DNA of 64,000 nt from Brachyhypopomus gauderio (Eukaryota; Chordata; Actinopteri; Gymnotiformes; Hypopomidae): assembly GCF_052324685.1 (NCBI RefSeq), contig NC_135214.1:25401765-25465764 (forward strand). The letters are read 5' to 3'. Position 1 is the stretch's first letter. Every line of letters begins with the position of its first letter. Below the pieces are notes generated by a model that was not told the DNA's origin, searched no databases, and saw nothing but the letters and a program-made list of their open reading frames with translations. This document shows positions 1-64,000 of the stretch, piece after piece. A program made the translations under genes and the position numbers.

Positions 1-540
1 GAATTTGTCAGGGAATCAGGGAGGGCCAATTTACCTAACCTCCATGTCTTTGGACCTTAAAGACTGTGGTCACATACTGAAACGTTTTGTCACATACGGA
101 TACGTTTGGCCAGAATATCATGTCATGTATCATGTCATCCTTTGCATACTTGAAAAATTAATTTTGGCATCATATTGCATACAGTATGCTGACTCAGTAG
201 ACTCATGCATTTCAAACACTATAAACTGGTTTATATGTGAACTACAGTCATTTGATTCTTCAGTTCCTCATGTGAACTGCATGTTAGAAAAAATCTAAAA
301 ATAAAACAATTACTTTCACAAATATGGTTGCTAAATTTTGCTCACTTAAGTTGCTTATTTTTGGTTATTTTAGGTGTATTAAATTTGACATTGAACTGCA
401 CAAAGTTTGTATATACAGTTTGTGATAACAGATGATAAACTCCACAGCCTGATAAATAAACAGACCTGTGTAGAGTTAGTTAACACACAATGCATGGACA
501 TACACATACAGCTAAACAACATACAACAATGTTAAAATGT
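1..540. other. Flanking sequence, nothing recognised
   Basis: AT-rich sequence with only short open frames. I see no convincing exon, RNA gene or repeat family here. Confidence 0.5.
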
Positions 541-557
541 TAACGAAATGTTAAAGT

Positions 558-600
558 ACGTGTATGTGTGTATGTGTGCGTGTGTGTGTGCGTGTGTGTT
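558..600. repeat. GT-rich microsatellite
   Basis: An imperfect run of GT/GTGC dinucleotides. It makes the short plus-strand open frame through it (starting at 548) non-credible as a gene. Confidence 0.85.
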
Positions 601-696
601 TTGTCTTGTTCTAGGCTTTACATCACAGCACAGACACAAGATCACTTATTGTCCTGAGAAATGTCAGAGTGCCCCAGATAAGGAACTCGATCCAGC

Positions 697-827
697 GCCT
701 TGCCATGTCTCGCCATCCCAGACGTCACGGACACGGCCCTATGGCCTTGCCATGTCTCACCATCACAGTTGTCATGGAGACGGTCTTCTGGTCTTCCCAT
801 GTCTCACCATCACAGAGATGATTATAG
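697..827. repeat. Short 47-bp minisatellite, about 2.7 copies
   Basis: Three successive copies of a segment containing CATGTCTC and CCATC begin at 697, 744 and 791, a constant 47-bp period. The third copy is incomplete. No function is visible. Confidence 0.75.
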
Positions 828-829
828 TG

Positions 830-1999
830 CAACAAAATGAGTGTTTGCTGTGTATTCTGCATACTGAATCCAAATATGTTCTCAGTGTTTATCAGTCAGA
901 GTTGTTCTGCTCCAGTGTGCAGTGCAGTACATTCTGTCCAGTCATTATGTCCAGTCTGGAACACACTAGGAAAGTTTCTGTGTTCACCCTGCTGCACCCT
1001 GGAAATGGATGTTCCTGACGTCAAATACAAACACAACTAACTACGCTATGGAAGTAGATTTGCACACTTTTAAAGTGTAATAACAGCTATATCTATGAAT
1101 AAGGCGTATGTAAATCTAAAATGTAAGTGCCTTATCTAATTCTAAAATCACATTCAAATTCAGCATACATATAATACAAGGGCCACTTATGTTAGTGTGG
1201 GAAGCTATAAAAGGAGAATTTATAATGCTTAGGAACAGATTTCTTGGTGAACAGGATGCGTTGGAGGCATGTATCCTATAGAGGGAGCTACGCGAACAGA
1301 TAATGCAATGCCATGCGAATCTACATTGCACACACACATTCCTCCTCAGTGTAAATTCAGTTCAGAAAGGTCAGAGGCCACAGGAATGGTGATGTAGGTC
1401 TTTATTCTCTAGAAGACCAGGAGAAACAGCCAGTATCAATGCTGAACCGTCTTACAGCACATACAGTACAGTGTAGGGTTAGTGTTATGAGATACCAAGC
1501 AGAACCAGAGCGCCCTGTATGCCCTATATTCTCACTACACAAGCTGCGTAGGGCCCCGCAAATGAAGGAAAGCCCCTTCTTCTACTCCACGTCCCCCCTC
1601 GTCAAATGTATCATAGTGAAGCTAAAGCAAAACTATATCAAGACTTCACAATGTTGCATATACAAACATACCACACCCCCCACCTGCCTATCACACATGC
1701 AAACATACAAACCACACATCCATATGCTTTTTGGTTGGAAAAAAAGGAGAGAGCAGTGGTGGAGAATCAGGTGCAACTGTGACAAAACTGTCAAGTGGTT
1801 CAGGTAGGAGGCCCCTCATCAAAAGTGGGCTTAGGACCCCCAGTCTGACCTGGTTCTGATGGTGAGCATCAGTCAGCAATTTAAGTTAAAGGATTTGGAC
1901 TTCTAAAAAGATTTTATTCATTTAATTTCGAGTCTACTTACGCTTGCTTCGGCATTTTAGAAAATGTAAGGCGTGCTGCTACACAGCTTATAAAGCACC
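830..1999. other. Flanking sequence, nothing recognised
   Basis: Mixed-composition sequence with several short open frames on both strands. None has a recognisable domain, a repeat family I know, or good splice signals. Confidence 0.4.
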
Positions 2000-2335
2000 A
2001 TGTATAACAGACCTGGGCAAACACCGGCCCGCAGGGCACATCCGGCCCGTTGTGCGTCCCTGTCCGGCCCGCGAGAGGCCAATCATAAATGAAACAAATA
2101 TCTATGTCGTGCGTGCAATACAACTGTGATGCTTTTATTTTGAAAGCGCTACGTTTGCGTTAATTCCGTGTGGACGTACCTGCGTGTGTGTGTGTGTGTG
2201 AGCTGTGCGAGAAACACTGTAGGTGATCAGCGACAAGTTAAGGCTGAATTTATACTTTCGGGAGTGAACGTTGCACCTCGCGCGAACCTCCGCAAACGGC
2301 GGAAAATTTACGTGACGAATTTTAATTGTGCATTG

Positions 2336-3325
2336 TGTTCCAGGTTTGAAAAGTGCTGGAATTTAGGCTAAAGTACTTGAAAATGCTTGAAATTGTAACT
2401 GCATTTCGATTCACAACAAATAGCTGACTGAACAGGGGGGTATTCCAGAAAGCGGGTAAGTAAACTCAGAGTTAACGAAAACTCAGGTTTTCCATTCCAG
2501 AAACCGAGCTTAGAGAGAACCTGAGTCAGCTGGGAAATATTGAAATGGACCTTGAAAGTGCCATAGAAGTGCTTTAAAGCTAGGTTTAAGCCTGGTTTAT
2601 ACTTGACGCGGCGCGAGGGTCCGCGCGGCGAAAATTATGTAATCGCGGTGGCGGAGGGCCTCACGCGCTGTTGATTCGCAAGGTCATGCACCTCTCGAAT
2701 TTTGTAACTTCGCGCGCGCCGCGCTTCAGCGCAATGAACAAAGTCATGTTTGCAGGGTTCATACACCTTTACAAGGTGGAATTAACGTCACTTTCAATGT
2801 CCATTTCAATATTTCCCAGCACGTTAAACTTAATTAAGTTAAATATTTATACATATATTCAGGGGCGATTTTAGGATCTGGTCTTTAGGGGTGCCCAGCC
2901 CCCAGTGCTCACAGAGGCACAATACCAAAGTATTGCGCAGGTGCAGAGCAAGTTTTTTGCATAATATAATATTTTTAAAATGTGTTTTAGCCAGGGGGTG
3001 CTGAGCAACCTCACGGTGGTGCTCTAGCACCACTAAAAATACCCTAGCCTCGCCCCTGCATATATTCGAAATGATCCGAAATAATTCGCTTAATTCTTTA
3101 TTTAAACACATTATTTAATTGTTGTTTATTTTCAAAACGCCCAATCTTAACGTCTTCACGTTCTCTCATGTTTCGTCCTGGAATTACAAGAAGCTCGTAT
3201 TTGTTAACGTAATACAAAAAAACTGTTCATTCAGATGGCTATTTGTTGTGAAACGAAGTAGTTACAATTTCAAACATTTTCAAGTATTTAGCCTAAATTC
3301 CAGCACTTTTCAAATCTGAAACAAA
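2336..3325. repeat. Fold-back arms inside the composite hAT element
   Basis: The segment 2336-2440 (containing TTTGAAAAGTGCTGGAATTT) recurs as a close reverse complement at 3212-3325. The space between holds the GGGGGTATTCCAGAAAG repeat (about 2432-2540), a CG-rich block (about 2590-2830) and the 199-bp hAT MITE. This suggests an older fold-back element inside the outer hAT pair. The CG-rich block matches, inverted, the sequence around 61835-62035. Confidence 0.75.
2860..3058. mobile_element. 199-bp hAT-type MITE with perfect 8-bp TSD
   Basis: It starts CAGGGGCGATTTTAGG and ends CCCTAGCCTCGCCCCTG, giving inverted termini that share CAGGGGCGA. The 8-bp target CATATATT is repeated exactly at 2852-2859 and 3059-3066. 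There is no coding capacity. It sits inside the larger element at 2008-3691, so it inserted later. Confidence 0.9.
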
Positions 3326-3395
3326 AAGCAACATTAACATTAGTAAATATTCCTTCCCCTGTTTTTGAGGGGTGTTTCTTTATACCAACACACAC

Positions 3396-3540
3396 GGATG
3401 TAATTTGGGGGGGGGGGGACATGTCCCCCCCACTTTTTCAAAAGCCAGTTTTGGTCCCCCCCAGTTTTTACGGTTAAAACCAAATATTTAAATAGCGACG
3501 AATCCATGTCCCCCCCACTTTTGAATTCAAAATTACGTCC
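3396..3540. mobile_element. G-rich MITE, left copy
   Basis: The termini are GGATGTAATTT and AAATTACGTCC, which are near-perfect inverted repeats. A 12-G run at 3407-3418 is followed by internal blocks CATGTCCCCCC that recur in the element. A near-identical copy in the same orientation lies at 63390-63546, on the other side of the gene array. The superfamily is not clear from the sequence. Confidence 0.8.
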
Positions 3541-3743
3541 ATGCCAACACACATCGTTTCAGAGAACACTCGCGGAAGTTTGCGTGAGGTGGGCGGAGCC
3601 ACTGTGATGACGTCATTATTGTTTGTGTGGCCCTCTGACACAATTCAGGTTTCTCATGAGGCCCCTTGTAAAAATTAATTGCCCACCCCTGATGTATAAT
3701 ATAAATTGTCTCCTCAATTCACTTCAGACTCATTGAGTTCCAA

Positions 3744-3862
3744 TAAAACATTTCAGTTACCGTCTAACCCCAACTGCTCCCCGGGGCGCTGGGCTAGGGT
3801 TGCCCACCACTCTGGGCACGTGTGATCCTCAGCCCCCTAGTAATCACTAGTGTGTGTGTTTC
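3744..3862. repeat. Dispersed fish retroposon fragment
   Basis: The stretch with ACTGCTCCCCGGGGCGCTG, a CTCTGGGCACGTGTG block and CCCCCTAGT resembles a common teleost retroposon segment that I recognise from composition and order. The exact family name is uncertain and no target duplication was found. Confidence 0.5.
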
Positions 3863-4815
3863 ACCGATTGTGGTGAAAAATCACAATTGACAAAATATGG
3901 CACATTTACATTTATTTCAATTAATTCAGGGTTTTGTATCAAGTTTTATGTATATGTGGATGTCATTTACACAAACCTGATGGATGTTTTACAAAAAGAA
4001 GAAAAAATACAAGTCAGAAAGAAAAAGCAATGTTTAGTCACTCAGAAGACATGGTTGAGTTGCTCGGAACACATCACAGCTTTTTGATGGTGTTGTGCAT
4101 TTTTGATTTCAATGGAAAACTCTTACAAACAACTCCACACTAACACACTGCATTTTAAGCAAATAAAAAAAAGAGAACTGTTTTACCACAATCCAAAACC
4201 AAAAATGAGAATAGAATGGAATCAGAAATCCATTGACTGCTTAGAAAATAGGTAAGTAGTATTGGTGATTTTACTACCAGTACAGCATGTGAGGCATATG
4301 CACAACTTGGTGGACCCAGACAGAACACTTGGTAAATTAAGCCCTTTTATGATTCAAATTGAGTTGGGGAAGACACTTGAGGTTACGTGAGATTTGTGGA
4401 ACAGGACAATTTGCTCCAGCCCAAGTTTGGTTTGACTGTTAATTTATCCCTGTATATCAGACTGATTAGGCTTTGAAGTACAGTCACATTTTAAAAACCA
4501 GCCCAGACTGGAGTGGCACATTTAGCCCTCAAGCTAAAACTTTCCATGCGTGAAAGAATACAAGAAATTTCTCCAGTGTCACAACTGAACTACAGAAAGC
4601 AGGTGTTGTGTGGGACCATTCATAGTTTCCAAACAGAGCTAGTCTGTGGAACATCACAAGACGACAAAAGCAAAATCAAATGTTGGCCATTGCTCATTAA
4701 TGTCATGTGGGTGCAGGCATTCACTACCTTAAAAAAAAAAAAAGCCAATTTGTCAGCTCTGGTTACTACCAACTTACATTTCAAACATTAACAGGGAGTG
4801 AAAAAAAATCCAAGA
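3863..4815. other. Left flank of the array, nothing recognised
   Basis: No gene or known repeat is visible. Poly-A runs occur near 4730-4742 and 4802-4809. Homology to the array unit starts only at about 4816-4824, so this is unique flank on the 3' side of gene copy 1. Confidence 0.5.
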
Positions 4816-4909
4816 TCAAGGAAAGAACTTCTGCAATCACTAACTCACTGAATCAGACACCATTTAACAAAAAAAAAAGCTAGCAGAGACAGCGATGTTG
4901 CAATCAAAT

Positions 4910-4915
4910 TTTATT
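4910..4915 (-). terminator. Poly(A) signal of copy 1
   Basis: AATAAA on the minus strand lies about 67 nt after the TAG stop, within AAATAAAATTTG. It implies a 3' UTR of roughly 90 nt. The same signal is conserved after every copy, for example around 10278, 15645, 21015 and 26383. Confidence 0.8.
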
Positions 4916-4981
4916 TAAAAGGAGGAAGAACCATGTCAAGAACCGTTTCAGCATCCCACTGCAAGATGGTAGACTTGACCC

Positions 4982-7549
4982 CTAGTGCCTCACCATCCCA
5001 CTGAACTGGGTAGAAGGCAACTGGGATTTAATCTGCTGGAAGGAGGAAGGACCAGGCGTGTCCTGAGAAGAGCTGTAGCTGGTTGAGGAAGGAGATCCAC
5101 TAGTGCTCAACCACACACCAGAGGATTGTTGGTCCCTGCCAAAAGCCACAGCAGATGCTGGTTGCTTCACGACTGCCCATGTCACAGCATCCTGTCCCGA
5201 CTGACCAGAGTTGCCACCAACAAGTCCTTTGGACACCCCACTAGATGGGATCTGGGCAACTGGGCTATGTTGATTGGATGATGCAGTGTGGGGTCCTGGT
5301 TGGTTAGGGGTACCCTGCTTCTGGGCAGTGTGCAACAGCGCCTGGTGGGCAGACCACTGGCCTGTACCTGTAGCCTGGGATGGCAGAGATCCGTAGTAGC
5401 TGTTGCTCCCTTGTGCAGAGTCACTAGCAGACTGCTGGCTAGTGGAGGTCACACAAGCACTCACACTGGAATCCTCCATCTGGGTCTGGGCTGAAGCCTG
5501 GTTCTGGCTAGATGTCTGCCATGTGCTTGCAACCTGAGAAGGGTGGGCACCATAGGTGGTGGTGCTGCTTTGGGGTACTGCATCCCTAGCAGATGGTTGG
5601 CCGGCTGAAATAAAGCCAGAACTCACGCTGGCGACAGTGGAACCCTCCATCTGGGCCTGGGCAGTCTGTACTGAAGGCTGGTTATGGCTAGAAACCTGCC
5701 ATGTCCCTGCACCCTTGGAATACAGAGATCCATACCCACCGTTTTGTGGCACGTCACTGGAAGACTGCTGGCTGGTGGCGGTTGTCACACCAGACCCCAC
5801 ACTGGAACCCTTCATCTGGGCCTGGGCAGTCTGCAGTGCAGACTGGAAGCTAGATGTCTGCCATGTGCTTACAACCTGGGATGGCAGAACATTGTTGCTA
5901 CCGCTTTGTGCAGCATCACTAGCAGACCACCGTGTGGGGGAGGTCACACCAACACTATGCATCTGGGAATGGGCAGGTTGCAGTACAGGCCAAGAAGGTT
6001 GGGTACCATAGCTGCTGCTGGCAGACTGTTGGCTAGTGGAGGTCAAGCCAGAACCTACACCAGAACTCTGCATCTGGGCCTGGTTCTGGTTAGACGTCTG
6101 CCATGTGCTCCCACCCTGGGAATACAAAGGTGGATAGTAGCTACTTTTTGGTGGAACATCCCCAGACTGCTGGCTGGTTGAGCTTATACCAGGTGCAGAC
6201 TGGAGGCTAGATGTCAGCTGTGTACTTGCAACCTGAGAAGGGTAGGCAATATGGGAGGTGCTGCCACCTACTTGTGCAGACTGGAGGCTAGAGGTCAGCT
6301 GTGTACTTGCAACCTGAGAAGGGTAGGCAACATGGGAGGTGCTGCCACCTACTTGTGCAGACTGGGGGCTAGTAGAAGTTACACTGGAATGCATAGGGGA
6401 GCTGGGGCTAGACAAAAGAAGGAGTCTTGATTTCATGACTGGTGAAGCAGACCAGCTGGAACTCTGGTACTGACCACCAGAGCTGCCTTGCTGAGAGGTT
6501 GAAGCAGATACACCTACAGTCTGGGAGTCAGAAGGAAGCAGGAATTGTGGGTAGCTTTGAGGTTGAGAAGGGACATGGGTAGGAGGCTGAGGATTCTCTG
6601 GAGGAAGGTATGTTGACTGGCCTGAGGTCAGTGTCCAATATACTCCCTGGTTGTTAGGAGCAGACTGTACAGATGTAGCATGTCCCTTAGAACCAGTAGA
6701 CCAACTTGGGAAACCTTGAGCACTGGATACAGTGGCCAAGCTGTCAGAAGACCCCTGATGCAGAGCACCTTGTTGAAAAAGGTTGCTAGAAACCTGGGGG
6801 TTGCCAAGGACACTCTTGGAGCCCTGTCCCTGAAAATGAGTTTCAACATTGCCAGAGGAACCTGGCAGCTGGGCTTGGGTTACATGTCCAGGGACTTGCT
6901 GGCCACTTTGGAACACAGACTGGTAAATCCCAGCAGAGCCACTTGCAGTCTCAGATCCTGGCAAAACCATTTGATCACTGGAACCACAACTTGACTGTAC
7001 AACCTGAGTCCAACTGGGGTCCGAGACTTGCTGAGGCAGCACAGATCTACTTTGCATGCCTGCAACACTGGGAGCAGAGCCTGCGGTCTTGGTCACATAA
7101 GGAAGGTCGTGGACTCCTTGGTGTTGAGCCACAGAACCAGACACCGTTGCACCATACAAGGACAGTGGCACCCTTTTATTCCTCACTTGAAGGGGAAGGA
7201 ATAAAGAAATTGCTTATTTTCTTGGATGTGGACAAAGTAACAGTATCTGTGGTTTGGTGTGATCAATTTCTTACCTACAAGCCCATCTGCAGTCCTCAAC
7301 AGAAACACAGCAGTGAGGAGTAACCAATGCCTACAAGACAACAGAGCATTTAAACATAGGAAACATGCTGTCTTAAAAACAGACACAGAGATACCACATC
7401 ATGGTCTCATTATAGAACTACCTTCTGCACCACCACATCATGCCTCCAGACAAGAAAAACAAAAAAAAGAAGCCCAACTCCAAGCTTCATGCACCAACCC
7501 GTTCTCTATGAGATGCACAGACAAACACAGCACCCTTGCCTACCTGCAT
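4982..7549 (-). CDS. Copy 1: secreted Ser/Gln-rich repeat protein, 3 exons, 768 aa
   Basis: I do not recognise a family. My model is exon 1 at 7549-7544 (ATG CAG), exon 2 at 7371-7275 and exon 3 at 7185-4982 (TAG stop). Donors CAG|GTAGGC and TAG|GTAAGA, and acceptors TTTTTAAG and CCCTTCAAG, keep phases 0 and 1 exactly. There is no ATG between the TATA-like site and the start, and -3 is G. Residues 1-33 form a hydrophobic leader (MQTACFLCLNALLSC, then WLLLTAVFLL), a probable signal peptide. RNKR at 36-39 fits a furin-type site. The rest is rich in S, Q, T, G and A with two Cys and no NX(S/T) sequon seen. There is a 27-residue tandem duplication at about 310-363. Four degenerate repeats of about 55 residues, each beginning near (S)TWQ(T/V)S, run from about 395 to 645. 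Copy-specific residues are H17, S426, L651 and Q699. A structural, gel or adhesive role is inference only. Confidence 0.78.
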
Positions 7550-7680
7550 TCCTTTTAATCCTCTCAGTAAAGTAACCTGAAAGGAATCACCTGTTCAAAC
7601 ACTTTTCACCTGTTGTGCAGCTAATTAAAGAAACCAAGGCGTGACTAATGAGTGAACGATACTTGGCTTTATGAAGACAG
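7544..7680 (-). promoter_or_regulatory. Putative core promoter and 5' UTR of copy 1
   Basis: A TATA-like CATAAAG (minus strand 7673-7667) lies about 120 nt before the start codon. The presumed leader has no upstream ATG. Two E-boxes, each within AACAGGTGA on the minus strand, sit at 7588-7593 and 7607-7612, 19 bp apart. All nine units keep this arrangement. In unit 9 the TATA-like site reads TATAAAG (56090-56096). The transcription start is inferred, not seen. Confidence 0.5.
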
Positions 7681-10270
7681 TACTGCTGCAGTAGTACCAG
7701 AAACTGCATTTATTGATCCGACCTTAATGTTCTTTTCCTCTCATTTGCTTGTTTGTCACATGGGTGGAATTGACGGCCTGTTCCTCTGTTCTCCCCTTTG
7801 TGTGTTGAATATTTTAATCAAACACATATCATTTTCTCACTTTATGTTTGGTACAGTTTATTTACAAATGCTTTTGGGCCATTGATAATCCTTTTGTTCA
7901 TCTAATATTGATGAAGGTTAGATGTAGGCAGAATAGTTGTGAGGATCACAAATGATATTTCAGACACAGAATTATGATTCAAATGAAAACATGAATTAAG
8001 AAATAAATCTCAAAATTTCATGACACTTCATATAATCCTTTGGTTTGCTTTTACATGATGACGTACATCAGCTTTATCTGCAAAAGCAGTGTCACTGAGC
8101 ATTCACTACAACTAATGGAAGTTCATATTACATTATTTTATCCCCGAATTTCCACTCACTGAGAGTTTTTGGAGATCAGCGAGCAAAGGCCCAGATCCCC
8201 AGAGGCAAATTCGCTTTCACTCACTGTGTGTGTAAATCGCTCAAAGATATCATCAGTGAGACTTGCCATTGTCCTGCAGACACCCGAAAATGATCAACTG
8301 GCTAAATATCTGGAAAGGTAAAATCAGTCCAAATCTTGTAGTGTAAAATGTACTGGAATACTATTAAAATTGGCAGTGATTGTGGTAATGAGCTACAGCC
8401 AATGAGAGCACAAGACACAGACTAGGGTTCCTGTTAGGGTTAGGTTAACACAGGCAAATCCAAGGGAGGAGTTGTACAACAGCAGTCACGAGTTCACCAA
8501 AGTTTCCCACGATCTACTTGTTGTTTTCAACTACAGCACACACAGCTTTGATTCCTCAATTCTTGTTGATGTACATTTTGGAGATAATTTACATTGTTTG
8601 AATGGTATGGTGCTATTCCATGTCACTTCTGTCAGGTGTTCACATGACAAACTGTAGCTTGGAGACCAGACAGATTCATCAGTCCTCTTGGTGAAAGAGC
8701 TTGAAATGTGTGATTGTTTGTTACCAATCAGTCATGTAATGAATGTATCCCATTCTGTGTTTGTTTCAACCAAATAAGTTTCTCCGATTTGTTCCATATG
8801 ACCTAAGAACTTGTGCGGAAGTAACGGTTCTCCTGTAACCCTCCGAGTAAGAGCTGCTCAACGAGATTAAAACCACCTGTATGCAAACCACAACTTCAAC
8901 ATTTCAGAATACAGGTCAGCAAGTTGAGCAGTTTGAATGGTACACCAACCTTAAACTTGGAAAGTCACATTGTTTGTCTGTAGCCAGGGCCAGCCCAAGC
9001 CTTTATGGGGCCCTAAGCAGAATTTCATTTGGGGCCCCACATACAACCTCCTCAGCTCCAAATTCTTATGTAATAGGCTCATGGTGATATCTTGGTGCTC
9101 TTGGGTGCCCTGAGCAGCCACATAATTCGAGTCTGCCTTGGGCCAGCTCTGTCTGTGGCATAACGCACCTCTTCCTGCTCACTGCAGAATGAGCTAACTG
9201 GCAACATTAACTAGAGCACCACCAGCAAGAATGTCTACGGTATGCCCTCCTTTTTTATAAACCAAACACTGGAAAGACTCATGTCATCGCTGTAATCCAG
9301 AACTTCAAATTATGAAAAAGATCGCAGAAATACACTGACATTTAGAGAGGACAAATATTAGGGTCTTTGGATAGAGACGTTTAATGCAGTTAGCTTTCAT
9401 CTCAGCATTTAATTTTGTCCATGGATTTGTGTTTGAAACCAAAAGGTCTCATCAGTTATGAAGTGTTTGAAATCAACTGAATACATAAAATATATAATTG
9501 ACATCATGTAGATTATGTTGTCAAATGAACGAACAGCTTTACAGTAAGACCCCAACATTCACAGGGGTTAAGCTCCACACCATGAGTTTTGAAAACGTGT
9601 GCATTTTGGACAGACAACTAAGGCCTATAAAGACCCGTCTTCATATGTTAAACCCCAACACACTTCAGGTTACTTAAAAAATGTTAACTTGCATTAGTTT
9701 TTAAAATCATACAGGTAAAATGCAAGACAGTAGTGTACAGTAAGCTTACATACACGTATACTGTCTGTCATCTTGTGCCCTCTCCCATCTTCTACGAGAC
9801 GCTGAATGCTATGCCATTTTCTTTGTGTATGATAAAATTAGGGAACACTCATACATGCTTATGATGCACCAGCCACCATTTTCTTTACCAATAAAGCATT
9901 GTCTACAGTAAAAATCCATTCTCAAATTAAGTTCTAAATGCCCATTGACAGACCTCCTTGCTGTTAGCAGACCAAGTTACCATTCGTTGATACACTTTGT
10001 ATCCACCCCTCATCCACGCCAAGCTCACTTGGAGATCACTCACCTCGTGATAACCTGTGACGACATGAGAACCTAAACAGGGAAGTTACGCCGAGTCTTC
10101 TCAGCCACACAGCTCGACAAAGTGGTTCAGGCATTCAGATTCTGACCAGTATAGTTGCAACACGCATCAGGGGAAGAACTTCTGCAATCACCACTTGCTA
10201 ATGAGACCAACTCACTGAATCGGACACCATTTAACAGAAAAAAAAGCTAGCAGAGACAGCGATGTTGCAA
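7681..10270. other. Spacer between gene copies (unit 1 example)
   Basis: There is no coding region that I can support. It holds a telomere-like GTTAGGGTTAGG near 8435, a 167-bp hAT MITE (8985-9151) and otherwise unrecognised AT-rich sequence. The same spacer recurs at about 13045-15640, 18415-21010, 23785-26375, 29150-31745, 34520-37110, 39885-42490 and 45265-47860, and in diverged form at 56100-58423. Short open frames repeat in every spacer only because the DNA is copied. Confidence 0.7.
8985..9151. mobile_element. 167-bp hAT-type MITE carried in every unit
   Basis: Inverted termini CAGGGCCAGCCCAAG and CTTGGGCCAGCTCTG enclose a GGGGCCC-rich interior. The flanks TCTGTAGC (8977-8984) and TCTGTGGC (9152-9159) are an 8-bp target duplication with one mismatch. 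The same element at the same place occurs in all nine units (for example 14353-14519 in unit 2), so it was present before the unit amplified. Unit 9 carries a slightly longer version with an extra segment near 57505-57524. Confidence 0.85.
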
Positions 10271-10348
10271 TCAAATTTTATTTAAAAGGAGGAAGAACCA
10301 TGTCAAGAACCGTTTCAGCATCCCACTGCAAGATGGTAGACTTGACCC

Positions 10349-12916
10349 CTAGTGCCTCACCATCCCACTGAACTGGGTAGAAGGCAACTGGGATTTAATC
10401 TGCTGGAAGGAGGAAGGACCAGGCGTGTCCTGAGAAGAGCTGTAGCTGGTTGAGGAAGGAGATCCACTAGTGCTCAACCACACACCAGAGGATTGTTGGT
10501 CCCTGCCAAAAGCCACAGCAGATGCTGGTTGCTTCACGACTGCCCATGTCACAGCATCCTCTCCCGACTGACCAGAGTTGCCACCAACAAGTCCTTTGGA
10601 CACCCCACTAGATGGGATCTGGGCAACTGGGCTATGTTGATTGGATGATGCAGTGTGGGGTCCTGGTTGGTTAGGGGTACCCTGCTTCTGGGCAGTGTGC
10701 AACACAGCCTGGTGGGCAGACCACTGGCCTGTACCTGTAGCCTGGGATGGCAGAGATCCGTAGTAGCTGTTGCTGCCTTGTGCAGAGTCACTAGCAGACT
10801 GCTGGCTAGTGGAGGTCACACAAGCACTCACACTGGAATCCTCCATCTGGGTCTGGGCTGAAGCCTGGTTCTGGCTAGATGTCTGCCATGTGCTTGCAAC
10901 CTGAGAAGGGTGGGCACCATAGGTGGTGGTGCTGCTTTGGGGTACTGCATCCCTAGCAGATGGTTGGCCGGCTGAAATAAAGCCAGAACTCACGCTGGCG
11001 ACAGTGGAACCCTCCATCTGGGCCTGGGCAGTCTGTACTGAAGGCTGGTTATGGCTAGAAACCTGCCATGTCCCTGCACCCTTGGAATACAGAGATCCAT
11101 ACCCACCGTTTTGTGGCACGTCACTGGAAGACTGCTGGCTGGTGGCGGTTGTCACACCAGACCCCACACTGGAACCCTTCATCTGGGCCTGGGCAGTCTG
11201 CAGTGCAGACTGGAAGCTAGATGTCTGCCATGTGCTTACAACCTGGGATGGCAGAACATTGTTGCTACCGCTTTGTGCAGCATCACTAGCAGACCACCGT
11301 GTGGGGGAGGTCACACCAACACTATGCATCTGGGAATGGGCAGGTTGCAGTACAGGCCAAGAAGGTTGGGTACCATAGCTGCTGCTGGCAGACTGTTGGC
11401 TAGTGGAGGTCAAGCCAGAACCTACACCAGAACTCTGCATCTGGGCCTGGTTCTGGTTAGACGTCTGCCATGTGCTCCCACCCTGGGAATACAAAGGTGG
11501 ATAGTAGCTACTTTTTGGTGGAACATCCCCAGACTGCTGGCTGGTTGAGCTTATACCAGGTGCAGACTGGAGGCTAGATGTCAGCTGTGTACTTGCAACC
11601 TGAGAAGGGTAGGCAATATGGGAGGTGCTGCCACCTACTTGTGCAGACTGGAGGCTAGAGGTCAGCTGTGTACTTGCAACCTGAGAAGGGTAGGCAACAT
11701 GGGAGGTGCTGCCACCTACTTGTGCAGACTGGGGGCTAGTAGAAGTTACACTGGAATGCATAGGGGAGCTGGGGCTAGACAAAAGAAGGAGTCTTGATTT
11801 CATGACTGGTGAAGCAGACCAGCTGGAACTCTGGTACTGACCACCAGAGCTGCCTTGCTGAGAGGTTGAAGCTGATACACCTACAGTCTGGGAGTCAGAA
11901 GGAAGCAGGAATTGTGGGTAGCTTTGAGGTTGAGAAGGGACATGGGTAGGAGGCTGAGGATTCTCTGGAGGAAGGTATGTTGACTGGCCTGAGGTCAGTG
12001 TCCAATATACTCCCTGGTTGTTAGGAGCAGACTGTACAGATGTAGCATGTCCCTTAGAACCAGTAGACCAACTTGGGAAACCTTGAGCACTGGATACAGT
12101 GGCCAAGCTGTCAGAAGACCCCTGATGCAGAGCACCTTGTTGAAAAAGGTTGCTAGAAACCTGGGGGTTGCCAAGGACACTCTTGGAGCCCTGTCCCTGA
12201 AAATGAGTTTCAACATTGCCAGAGGAACCTGGCAGCTGGGCTTGGGTTACATGTCCAGGGACTTGCTGGCCACTTTGGAACACAGACTGGTAAATCCCAG
12301 CAGAGCCACTTGCAGTCTCAGATCCTGGCAAAACCATTTGATCACTGGAACCACAACTTGACTGTACAACCTGAGTCCAACTGGGGTCCGAGACTTGCTG
12401 AGGCAGCACAGATCTACTTTGCATGCCTGCAACACTGGGAGCAGAGCCTGCGGTCTTGGTCACATAAGGAAGGTCGTGGACTCCTTGGTGTTGAGCCACA
12501 GAACCAGACACCGTTGCACCATACAAGGACAGTGGCACCCTTTTATTCCTCACTTGAAGGGGAAGGAATAAAGAAATTGCTTATTTTCTTGGATGTGGAC
12601 AAAGTAACAGTATCTGTGGTTTGGTGTGATCAATTTCTTACCTACAAGCCCATCTGCAGTCCTCAACAGAAACACAGCAGTGAGGAGTAACCAAAGCCTA
12701 CAAGACAACAGAGCATTTAAACATAGGAAACATGCTGTCTTAAAAACAGACACAGAGATACCACATCATGGTCTCATTATAGAACTACCTTCTGCACCAC
12801 CACATCATGCCTCCAGACAAGAAAAACAAAAAAAAGAAGCCCAACTCCAAGCTTCATGCACCAACCCGTTCTCTATGAGATGCACAGACAAACACAGCAC
12901 CCTTGCCTACCTGCAT
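10349..12916 (-). CDS. Copy 2: secreted Ser/Gln-rich repeat protein, 768 aa
   Basis: Same three-exon gene as copy 1, with exons 12916-12911, 12738-12642 and 12552-10349 and identical splice sites and phases. Relative to copy 1 it has L17 in the leader, which lengthens the hydrophobic core, V651 and E699. It keeps S426. The protein is identical to that of copy 3. In its upstream spacer it shares with copy 3 the variant GCAGTTAGGAG (near 13851), which no other unit has. Confidence 0.78.
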
Positions 12917-15716
12917 TCCTTTTAATCCTCTCAGTAAAGTAACCTGAAAGGAATCACCTGTTCAAACACTTTTCACCTGTTGTGCAGCTAATTAAAGAAA
13001 CCAAGGCGTGACTAATGAGTGAACGATACTTGGCTTTATGAAGACAGTACTGCTGCAGTAGTACCAGAAACTGCATTTATTGATCCGACCTTAATGTTCT
13101 TTTCCTCTCATTTGCTTGTTTGTCACATGGGTGGAATTGACGGGCTGTTCCTCTGTTCTCCCCTTTGTGTGTTGAATATTTTAATCAAACACATATCATT
13201 TTCTCACTTTATGTTTGGTACAGTTTATTTACAAATGCTTTTGGGCCATTGATAATCCTTTTGTTCATCTAATATTGATGAAGGTTAGATGTAGGCAGAA
13301 TAGTTGTGAGGATCACAAATGATATTTCAGACACAGAATTATGATTCAAATGAAAACATGAATTAAGAAATAAATCTCAAAATTTCATGACACTTCATAT
13401 AATCCTTTGGTTTGCTTTTACATGATGACGTACATCAGCTTTATCTGCAAAAGCAGTGTCACTGAGCATTCACTACAACTAATGGAAGTTCATATTACAT
13501 TATTTTATCCCCGAATTTCCACTCACTGAGAGTTTTTGGAGATCAGCGAGCAAAGGCCCAGATCCCCAGAGGCAAATTCGCTTTCACTCACTGTGTGTGT
13601 AAATCGCTCAAAGATATCATCAGTGAGACTTGCCATTGTCCTGCAGACACCCGAAAATGATCAACTGGCTAAATATCTGGAAAGGTAAAATCAGTCCAAA
13701 TCTTGTAGTGTAAAATGTACTGGAATACTATTAAAATTGGCAGTGATTGTGGTAATGAGCTACAGCCAATGAGAGCACAAGACACAGACTAGGGTTCCTG
13801 TTAGGGTTAGGTTAACACAGGCAAATCCAAGGGAGGAGTTGTACAACAGCAGTTAGGAGTTCACCAAAGTTTCCCACGATCTACTTGTTGTTTTCAACTA
13901 CAGCACACACAGCTTTGATTCCTCAATTCTTGTTGATGTACATTTTGGAGATAATTTACATTGTTTGAATGGTATGGTGCTATTCCATGTCACTTCTGTC
14001 AGGTGTTCACATGACAAACTGTAGCTTGGAGACCAGACAGATTCATCAGTCCTCTTGGTGAAAGAGCTTGAAATGTGTGATTGTTTGTTACCAATCAGTC
14101 ATGTAATGAATGTATCCCATTCTGTGTTTGTTTCAACCAAATAAGTTTCTCCGATTTGTTCCATATGACCTAAGAACTTGTGCGGAAGTAACGGTTCTCC
14201 TGTAACCCTCCGAGTAAGAGCTGCTCAACAAGATTAAAACCACCTGTATGCAAACCACAACTTCAACATTTCAGAATACAGGTCAGCAAGTTGAGCAGTT
14301 TGAATGGTACACCAAACTGATTACTTGGAAAGTCACATTGTTTGTCTGTAGCCAGGGCCAGCCCAAGCCTTTATGGGGCCCTAAGCAGAATTTCATTTGG
14401 GGCCCCACATACAACCTCCTCAGCTCCAAATTCTTATGTAATAGGCTCATGGTGATATCTTGGTGCTCTTGGGTGCCCTGAGCAGCCACATAATTCGAGT
14501 CTGCCTTGGGCCAGCTCTGTCTGTGGCATAACGCACCTCTTCCTGCTCACTGCAGAATGAGCTAACTGGCAACATTAACTAGAGCACCACCAGCAAGAAT
14601 GTCTACGGTATGCCCTCCTTTTTTATAAACCAAACACTGGAAAGACTCATGTCATCGCTGTAATCCAGAACTTCAAATTATGAAAAAGATCGCAGAAATA
14701 CACTGACATTTAGAGAGGACAAATATTAGGGTCTTTGGATAGAGACGTTTAATGCAGTTAGCTTTCATCTCAGCATTTAATTTTGTCCATGGATTTGTGT
14801 TTGAAACCAAAAGGTCTCATCAGTTATGAAGTGTTTGAAATCAACTGAATACATAAAATATATAATTGACATCATGTAGATTATGTTGTCAAATGAACGA
14901 ACAGCTTTACAGTAAGACCCCAACATTCACAGGGGTTAAGCTCCACACCATGAGTTTTGAAAACGTGTGCATTTTGGACAGACAACTAAGGCCTATAAAG
15001 ACCCGTCTTCATATGTTAAACCCCAACACACTTCAGGTTACTTAAAAAATGTTAACTTGCATTAGTTTTTAAAATCATACAGGTAAAATGCAAGACAGTA
15101 GTGTACAGTAAGCTTACATACACGTATACTGTCTGTCATCTTGTGCCCTCTCCCATCTTCTACGAGACGCTGAATGCTATGCCATTTTCTTTGTGTATGA
15201 TAAAATTAGGGAACACTCATACATGCTTATGATGCACCAGCCACCATTTTCTTTACCAATAAAGCATTGTCTACAGTAAAAATCCATTCTCAAATTAAGT
15301 TCTAAATGCCCATTGACAGACCTCCTTGCTGTTAGCAGACCAAGTTACCATTCGTTGATACACTTTGTATCCACCCCTCATCCACGCCAAGCTCACTTGG
15401 AGATCACTCACCTCGTGATAACCTGTGACGACATGAGAACCTAAACAGGGAAGTTACGCCGAGTCTTCTCAGCCACACAGCTCGACAAAGTGGTTCAGGC
15501 ATTCAGATTCTGACCAGTATAGTTGCAACACGCATCAGGGGAAGAACTTCTGCAATCACCACTTGCTAATGAGACCAACTCACTGAATCGGACACCATTT
15601 AACAGAAAAAAAAGCTAGCAGAGACAGCGATGTTGCAATCAAATTTTATTTAAAAGGAGGAAGAACCATGTCAAGAACCGTTTCAGCATCCCACTGCAAG
15701 ATGGTAGACTTGACCC

Positions 15717-18285
15717 CTAGTGCCTCACCATCCCACTGAACTGGGTAGAAGGCAACTGGGATTTAATCTGCTGGAAGGAGGAAGGACCAGGCGTGTCCTG
15801 AGAAGAGCTGTAGCTGGTTGAGGAAGGAGATCCACTAGTGCTCAACCACACACCAGAGGATTGTTGGTCCCTGCCAAAAGCCACAGCAGATGCTGGTTGC
15901 TTCACGACTGCCCATGTCACAGCATCCTCTCCCGACTGACCAGAGTTGCCACCAACAAGTCCTTTGGACACCCCACTAGATGGGATCTGGGCAACTGGGC
16001 TATGTTGATTGGATGATGCAGTGTGGGGTCCTGGTTGGTTAGGGGTACCCTGCTTCTGGGCAGTGTGCAACACAGCCTGGTGGGCAGACCACTGGCCTGT
16101 ACCTGTAGCCTGGGATGGCAGAGATCCGTAGTAGCTGTTGCTGCCTTGTGCAGAGTCACTAGCAGACTGCTGGCTAGTGGAGGTCACACAAGCACTCACA
16201 CTGGAATCCTCCATCTGGGTCTGGGCTGAAGCCTGGTTCTGGCTAGATGTCTGCCATGTGCTTGCAACCTGAGAAGGGTGGGCACCATAGGTGGTGGTGC
16301 TGCTTTGGGGTACTGCATCCCTAGCAGATGGTTGGCCGGCTGAAATAAAGCCAGAACTCACGCTGGCGACAGTGGAACCCTCCATCTGGGCCTGGGCAGT
16401 CTGTACTGAAGGCTGGTTATGGCTAGAAACCTGCCATGTCCCTGCACCCTTGGAATACAGAGATCCATACCCACCGTTTTGTGGCACGTCACTGGAAGAC
16501 TGCTGGCTGGTGGCGGTTGTCACACCAGACCCCACACTGGAACCCTTCATCTGGGCCTGGGCAGTCTGCAGTGCAGACTGGAAGCTAGATGTCTGCCATG
16601 TGCTTACAACCTGGGATGGCAGAACATTGTTGCTACCGCTTTGTGCAGCATCACTAGCAGACCACCGTGTGGGGGAGGTCACACCAACACTATGCATCTG
16701 GGAATGGGCAGGTTGCAGTACAGGCCAAGAAGGTTGGGTACCATAGCTGCTGCTGGCAGACTGTTGGCTAGTGGAGGTCAAGCCAGAACCTACACCAGAA
16801 CTCTGCATCTGGGCCTGGTTCTGGTTAGACGTCTGCCATGTGCTCCCACCCTGGGAATACAAAGGTGGATAGTAGCTACTTTTTGGTGGAACATCCCCAG
16901 ACTGCTGGCTGGTTGAGCTTATACCAGGTGCAGACTGGAGGCTAGATGTCAGCTGTGTACTTGCAACCTGAGAAGGGTAGGCAATATGGGAGGTGCTGCC
17001 ACCTACTTGTGCAGACTGGAGGCTAGAGGTCAGCTGTGTACTTGCAACCTGAGAAGGGTAGGCAACATGGGAGGTGCTGCCACCTACTTGTGCAGACTGG
17101 GGGCTAGTAGAAGTTACACTGGAATGCATAGGGGAGCTGGGGCTAGACAAAAGAAGGAGTCTTGATTTCATGACTGGTGAAGCAGACCAGCTGGAACTCT
17201 GGTACTGACCACCAGAGCTGCCTTGCTGAGAGGTTGAAGCAGATACACCTACAGTCTGGGAGTCAGAAGGAAGCAGGAATTGTGGGTAGCTTTGAGGTTG
17301 AGAAGGGACATGGGTAGGAGGCTGAGGATTCTCTGGAGGAAGGTATGTTGACTGGCCTGAGGTCAGTGTCCAATATACTCCCTGGTTGTTAGGAGCAGAC
17401 TGTACAGATGTAGCATGTCCCTTAGAACCAGTAGACCAACTTGGGAAACCTTGAGCACTGGATACAGTGGCCAAGCTGTCAGAAGACCCCTGATGCAGAG
17501 CACCTTGTTGAAAAAGGTTGCTAGAAACCTGGGGGTTGCCAAGGACACTCTTGGAGCCCTGTCCCTGAAAATGAGTTTCAACATTGCCAGAGGAACCTGG
17601 CAGCTGGGCTTGGGTTACATGTCCAGGGACTTGCTGGCCACTTTGGAACACAGACTGGTAAATCCCAGCAGAGCCACTTGCAGTCTCAGATCCTGGCAAA
17701 ACCATTTGATCACTGGAACCACAACTTGACTGTACAACCTGAGTCCAACTGGGGTCCGAGACTTGCTGAGGCAGCACAGATCTACTTTGCATGCCTGCAA
17801 CACTGGGAGCAGAGCCTGCGGTCTTGGTCACATAAGGAAGGTCGTGGACTCCTTGGTGTTGAGCCACAGAACCAGACACCGTTGCACCATACAAGGACAG
17901 TGGCACCCTTTTATTCCTCACTTGAAGGGGAAGGAATAAAGAAATTGCTTATTTTCTTGGATGTGGACAAAGTAACAGTATCTGTGGTTTGGTGTGATCA
18001 ATTTCTTACCTACAAGCCCATCTGCAGTCCTCAACAGAAACACAGCAGTGAGGAGTAACCAAAGCCTACAAGACAACAGAGCATTTAAACATAGGAAACA
18101 TGCTGTCTTAAAAACAGACACAGAGATACCACATCATGGTCTCATTATAGAACTACCTTCTGCACCACCACATCATGCCTCCAGACAAGAAAAACAAAAA
18201 AAAAGAAGCCCAACTCCAAGCTTCATGCACCAACCCGTTCTCTATGAGATGCACAGACAAACACAGCACCCTTGCCTACCTGCAT
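15717..18285 (-). CDS. Copy 3: secreted Ser/Gln-rich repeat protein, 768 aa
   Basis: Same gene, with exons 18285-18280, 18106-18010 and 17920-15717. The protein matches copy 2 (L17, S426, V651, E699). Intron 1 is one base longer than in the others because an A-run near 18195 has an extra A. This does not affect coding. Confidence 0.78.
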
Positions 18286-21086
18286 TCCTTTTAATCCTCT
18301 CAGTAAAGTAACCTGAAAGGAATCACCTGTTCAAACACTTTTCACCTGTTGTGCAGCTAATTAAAGAAACCAAGGCGTGACTAATGAGTGAACGATACTT
18401 GGCTTTATGAAGACAGTACTGCTGCAGTAGTACCAGAAACTGCATTTATTGATCCGACCTTAATGTTCTTTTCCTCTCATTTGCTTGTTTGTCACATGGG
18501 TGGAATTGACGGGCTGTTCCTCTGTTCTCCCCTTTGTGTGTTGAATATTTTAATCAAACACATATCATTTTCTCACTTTATGTTTGGTACAGTTTATTTA
18601 CAAATGCTTTTGGGCCATTGATAATCCTTTTGTTCATCTAATATTGATGAAGGTTAGATGTAGGCAGAATAGTTGTGAGGATCACAAATGATATTTCAGA
18701 CACAGAATTATGATTCAAATGAAAACATGAATTAAGAAATAAATCTCAAAATTTCATGACACTTCATATAATCCTTTGGTTTGCTTTTACATGATGACGT
18801 ACATCAGCTTTATCTGCAAAAGCAGTGTCACTGAGCATTCACTACAACTAATGGAAGTTCATATTACATTATTTTATCCCCGAATTTCCACTCACTGAGA
18901 GTTTTTGGAGATCAGCGAGCAAAGGCCCAGATCCCCAGAGGCAAATTCGCTTTCACTCACTGTGTGTGTAAATCGCTCAAAGATATCATCAGTGAGACTT
19001 GCCATTGTCCTGCAGACACCCGAAAATGATCAACTGGCTAAATATCTGGAAAGGTAAAATCAGTCCAAATCTTGTAGTGTAAAATGTACTGGAATACTAT
19101 TAAAATTGGCAGTGATTGTGGTAATGAGCTACAGCCAATGAGAGCACAAGACACAGACTAGGGTTCCTGTTAGGGTTAGGTTAACACAGGCAAATCCAAG
19201 GGAGGAGTTGTACAACAGCAGTTAGGAGTTCACCAAAGTTTCCCACGATCTACTTGTTGTTTTCAACTACAGCACACACAGCTTTGATTCCTCAATTCTT
19301 GTTGATGTACATTTTGGAGATAATTTACATTGTTTGAATGGTATGGTGCTATTCCATGTCACTTCTGTCAGGTGTTCACATGACAAACTGTAGCTTGGAG
19401 ACCAGACAGATTCATCAGTCCTCTTGGTGAAAGAGCTTGAAATGTGTGATTGTTTGTTACCAATCAGTCATGTAATGAATGTATCCCATTCTGTGTTTGT
19501 TTCAACCAAATAAGTTTCTCCGATTTGTTCCATATGACCTAAGAACTTGTGCGGAAGTAACGGTTCTCCTGTAACCCTCCGAGTAAGAGCTGCTCAACGA
19601 GATTAAAACCACCTGTATGCAAACCACAACTTCAACATTTCAGAATACAGGTCAGCAAGTTGAGCAGTTTGAATGGTACACCAAACTGATTACTTGGAAA
19701 GTCACATTGTTTGTCTGTAGCCAGGGCCAGCCCAAGCCTTTATGGGGCCCTAAGCAGAATTTCATTTGGGGCCCCACATACAACCTCCTCAGCTCCAAAT
19801 TCTTATGTAATAGGCTCATGGTGATATCTTGGTGCTCTTGGGTGCCCTGAGCAGCCACATAATTCGAGTCTGCCTTGGGCCAGCTCTGTCTGTGGCATAA
19901 CGCACCTCTTCCTGCTCACTGCAGAATGAGCTAACTGGCAACATTAACTAGAGCACCACCAGCAAGAATGTCTACGGTATGCCCTCCTTTTTTATAAACC
20001 AAACACTGGAAAGACTCATGTCATCGCTGTAATCCAGAACTTCAAATTATGAAAAAGATCGCAGAAATACACTGACATTTAGAGAGGACAAATATTAGGG
20101 TCTTTGGATAGAGACGTTTAATGCAGTTAGCTTTCATCTCAGCATTTAATTTTGTCCATGGATTTGTGTTTGAAACCAAAAGGTCTCATCAGTTATGAAG
20201 TGTTTGAAATCAACTGAATACATAAAATATATAATTGACATCATGTAGATTATGTTGTCAAATGAACGAACAGCTTTACAGTAAGACCCCAACATTCACA
20301 GGGGTTAAGCTCCACACCATGAGTTTTGAAAACGTGTGCATTTTGGACAGACAACTAAGGCCTATAAAGACCCGTCTTCATATGTTAAACCCCAACACAC
20401 TTCAGGTTACTTAAAAAAATGTTAACTTGCATTAGTTTTTAAAATCATACAGGTAAAATGCAAGACAGTAGTGTACAGTAAGCTTACATACACGTATACT
20501 GTCTGTCATCTTGTGCCCTCTCCCATCTTCTACGAGACGCTGAATGCTATGCCATTTTCTTTGTGTATGATAAAATTAGGGAACACTCATACATGCTTAT
20601 GATGCACCAGCCACCATTTTCTTTACCAATAAAGCATTGTCTACAGTAAAAATCCATTCTCAAATTAAGTTCTAAATGCCCATTGACAGACCTCCTTGCT
20701 GTTAGCAGACCAAGTTACCATTCGTTGATACCCTTTGTATCCACCCCTCATCCACGCCAAGCTCACTTGGAGATCACTCACCTCGTGATAACCTGTGACG
20801 ACATGAGAACCTAAACAGGGAAGTTACGCCGAGTCTTCTCAGCCACACAGCTCGACAAAGTGGTTCAGGCATTCAGATTCTGACCAGTATAGTTGCAACA
20901 CGCATCAGGGGAAGAACTTCTGCAATCACCACTTGCTAATGAGACCAACTCACTGAATCGGACACCATTTAACAGAAAAAAAAGCTAGCAGAGACAGCGA
21001 TGTTGCAATCAAATTTTATTTAAAAGGAGGAAGAACCATGTCAAGAACCGTTTCAGCATCCCACTGCAAGATGGTAGACTTGACCC

Positions 21087-23654
21087 CTAGTGCCTCACCA
21101 TCCCACTGAACTGGGTAGAAGGCAACTGGGATTTAATCTGCTGGAAGGAGGAAGGACCAGGCGTGTCCTGAGAAGAGCTGTAGCTGGTTGAGGAAGGAGA
21201 TCCACTAGTGCTCAACCACACACCAGAGGATTGTTGGTCCCTGCCAAAAGCCACAGCAGATGCTGGTTGCTTCACGACTGCCCATGTCACAGCATCCTCT
21301 CCCGACTGACCAGAGTTGCCACCAACAAGTCCTTTGGACACCCCACTAGATGGGATCTGGGCAACTGGGCTATGTTGATTGGATGATGCAGTGTGGGGTC
21401 CTGGTTGGTTAGGGGTACCCTGCTTCTGGGCAGTGTGCAACACAGCCTGGTGGGCAGACCACTGGCCTGTACCTGTAGCCTGGGATGGCAGAGATCCGTA
21501 GTAGCTGTTGCTGCCTTGTGCAGAGTCACTAGCAGACTGCTGGCTAGTGGAGGTCACACAAGCACTCACACTGGAATCCTCCATCTGGGTCTGGGCTGAA
21601 GCCTGGTTCTGGCTAGATGTCTGCCATGTGCTTGCAACCTGAGAAGGGTGGGCACCATAGGTGGTGGTGCTGCTTTGGGGTACTGCATCCCTAGCAGATG
21701 GTTGGCCGGCTGAAATAAAGCCAGAACTCACGCTGGCGACAGTGGAACCCTCCATCTGGGCCTCGGCAGTCTGTACTGAAGGCTGGTTATGGCTAGAAAC
21801 CTGCCATGTCCCTGCACCCTTGGAATACAGAGATCCATACCCACCGTTTTGTGGCACGTCACTGGAAGACTGCTGGCTGGTGGCGGTTGTCACACCAGAC
21901 CCCACACTGGAACCCTTCATCTGGGCCTGGGCAGTCTGCAGTGCAGACTGGAAGCTAGATGTCTGCCATGTGCTTACAACCTGGGATGGCAGAACATTGT
22001 TGCTACCGCTTTGTGCAGCATCACTAGCAGACCACCGTGTGGGGGAGGTCACACCAACACTATGCATCTGGGAATGGGCAGGTTGCAGTACAGGCCAAGA
22101 AGGTTGGGTACCATAGCCGCTGCTGGCAGACTGTTGGCTAGTGGAGGTCAAGCCAGAACCTACACCAGAACTCTGCATCTGGGCCTGGTTCTGGTTAGAC
22201 GTCTGCCATGTGCTCCCACCCTGGGAATACAAAGGTGGATAGTAGCTACTTTTTGGTGGAACATCCCCAGACTGCTGGCTGGTTGAGCTTATACCAGGTG
22301 CAGACTGGAGGCTAGATGTCAGCTGTGTACTTGCAACCTGAGAAGGGTAGGCAATATGGGAGGTGCTGCCACCTACTTGTGCAGACTGGAGGCTAGAGGT
22401 CAGCTGTGTACTTGCAACCTGAGAAGGGTAGGCAACATGGGAGGTGCTGCCACCTACTTGTGCAGACTGGGGGCTAGTAGAAGTTACACTGGAATGCATA
22501 GGGGAGCTGGGGCTAGACAAAAGAAGGAGTCTTGATTTCATGACTGGTGAAGCAGACCAGCTGGAACTCTGGTACTGACCACCAGAGCTGCCTTGCTGAG
22601 AGGTTGAAGCAGATACACCTACAGTCTGGGAGTCAGAAGGAAGCAGGAATTGTGGGTAGCTTTGAGGTTGAGAAGGGACATGGGTAGGAGGCTGAGGATT
22701 CTCTGGAGGAAGGTATGTTGACTGGCCTGAGGTCAGTGTCCAATATACTCCCTGGTTGTTAGGAGCAGACTGTACAGATGTAGCATGTCCCTTAGAACCA
22801 GTAGACCAACTTGGGAAACCTTGAGCACTGGATACAGTGGCCAAGCTGTCAGAAGACCCCTGATGCAGAGCACCTTGTTGAAAAAGGTTGCTAGAAACCT
22901 GGGGGTTGCCAAGGACACTCTTGGAGCCCTGTCCCTGAAAATGAGTTTCAACATTGCCAGAGGAACCTGGCAGCTGGGCTTGGGTTACATGTCCAGGGAC
23001 TTGCTGGCCACTTTGGAACACAGACTGGTAAATCCCAGCAGAGCCACTTGCAGTCTCAGATCCTGGCAAAACCATTTGATCACTGGAACCACAACTTGAC
23101 TGTACAACCTGAGTCCAACTGGGGTCCGAGACTTGCTGAGGCAGCACAGATCTACTTTGCATGCCTGCAACACTGGGAGCAGAGCCTGCGGTCTTGGTCA
23201 CATAAGGAAGGTCGTGGACTCCTTGGTGTTGAGCCACAGAACCAGACACCGTTGCACCATACAAGGACAGTGGCACCCTTTTATTCCTCACTTGAAGGGG
23301 AAGGAATAAAGAAATTGCTTATTTTCTTGGATGTGGACAAAGTAACAGTATCTGTGGTTTGGTGTGATCAATTTCTTACCTACAAGCCCATCTGCAGTCC
23401 TCAACAGAAACACAGCAGTGAGGAGTAACCAATGCCTACAAGACAACAGAGCATTTAAACATAGGAAACATGCTGTCTTAAAAACAGACACAGAGATACC
23501 ACATCATGGTCTCATTATAGAACTACCTTCTGCACCACCACATCATGCCTCCAGACAAGAAAAACAAAAAAAAGAAGCCCAACTCCAAGCTTCATGCACC
23601 AACCCGTTCTCTATGAGATGCACAGACAAACACAGCACCCTTGCCTACCTGCAT
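21087..23654 (-). CDS. Copy 4: secreted Ser/Gln-rich repeat protein, 768 aa
   Basis: Same gene, with exons 23654-23649, 23476-23380 and 23290-21087. It has H17 like copies 1 and 6, the first appearance of G426 (shared by copies 4-9), V651 and E699. A private Q-to-E change sits at residue 544 within the third of the ~55-residue repeats. All splice signals are intact. Confidence 0.78.
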
Positions 23655-26453
23655 TCCTTTTAATCCTCTCAGTAAAGTAACCTGAAAGGAATCACCTGTT
23701 CAAACACTTTTCACCTGTTGTGCAGCTAATTAAAGAAACCAAGGCGTGACTAATGAGTGAACGATACTTGGCTTTATGAAGACAGTACTGCTGCAGTAGT
23801 ACCAGAAACTGCATTTATTGATCCGACCTTAATGTTCTTTTCCTCTCATTTGCTTGTTTGTCACATGGGTGGAATTGACGGCCTGTTCCTCTGTTCTCCC
23901 CTTTGTGTGTTGAATATTTTAATCAAACACATATCATTTTCTCACTTTATGTTTGGTACAGTTTATTTACAAATGCTTTTGGGCCATTGATAATCCTTTT
24001 GTTCATCTAATATTGATGAAGGTTAGATGTAGGCAGAATAGTTGTGAGGATCACAAATGATATTTCAGACACAGAATTATGATTCAAATGAAAACATGAA
24101 TTAAGAAATAAATCTCAAAATTTCATGACACTTCATATAATCCTTTGGTTTGCTTTTACATGATGACGTACATCAGCTTTATCTGCAAAAGCAGTGTCAC
24201 TGAGCATTCACTACAACTAATGGAAGTTCATATTACATTATTTTATCCCCGAATTTCCACTCACTGAGAGTTTTTGGAGATCAGCGAGCAAAGGCCCAGA
24301 TCCCCAGAGGCAAATTCGCTTTCACTCACTGTGTGTGTAAATCGCTCAAAGATATCATCAGTGAGACTTGCCATTGTCCTGCAGACACCCGAAAATGATC
24401 AACTGGCTAAATATCTGGAAAGGTAAAATCAGTCCAAATCTTGTAGTGTAAAATGTACTGGAATACTATTAAAATTGGCAGTGATTGTGGTAATGAGCTA
24501 CAGCCAATGAGAGCACAAGACACAGACTAGGGTTCCTGTTAGGGTTAGGTTAACACAGGCAAATCCAAGGGAGGAGTTGTACAACAGCAGTCACGAGTTC
24601 ACCAAAGTTTCCCACGATCTACTTGTTGTTTTCAACTACAGCACACACAGCTTTGATTCCTCAATTCTTGTTGATGTACATTTTGGAGATAATTTACATT
24701 GTTTGAATGGTATGGTGCTATTCCATGTCACTTCTGTCAGGTGTTCACATGACAAACTGTAGCTTGGAGACCAGACAGATTCATCAGTCCTCTTGGTGAA
24801 AGAGCTTGAAATGTGTGATTGTTTGTTACCAATCAGTCATGTAATGAATGTATCCCATTCTGTGTTTGTTTCAACCAAATAAGTTTCTCCGATTTGTTCC
24901 ATATGACCTAAGAACTTGTGCGGAAGTAACGGTTCTCCTGTAACCCTCCGAGTAAGAGCTGCTCAACGAGATTAAAACCACCTGTATGCAAACCACAACT
25001 TCAACATTTCAGAATACAGGTCAGCAAGTTGAGCAGTTTGAATGGTACACCAACCTTAAACTTGGAAAGTCACATTGTTTGTCTGTAGCCAGGGCCAGCC
25101 CAAGCCTTTATGGGGCCCTAAGCAGAATTTCATTTGGGGCCCCACATACAACCTCCTCAGCTCCAAATTCTTATGTAATAGGCTCATGGTGATATCTTGG
25201 TGCTCTTGGGTGCCCTGAGCAGCCACATAATTCAAGTCTGCCTTGGGCCAGCTCTGTCTGTGGCATAACGCACCTCTTCCTGCTCACTGCAGAATGAGCT
25301 AACTGGCAACATTAACTAGAGCACCACCAGCAAGAATGTCTACGGTATGCCCTCCTTTTTTATAAACCAAACACTGGAAAGACTCATGTCATCGCTGTAA
25401 TCCAGAACTTCAAATTATGAAAAAGATCGCAGAAATACACTGACATTTAGAGAGGACAAATATTAGGGTCTTTGGATAGAGACGTTTAATGCAGTTAGCT
25501 TTCATCTCAGCATTTAATTTTGTCCATGGATTTGTGTTTGAAACCAAAAGGTCTCATCAGTTATGAAGTGTTTGAAATCAACTGAATACATAAAATATAT
25601 AATTGACATCATGTAGATTATGTTGTCAAATGAACGAACAGCTTTACAGTAAGACCCCAACATTCACAGGGGTTAAGCTCCACACCATGAGTTTTGAAAA
25701 CGTGTGCATTTTGGACAGACAACTAAGGCCTATAAAGACCCGTCTTCATATGTTAAACCCCAACACACTTCAGGTTACTTAAAAAATGTTAACTTGCATT
25801 AGTTTTTAAAATCATACAGGTAAAATGCAAGACAGTAGTGTACAGTAAGCTTACATACACGTATACTGTCTGTCATCTTGTGCCCTCTCCCATCTTCTAC
25901 GAGACGCTGAATGCTATGCCATTTTCTTTGTGTATGATAAAATTAGGGAACACTCATACATGCTTATGATGCACCAGCCACCATTTTCTTTACCAATAAA
26001 GCATTGTCTACAGTAAAAATCCATTCTCAAATTAAGTTCTAAATGCCCATTGACAGACCTCCTTGCTGTTAGCAGACCAAGTTACCATTCGTTGATACAC
26101 TTTGTATCCACCCCTCATCCACGCCAAGCTCACTTGGAGATCACTCACCTCGTGATAACCTGTGACGACATGAGAACCTAAACAGGGAAGTTACGCCGAG
26201 TCTTCTCAGCCACACAGCTCGACAAAGTGGTTCAGGCATTCAGATTCTGACCAGTATAGTTGCAACACGCATCAGGGGAAGAACTTCTGCAATCACCACT
26301 TGCTAATGAGACCAACTCACTGAATCGGACACCATTTAACAGAAAAAAAAGCTAGCAGAGACAGCGATGTTGCAATCAAATTTTATTTAAAAGGAGGAAG
26401 AACCATGTCAAGAACCGTTTCAGCATCCCACTGCAAGATGGTAGACTTGACCC

Positions 26454-29021
26454 CTAGTGCCTCACCATCCCACTGAACTGGGTAGAAGGCAACTGGGATT
26501 TAATCTGCTGGAAGGAGGAAGGACCAGGCGTGTCCTGAGAAGAGCTGTAGCTGGTTGAGGAAGGAGATCCACTAGTGCTCAACCACACACCAGAGGATTG
26601 TTGGTCCCTGCCAAAAGCCACAGCAGATGCTGGTTGCTTCACGACTGCCCATGTCACAGCATCCTCTCCCGACTGACCAGAGTTGCCACCAACAAGTCCT
26701 TTGGACACCCCACTAGATGGGATCTGGGCAACTGGGCTATGTTGATTGGATGATGCAGTGTGGGGTCCTGGTTGGTTAGGGGTACCCTGCTTCTGGGCAG
26801 TGTGCAACACAGCCTGGTGGGCAGACCACTGGCCTGTACCTGTAGCCTGGGATGGCAGAGATCCGTAGTAGCTGTTGCTGCCTTGTGCAGAGTCACTAGC
26901 AGACTGCTGGCTAGTGGAGGTCACACAAGCACTCACACTGGAATCCTCCATCTGGGTCTGGGCTGAAGCCTGGTTCTGGCTAGATGTCTGCCATGTGCTT
27001 GCAACCTGAGAAGGGTGGGCACCATAGGTGGTGGTGCTGCTTTGGGGTACTGCATCCCTAGCAGATGGTTGGCCGGCTGAAATAAAGCCAGAACTCACGC
27101 TGGCGACAGTGGAACCCTCCATCTGGGCCTGGGCAGTCTGTACTGAAGGCTGGTTATGGCTAGAAACCTGCCATGTCCCTGCACCCTTGGAATACAGAGA
27201 TCCATACCCACCGTTTTGTGGCACGTCACTGGAAGACTGCTGGCTGGTGGCGGTTGTCACACCAGACCCCACACTGGAACCCTTCATCTGGGCCTGGGCA
27301 GTCTGCAGTGCAGACTGGAAGCTAGATGTCTGCCATGTGCTTACAACCTGGGATGGCAGAACATTGTTGCTACCGCTTTGTGCAGCATCACTAGCAGACC
27401 ACCGTGTGGGGGAGGTCACACCAACACTATGCATCTGGGAATGGGCAGGTTGCAGTACAGGCCAAGAAGGTTGGGTACCATAGCCGCTGCTGGCAGACTG
27501 TTGGCTAGTGGAGGTCAAGCCAGAACCTACACCAGAACTCTGCATCTGGGCCTGGTTCTGGTTAGACGTCTGCCATGTGCTCCCACCCTGGGAATACAAA
27601 GGTGGATAGTAGCTACTTTTTGGTGGAACATCCCCAGACTGCTGGCTGGTTGAGCTTATACCAGGTGCAGACTGGAGGCTAGATGTCAGCTGTGTACTTG
27701 CAACCTGAGAAGGGTAGGCAATATGGGAGGTGCTGCCACCTACTTGTGCAGACTGGAGGCTAGAGGTCAGCTGTGTACTTGCAACCTGAGAAGGGTAGGC
27801 AACATGGGAGGTGCTGCCACCTACTTGTGCAGACTGGGGGCTAGTAGAAGTTACACTGGAATGCATAGGGGAGCTGGGGCTAGACAAAAGAAGGAGTCTT
27901 GATTTCATGACTGGTGAAGCAGACCAGCTGGAACTCTGGTACTGACCACCAGAGCTGCCTTGCTGAGAGGTTGAAGCAGATACACCTACAGTCTGGGAGT
28001 CAGAAGGAAGCAGGAATTGTGGGTAGCTTTGAGGTTGAGAAGGGACATGGGTAGGAGGCTGAGGATTCTCTGGAGGAAGGTATGTTGACTGGCCTGAGGT
28101 CAGTGTCCAATATACTCCCTGGTTGTTAGGAGCAGACTGTACAGATGTAGCATGTCCCTTAGAACCAGTAGACCAACTTGGGAAACCTTGAGCACTGGAT
28201 ACAGTGGCCAAGCTGTCAGAAGACCCCTGATGCAGAGCACCTTGTTGAAAAAGGTTGCTAGAAACCTGGGGGTTGCCAAGGACACTCTTGGAGCCCTGTC
28301 CCTGAAAATGAGTTTCAACATTGCCAGAGGAACCTGGCAGCTGGGCTTGGGTTACATGTCCAGGGACTTGCTGGCCACTTTGGAACACAGACTGGTAAAT
28401 CCCAGCAGAGCCACTTGCAGTCTCAGATCCTGGCAAAACCATTTGATCACTGGAACCACAACTTGACTGTACAACCTGAGTCCAACTGGGGTCCGAGACT
28501 TGCTGAGGCAGCACAGATCTACTTTGCATGCCTGCAACACTGGGAGCAGAGCCTGCGGTCTTGGTCACATAAGGAAGGTCGTGGACTCCTTGGTGTTGAG
28601 CCACAGAACCAGACACCGTTGCACCATACAAGGACAGTGGCACCCTTTTATTCCTCACTTGAAGGGGAAGGAATAAAGAAATTGCTTATTTTCTTGGATG
28701 TGGACAAAGTAACAGTATCTGTGGTTTGGTGTGATCAATTTCTTACCTACAAGCCCATCTGCAGTCCTCAACAGAAACACAGCAGTGAGGAGTAACCAAA
28801 GCCTACAAGACAACAGAGCATTTAAACATAGGAAACATGCTGTCTTAAAAACAGACACAGAGATACCACATCATGGTCTCATTATAGAACTACCTTCTGC
28901 ACCACCACATCATGCCTCCAGACAAGAAAAACAAAAAAAAGAAGCCCAACTCCAAGCTTCATGCACCAACCCGTTCTCTATGAGATGCACAGACAAACAC
29001 AGCACCCTTGCCTACCTGCAT
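26454..29021 (-). CDS. Copy 5: secreted Ser/Gln-rich repeat protein, 768 aa
   Basis: Same gene, with exons 29021-29016, 28843-28747 and 28657-26454. The protein has L17, G426, V651 and E699 and is identical to copies 7 and 8. Its spacer carries the AAACTGATTACTTGG variant (near 30420) of copies 2, 3 and 9, although its coding variants side with copies 7 and 8. Confidence 0.78.
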
Positions 29022-31821
29022 TCCTTTTAATCCTCTCAGTAAAGTAACCTGAAAGGAATCACCTGTTCAAACACTTTTCACCTGTTGTGCAGCTAATTAA
29101 AGAAACCAAGGCGTGACTAATGAGTGAACGATACTTGGCTTTATGAAGACAGTACTGCTGCAGTAGTACCAGAAACTGCATTTATTGATCCGACCTTAAT
29201 GTTCTTTTCCTCTCATTTGCTTGTTTGTCACATGGGTGGAATTGACGGGCTGTTCCTCTGTTCTCCCCTTTGTGTGTTGAATATTTTAATCAAACACATA
29301 TCATTTTCTCACTTTATGTTTGGTACAGTTTATTTACAAATGCTTTTGGGCCATTGATAATCCTTTTGTTCATCTAATATTGATGAAGGTTAGATGTAGG
29401 CAGAATAGTTGTGAGGATCACAAATGATATTTCAGACACAGAATTATGATTCAAATGAAAACATGAATTAAGAAATAAATCTCAAAATTTCATGACACTT
29501 CATATAATCCTTTGGTTTGCTTTTACATGATGACGTACATCAGCTTTATCTGCAAAAGCAGTGTCACTGAGCATTCACTACAACTAATGGAAGTTCATAT
29601 TACATTATTTTATCCCCGAATTTCCACTCACTGAGAGTTTTTGGAGATCAGCGAGCAAAGGCCCAGATCCCCAGAGGCAAATTCGCTTTCACTCACTGTG
29701 TGTGTAAATCGCTCAAAGATATCATCAGTGAGACTTGCCATTGTCCTGCAGACACCCGAAAATGATCAACTGGCTAAATATCTGGAAAGGTAAAATCAGT
29801 CCAAATCTTGTAGTGTAAAATGTACTGGAATACTATTAAAATTGGCAGTGATTGTGGTAATGAGCTACAGCCAATGAGAGCACAAGACACAGACTAGGGT
29901 TCCTGTTAGGGTTAGGTTAACACAGGCAAATCCAAGGGAGGAGTTGTACAACAGCAGTCACGAGTTCACCAAAGTTTCCCACGATCTACTTGTTGTTTTC
30001 AACTACAGCACACACAGCTTTGATTCCTCAATTCTTGTTGATGTACATTTTGGAGATAATTTACATTGTTTGAATGGTATGGTGCTATTCCATGTCACTT
30101 CTGTCAGGTGTTCACATGACAAACTGTAGCTTGGAGACCAGACAGATTCATCAGTCCTCTTGGTGAAAGAGCTTGAAATGTGTGATTGTTTGTTACCAAT
30201 CAGTCATGTAATGAATGTATCCCATTCTGTGTTTGTTTCAACCAAATAAGTTTCTCCGATTTGTTCCATATGACCTAAGAACTTGTGCGGAAGTAACGGT
30301 TCTCCTGTAACCCTCCGAGTAAGAGCTGCTCAACGAGATTAAAACCACCTGTATGCAAACCACAACTTCAACATTTCAGAATACAGGTCAGCAAGTTGAG
30401 CAGTTTGAATGGTACACCAAACTGATTACTTGGAAAGTCACATTGTTTGTCTGTAGCCAGGGCCAGCCCAAGCCTTTATGGGGCCCTAAGCAGAATTTCA
30501 TTTGGGGCCCCACATACAACCTCCTCAGCTCCAAATTCTTATGTAATAGGCTCATGGTGATATCTTGGTGCTCTTGGGTGCCCTGAGCAGCCACATAATT
30601 CGAGTCTGCCTTGGGCCAGCTCTGTCTGTGGCATAACGCACCTCTTCCTGCTCACTGCAGAATGAGCTAACTGGCAACATTAACTAGAGCACCACCAGCA
30701 AGAATGTCTACGGTATGCCCTCCTTTTTTATAAACCAAACACTGGAAAGACTCATGTCATCGCTGTAATCCAGAACTTCAAATTATGAAAAAGATCGCAG
30801 AAATACACTGACATTTAGAGAGGACAAATATTAGGGTCTTTGGATAGAGACGTTTAATGCAGTTAGCTTTCATCTCAGCATTTAATTTTGTCCATGGATT
30901 TGTGTTTGAAACCAAAAGGTCTCATCAGTTATGAAGTGTTTGAAATCAACTGAATACATAAAATATATAATTGACATCATGTAGATTATGTTGTCAAATG
31001 AACGAACAGCTTTACAGTAAGACCCCAACATTCACAGGGGTTAAGCTCCACACCATGAGTTTTGAAAACGTGTGCATTTTGGACAGACAACTAAGGCCTA
31101 TAAAGACCCGTCTTCATATGTTAAACCCCAACACACTTCAGGTTACTTAAAAAATGTTAACTTGCATTAGTTTTTAAAATCATACAGGTAAAATGCAAGA
31201 CAGTAGTGTACAGTAAGCTTACATACACGTATACTGTCTGTCATCTTGTGCCCTCTCCCATCTTCTACGAGACGCTGAATGCTATGCCATTTTCTTTGTG
31301 TATGATAAAATTAGGGAACACTCATACATGCTTATGATGCACCAGCCACCATTTTCTTTACCAATAAAGCATTGTCTACAGTAAAAATCCATTCTCAAAT
31401 TAAGTTCTAAATGCCCATTGACAGACCTCCTTGCTGTTAGCAGACCAAGTTACCATTCGTTGATACACTTTGTATCCACCCCTCATCCACGCCAAGCTCA
31501 CTTGGAGATCACTCACCTCGTGATAACCTGTGACGACATGAGAACCTAAACAGGGAAGTTACGCCGAGTCTTCTCAGCCACACAGCTCGACAAAGTGGTT
31601 CAGGCATTCAGATTCTGACCAGTATAGTTGCAACACGCATCAGGGGAAGAACTTCTGCAATCACCACTTGCTAATGAGACCAACTCACTGAATCGGACAC
31701 CATTTAACAGAAAAAAAAGCTAGCAGAGACAGCGATGTTGCAATCAAATTTTATTTAAAAGGAGGAAGAACCATGTCAAGAACCGTTTCAGCATCCCACT
31801 GCAAGATGGTAGACTTGACCC

Positions 31822-34389
31822 CTAGTGCCTCACCATCCCACTGAACTGGGTAGAAGGCAACTGGGATTTAATCTGCTGGAAGGAGGAAGGACCAGGCGTG
31901 TCCTGAGAAGAGCTGTAGCTGGTTGAGGAAGGAGATCCACTAGTGCTCAACCACACACCAGAGGATTGTTGGTCCCTGCCAAAAGCCACAGCAGATGCTG
32001 GTTGCTTCACGACTGCCCATGTCACAGCATCCTCTCCCGACTGACCAGAGTTGCCACCAACAAGTCCTTTGGACACCCCACTAGATGGGATCTGGGCAAC
32101 TGGGCTATGTTGATTGGATGATGCAGTGTGGGGTCCTGGTTGGTTAGGGGTACCCTGCTTCTGGGCAGTGTGCAACACAGCCTGGTGGGCAGACCACTGG
32201 CCTGTACCTGTAGCCTGGGATGGCAGAGATCCGTAGTAGCTGTTGCTGCCTTGTGCAGAGTCACTAGCAGACTGCTGGCTAGTGGAGGTCACACAAGCAC
32301 TCACACTGGAATCCTCCATCTGGGTCTGGGCTGAAGCCTGGTTCTGGCTAGATGTCTGCCATGTGCTTGCAACCTGAGAAGGGTGGGCACCATAGGTGGT
32401 GGTGCTGCTTTGGGGTACTGCATCCCTAGCAGATGGTTGGCCGGCTGAAATAAAGCCAGAACTCACGCTGGCGACAGTGGAACCCTCCATCTGGGCCTGG
32501 GCAGTCTGTACTGAAGGCTGGTTATGGCTAGAAACCTGCCATGTCCCTGCACCCTTGGAATACAGAGATCCATACCCACCGTTTTGTGGCACGTCACTGG
32601 AAGACTGCTGGCTGGTGGCGGTTGTCACACCAGACCCCACACTGGAACCCTTCATCTGGGCCTGGGCAGTCTGCAGTGCAGACTGGAAGCTAGATGTCTG
32701 CCATGTGCTTACAACCTGGGATGGCAGAACATTGTTGCTACCGCTTTGTGCAGCATCACTAGCAGACCACCGTGTGGGGGAGGTCACACCAACACTATGC
32801 ATCTGGGAATGGGCAGGTTGCAGTACAGGCCAAGAAGGTTGGGTACCATAGCCGCTGCTGGCAGACTGTTGGCTAGTGGAGGTCAAGCCAGAACCTACAC
32901 CAGAACTCTGCATCTGGGCCTGGTTCTGGTTAGACGTCTGCCATGTGCTCCCACCCTGGGAATACAAAGGTGGATAGTAGCTACTTTTTGGTGGAACATC
33001 CCCAGACTGCTGGCTGGTTGAGCTTATACCAGGTGCAGACTGGAGGCTAGATGTCAGCTGTGTACTTGCAACCTGAGAAGGGTAGGCAATATGGGAGGTG
33101 CTGCCACCTACTTGTGCAGACTGGAGGCTAGAGGTCAGCTGTGTACTTGCAACCTGAGAAGGGTAGGCAACATGGGAGGTGCTGCCACCTACTTGTGCAG
33201 ACTGGGGGCTAGTAGAAGTTACACTGGAATGCATAGGGGAGCTGGGGCTAGACAAAAGAAGGAGTCTTGATTTCATGACTGGTGAAGCAGACCAGCTGGA
33301 ACTCTGGTACTGACCACCAGAGCTGCCTTGCTGAGAGGTTGAAGCAGATACACCTACAGTCTGGGAGTCAGAAGGAAGCAGGAATTGTGGGTAGCTTTGA
33401 GGTTGAGAAGGGACATGGGTAGGAGGCTGAGGATTCTCTGGAGGAAGGTATGTTGACTGGCCTGAGGTCAGTGTCCAATATACTCCCTGGTTGTTAGGAG
33501 CAGACTGTACAGATGTAGCATGTCCCTTAGAACCAGTAGACCAACTTGGGAAACCTTGAGCACTGGATACAGTGGCCAAGCTGTCAGAAGACCCCTGATG
33601 CAGAGCACCTTGTTGAAAAAGGTTGCTAGAAACCTGGGGGTTGCCAAGGACACTCTTGGAGCCCTGTCCCTGAAAATGAGTTTCAACATTGCCAGAGGAA
33701 CCTGGCAGCTGGGCTTGGGTTACATGTCCAGGGACTTGCTGGCCACTTTGGAACACAGACTGGTAAATCCCAGCAGAGCCACTTGCAGTCTCAGATCCTG
33801 GCAAAACCATTTGATCACTGGAACCACAACTTGACTGTACAACCTGAGTCCAACTGGGGTCCGAGACTTGCTGAGGCAGCACAGATCTACTTTGCATGCC
33901 TGCAACACTGGGAGCAGAGCCTGCGGTCTTGGTCACATAAGGAAGGTCGTGGACTCCTTGGTGTTGAGCCACAGAACCAGACACCGTTGCACCATACAAG
34001 GACAGTGGCACCCTTTTATTCCTCACTTGAAGGGGAAGGAATAAAGAAATTGCTTATTTTCTTGGATGTGGACAAAGTAACAGTATCTGTGGTTTGGTGT
34101 GATCAATTTCTTACCTACAAGCCCATCTGCAGTCCTCAACAGAAACACAGCAGTGAGGAGTAACCAATGCCTACAAGACAACAGAGCATTTAAACATAGG
34201 AAACATGCTGTCTTAAAAACAGACACAGAGATACCACATCATGGTCTCATTATAGAACTACCTTCTGCACCACCACATCATGCCTCCAGACAAGAAAAAC
34301 AAAAAAAAGAAGCCCAACTCCAAGCTTCATGCACCAACCCGTTCTCTATGAGATGCACAGACAAACACAGCACCCTTGCCTACCTGCAT
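31822..34389 (-). CDS. Copy 6: secreted Ser/Gln-rich repeat protein, 768 aa
   Basis: Same gene, with exons 34389-34384, 34211-34115 and 34025-31822. It combines H17 (with copies 1 and 4) with G426, V651 and E699. Upstream it has the AACCTTAAACTTGG spacer variant (near 35785). Confidence 0.78.
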
Positions 34390-37188
34390 TCCTTTTAATC
34401 CTCTCAGTAAAGTAACCTGAAAGGAATCACCTGTTCAAACACTTTTCACCTGTTGTGCAGCTAATTAAAGAAACCAAGGCGTGACTAATGAGTGAACGAT
34501 ACTTGGCTTTATGAAGACAGTACTGCTGCAGTAGTACCAGAAACTGCATTTATTGATCCGACCTTAATGTTCTTTTCCTCTCATTTGCTTGTTTGTCACA
34601 TGGGTGGAATTGACGGCCTGTTCCTCTGTTCTCCCCTTTGTGTGTTGAATATTTTAATCAAACACATATCATTTTCTCACTTTATGTTTGGTACAGTTTA
34701 TTTACAAATGCTTTTGGGCCATTGATAATCCTTTTGTTCATCTAATATTGATGAAGGTTAGATGTAGGCAGAATAGTTGTGAGGATCACAAATGATATTT
34801 CAGACACAGAATTATGATTCAAATGAAAACATGAATTAAGAAATAAATCTCAAAATTTCATGACACTTCATATAATCCTTTGGTTTGCTTTTACATGATG
34901 ACGTACATCAGCTTTATCTGCAAAAGCAGTGTCACTGAGCATTCACTACAACTAATGGAAGTTCATATTACATTATTTTATCCCCGAATTTCCACTCACT
35001 GAGAGTTTTTGGAGATCAGCGAGCAAAGGCCCAGATCCCCAGAGGCAAATTCGCTTTCACTCACTGTGTGTGTAAATCGCTCAAAGATATCATCAGTGAG
35101 ACTTGCCATTGTCCTGCAGACACCCGAAAATGATCAACTGGCTAAATATCTGGAAAGGTAAAATCAGTCCAAATCTTGTAGTGTAAAATGTACTGGAATA
35201 CTATTAAAATTGGCAGTGATTGTGGTAATGAGCTACAGCCAATGAGAGCACAAGACACAGACTAGGGTTCCTGTTAGGGTTAGGTTAACACAGGCAAATC
35301 CAAGGGAGGAGTTGTACAACAGCAGTCACGAGTTCACCAAAGTTTCCCACGATCTACTTGTTGTTTTCAACTACAGCACACACAGCTTTGATTCCTCAAT
35401 TCTTGTTGATGTACATTTTGGAGATAATTTACATTGTTTGAATGGTATGGTGCTATTCCATGTCACTTCTGTCAGGTGTTCACATGACAAACTGTAGCTT
35501 GGAGACCAGACAGATTCATCAGTCCTCTTGGTGAAAGAGCTTGAAATGTGTGATTGTTTGTTACCAATCAGTCATGTAATGAATGTATCCCATTCTGTGT
35601 TTGTTTCAACCAAATAAGTTTCTCCGATTTGTTCCATATGACCTAAGAACTTGTGCGGAAGTAACGGTTCTCCTGTAACCCTCCGAGTAAGAGCTGCTCA
35701 ACGAGATTAAAACCACCTGTATGCAAACCACAACTTCAACATTTCAGAATACAGGTCAGCAAGTTGAGCAGTTTGAATGGTACACCAACCTTAAACTTGG
35801 AAAGTCACATTGTTTGTCTGTAGCCAGGGCCAGCCCAAGCCTTTATGGGGCCCTAAGCAGAATTTCATTTGGGGCCCCACATACAACCTCCTCAGCTCCA
35901 AATTCTTATGTAATAGGCTCATGGTGATATCTTGGTGCTCTTGGGTGCCCTGAGCAGCCACATAATTCGAGTCTGCCTTGGGCCAGCTCTGTCTGTGGCA
36001 TAACGCACCTCTTCCTGCTCACTGCAGAATGAGCTAACTGGCAACATTAACTAGAGCACCACCAGCAAGAATGTCTACGGTATGCCCTCCTTTTTTATAA
36101 ACCAAACACTGGAAAGACTCATGTCATCGCTGTAATCCAGAACTTCAAATTATGAAAAAGATCGCAGAAATACACTGACATTTAGAGAGGACAAATATTA
36201 GGGTCTTTGGATAGAGACGTTTAATGCAGTTAGCTTTCATCTCAGCATTTAATTTTGTCCATGGATTTGTGTTTGAAACCAAAAGGTCTCATCAGTTATG
36301 AAGTGTTTGAAATCAACTGAATACATAAAATATATAATTGACATCATGTAGATTATGTTGTCAAATGAACGAACAGCTTTACAGTAAGACCCCAACATTC
36401 ACAGGGGTTAAGCTCCACACCATGAGTTTTGAAAACGTGTGCATTTTGGACAGACAACTAAGGCCTATAAAGACCCGTCTTCATATGTTAAACCCCAACA
36501 CACTTCAGGTTACTTAAAAAATGTTAACTTGCATTAGTTTTTAAAATCATACAGGTAAAATGCAAGACAGTAGTGTACAGTAAGCTTACATACACGTATA
36601 CTGTCTGTCATCTTGTGCCCTCTCCCATCTTCTACGAGACGCTGAATGCTATGCCATTTTCTTTGTGTATGATAAAATTAGGGAACACTCATACATGCTT
36701 ATGATGCACCAGCCACCATTTTCTTTACCAATAAAGCATTGTCTACAGTAAAAATCCATTCTCAAATTAAGTTCTAAATGCCCATTGACAGACCTCCTTG
36801 CTGTTAGCAGACCAAGTTACCATTCGTTGATACACTTTGTATCCACCCCTCATCCACGCCAAGCTCACTTGGAGATCACTCACCTCGTGATAACCTGTGA
36901 CGACATGAGAACCTAAACAGGGAAGTTACGCCGAGTCTTCTCAGCCACACAGCTCGACAAAGTGGTTCAGGCATTCAGATTCTGACCAGTATAGTTGCAA
37001 CACGCATCAGGGGAAGAACTTCTGCAATCACCACTTGCTAATGAGACCAACTCACTGAATCGGACACCATTTAACAGAAAAAAAAGCTAGCAGAGACAGC
37101 GATGTTGCAATCAAATTTTATTTAAAAGGAGGAAGAACCATGTCAAGAACCGTTTCAGCATCCCACTGCAAGATGGTAGACTTGACCC

Positions 37189-39756
37189 CTAGTGCCTCAC
37201 CATCCCACTGAACTGGGTAGAAGGCAACTGGGATTTAATCTGCTGGAAGGAGGAAGGACCAGGCGTGTCCTGAGAAGAGCTGTAGCTGGTTGAGGAAGGA
37301 GATCCACTAGTGCTCAACCACACACCAGAGGATTGTTGGTCCCTGCCAAAAGCCACAGCAGATGCTGGTTGCTTCACGACTGCCCATGTCACAGCATCCT
37401 CTCCCGACTGACCAGAGTTGCCACCAACAAGTCCTTTGGACACCCCACTAGATGGGATCTGGGCAACTGGGCTATGTTGATTGGATGATGCAGTGTGGGG
37501 TCCTGGTTGGTTAGGGGTACCCTGCTTCTGGGCAGTGTGCAACACAGCCTGGTGGGCAGACCACTGGCCTGTACCTGTAGCCTGGGATGGCAGAGATCCG
37601 TAGTAGCTGTTGCTGCCTTGTGCAGAGTCACTAGCAGACTGCTGGCTAGTGGAGGTCACACAAGCACTCACACTGGAATCCTCCATCTGGGTCTGGGCTG
37701 AAGCCTGGTTCTGGCTAGATGTCTGCCATGTGCTTGCAACCTGAGAAGGGTGGGCACCATAGGTGGTGGTGCTGCTTTGGGGTACTGCATCCCTAGCAGA
37801 TGGTTGGCCGGCTGAAATAAAGCCAGAACTCACGCTGGCGACAGTGGAACCCTCCATCTGGGCCTGGGCAGTCTGTACTGAAGGCTGGTTATGGCTAGAA
37901 ACCTGCCATGTCCCTGCACCCTTGGAATACAGAGATCCATACCCACCGTTTTGTGGCACGTCACTGGAAGACTGCTGGCTGGTGGCGGTTGTCACACCAG
38001 ACCCCACACTGGAACCCTTCATCTGGGCCTGGGCAGTCTGCAGTGCAGACTGGAAGCTAGATGTCTGCCATGTGCTTACAACCTGGGATGGCAGAACATT
38101 GTTGCTACCGCTTTGTGCAGCATCACTAGCAGACCACCGTGTGGGGGAGGTCACACCAACACTATGCATCTGGGAATGGGCAGGTTGCAGTACAGGCCAA
38201 GAAGGTTGGGTACCATAGCCGCTGCTGGCAGACTGTTGGCTAGTGGAGGTCAAGCCAGAACCTACACCAGAACTCTGCATCTGGGCCTGGTTCTGGTTAG
38301 ACGTCTGCCATGTGCTCCCACCCTGGGAATACAAAGGTGGATAGTAGCTACTTTTTGGTGGAACATCCCCAGACTGCTGGCTGGTTGAGCTTATACCAGG
38401 TGCAGACTGGAGGCTAGATGTCAGCTGTGTACTTGCAACCTGAGAAGGGTAGGCAATATGGGAGGTGCTGCCACCTACTTGTGCAGACTGGAGGCTAGAG
38501 GTCAGCTGTGTACTTGCAACCTGAGAAGGGTAGGCAACATGGGAGGTGCTGCCACCTACTTGTGCAGACTGGGGGCTAGTAGAAGTTACACTGGAATGCA
38601 TAGGGGAGCTGGGGCTAGACAAAAGAAGGAGTCTTGATTTCATGACTGGTGAAGCAGACCAGCTGGAACTCTGGTACTGACCACCAGAGCTGCCTTGCTG
38701 AGAGGTTGAAGCAGATACACCTACAGTCTGGGAGTCAGAAGGAAGCAGGAATTGTGGGTAGCTTTGAGGTTGAGAAGGGACATGGGTAGGAGGCTGAGGA
38801 TTCTCTGGAGGAAGGTATGTTGACTGGCCTGAGGTCAGTGTCCAATATACTCCCTGGTTGTTAGGAGCAGACTGTACAGATGTAGCATGTCCCTTAGAAC
38901 CAGTAGACCAACTTGGGAAACCTTGAGCACTGGATACAGTGGCCAAGCTGTCAGAAGACCCCTGATGCAGAGCACCTTGTTGAAAAAGGTTGCTAGAAAC
39001 CTGGGGGTTGCCAAGGACACTCTTGGAGCCCTGTCCCTGAAAATGAGTTTCAACATTGCCAGAGGAACCTGGCAGCTGGGCTTGGGTTACATGTCCAGGG
39101 ACTTGCTGGCCACTTTGGAACACAGACTGGTAAATCCCAGCAGAGCCACTTGCAGTCTCAGATCCTGGCAAAACCATTTGATCACTGGAACCACAACTTG
39201 ACTGTACAACCTGAGTCCAACTGGGGTCCGAGACTTGCTGAGGCAGCACAGATCTACTTTGCATGCCTGCAACACTGGGAGCAGAGCCTGCGGTCTTGGT
39301 CACATAAGGAAGGTCGTGGACTCCTTGGTGTTGAGCCACAGAACCAGACACCGTTGCACCATACAAGGACAGTGGCACCCTTTTATTCCTCACTTGAAGG
39401 GGAAGGAATAAAGAAATTGCTTATTTTCTTGGATGTGGACAAAGTAACAGTATCTGTGGTTTGGTGTGATCAATTTCTTACCTACAAGCCCATCTGCAGT
39501 CCTCAACAGAAACACAGCAGTGAGGAGTAACCAAAGCCTACAAGACAACAGAGCATTTAAACATAGGAAACATGCTGTCTTAAAAACAGACACAGAGATA
39601 CCACATCATGGTCTCATTATAGAACTACCTTCTGCACCACCACATCATGCCTCCAGACAAGAAAAACAAAAAAAAGAAGCCCAACTCCAAGCTTCATGCA
39701 CCAACCCGTTCTCTATGAGATGCACAGACAAACACAGCACCCTTGCCTACCTGCAT
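37189..39756 (-). CDS. Copy 7: secreted Ser/Gln-rich repeat protein, 768 aa
   Basis: Same gene, with exons 39756-39751, 39578-39482 and 39392-37189. The protein is identical to copies 5 and 8. Its spacer has the GACGGGCTG variant (near 39980) together with AACCTTAAACTTGG (near 41155). These two variants occur apart in most other units, so it looks like a recombinant. Confidence 0.78.
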
Positions 39757-42570
39757 TCCTTTTAATCCTCTCAGTAAAGTAACCTGAAAGGAATCACCTG
39801 TTCAAACACTTTTCACCTGTTGTGCAGCTAATTAAAGAAACCAAGGCGTGACTAATGAGTGAACGATACTTGGCTTTATGAAGACAGTACTGCTGCAGTA
39901 GTACCAGAAACTGCATTTATTGATCCGACCTTAATGTTCTTTTCCTCTCATTTGCTTGTTTGTCACATGGGTGGAATTGACGGGCTGTTCCTCTGTTCTC
40001 CCCTTTGTGTGTTGAATATTTTAATCAAACACATATCATTTTCTCACTTTATGTTTGGTACAGTTTATTTACAAATGCTTTTGGGCCATTGATAATCCTT
40101 TTGTTCATCTAATATTGATGAAGGTTAGATGTAGGCAGAATAGTTGTGAGGATCACAAATGATATTTCAGACACAGAATTATGATTCAAATGAAAACATG
40201 AATTAAGAAATAAATCTCAAAATTTCATGACACTTCATATAATCCTTTGGTTTGCTTTTACATGATGACGTACATCAGCTTTATCTGCAAAAGCAGTGTC
40301 ACTGAGCATTCACTACAACTAATGGAAGTTCATATTACATTATTTTATCCCCGAATTTCCACTCACTGAGAGTTTTTGGAGATCAGCGAGCAAAGGCCCA
40401 GATCCCCAGAGGCAAATTCGCTTTCACTCACTGTGTGTGTAAATCGCTCAAAGATATCATCAGTGAGACTTGCCATTGTCCTGCAGACACCCGAAAATGA
40501 TCAACTGGCTAAATATCTGGAAAGGTAAAATCAGTCCAAATCTTGTAGTGTAAAATGTACTGGAATACTATTAAAATTGGCAGTGATTGTGGTAATGAGC
40601 TACAGCCAATGAGAGCACAAGACACAGACTAGGGTTCCTGTTAGGGTTAGGTTAACACAGGCAAATCCAAGGGAGGAGTTGTACAACAGCAGTCACGAGT
40701 TCACCAAAGTTTCCCACGATCTACTTGTTGTTTTCAACTACAGCACACACAGCTTTGATTCCTCAATTCTTGTTGATGTACATTTTGGAGATAATTTACA
40801 TTGTTTGAATGGTATGGTGCTATTCCATGTCACTTCTGTCAGGTGTTCACATGACAAACTGTAGCTTGGAGACCAGACAGATTCATCAGTCCTCTTGGTG
40901 AAAGAGCTTGAAATGTGTGATTGTTTGTTACCAATCAGTCATGTAATGAATGTATCCCATTCTGTGTTTGTTTCAACCAAATAAGTTTCTCCGATTTGTT
41001 CCATATGACCTAAGAACTTGTGCGGAAGTAACGGTTCTCCTGTAACCCTCCGAGTAAGAGCTGCTCAACGAGATTAAAACCACCTGTATGCAAACCACAA
41101 CTTCAACATTTCAGAATACAGGTCAGCAAGTTGAGCAGTTTGAATGGTACACCAACCTTAAACTTGGAAAGTCACATTGTTTGTCTGTAGCCAGGGCCAG
41201 CCCAAGCCTTTATGGGGCCCTAAGCAGAATTTCATTTGGGGCCCCACATACAACCTCCTCAGCTCCAAATTCTTATGTAATAGGCTCATGGTGATATCTT
41301 GGTGCTCTTGGGTGCCCTGAGCAGCCACATAATTCGAGTCTGCCTTGGGCCAGCTCTGTCTGTGGCATAACGCACCTCTTCCTGCTCACTGCAGAATGAG
41401 CTAACTGGCAACATTAACTAGAGCACCACCAGCAAGAATGTCTACGGTATGCCCTCCTTTTTTATAAACCAAACACTGGAAAGACTCATGTCATCGCTGT
41501 AATCCAGAACTTCAAATTATGAAAAAGATCGCAGAAATACACTGACATTTAGAGAGGACAAATATTAGGGTCTTTGGATAGAGACGTTTAATGCAGTTAG
41601 CTTTCATCTCAGCATTTAATTTTGTCCATGGATTTGTGTTTGAAACCAAAAGGTCTCATCAGTTATGAAGTGTTTGAAATCAACTGAATACATAAAATAT
41701 ATAATTGACATCATGTAGATTATGTTGTCAAATGAACGAACAGCTTTACAGTAAGACCCCAACATTCACAGGGGTTAAGCTCCACACCATGAGTTTTGAA
41801 AACGTGTGCATTTTGGACAGACAACTAAGGCCTATAAAGACCCGTCTTCATATGTTAAACCCCAACACACTTCAGGTTACTTAAAAAATGTTAACTTGCA
41901 TTAGTTTTTAAAATCATACAGGTAAAATGCAAGACAGTAGTGTACAGTAAGCTTACATACACGTATACTGTCTGTCATCTTGTGCCCTCTCCCATCTTCT
42001 ACGAGACGCTGAATGCTATGCCATTTTCTTTGTGTATGATAAAATTAGGGAACACTCATACATGCTTATGATGCACCAGCCACCATTTTCTTTACCAATA
42101 AAGCATTGTCTACAGTAAAAATCCATTCTCAAATTAAGTTCTAAATGCCCATTGACAGACCTCCTTGCTGTTAGCAGACCAAGTTACCATTCGTTGATAC
42201 ACTTTGTATCCACCCCTCATCCACGCCAAGCTCACTTGGAGATCACTCACCTCGTGATAACCTGTGACGACATGAGAACCTAAACAGGGAAGTTACGCCG
42301 AGTCTTCTCAGCCACACAGCTCGACAAAGTGGTTCAGGCATTCAGATTCTGACCAGTATAGTTGCAACACGCATCAGGGGAAGAACTTCTGCAATCACCA
42401 CTTGCTAATGAGACCAACTCACTGAAACCAACTCACTGAATCGGACACCATTTAACAGAAAAAAAAAGCTAGCAGAGACAGCGATGTTGCAATCAAATTT
42501 TATTTAAAAGGAGGAAGAACCATGTCAAGAACCGTTTCAGCATCCCACTGCAAGATGGTAGACTTGACCC

Positions 42571-45138
42571 CTAGTGCCTCACCATCCCACTGAACTGGGT
42601 AGAAGGCAACTGGGATTTAATCTGCTGGAAGGAGGAAGGACCAGGCGTGTCCTGAGAAGAGCTGTAGCTGGTTGAGGAAGGAGATCCACTAGTGCTCAAC
42701 CACACACCAGAGGATTGTTGGTCCCTGCCAAAAGCCACAGCAGATGCTGGTTGCTTCACGACTGCCCATGTCACAGCATCCTCTCCCGACTGACCAGAGT
42801 TGCCACCAACAAGTCCTTTGGACACCCCACTAGATGGGATCTGGGCAACTGGGCTATGTTGATTGGATGATGCAGTGTGGGGTCCTGGTTGGTTAGGGGT
42901 ACCCTGCTTCTGGGCAGTGTGCAACACAGCCTGGTGGGCAGACCACTGGCCTGTACCTGTAGCCTGGGATGGCAGAGATCCGTAGTAGCTGTTGCTCCCT
43001 TGTGCAGAGTCACTAGCAGACTGCTGGCTAGTGGAGGTCACACAAGCACTCACACTGGAATCCTCCATCTGGGTCTGGGCTGAAGCCTGGTTCTGGCTAG
43101 ATGTCTGCCATGTGCTTGCAACCTGAGAAGGGTGGGCACCATAGGTGGTGGTGCTGCTTTGGGGTACTGCATCCCTAGCAGATGGTTGGCCGGCTGAAAT
43201 AAAGCCAGAACTCACGCTGGCGACAGTGGAACCCTCCATCTGGGCCTGGGCAGTCTGTACTGAAGGCTGGTTATGGCTAGAAACCTGCCATGTCCCTGCA
43301 CCCTTGGAATACAGAGATCCATACCCACCGTTTTGTGGCACGTCACTGGAAGACTGCTGGCTGGTGGCGGTTGTCACACCAGACCCCACACTGGAACCCT
43401 TCATCTGGGCCTGGGCAGTCTGCAGTGCAGACTGGAAGCTAGATGTCTGCCATGTGCTTACAACCTGGGATGGCAGAACATTGTTGCTACCGCTTTGTGC
43501 AGCATCACTAGCAGACCACCGTGTGGGGGAGGTCACACCAACACTATGCATCTGGGAATGGGCAGGTTGCAGTACAGGCCAAGAAGGTTGGGTACCATAG
43601 CCGCTGCTGGCAGACTGTTGGCTAGTGGAGGTCAAGCCAGAACCTACACCAGAACTCTGCATCTGGGCCTGGTTCTGGTTAGACGTCTGCCATGTGCTCC
43701 CACCCTGGGAATACAAAGGTGGATAGTAGCTACTTTTTGGTGGAACATCCCCAGACTGCTGGCTGGTTGAGCTTATACCAGGTGCAGACTGGAGGCTAGA
43801 TGTCAGCTGTGTACTTGCAACCTGAGAAGGGTAGGCAATATGGGAGGTGCTGCCACCTACTTGTGCAGACTGGAGGCTAGAGGTCAGCTGTGTACTTGCA
43901 ACCTGAGAAGGGTAGGCAACATGGGAGGTGCTGCCACCTACTTGTGCAGACTGGGGGCTAGTAGAAGTTACACTGGAATGCATAGGGGAGCTGGGGCTAG
44001 ACAAAAGAAGGAGTCTTGATTTCATGACTGGTGAAGCAGACCAGCTGGAACTCTGGTACTGACCACCAGAGCTGCCTTGCTGAGAGGTTGAAGCAGATAC
44101 ACCTACAGTCTGGGAGTCAGAAGGAAGCAGGAATTGTGGGTAGCTTTGAGGTTGAGAAGGGACATGGGTAGGAGGCTGAGGATTCTCTGGAGGAAGGTAT
44201 GTTGACTGGCCTGAGGTCAGTGTCCAATATACTCCCTGGTTGTTAGGAGCAGACTGTACAGATGTAGCATGTCCCTTAGAACCAGTAGACCAACTTGGGA
44301 AACCTTGAGCACTGGATACAGTGGCCAAGCTGTCAGAAGACCCCTGATGCAGAGCACCTTGTTGAAAAAGGTTGCTAGAAACCTGGGGGTTGCCAAGGAC
44401 ACTCTTGGAGCCCTGTCCCTGAAAATGAGTTTCAACATTGCCAGAGGAACCTGGCAGCTGGGCTTGGGTTACATGTCCAGGGACTTGCTGGCCACTTTGG
44501 AACACAGACTGGTAAATCCCAGCAGAGCCACTTGCAGTCTCAGATCCTGGCAAAACCATTTGATCACTGGAACCACAACTTGACTGTACAACCTGAGTCC
44601 AACTGGGGTCCGAGACTTGCTGAGGCAGCACAGATCTACTTTGCATGCCTGCAACACTGGGAGCAGAGCCTGCGGTCTTGGTCACATAAGGAAGGTCGTG
44701 GACTCCTTGGTGTTGAGCCACAGAACCAGACACCGTTGCACCATACAAGGACAGTGGCACCCTTTTATTCCTCACTTGAAGGGGAAGGAATAAAGAAATT
44801 GCTTATTTTCTTGGATGTGGACAAAGTAACAGTATCTGTGGTTTGGTGTGATCAATTTCTTACCTACAAGCCCATCTGCAGTCCTCAACAGAAACACAGC
44901 AGTGAGGAGTAACCAAAGCCTACAAGACAACAGAGCATTTAAACATAGGAAACATGCTGTCTTAAAAACAGACACAGAGATACCACATCATGGTCTCATT
45001 ATAGAACTACCTTCTGCACCACCACATCATGCCTCCAGACAAGAAAAACAAAAAAAAGAAGCCCAACTCCAAGCTTCATGCACCAACCCGTTCTCTATGA
45101 GATGCACAGACAAACACAGCACCCTTGCCTACCTGCAT
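42571..45138 (-). CDS. Copy 8: secreted Ser/Gln-rich repeat protein, 768 aa
   Basis: Same gene, with exons 45138-45133, 44960-44864 and 44774-42571. The protein is identical to copies 5 and 7. It shares a silent change with copies 1 and 9 (CCC for GCC on the plus strand near 42997). Just past its poly(A) region a 15-bp segment around ACCAACTCACTGAA is duplicated (near 42412-42440), which explains the longer 5382-bp interval. Confidence 0.78.
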
Positions 45139-48100
45139 TCCTTTTAATCCTCTCAGTAAAGTAACCTGAAAGGAATCACCTGTTCAAACACTTTTCACCT
45201 GTTGTGCAGCTAATTAAAGAAACCAAGGCGTGACTAATGAGTGAACGATACTTGGCTTTATGAAGACAGTACTGCTGCAGTAGTACCAGAAACTGCATTT
45301 ATTGATCCGACCTTAATGTTCTTTTCCTCTCATTTGCTTGTTTGTCACATGGGTGGAATTGACGGGCTGTTCCTCTGTTCTCCCCTTTGTGTGTTGAATA
45401 TTTTAATCAAACACATATCATTTTCTCACTTTATGTTTGGTACAGTTTATTTACAAATGCTTTTGGGCCATTGATAATCCTTTTGTTCATCTAATATTGA
45501 TGAAGGTTAGATGTAGGCAGAATAGTTGTGAGGATCACAAATGATGTTTCAGACACAGAATTATGATTCAAATGAAAACATGAATTAAGAAATAAATCTC
45601 AAAATTTCATGACACTTCATATAATCCTTTGGTTTGCTTTTACATGATGACGTACATCAGCTTTATCTGCAAAAGCAGTGTCACTGAGCATTCACTACAA
45701 CTAATGGAAGTTCATATTACATTATTTTATCCCCGAATTTCCACTCACTGAGAGTTTTTGGAGATCAGCGAGCAAAGGCCCAGATCCCCAGAGGCAAATT
45801 CGCTTTCACTCACTGTGTGTGTAAATCGCTCAAAGATATCATCAGTGAGACTTGCCATTGTCCTGCAGACACCCGAAAATGATCAACTGGCTAAATATCT
45901 GGAAAGGTAAAATCAGTCCAAATCTTGTAGTGTAAAATGTACTGGAATACTATTAAAATTGGCAGTGATTGTGGTAATGAGCTACAGCCAATGAGAGCAC
46001 AAGACACAGACTAGGGTTCCTGTTAGGGTTAGGTTAACACAGGCAAATCCAAGGGAGGAGTTGTACAACAGCAGTCACGAGTTCACCAAAGTTTCCCACG
46101 ATCTACTTGTTGTTTTCAACTACAGCACACACAGCTTTGATTCCTCAATTCTTGTTGATGTACATTTTGGAGATAATTTACATTGTTTGAATGGTATGGT
46201 GCTATTCCATGTCACTTCTGTCAGGTGTTCACATGACAAACTGTAGCTTGGAGACCAGACAGATTCATCAGTCCTCTTGGTGAAAGAGCTTGAAATGTGT
46301 GATTGTTTGTTACCAATCAGTCATGTAATGAATGTATCCCATTCTGTGTTTGTTTCAACCAAATAAGTTTCTCCGATTTGTTCCATATGACCTAAGAACT
46401 TGTGCGGAAGTAACGGTTCTCCTGTAACCCTCCGAGTAAGAGCTGCTCAACGAGATTAAAACCACCTGTATGCAAACCACAACTTCAACATTTCAGAATA
46501 CAGGTCAGCAAGTTGAGCAGTTTGAATGGTACACCAACCTTAAACTTGGAAAGTCACATTGTTTGTCTGTAGCCAGGGCCAGCCCAAGCCTTTATGGGGC
46601 CCTAAGCAGAATTTCATTTGGGGCCCCACATACAACCTCCTCAGCTCCAAATTCTTATGTAATAGGCTCATGGTGATATCTTGGTGCTCTTGGGTGCCCT
46701 GAGCAGCCACATAATTCGAGTCTGCCTTGGGCCAGCTCTGTCTGTGGCATAACGCACCTCTTCCTGCTCACTGCAGAATGAGCTAACTGGCAACATTAAC
46801 TAGAGCACCACCAGCAAGAATGTCTACGGTATGCCCTCCTTTTTTATAAACCAAACACTGGAAAGACTCATGTCATCGCTGTAATCCAGAACTTCAAATT
46901 ATGAAAAAGATCGCAGAAATACACTGACATTTAGAGAGGACAAATATTAGGGTCTTTGGATAGAGACGTTTAATGCAGTTAGCTTTCATCTCAGCATTTA
47001 ATTTTGTCCATGGATTTGTGTTTGAAACCAAAAGGTCTCATCAGTTATGAAGTGTTTGAAATCAACTGAATACATAAAATATATAATTGACATCATGTAG
47101 ATTATGTTGTCAAATGAACGAACAGCTTTACAGTAAGACCCCAACATTCACAGGGGTTAAGCTCCACACCATGAGTTTTGAAAACGTGTGCATTTTGGAC
47201 AGACAACTAAGGCCTATAAAGACCCGTCTTCATATGTTAAACCCCAACACACTTCAGGTTACTTAAAAAATGTTAACTTGCATTAGTTTTTAAAATCATA
47301 CAGGTAAAATGCAAGACAGTAGTGTACAGTAAGCTTACATACACGTATACTGTCTGTCATCTTGTGCCCTCTCCCATCTTCTACGAGACGCTGAATGCTA
47401 TGCCATTTTCTTTGTGTATGATAAAATTAGGGAACACTCATACATGCTTATGATGCACCAGCCACCATTTTCTTTACCAATAAAGCATTGTCTACAGTAA
47501 AAATCCATTCTCAAATTAAGTTCTAAATGCCCATTGACAGACCTCCTTGCTGTTAGCAGACCAAGTTACCATTCGTTGATACACTTTGTATCCACCCCTC
47601 ATCCACGCCAAGCTCACTTGGAGATCACTCACCTCATGATAACCTGTGACGACATGAGAACCTAAACAGGGAAGTTACGCCGAGTCTTCTCAGCCACACA
47701 GCTCGACAAAGTGGTTCAGGCATTCAGATTCTGACCAGTATAGTTGCAACACGCATCAGGGGAAGAACTTCTGCAATCACCACTTGCTAATGAGACCAAC
47801 TCACTGAATCGGACACCATTTAACAGAAAAAAAAGCTAGCAGAGACAGCGATGTTGCAATCAAATTTTATTTAAAAGGAGGAAGAACCATGTCAAGAACC
47901 GTTTCAGCATCCCACTGCAAGATGGTAGACTTGACCCCTAGTGCCTCACCATCCCACTGAACTGGGTAGAAGGCAACTGGGATTTAATCTGCTGGAAGGA
48001 GGAAGGACCAGGCGTGTCCTGAGAAGAGCTGTAGCTGGTTGAGGAAGGAGATCCACTAGTGCTCAACCACACACCAGAGGATTGTTGGTCCCTGCCAAAA

Positions 48101-50275
48101 GCCACAGCAGATGCTGGTTGCTTCACGACTGCCCATGTCACAGCATCCTGTCCCGACTGACCAGAGTTGCCACCAACAAGTCCTTTGGACACCCCACTAG
48201 ATGGGATCTGGGCAACTGGGCTATGTTGATTGGATGATGCAGTGTGGGGTCCTGGTTGGTTAGGGGTACCCTGCTTCTGGGCAGTGTGCAACACAGCCTG
48301 GTGGGCAGACCACTGGCCTGTACCTGTAGCCTGGGATGGCAGAGATCCGTAGTAGCTGTTGCTCCCTTGTGCAGAGTCACTAGCAGACTGCTGGCTAGTG
48401 GAGGTCACACAAGCACTCACACTGGAATCCTCCATCTGGGTCTGGGCTGAAGCCTGGTTCTGGCTAGATGTCTGCCATGTGCTTGCAACCTGAGAAGGGT
48501 GGGCACCATAGGTGGTGGTGCTGCTTTGGGGTACTGCATCCCTAGCAGATGGTTGGCCGGCTGAAATAAAGCCAGAACTCACGCTGGCGACAGTGGAACC
48601 CTCCATCTGGGCCTGGGCAGTCTGTACTGAAGGCTGGTTATGGCTAGAAACCTGCCATGTCCCTGCACCCTTGGAATACAGAGATCCATACCCACCGTTT
48701 TGTGGCACGTCACTGGAAGACTGCTGGCTGGTGGCGGTTGTCACACCAGACCCCACACTGGAACCCTTCATCTGGGCCTGGGCAGTCTGCAGTGCAGACT
48801 GGAAGCTAGATGTCTGCCATGTGCTTACAACCTGGGATGGCAGAACATTGTTGCTACCGCTTTGTGCAGCATCACTAGCAGACCACCGTGTGGGGGAGGT
48901 CACACCAACACTATGCATCTGGGAATGGGCAGGTTGCAGTACAGGCCAAGAAGGTTGGGTACCATAGCCGCTGCTGGCAGACTGTTGGCTAGTGGAGGTC
49001 AAGCCAGAACCTACACCAGAACTCTGCATCTGGGCCTGGTTCTGGTTAGACGTCTGCCATGTGCTCCCACCCTGGGAATACAAAGGTGGATAGTAGCTAC
49101 TTTTTGGTGGAACATCCCCAGACTGCTGGCTGGTTGAGCTTATACCAGGTGCAGACTGGAGGCTAGATGTCAGCTGTGTACTTGCAACCTGAGAAGGGTA
49201 GGCAATATGGGAGGTGCTGCCACCTACTTGTGCAGACTGGAGGCTAGAGGTCAGCTGTGTACTTGCAACCTGAGAAGGGTAGGCAACATGGGAGGTGCTG
49301 CCACCTACTTGTGCAGACTGGGGGCTAGTAGAAGTTACACTGGAATGCATAGGGGAGCTGGGGCTAGACAAAAGAAGGAGTCTTGATTTCATGACTGGTG
49401 AAGCAGACCAGCTGGAACTCTGGTACTGACCACCAGAGCTGCCTTGCTGAGAGGTTGAAGCAGATACACCTACAGTCTGGGAGTCAGAAGGAAGCAGGAA
49501 TTGTGGGTAGCTTTGAGGTTGAGAAGGGACATGGGTAGGAGGCTGAGGATTCTCTGGAGGAAGGTATGTTGACTGGCCTGAGGTCAGTGTCCAATATACT
49601 CCCTGGTTGTTAGGAGCAGACTGTACAGATGTAGCATGTCCCTTAGAACCAGTAGACCAACTTGGGAAACCTTGAGCACTGGATACAGTGGCCAAGCTGT
49701 CAGAAGACCCCTGATGCAGAGCACCTTGTTGAAAAAGGTTGCTAGAAACCTGGGGGTTGCCAAGGACACTCTTGGAGCCCTGTCCCTGAAAATGAGTTTC
49801 AACATTTTTTTGAAATTTGAAAAGTTTTATTTCGGTTATGTGTTCCACAATCAAAAAGAATATATATACCAACAAACAAACAAAACAACAACACAACCTC
49901 AGTTATAAATAAACATATCAGCAAAATACATATAACCGAAAAGGTATAGGTTGAAGCTTGTAACTTATTATACCTACCCTTTTTACATTAAGCCATTCTC
50001 ATAATTTGTATACCAAAGCAAAGTCACAAAATAACATTAAAATAAATAATAAATAAATGAATAATTAAATATCACCTAATCCATATATAATCATTGTACA
50101 AGTTTATAAGAATTTACTACCTTACTCTTGTACATTTTTTTGAATTTAGTTACTGAACTACACATTTTCATTTCCTTACTGCAATTATTCCACAAAGTTA
50201 ACCCCCTAACCGATACACACGATACTTTTTACTTTAAATTATAATCCATTAATATAATAATTTATATATTTTTGC

Positions 50276-50964
50276 TGATGCTGGTCCAGCGTGTCGCGTG
50301 CCAGTGATTATGCCTCGTGCCAATGGTGGCACGTGTGCCATAGGTTGCCGACCCCTGCTGTAGACTGTCAACCAGTTTCAGCTGTGGAAAATTCAATTAA
50401 AACAGGCGAATACACCACAATTAAGCCAACTACAGGAAAGTCTGATGTATGGAAGTCATATTCCATTGTAATTAATGGAGAGGGAAATCGGCTTGTTGTG
50501 ATTGATGTCAGAAAGTGTTGGTGTACGTCACCTGACGGCATGTGTTTGGACTGTGGTAAGAAATGGGACAGCGCAATCCATCGCTATATTGCTGTTTTAA
50601 TAAATACATAAGAAAATCTCAAGTACTAAATCTAATTAATTCAATTCATATTAGGATTGCGGGCGGGGGCGACAGAAATGTGTATGTGGCGGGCGAATGC
50701 GGGATTAAAACAAGCGATTTTTTGGCCGGTGCGGGCAGGAGCGGGACTAAAACAAGCAGGTGCGGGTGGGAGCGGGATTAAAACAAGCGATTTTTTGGCG
50801 GGAGTGGGATTAAAACAAGCGGGAGCGGGATTAAAAAAGCAGTCCCGCGCAGACCTCTAAACTGCAGCAAAAGAATCGATATTTTCGCCGTGGTATCGAT
50901 CCGATACCGATCCTCACCTTTGTATCGATACTATCGATATAAATATCGATCCGCCCACCCCTAG
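50276..50964. mobile_element. hAT-derived insertion inside LINE ORF2
   Basis: A hAT-type right end (TAGGTTGCCGACCCCTG, 50342-50358) is followed by a segment that translates to a BED-finger-like start (KSDVWKSYSIVING, about 50440-50490). A second hAT-like terminus, ATCGATCCGCCCACCCCTA, ends near 50963. It is probably two hAT fragments side by side. LINE coding sequence resumes on both sides. A clean 8-bp target duplication was not found. Confidence 0.6.
50655..50850. repeat. Degenerate GCGGGATTAAAACAAGCG minisatellite
   Basis: Variants of GCGGGATTAAAACAAGC with GCGGGAGCGGG linkers repeat about six times within the hAT-derived insertion. No coding value. Confidence 0.75.
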
Positions 50965-53900
50965 TTCATATGTGTTGTCTCTAGTTTCAAATAACTTCTG
51001 TATACTGTTAGGAAGAGAATTTTTTTCTGCCTTATACATTATCTGTGCAATATGTAAATCAACTATATCAAAATTTTAGAGCATGTTTTTTAAGAAACAG
51101 TTTATTGGTTGATTCATACTATCCTGCTTGGTTGATAATTCGCATTGCTTTTTTCTGCAGCATGAAAATTGGATGTGTGTTTGTTTTATATGCATTTCCC
51201 CATATCTCCACACAATAGGTCATGTGTGGAACTATTAAAGAACAGTACAGTATATATAGTGAATTTTGATTTAAAATATGTTTGGTTTTATACAGTATTG
51301 CAACTGTTCTGGCCATTTTAGTTTTTACATTATTTATGTGTGGTTTCCAACATAACTTATTATCTATTATCACCCCCAAAAAAATTTTTTCGTACACTCT
51401 TTCAATTTCAACATCATCTATACTAAGTTTTACCTCAGTTCTAATTTCTCGGTTACCAAATATCATAAACTTTGTTTTAGTTAGATTCAATGATAACTTA
51501 TTAATATCAAACCATCTCTTCATAGTACTTAATTCTCTTCCTACTGTATTCAGAAGCCATTCCAGTTTTTCCCCAGAACAATATAAATGTGTATCAGCAA
51601 ATAATACAGTTTTTAATAGATTTGAGACTTTACAAATGTCATTTACATATAATATGAACAGTTTAGGCCCCAACACTGAACCTTGAGGAATACCACAAGT
51701 AACATTCAATAAGTCAGATTTACTATTCCCTATTTGCACATATTGATATCTATTGCTTAAATAACTTTTGAGCCATAAGTATGCTACCCCTCTCATTCCA
51801 TATCTTTCCAGTTTTTTTAACAATATATCATGATCAATTGTGTCAAATGCTTTTTTTAGGTCTATAAAAACTCCAACTGTATATTCCTTATTGTCTATTG
51901 CTGTAGCTATGTCTTCTACTTGTTGCATTACTGCCATTGAAGTGGACCTATTTTCTCTAAAACCATATTGGTGTTCACTCAATAGGTTGTGCTTTTCTAG
52001 AAATCCATCGAGTCTATGAACAAATAGTTTTTCTAAAATTTTTGAAAACTGAGGTAGAAGAGAAACTGGTCTATAATTAGAAAATTGATGTCTGTCACCA
52101 CTTTTGTAGATAGGAATAATTTTGGCTATTTTATTAGGAAAAATGCCTGTCTGAAGTGACTGATTACAAATATGTGTAAAAGGTTTCACGATGCATTTTA
52201 TAATGTTTTTCACCAATGTCATATCCATATCGTTATAATCAGCAGACTTTTTATTTTTACATTTAATGATTTCAAGTATTTCATTTTCTTCTGTTCCCCT
52301 GATAAAAATGGAGTGAGGGTTTTTAGTAATTATGTCATATGCTATTCCATCCTTTATTTTAGGTTCCACAATCTCCCTTGCTAAATTATATCCTACATTA
52401 GCAGAATAATCATTAAATTCATTTGAAATTTCTTTTGCTTTATTTACAATTGTTTGGTTGTCTTTCACAAAATACTTAGGGTTACTTGTTTTTCCATCAT
52501 TTTTTCTAATTATGCTATTTAGTACTTTCCAAATTCCTTGCATATTACTCCTACACTGCTCTAGTACTTTCTGATAGTAATCCTTCTTGCTAACTCTAAT
52601 AATACTTACTAATTTATTTTTGTACCTCATATTTATATTCAGCTTCTTTTGTTCTTTGCTTTACGAATCTATTATATAATAAGTTTTTCTTTTTACATGC
52701 ATTTGCAATTCCCTTTGTTATCCATGGCTTGCCTTCAAATTTGTTCCTTACTTTGATTTTTTTTAAAGGACAATTTTTTTCATAAAACCCTGTTAGTATG
52801 GACAGAAAAACCCCATATGCCTTATCTGGATCATTATTTTTATATACTTCTGTCCAATCTTGTTTCATTAAGTCCTCCTTGAGAGCTGTAATAGTTTCTG
52901 GAATTCTATGTCTAACTAATTTATAAGTTTTTGGCCTGTGTTCTTTTTTAACTATAAACATGTTCTGAAAGACTGCAAAGACGGGAAGGTGATCACTAAT
53001 ATCTATGATGAACAGTTCACCAATTATTCTATCCTCAATTTTGTTTGTCCATATGTTATCAATTAGCGTTGCAGTGTCTGTAGTTATTCTGGTTGGTTTT
53101 ATAATTACAGGGAATAAACTATTACTATACAGTGTATTGATGAAGTCAGTTGTTTTTTTATATCCCTTTGGATTTAATAAATCAATATTAAAATCCCCAC
53201 ATATAATTTGTACTTTTTTAACTGTTCCAGTATACTCTCTAATCTAGCACTGAATGTATCAAGGCAGGTTCCTGGTGTTCTATATACGCAACTAATTAAT
53301 ATATTTTTTGTTTTTTCTATATTAATTTCTATAGTTACGCACTCCATTATATTATCTATTGCATATGACATATCTGTGACCATATTACATTGTAAGTCTG
53401 TATCAACATAGAGAGCAACTCCTCCTCCTACTTTATTAACCCTGTTAACTGTAAACAGTTCATATCCTTCCAACCCTCCTGCATAGTCTTTATCATGTTC
53501 AAGCCACGTTTCAGTTACTGCAATGACACTAAACTTTTTGAATTTATTCAAATACTCCTTAATTTTAGAAAATTTTTTGTTAAGGCTTCTGCTATTGAAG
53601 TGTATTATAGAAAATGCTCCTTCCATGTTGACCTTACTATTGAACTGTTCACTAGTGTAATACTCACACGAGTTATTGTTGTTGTTGTAGAAGTTGTTTT
53701 CTGGATCAATGTCGTTTCCAAACTCATATTTTGTGTTCTATCTGGTCAGTAGTACTAAAATTCAAAATTTCACCTTTACCATCCTGTCTATTTACATACT
53801 CAACCACACAGTCCTTGTTAATGTGCTCAAACTCTTCCTCATCAATTTCATTGAATGGAAATGAATAATCCTCATTTAGGTTATTCAATGGAAATGAATA

Positions 53901-53992
53901 ATCCTCATTTAGGTCTGTCATTTGTCGTGAATCCAATCTAGTATTAGTCTCCATGTCAAAGTAACTATGTTTTTCTTATCATGACAAGTGTC

Positions 53993-54708
53993 TTATACTT
54001 TTATGTACTGATTTAAATCTTCTAACTCCCTTATCATGATTACCTTTGCTTGTTCTGGTGTTCCGTTTAACCGTATCATTACTTTACAATTCCTTGTCCA
54101 TGTTGATTGTATTTTATTTTGTTTCCTGAGTATGCTTGCTTTTCTGGCTATGTCTGCGTTCTTTTTGGTGAGGTGCTCATTCACATACACCCCTGTCCCC
54201 TTCAGCTTTGTTCCCTGTCTCAGCAACTCAATCTTGTTCTTCCTGTTTGCAAATCGAATTATAATAGCTGGCTTCGTTTTGCTATCTTTTCTGGGGAGAG
54301 AGTGTGACAAGCTACAATGTCTTTACCTTGAATTTTTATGTTCCTTTCCTCAAAGAAGTTTATAACTTGCGTTTCCAGCGTTTGTAATTCCCTTGGCGAG
54401 GCATCCTCTCCATCTTTACTTCCAGCAGTAGTACTGGCGTAAGTTCTGTGCATTGTCTCTAGTCCACTTATAATTAAATCGTCCATTCTTGAGTATTGTT
54501 CGAGGTAGTCAATTCGTCGTTCAAGTCTCTCAATCATTTGATCTTTTTCTTTGATGAGGTTTTTAAGTTGTTTTACTTCCCCTAATAAATCAAGTAGCAT
54601 AACCTGCTGTTTGGCCACTTTACTAAGTTCTTCTGACATGAAGTTCAGGGATTTTCTGATCTCTTCCATTTCTTCCTCAGATACATTGCTAGCTTTCTTT
54701 GGTGGCAT
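53993..54708 (-). pseudogene. LINE ORF1: coiled-coil and RNA-binding-like protein, frameshifted
   Basis: It opens MPPKKASNVSEEEME and runs through a heptad-rich coiled coil (about residues 10-75, ending in RRIDYLEQYSR). The second part, in a shifted frame from about 54300, reads KPAIIIRFANRKNKIELL, typical of the RRM-like region of non-LTR ORF1 proteins. One frameshift near 54290-54310 separates the two. The stop at 53993 lies 39 bp before the presumed ORF2 start at 53954. Confidence 0.8.
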
Positions 54709-54736
54709 TATTGCAATTTAATCTGTTAGCTAGGGC

Positions 54737-55012
54737 TAACCGAGCAGAGTTAGCGGCGGTTGTAGCAGCCCCCAGGCGGGTAGCCGAGCAGAGTTAGCAG
54801 CGGTTTTAGCAGCCCCCAGGCCGGTAGCCGAGCAGAGTTAGCCATGGTTGTAGCAGCCCCCAGGCGGGTAGCCGAGCGGAGTTAGCAGCGGTTTTAGCAG
54901 CCCCCAGGCCAGTAGCCGAGCAGAGTTAGCCGCGGTTGTAGCAGCCCCCAGGCGGGTAGCCGAGCATAGTTAGCAGCGGTTTTAGCAGCCCCCAGGCCGG
55001 TAGCCGAGCAGG
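54737..55012 (-). repeat. 44-bp tandem repeats in the LINE 5' region
   Basis: Six full 44-bp units start at 54737, 54781, 54825, 54869, 54913 and 54957, and a partial unit follows at 55001. Each carries TAGCCGAGCAGAGTTAGC and CAGCCCCCAGG. Alternate units end GGCGGG or GGCCGG/GGCCAG and contain GTTGTAG or GTTTTAG, so the true period is an 88-bp dimer. The position just before ORF1 suggests promoter-like monomers, as known for some LINEs. Confidence 0.88.
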
Positions 55013-55152
55013 CAGCACTTCTAGTAAGCATACGTAGCATTATTCTACTGCCTGTCTATTCATGGTTTGATCTGGACTGTTTGCACTGCTCTTTTGGATT
55101 TGCCCCTTTGTACTGTTGCTTGGCTCTTGCGGTTTATTGGGATTACTGACCA

Positions 55153-55274
55153 GGGGGGTATTCCAAGTGATAAAACCGGGTGTTTACAGAAACTCGAGGT
55201 TTTCCGTTCCAGAAACCAAGCTTAAAGAGAACCTGAGTCAGTTACTATAGCAACTTAAGCTCTGAAGCTAACCT
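55153..55274. repeat. GGGGGTATTCCA repeat fragment between LINE 5' end and exon 3
   Basis: It begins AGGGGGGTATTCCA and ends CTGAAGCTAACCT. It aligns with 2432-2540 in the left flank through shared blocks GGTTTTCC, TTCCAGAAACC and GAGAACCTGAGTCAG. This is a dispersed teleost DNA repeat. It is directly attached to the exon at 55275, so it forms the right border of the insertion in copy 9. Confidence 0.7.
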
Positions 55275-56089
55275 GCCAGAGGAACCTGGCAGCTGGGCTT
55301 GGGTTACATGTCCAGGGACTTGCTGGCCACTTTGGAACACAGACTGGTAAATCCCAGCAGAGCCACTTGCAGTCTCAGATCCTGGCAAAACCATTTGATC
55401 ACTGGAACCACAACTTGACTGTACAACCTGAGTCCAACTGGGGTCCGAGACTTGCTGAGGCAGCACAGATCTACTTTGCATGCCTGCAACACTGGGAGCA
55501 GAGCCTGCGGTCTTGGTCACATAAGGAAGGTCGTGGACTCCTTGGTGTTGAGCCACAGAACCAGACACCGTTGCACCATACAAGGACAGTGGCACCCTTT
55601 TATTCCTCACTTGAAGGGGAAGGAATAAAGAAATTGCTTATTTTCTTGGATGTGGACAAAGTAACAGTATCTGTGGTTTGGTGTGATCAATTTCTTACCT
55701 ACAAGCCCATCTGCAGTCCTCAACAGAAACACAGCAGTGAGGAGTAACCAAAGCCTACAAGACAACAGAGCATTTAAACATAGGAAACATGCTGTCTTAA
55801 AAACAGACACAGAGATACCACATCATGGTCTCATTATAGAACTACCTTCTGCACCACCACATCATGCCTCCAGACAAGAAAAACAAAAAAAGAAGCCCAA
55901 CTCCAAGCTTCATGCACCAACCCGTTCTCTATGAGATGCACAGACAAACACAGCACCCTTGCCTACCTGCATTCCTTTTAATCCTCTCAGTAAAGTAACC
56001 TGAAAGGAATCACCTGTTCAAACACTTTTCACCTGTTGTGCAGCTAATTAAAAAAACCAAGCAGTGACTAATGAGTGAACGATACTTGG

Positions 56090-56096
56090 CTTTATA
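56090..56096 (-). promoter_or_regulatory. TATA box of the edge copy 9
   Basis: This reads TATAAAG on the minus strand, about 120 nt before the start codon at 55972. Copies 1-8 have CATAAAG at the corresponding place. Confidence 0.5.
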
Positions 56097-56099
56097 AAG

Positions 56100-58423
56100 A
56101 CAGTACTGCTGCAGTAGTACCAGAAACTGCATTTATTGATCCGACCTTAATGTTCTTTTCCTCTCATTTGCTTGTTTGTCACATGGGTGGAATTGACGGC
56201 CTGTTCCTCTGTTCTCCCCTTCGTGTGTTGAATATTTTAATCAAACACATATCATTTTCTCACTTTATGTTTGGTACAGTTTATTTACAAATGCTTTTGG
56301 GCCATTGATAATCCTTTAGATGTAGGCAGAATAGTTGTGAGGATCACAAATGATATTTCAGACACCGAATTATGATTCAAATGAAAACATGAATTAAGAA
56401 ATAAATCTCAAAATTTCATGACACTTCATATAATCCTTTGGTTTGCTTTTACATGATGACGTACATCAGCTTTATCTGCAAAAGCAGTGTCACTGAGCAT
56501 TCACTACAACTAATGGAAGTTCATATTACATTATTTTATCCCCGAATTTCCACTCACTGAGAGTTTTTGGAGATCAGCGAGCAAAGGCCCAGATCCCCAG
56601 AGGCAAATTCGCTTTCACTCACTGTGTGTGTAAATCGCTCAAAGATATCATCAGTGAGACTTGCCATTGTCCCGCAGACACCCGAAAATGATCAACTGGC
56701 TAAATATCTGGAAAGGTAAAATCAGTCCAAATCTTGTAGTGTAAAATGTACTGGAATACTATTAAAATTGGCAGTGATTGTGGTAATGAGCTACAGCCAA
56801 TGAGAGCACAAGACACAGACTAGGGTTCCTGTTAGGGTTAGGTTAACACAGGCAAATCCAAGGGAGGAGTTGTACAACAGCAGTCACGAGTTCACCAAAG
56901 TTTCCCACGATCTACTTGTTGTTTTCAACTACAGCACACACAGCTTTGATTCCTCAATTCTTGTTGATGTACATTTTGGAGATAATTTACATTGTTTGAA
57001 TGGTATGGTGCTATTCCATGTCACTTCTGTCAGGTGTTCACATGACAAACTGTAGCTTGGAGACCAGACAGATTCATCAGTCCTCTTGGTGAAAGAGCTT
57101 GAAATGTGTGATTGTTTGTTACCAATCAGTCATGTAATGAATGTATCCCATTTTGTGTTTGTTTCAACCAAATAAGTTTCTCCGATTTGTTCCATATGAC
57201 CTAAGAACTTGTGCGGAAGTAACGGTTCTCCTGTAACCCTCTGAGTAAGAGCTGCTCAACGAGATTAAAACCACCTGTATGCAAACCACAACTTCAACAT
57301 TTCAGAATACAGGTCAGCAAGTTGAGCAGTTTGAATGGTACACCAAACTGATTACTTGGAAAGTCACATTGTTTGTCTGTAGCCAGGGCCAGCCCAAGCC
57401 TTTATGGGGCCCTAAGCAGAATTTCATTTGGGGCCCCACATACAACCTCCTCAGCTCCAAATTCTTATGTAATAGGCTCATGGTGATATCTTGGTGCTCT
57501 TGGTTGCCTCCTGGTGGCGTGGGGGCCCTGAGCAGCCACATAATTCGAGTCTGCCTTGGGCCAGCTCTGTCTGTGGCATAACGCACCTCTTCCTGCTCAC
57601 TGCAGAATGAGTTAACTGGCAACATTAACTAGAGCACCACCAGCAAGAATGTCTACGGTATGCCCTCCTTTTTTATAAACCAATCACTGGAAAGACTCAT
57701 GTCATCCCTGTAATCCAGAACTTCAAAGTATGAAAAAGATCGCAGAAATACACTGACATTTAGAGAGGACAAATATTAGGGTCTTTGGATAGAGACATTT
57801 AATGCAGTTAGCTTTCATCTCAGCATTTAATTTTGTCCATGGATTTGTGTTTGAAACCAAAAGGTCTCATTCGTTATGAAGTGTTTGAACTCAACTGAAT
57901 ACATAAAATATATAATTGACATCATGTAGATTATGTTGTCAAATGAATGAACAGCTTTACAGTAAGACCCCAACATTCACAGGGGTTAAGCTCCACACCA
58001 TGAGTTTTGAAAACGTGTGCATTTTGGACAGACAACTAAGGCCTATAAAGACCCGTCTTCATATGTTAAACCCCAACACACTTCAGGTTACTTAAAAAAT
58101 GTTAACTTGCATTAGTCTTTAAAATCATACAGGTAAAATGCAAGACAGTAGTGTACAGTAAGCTTACATACACGTATACTGTCTGTCATCTTGTTCCCTC
58201 TCCCATCTTCTACGAGACGCTGAATGCTATGCCATTTTCTTTGTGTATGATAAAATTAGGGAACACTCATACATGCTTATGATGCACCAGCCACCATTTT
58301 CTTTACCAATAAGGCATTGTCTACAGTAAAAATCCATTCTCATATTAAGTTCTAAATGCCCATTAACAGACCTCCTTGCTGTTAGCAGACCAAGTTACCA
58401 TTTGCTGATACACTTTGTATCCA
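56100..58423. other. Diverged spacer of unit 9
   Basis: It is homologous to the other spacers but carries many more differences: a missing stretch of about 25 bp near 56318, an added segment near 57505-57524 and scattered substitutions. It ends abruptly at TTTGTATCCAC, about 185 bp short of the unit border, against the LTR element. Confidence 0.85.
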
Positions 58424-58576
58424 CTGTTATGTCTTTAAAAGCCATTACGTCATCTAGGGTTAAGGGTCACAGATTAGCGGGAAGTCCATCTTGTCTTGTG
58501 CAGTGTGTGTGAATAAACAAGCGTGGACGAGCCGTACGACTCTGTGTGGTTTCATATATAATATTTGGCGACGAGG

Positions 58577-59911
58577 ATGGAGCTTTCGCTTCCGCCACCA
58601 GCCCAATTTCTCGCACTACCAGGCGAGCCCCCGGTACCATGGATTCGGTGGCTGGAATCATTTGAGACATACCTTGCAGCCCTCGGACTTAGCGGAGCTA
58701 GCGACGCGCACCGTAAAGCCATTTTGATTCACTTTTTAGGCACCGAAGGCCAGCGCCTATTCAGAACACTGGGACAAGCGGAGAAGTATAAGGACACTAC
58801 AACATTACTCGAAGCACATTTCGCAGCTCCACAGACGGTAATCCTGCGCAGAATCGTCTTTCAGCAGCGCAGACAGAATGCGGGTGAGTCCATTCAGCAT
58901 TATGTAGCCGATCTCCGCAGCTTAGCGTCGTTGTGCAAATTCGGAACCATGGAAGAGGAAATGATCAGAGATCAGCTTACGGAACATGCAACGCACTCTA
59001 AAATACGAGAGAAGTTAGTAATGTCCCCATATGACCTAACACTTAGCCAGGCTTTGGAAATTGCACTGCAAATTGAAACAGCTACTGAGCTATCCAGCAA
59101 ATTGTCTCATAGCACCACTCCACAGCTCGCTTTCGCTCAGCATGTAAACGAACCCGAGCGCCCACCTAGCCCTGCATCCTTTGATATCGACATGGGTGTA
59201 CACTCTATGAGCCGCATGCGTGGCCAATCGCGCCATACTTGTGGTGACTGTGGCTCTTCTTCGCATGCTAGTAAAGCCGCAGTGTGCCCTGCTAGGGGCC
59301 AAGTGTGTCAGCGCTGTGGGAAGAGCAACCATTTTGCCAGGGTCTGCCGCTCCGTACCGCCTACGGGTGCATCGCGGGCTGGCTCACGGCCTGCCGGAAC
59401 TGGCACTACTGACCCTACCCCCATACACTCTGTCAGCTCTGCCCAGGTACCGTTCAAGACGTGCACAGTGGAACTAGATGGGGTCTGTGTGCCATTGCTA
59501 GTAGACATGGGGGCAGCCGTATCTCTTCTCAACTGGTCCACTGTTAAGCATTTCCTGCCCCACAAAACGCTGAAGACGCCATCTGCAGTGCTGCATAGCT
59601 ATGGCAATACACTGATCGACTTAGTTGGCTCCTTGAGCTGTGCAGTGCGCCACGGAAACAAATGCGTCCCAACATTCACTTTCCAGGTGGCACAGCATGG
59701 TGCTAATCTTATGGAGTTAGATCTAATCACAAGCCTGGGTTTCAGGTTCCTGGACAACTGGGGCAGCAATCCTTCAGGTCAGCTCACCATGGGAGCAGCG
59801 GTGGCCTCAGCTGTTTTCGGGCCTGGGCTGTATTTTCAGACTTTACACACCAACCACTCCTGCGCTCCGACGTGCACCCAGTCATACAGCCTCTTCGCCG
59901 CATTCCCCTAG
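58577..59911 (+). pseudogene. Gypsy fossil: gag and protease region
   Basis: A capsid-like region is followed by two CCHC-like zinc-knuckle stretches (around 59240-59350) and a retropepsin-like region (around 59440-59700). This order is standard for Metaviridae (Gypsy) elements. It is treated as part of the fossil, not as a host gene. Confidence 0.8.
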
Positions 59912-59987
59912 CTTTACGTGAGGATGTCAAAGGAGAGCTGATTAAGTTGTTAGAAGCAGGCGTTATCGAACCAGTCAATGCTTCCCC

Positions 59988-61241
59988 ATGGATCTCAAAC
60001 CTGGTGATCGCAAAAAAGAAATCGGGAGGTTTGCGTGTGTATGTGTGGACCTGAGAGCCGTGAACAAGGCTGTGGTCCCAGACAAATACCCATTGCCTAC
60101 GGCGGAAGAGCTGACATGCCAGTTTTACGGCTCAAAAGTATTCACCAAGCTGGATCTCCGCCAGGGCTACCTGCAGGTTCCTCTGCACACAGATAGTCGC
60201 AACCTCACTGCATTCGTCACACACACAGGTGTTTTTTGCTACACGAGGGTACCGTTTGGTCTTTGCTCTGCCCCTAGCTGTTTCCAGAAAATAATGTCAA
60301 CTATTTTTTCCGGCATTCCTGGAGTAGTTGTTTTCCTGGATGACATTGTAGTACATGGACCAACGTACACCATCCACAATCAACGCCTCGCGCAAGTGCT
60401 GGACACTCTGGCCTCCCATAACTTGATGCTGAATGGGGAGAAATGCATTTTTTCAGCATCTGAAGTAGAGTTTGTGGGCTTTCGTCTGACTGCAGGTGGG
60501 CTTAATCCAATACATTTGAATGTGGAAGCCATCCAACAGTTGCCCATGCCATCCAGCCCCGCTCACCTTGCCTCTTTCCTGGGCATGACAGCATATTACC
60601 TACGGTTCCTCCCACAGTACTCAGCCACCACTGCCCCTCTCAGTCAGCTCCATAAGAAGGATGCCCCATGGGCCTGGACTCCACCCTGTGTAGATGCCAT
60701 CACACAGCTGAAGGCCCAACTCATTGCACCACCTGTCTTGGCTTACTTTGACCCATCCAGTCCGACATTCCTCACCTGTGAAGCCTCGAACTTTGCAGTC
60801 GGGGCTGTGCTGTCTCAGCTCCCGGACAACACAGAGCGACCCATTTCTTTTGCTTCACGGGCCCTTAATCCGGCGGAGCAGAAGTATTCAGTGGGAGAAG
60901 GAGAGGCCCTGGCATGTGTCTGGGCATGCGAGCGGTGGCATGTGTATCTGTATGGCCATTCATTTACACTACGGACGGACCACCAAGCACTCACGGCATT
61001 ACTGGCAACTTCAGGATCCGGGCATAGACCCCTGCGCATACACCGCTGGTATGAACGGCTCCACCAATATAACTTCAGCCTGCAGTATACACCAGGGCGA
61101 GAAAATGTGGTGGCGGACTTACTGTCACGCTCCGCACACCTCTCCACTTCGCATCTCTCAGTCACAGACCTACAGAATGACTGTACTGACCAGTCTGATT
61201 CTGATTCTAAGGGTGAGCCTACTGCCCTGCGTTTACCCTAA
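59988..61241 (+). pseudogene. Gypsy fossil: reverse transcriptase and RNase H region
   Basis: Reverse transcriptase signatures include KLDLRQGY (about 60150) and VFLDDIVVHG (about 60330). RNase H-type features follow (YSVGEGEALACVWA, then LRTDHQAL) to about 61110. The order is typical of Gypsy pol. Confidence 0.85.
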
Positions 61242-61245
61242 ATGC

Positions 61246-61450
61246 CCTTACCCTATAAAACACTACACTATAAAAATGGGCACATGATTAGTCAGCATGA
61301 AAAGAGACACGGCTTACTGTTGCTAAAAACACAACTCGGCATGACGTCGCCTTTATGACTGCCAGCTAATGTTAAGTGAATACTGCAGCACGTCATGAAC
61401 ATAATTAGGTTAGTTAGCTAAGATATCTAACCTAACTAGCGCTTACTGAC
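61246..61450. other. Short flank, nothing recognised
   Basis: No gene, terminal repeat or array sequence is seen. The missing end of array unit 9 does not resume here. Confidence 0.5.
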
Positions 61451-61452
61451 TG

Positions 61453-62035
61453 CTATGGTGTGTCTTCTGTGCGTAATATTTGTAACTTACGTTGATGTTT
61501 CTTCAAGTTCGAAGGTGAATGTTTGAAGGCCAATATTTCACCCTCTTTAGGGAGGCAGAGATGGCACTTCATCCTATAGGAATTTACTTTCACTCCAAAC
61601 GCAAACAATGTCTCCAGGGCCAGGGTGGTCTCCTTCCTCATCGTCACCACCACAATCACTCGATGTTGAAGGTGTGGAAGGTGCCAATATATGTACATTA
61701 AAACGCCAACAAGCTTATTATGCAGCACTTCTGCTGTTACCAAACACGGTACCATCTCTTTTAATGAGATAAAAAGCGAATTATTTGGAATAATTTCGTG
61801 TATACGTGTATTTGTATAAATATGTAAATTAAGCTGAAGGTGCTGGAAAATACTGAAAATGAACCTTCAAAGTGCCTTACAAGTGCATGAATTCCACCTT
61901 GCACTTCGCACGCACAAAAATCAAGAGGTGCACAAACCCGCGACGCGACCCCGCGCATGGGCGGAGCCACCGCGATTGCACCATTTTTGCCGCGCGGACC
62001 CTTGCGGCAGTCACGACGTGTCAAGTGAACCTAGA
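61453..62035 (-). mobile_element. hAT transposon fragment with BED-like zinc-finger exon
   Basis: On the minus strand, the frame at 61755-61453 encodes KCHLCLP followed by SPSNLKKHQRK, matching the Cys-Cys-His layout of the N-terminal BED/C2H2-type finger in hAT transposases. A good donor (CAAC|GTAAGT) follows at about 61495. The CG-rich part (about 61835-62035) is the inverted counterpart of 2560-2830 in the left flank. No catalytic transposase domain is visible, so it is a remnant. Confidence 0.65.
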
Positions 62036-62129
62036 TTATGAAGCTCAAGTGTTCAGTGAAGGCAGCAGCAGAGTAAACGAGACGCGACCGGAGCATGCGC
62101 AGTTTTCTCATGAGACAGCCTGATCACTT

Positions 62130-62350
62130 GATCCGGTGACAGCGCCAGCTAACATGTTTATAATTGTAACGAGTAACTATAGCCTACAGCACGTAAAAAA
62201 TGTATCGGAGTAAAAGTATTAAACTGATGGAAAATATGTAGTGAAGTAAAAGTGGAAGTAGGAGAAAAAAATTATACTTCAGTAAAGTACAGATACTGCA
62301 TTTTAGTACTTAAGTACAGTAGTGAAGTAGTTCTACTTTGTTACTATACA
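62130..62350. repeat. Teleost DNA-transposon-like repeat (AAGTAAAAGT-type)
   Basis: Phrases such as GTAGTGAAGTAAAAGTGGAAG and TTAGTACTTAAGTACAGTAG are characteristic of a dispersed fish DNA repeat. The boundaries are approximate. Confidence 0.5.
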
Positions 62351-62359
62351 ACTCTGTAC

Positions 62360-62415
62360 CCTAATAATAATAAATTTAAAGCGCCTTTCATAACACCCAA
62401 GGACACTGTACAGAT
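62360..62415. repeat. Retroposon-like tail fragment
   Basis: AATAATAATAAATTTAAAGCGCC followed by TTTCATAACACCCAAGGACACTG resembles a conserved tail found in many fish retroposons. The family is uncertain. Confidence 0.4.
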
Positions 62416-62596
62416 AAAATGGGAGAAACGTCAGGTACAGCAGTAAATAATATAAAACAATTAAGAGATATTAAAAGCAGTCCGAAACAGGAGTGTTTTC
62501 AGTTCCGATTTGAAAGTCTTGAGTGATTACTTGTGCAATACGACTGGACCTACAGAACAGACATTCATACAGTGGCATTCATTCAGTAGTATTGTA

Positions 62597-62602
<6 letters not shown>

Positions 62603-62688
<86 letters not shown>

Positions 62689-62694
62689 CATACA
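62603..62694. repeat. (TA)n microsatellite
   Basis: A long, nearly pure TA dinucleotide run. Open frames through it on both strands are artefacts. Confidence 0.95.
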
Positions 62695-62882
62695 CTCTGA
62701 CATGAATCCAAAACTTGAGAGCCCTGCTTATAAGTAGGTCCTGTTCATCAGAAGGGAAAAAAGCTGCTCGTTCCTTCAGTTCTTTCGACATTTTCTTGCC
62801 TTTTTGAATATCAGTTCGTGAGGCTGTTTAAATACGGTGTGCACGCGCATGATCGCCGATTACAAAATCCTGGCTTGAATTA

Positions 62883-63239
62883 AGCTGGGCGTACACTGTG
62901 CGATTTTTGGCCAATTTTCAGCCGATTTTTCACTCGTGCGACTATTTTTCGATCGGGCCGAGTTTCGGCTCAATCGCGTGTCGTGCATCGTATAGTTTAC
63001 ACAGGTAAACGAGTAGCGATTCACACCTCACGACCAACTCCCGATCAGAAATCGCAGCGTCGCAAGAATATCAAACATGTTTGAAATTCAAATCGCTCCT
63101 CGTGAGATAACATGAGAGCGTCGGGTCGTATAGTGTGAGTATATGAATCGTGAGCTGTGAACTTTTAAACCTTGCGATTTAGTCGTACAGTTTGAGCTGG
63201 AGCTGAGTACACGATTTAAAATATCGTGTACGCCCAGCT
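62883..63239. mobile_element. 357-bp PIF/Harbinger-like MITE
   Basis: Terminal inverted repeats AGCTGGGCGTACAC and GTGTACGCCCAGCT match perfectly over 14 bp. The trinucleotide TTA is present directly outside both ends (62880-62882 and 63240-63242). A 3-bp TWA duplication is the mark of PIF/Harbinger. The interior is rich in GATCG/CGATC words and has no coding capacity. Confidence 0.85.
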
Positions 63240-63389
63240 TTAGCGGGAACAGGTTGCGTCTGGATTTCGTTAGTGGACCGGAACTAGACGGAAGTTAACT
63301 GTTTGGCTAACTCAAGCGAGGCTCACTTTAATAAGCGCTGCTTTCATGAGCTCGCTTTGTGGAATAGCCCCCATATTTAGATCACCCAC

Positions 63390-63546
63390 GGACGTAATTT
63401 GGGGGGGGGGGGGGGGGGGGGGGGGCATGTCCCCCCTACTTTTTCAAAAGCTGGTTTTGGTCCCCCCCAGTTTTTACGGTTAAAACCAAATATTTAAATA
63501 GCGACGAATCCATGTCCCCCCCACTTTTGAAATCAAAATTACGTCC
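63390..63546. mobile_element. G-rich MITE, right copy
   Basis: Inverted termini GGACGTAATTT and AAATTACGTCC. The interior is nearly identical to the copy at 3396-3540 apart from a longer G-run (63401-63425, 25 G). Confidence 0.85.
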
Positions 63547-63565
63547 ATGAGATAATGGACCTAAT

Positions 63566-63610
63566 GACCACTTTTGTAAGTCGCTCTGGATAAGAGCGTC
63601 TGCTAAATGT
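63566..63610. repeat. Teleost SINE/LINE 3' tail
   Basis: GTAAGTCGCTCTGGATAAG followed by AGCGTCTGCTAAATG is a highly conserved tail shared by many fish retroposons. Only the tail is seen here. Confidence 0.75.
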
Positions 63611-63801
63611 AGTGATGTCAAATTCGAAACGCGGAATCGAACTGAATCGATTCATTTGAATCACGGTGTTCCGAAACACTGTTTCGAAGTCTGTATCAAA
63701 ACGGGAAAGTCACGTGACTGGTCCAAAAACGGGTTTCGTTACGTCACGAAGTTTCAAAACGTTTCGAATCTTTTAGCGCGTTTTAGTCTGCACTTAAGTT
63801 C

Positions 63802-64000
63802 TAGTGATGGGATTTTCGGCTCTATTTTGAGATGCGGCTCTAATGGCTCTTCTTACTGTGGCTAGCCGGCTCTTTCGGCTCCCAAACGGCTCCCCATATA
63901 TATATTTACATTATTAATTAATTAATAGCTTAAACCTAATTTTATAACATTTTGTTTCATTATTGACATTGTTAAGTAAAAATGCTGCATAACAATGCTT
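63802..64000. mobile_element. hAT-like element, left end, runs off the window
   Basis: TAGTGATGGGATTTTCGGCTC with repeated GGCTC words resembles the left terminus of a common fish hAT family. The right end lies outside the window. Confidence 0.5.

Follow-up and report, generated by a model that had tools for sequence, protein, structure and literature searches.

An array of near-identical gene units, each encoding a predicted secreted, low-complexity protein, raises the question of what kind of product it specifies and why the gene was multiplied. We analyzed such a locus in a 64,000-nucleotide stretch of the Brachyhypopomus gauderio genome (the window). On balance, we favor the interpretation that the window array is one of two large arrays of a family of predicted secreted, largely disordered structural proteins that was multiplied for dosage.

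Organization of the array and its gene

The array, its copy number, the near-identity of the units and the disrupted copy at one edge, all listed in the preliminary description, were borne out by BLAST unit mapping and pairwise comparison; the strand of the gene is corrected here to minus. The array (positions 4816-58424) comprises eight complete 5.37-kb units and a split ninth. The complete units start at 4982, 10349, 15717, 21087, 26454, 31822, 37189 and 42571, with a period of 5367-5382 bp, and unit homology begins on the left at 4839 according to BLAST and at about 4816 by eye. The units lie head to tail, the kilobase-scale arrangement that characterizes macrosatellites, and are broken only in unit 9. 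Since genome searches returned no further units of this array elsewhere, it apparently lies wholly within the window. Its features are as follows.

4982..7441, minus strand: unit 1 gene, 759 aa; exon 1 7441-7422, exon 2 7330-7275, exon 3 7185-4982, a splice layout kept in paralogues
4910..4915, minus strand: AATAAA polyadenylation signal, 66 nt past the unit 1 stop codon
7563..7597, minus strand: unit 1 proximal promoter block TGAACAGGTGATTCCTTTCAGGTTACTTTACTGAG, including the 12-bp box at 7597-7586
10349..12808, minus strand: unit 2 gene, 759 aa
15717..18176, minus strand: unit 3 gene, 759 aa, with a 9-T run upstream of ATGATG
21087..23546, minus strand: unit 4 gene, 759 aa
26454..28913, minus strand: unit 5 gene, 759 aa
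31822..34281, minus strand: unit 6 gene, 759 aa
37189..39648, minus strand: unit 7 gene, 759 aa
42571..45030, minus strand: unit 8 gene, 759 aa
47938..49806, minus strand: unit 9, 3' part of the disrupted copy (BLAST)
49807..55273, minus strand: 5467-bp insert in unit 9 exon 3, a non-LTR retrotransposon with other repeats at its ends
55274..58424, minus strand: unit 9, 5' part, covering the promoter and a diverged upstream spacer as well as exon 1 (55865-55846), exon 2 and the beginning of exon 3
58425..61241, plus strand: Ty3/gypsy-type element adjoining the right edge of the array

A 768-residue gene in eight intact copies had been proposed previously. The gene is real and the units are intact, but its start codon and length had to be revised. 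The 768-residue model, with an ATGAAG start and a GC-AG intron, was reproduced exactly, yet its frame is broken in unit 3 because the T-run there comprises 9 rather than 8 nucleotides; it was rejected on this ground and because paralogues keep a GT-AG model. The latter, 759 residues long and starting at ATGATG, 49 nt downstream of ATGAAG, is open in all eight complete units and conserved in paralogues, and its three exons were reproduced in 14 of 14 family genes modelled. The probability of 759 open codons arising by chance at the local base composition is about 2e-13. An exon-like stretch at 8159-8269 on the minus strand has no Pfam or PDB match.

The insert in unit 9 contains a reverse transcriptase frame (51119-52660) and endonuclease-like pieces (52617-53737), both identified by sub-threshold Pfam matches. 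An Rfam search yielded a UnaL2 LINE tail and nothing else. The Ty3/gypsy-type element carries a gag-like frame (58562-59911, sub-threshold Pfam), a reverse transcriptase/RNase H frame (59946-61241) and, by eye, an LTR-like end.

Exchange and constraint among the copies

Pairwise substitution levels among units 1 to 8 range from 0.037 to 0.242%. No two units are identical, and the closest pair, units 4 and 6, is two positions apart. Altogether, 19 scattered substitution differences and a 14-bp duplication in unit 7 distinguish the units, and a homopolymer T-run varies between 7, 8 and 9 nucleotides. Such homopolymer variation could stem from sequencing errors, as would be expected if the assembly had stuttered a single-copy locus into an array. 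However, the scattered substitutions, the duplication, the private insert of one unit and the mosaic pattern of variants make this explanation very improbable. The mosaic consists of four-gamete conflicts at 8 of 36 site pairs, a signal of homogenization, and shows that the units have exchanged sequence. Within the gene, unit 9 has no private substitution, and upstream of 7630 it has 26. Retention of ancestral bases does not explain most of them, as a relative 320 kb away matches unit 9 at 6 of the 26 sites and units 1 to 8 at the other 20.

Substitution density within the array is equal in coding (8/2280) and non-coding (11/3087) positions (p=1); as 5 of the 8 coding changes are moreover non-synonymous, no constraint is visible at this depth of divergence. 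The eight intact units encode five distinct proteins. Comparison of the internal repeats, a weak test, gave a pN/pS of 0.78 in frame and 0.88 out of frame. Across the family, pN/pS of the N-terminal 300 codons was 0.64-0.92 in the 41 informative of 45 pairs. The bootstrap upper bound lay below 1 in 25 of these non-independent pairs and did not exclude 1 in the other 16; dN/dS is only moderately below 1.

These values bear on the alternative of a neutral macrosatellite, a gene-bearing unit spread by unequal crossing-over without dosage selection, as some human ORF-bearing macrosatellites may be. Recent turnover alone would account for the near-identity, and the equal density of differences in coding and spacer DNA as well as the protein-altering changes agree with it. 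Nevertheless, we regard it as unlikely, since all eight complete units are still open, a second array of the family exists, and frame, signal peptide and promoter box are kept in divergent paralogues. The human macrosatellites TAF11-Like, RS447 and D4Z4 are likewise described as tandem kilobase units with one ORF each (PMC3018141); their ORFs specify a TAF11-like protein, a deubiquitinating enzyme and a DNA-binding protein, whereas the product of the present unit is a repeat protein predicted to be secreted, and its gene has dispersed paralogues.

A dispersed family with a common promoter and signal peptide

Genome searches showed that the gene does not stand alone. Outside the window, its family is dispersed over the genome, with about 29 long open frames on six contigs; exon-3 open frames span 368-1656 aa across several contigs, and several loci are fragments or contain stops. 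A second array of 12 units is located at C10:14445331-14494372, with a spacing of mostly about 4.42 kb. Paralogues at dS 0.3-1.3 share the three-exon layout, the signal peptide and a 12-bp promoter box and differ in their repeat tails: a moderately conserved S/Q-rich N-terminal region is followed by a fast-changing tail of ~27-55-aa repeats. The tandem amplification of the family on both C4 (the window array) and C10 fits a dosage or structural product.

The promoter block TGAACAGGTGATTCCTTTCAGGTTACTTTACTGAG is free of mismatches in all nine array units and is directly followed by a TATA-like ATTAAAAGG (7559-7551 in unit 1). The 12-bp box, TGAACAGGTGAT, is invariant across 9 of 9 aligned family loci. 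A scan of 797 Mb gave 21 occurrences of the pattern TGAACAGGTGATNNNNATCAG, each at a family gene or fragment, while the reversed pattern gave none and 0.09 were expected by chance.

The signal peptide MMWWCRR[H/L]WLLLTAVFLLRTADG is common to the 759-residue model and its relatives; it was called by eye and hydropathy and by its conservation across paralogues, and this conservation supports the earlier prediction of a secreted product. The composition of the mature window product (S 22.7%, Q 13.3%, two Cys) agrees with the S/Q/G/T-rich, nearly Cys-free protein previously described. Charged residues, Lys included, are scarce, and transglutaminase cross-linking would therefore require another partner. 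The product contains no N-glycosylation sequon where 5.2 would be expected (p 0.001); the C10-array proteins and the C36 protein show no such depletion. The family is indeed unrecognized among curated entries, as the window exon-3 frame had no match in Pfam, NCBIfam or PDB at E<=1. Four matches below the curated cut-off were obtained in three of six paralogue frames searched. Viral and prokaryote collections gave 5 and 33 pattern matches, respectively, with no relative among them by tblastn. A literature search restricted to open-licence papers returned no account that we recognized as this family, and passages from two fish egg envelope papers (PMC9513835, PMC12186722) contain no match to it.

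Mammalian REST genes are delimited by homology to SEMG or PI3 and by a locus between Matn4 and Kcns1. They are reported to share an upstream region and a signal-peptide exon, to possess a repeat-rich, fast-evolving major exon in which members differ strongly, and to encode secreted proteins that include semenogelins and seminal vesicle secretory proteins (PMC7556508). By architecture, the fish genes appear to be built like these semen-coagulum genes, with conserved signal-peptide exons and a diverging major coding exon. They depart from the REST plan of a signal-peptide exon, a major coding exon and an untranslated 3' exon, in that exons 1 and 2 each encode part of the signal peptide, the poly(A) signal lies in the coding exon, 66 nt past the stop, and copies are arranged in near-identical arrays. 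It is tentatively conceivable that the family is a fish-lineage counterpart of REST genes, a promoter and signal-peptide cassette with remade repeat tails, repeatedly arrayed to supply an extracellular material in bulk, for instance an adhesive or a non-ZP egg coat.

Two further systems resemble the family in part. A Schistosoma japonicum gene family is described as having dispersed members with diverse bodies, a similar core promoter and a common signal sequence (PMC3434034); S. japonicum is a flatworm, and the abstract does not mention near-identical tandem arrays. The starry flounder antifreeze protein array contains twelve nearly identical 11.2-kb repeats (PMC9122973). Near-identical multi-kb tandem units, here with an intact gene in each complete unit, a secreted low-complexity product and the dosage reading are common to both, whereas gene and protein composition differ, the window gene has no Pfam match, and its sequence does not imply cold adaptation.

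Candidate uses of the product

For the family we infer transcription, secretion, disorder, dosage selection, a material role and a tissue of use. Each gene combines a compact proximal promoter, made of the TGAACAGGTGAT box and a TATA-like TTAAA, with two tiny exons for the signal peptide and a single large exon for the body. Unequal crossing-over and gene conversion would have recently multiplied and homogenized the copies. Most likely, the product would be required at high dosage as a structural material (coat, gel or glue) that is abundant outside the cell and that may cross-link or self-associate via its Gln, Ser and aromatic residues instead of disulphides.

An oocyte or egg-envelope product specifically, as a non-ZP coat, jelly or adhesive layer, is our first guess at the tissue, although a doubtful one. 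Circumstantial support for this option comes from the ZP egg-coat genes of the same genome, which also form near-identical arrays (on C9, for example, 25 matches are spaced about 3.9 kb apart); the single control family, globin (18 matches), forms a cluster and no long evenly spaced array. Two ZP frames on C2 carry N-terminal extensions that are likewise Q/S-rich, and the family promoter contains a CAGGTG E-box, which we take to be a candidate FIGLA-type site. Tandem amplification of structural egg-coat genes is also reported for blackfin icefish, with 109 of 131 ZP genes tandemly duplicated (PMC7307600), and Pro-Gln-Xaa repeats of medaka ChgH/Hm are described as transglutaminase substrates in chorion hardening (PMC10140178). 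Egg-coat use of the family product is plausible. Against it, neither strand of the three ZP array stretches examined contains the TGAACAGGTGAT box, and comparison with three ZP frames from this genome showed no similarity. The window product is also almost Cys-free, and the ZP domain (Pfam PF00100) had no match at E<=1 in the window exon-3 frame or six paralogue frames. A ZP origin, or co-regulation with ZP genes via the same box, is unsupported by these stretches and frames. A mucus, skin or larval-gland secretion, or a seminal gel, instead of an egg coat appears rather unlikely to us; the protein features would suit it equally, and the REST-like architecture is that of mammalian semen coagulum proteins (PMC7556508).

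If expressed as predicted, the family would provide a vertebrate case in which a single promoter-plus-signal-peptide cassette is combined with widely differing repeat bodies and, within one genome, has undergone tandem amplification at least twice. Selection for dosage could then be compared with gene conversion and the turnover of repeat tails inside a single family. The 12-bp promoter box makes the question of tissue directly testable by reporter assay, and the family could identify bulk secreted material that has so far gone unrecognized.

The tandem array and its gene

The array in the window comprises eight complete units (U1-U8) arranged head-to-tail, which start at 4982, 10349, 15717, 21087, 26454, 31822, 37189 and 42571 with a period of 5367-5382 bp, and a ninth unit (U9) interrupted at 49806/55274 by 5467 bp of inserted sequence. 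BLAST and pairwise comparison bear out the preliminary description of eight near-identical ~5.37-kb units with a disrupted ninth at the edge. Unit homology extends from 4839 to 58424 by BLAST and begins at about 4816 by eye; the genes lie on the minus strand. U1-U8 differ pairwise by 0.037-0.242% substitutions, no two being identical and the closest pair, U4/U6, being two positions apart, and U9 differs from them by 0.58-0.68%. The window corresponds to C4:25401765-25465764 of the 796.5-Mb assembly. Since the sole other close copies found in that assembly lie ~320 kb to the left, inverted and 96-98% identical, the array appears to be contained entirely in the window. A Ty3/gypsy-type element adjoins its right edge, the U9 insert includes a non-LTR retrotransposon, and a UnaL2 LINE tail was found. 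This tail, the ZP and globin clusters described below and the assembly size would suit a teleost.

The 768-residue gene model proposed earlier was reproduced from an ATGAAG start and a GC-AG intron, but its frame is broken in U3 (nine T, not eight) and U9 (seven T), and the ATGAAG start is not kept in paralogues. An alternative model starting at an ATGATG 49 nt downstream, with two GT-AG introns (91 and 89 bp; splice sites scored against consensus frequencies), yields 759 residues in all eight complete units, representing five distinct proteins, and the stop codon is followed after 66 nt by a poly(A) signal. Exons 1 and 2 encode MMWWCRR[H/L]WLLLTAVFLLRTADG, predicted by eye to be a typical signal peptide, which includes the hydrophobicity maximum of the protein over 11-residue windows. 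As in the preliminary description, a signal peptide is thus predicted, and paralogues keep it together with the ATGATG start and both introns. It is followed by RNKR, which resembles a furin site.

Further features of the units (window coordinates)
7461-7468 and equivalents: run of 7, 8 or 9 T, depending on the unit, in the presumed 5' UTR; in U9 the run length places the proposed start in the same frame as an ATG upstream of it
8159-8269, minus strand: exon-like spacer stretch MASLTDDIFERFTHTVSESEFASGDLGLCSLISKNSQ, present in every unit, with acceptor- and donor-like ends and a phase that would suit exon 2; U9 lacks its acceptor AG; no Pfam or PDB matches
42409-42440: 14-bp tandem duplication private to U7, adjoining a point at which a short segment is missing from the left array edge; perhaps a marker of the unit junction
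54740-55011: tandem repeats of 44/88 bp, possibly promoter monomers, at one end of the LINE-containing U9 insert

A dispersed family with its own promoter

A genome search with the exon-3 frame of the window gene gave at least 52 matches (best 60 of 293 candidates scored), and a second search with a relative on contig C36 gave 39. Family members were found on C4, C8, C10, C13, C14, C36, C42, C96 and C114, several of them as fragments or stop-bearing copies, and both searches combined yielded long open exon-3 frames at no fewer than 29 places. The observation is real and extends further than first described: the gene is one member of a dispersed family that comprises two arrays and has a promoter of its own.

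Long open exon-3 frames by location
C4 array: 8
C4 single: 1
C10 array: 12
C10 other: 2
C14: 3
C114, C36, C8: 1 each

The C114 gene could represent another haplotype's copy of a C14 locus, as the flanks shown look alike. In the C10 array, 12 units with open frames of 512-730 aa are spaced 4274-4860 bp apart, nine of the 11 spacings falling within or close to 4413-4421. The three-exon layout was recovered in 14/14 modelled genes (13 in fetched loci, and U6), modelling having left out a partial second copy in L009 as well as L012 (C96), L013 (C42), L022 (C13) and L023 (C10). The six C10-array units among the modelled genes have, by eye, lost the usual exon-3 acceptor AG, and the script took a downstream acceptor, so that their exact exon-3 start is uncertain; the C36 acceptor also differs from the usual one. 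Two neighbouring members, L015 and L016 (C14:12343000-12358900), carry His-rich 52-aa repeats, one exon-3 frame being open over 1656 aa.

Upstream, 12 bases, TGAACAGGTGAT, are invariant across nine aligned loci and have a TTAAA box downstream of them. Genome-wide, the pattern TGAACAGGTGATNNNNATCAG has 21 occurrences, every one at family genes or fragments, compared with none for the reversed control and a chance expectation of 0.09. The C4-type variant was found 11 times without mismatch, nine times at the C4 array and twice at its inverted relative. Because the family genes share descent, these results speak for specificity and conservation, not for independent recruitment.

Constraint and exchange among units

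Constraint was assessed in 10 genes across their 300 N-terminal residues; 41 of 45 pairs were informative and four pairs of near-identical genes were set aside. pN/pS ranged from 0.64 to 0.92, with a bootstrap upper bound below 1 in 25 of the 41 pairs and not in 16, the pairs sharing branches and not being independent. At the observed dS of 0.3-1.3, unconstrained frames of this length would be expected to carry many stops. Within the C4 array, however, SNP density is equal in coding (8/2280) and non-coding (11/3087) positions, and the internal repeats yield no more than a weak signal. Taken together, moderate protein constraint acts on the family, whereas the C4 array has not existed long enough to reveal any.

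A tree built from the initial 900 bases of coding sequence clusters each array with itself, as expected under concerted evolution. All four combinations were present in 8/36 informative site pairs among U1-U8; accordingly, segments have passed between units. In U9, the 26 private substitutions all fall upstream of 7630 (unit 1 coordinates), and its gene carries none (p 3e-9). We interpret this pattern as the gene part having been homogenised before the insertion and the array edge having decayed.

Protein features and putative role

The mature C4 product contains 22.7% Ser, 13.3% Gln, 9.7% Gly and two Cys, in agreement with the S/Q-rich, cysteine-poor composition noted earlier, and the whole protein has 23 K+R and 21 D+E; its composition suggests disorder. 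It has no N-glycosylation sequons (5.2 expected, p 0.001), and sequons are likewise below expectation in C4_single, C14a, C114, C10_s, C14b and C14c (p 0.004-0.047); depletion was not seen in the six C10-array proteins or C36. Weak S/Q repeats of 27-55 aa form the tail of the C4 gene, H/S/G/P-rich 52-aa repeats those of two genes on C14 (up to 1672 aa), and 49-aa repeats containing D, R, H and W those of the C10 array. The window exon-3 frame had no match in Pfam, NCBIfam or PDB, and paralogues gave Pfam matches below threshold only.

Zona pellucida (ZP) egg-coat genes of the same genome gave at least 145 matches (best 150 of 231 candidates scored). They form near-identical tandem arrays, for example at C9:13190957-13285346 (at least 25 matches, ~3.9-kb spacing) and three groups on C2:46922234-48403655 (at least 32 matches), whereas a globin control, a thin one as a single family, gave 18 matches; 15 of these form a cluster on C6 that has a few similar copies but no long evenly spaced array. 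Our first guess is therefore that the C4 product serves as egg coat or egg adhesive. In the three ZP stretches that were checked, however, neither strand carries the family promoter box, and comparison with three ZP frames revealed no similarity.

The gene plan resembles that of the mammalian semen-coagulum (REST) genes, which, as outlined in PMC7556508, share an upstream region and signal-peptide exon and diverge in a repeat-rich major exon. A second parallel is a flatworm family described in PMC3434034, whose members are likewise united by core promoter and signal sequence. The C4 amplification can be likened to the flounder antifreeze array of twelve nearly identical 11.2-kb repeats (PMC9122973) and to icefish ZP arrays (PMC7307600). 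The features of the family fit an abundant extracellular structural material. In medaka chorion hardening, the Gln-rich N-terminal repeats of ChgH/Hm are transglutaminase substrates (PMC10140178), and by analogy the C4 protein, with 13% Gln, could share such a mechanism.
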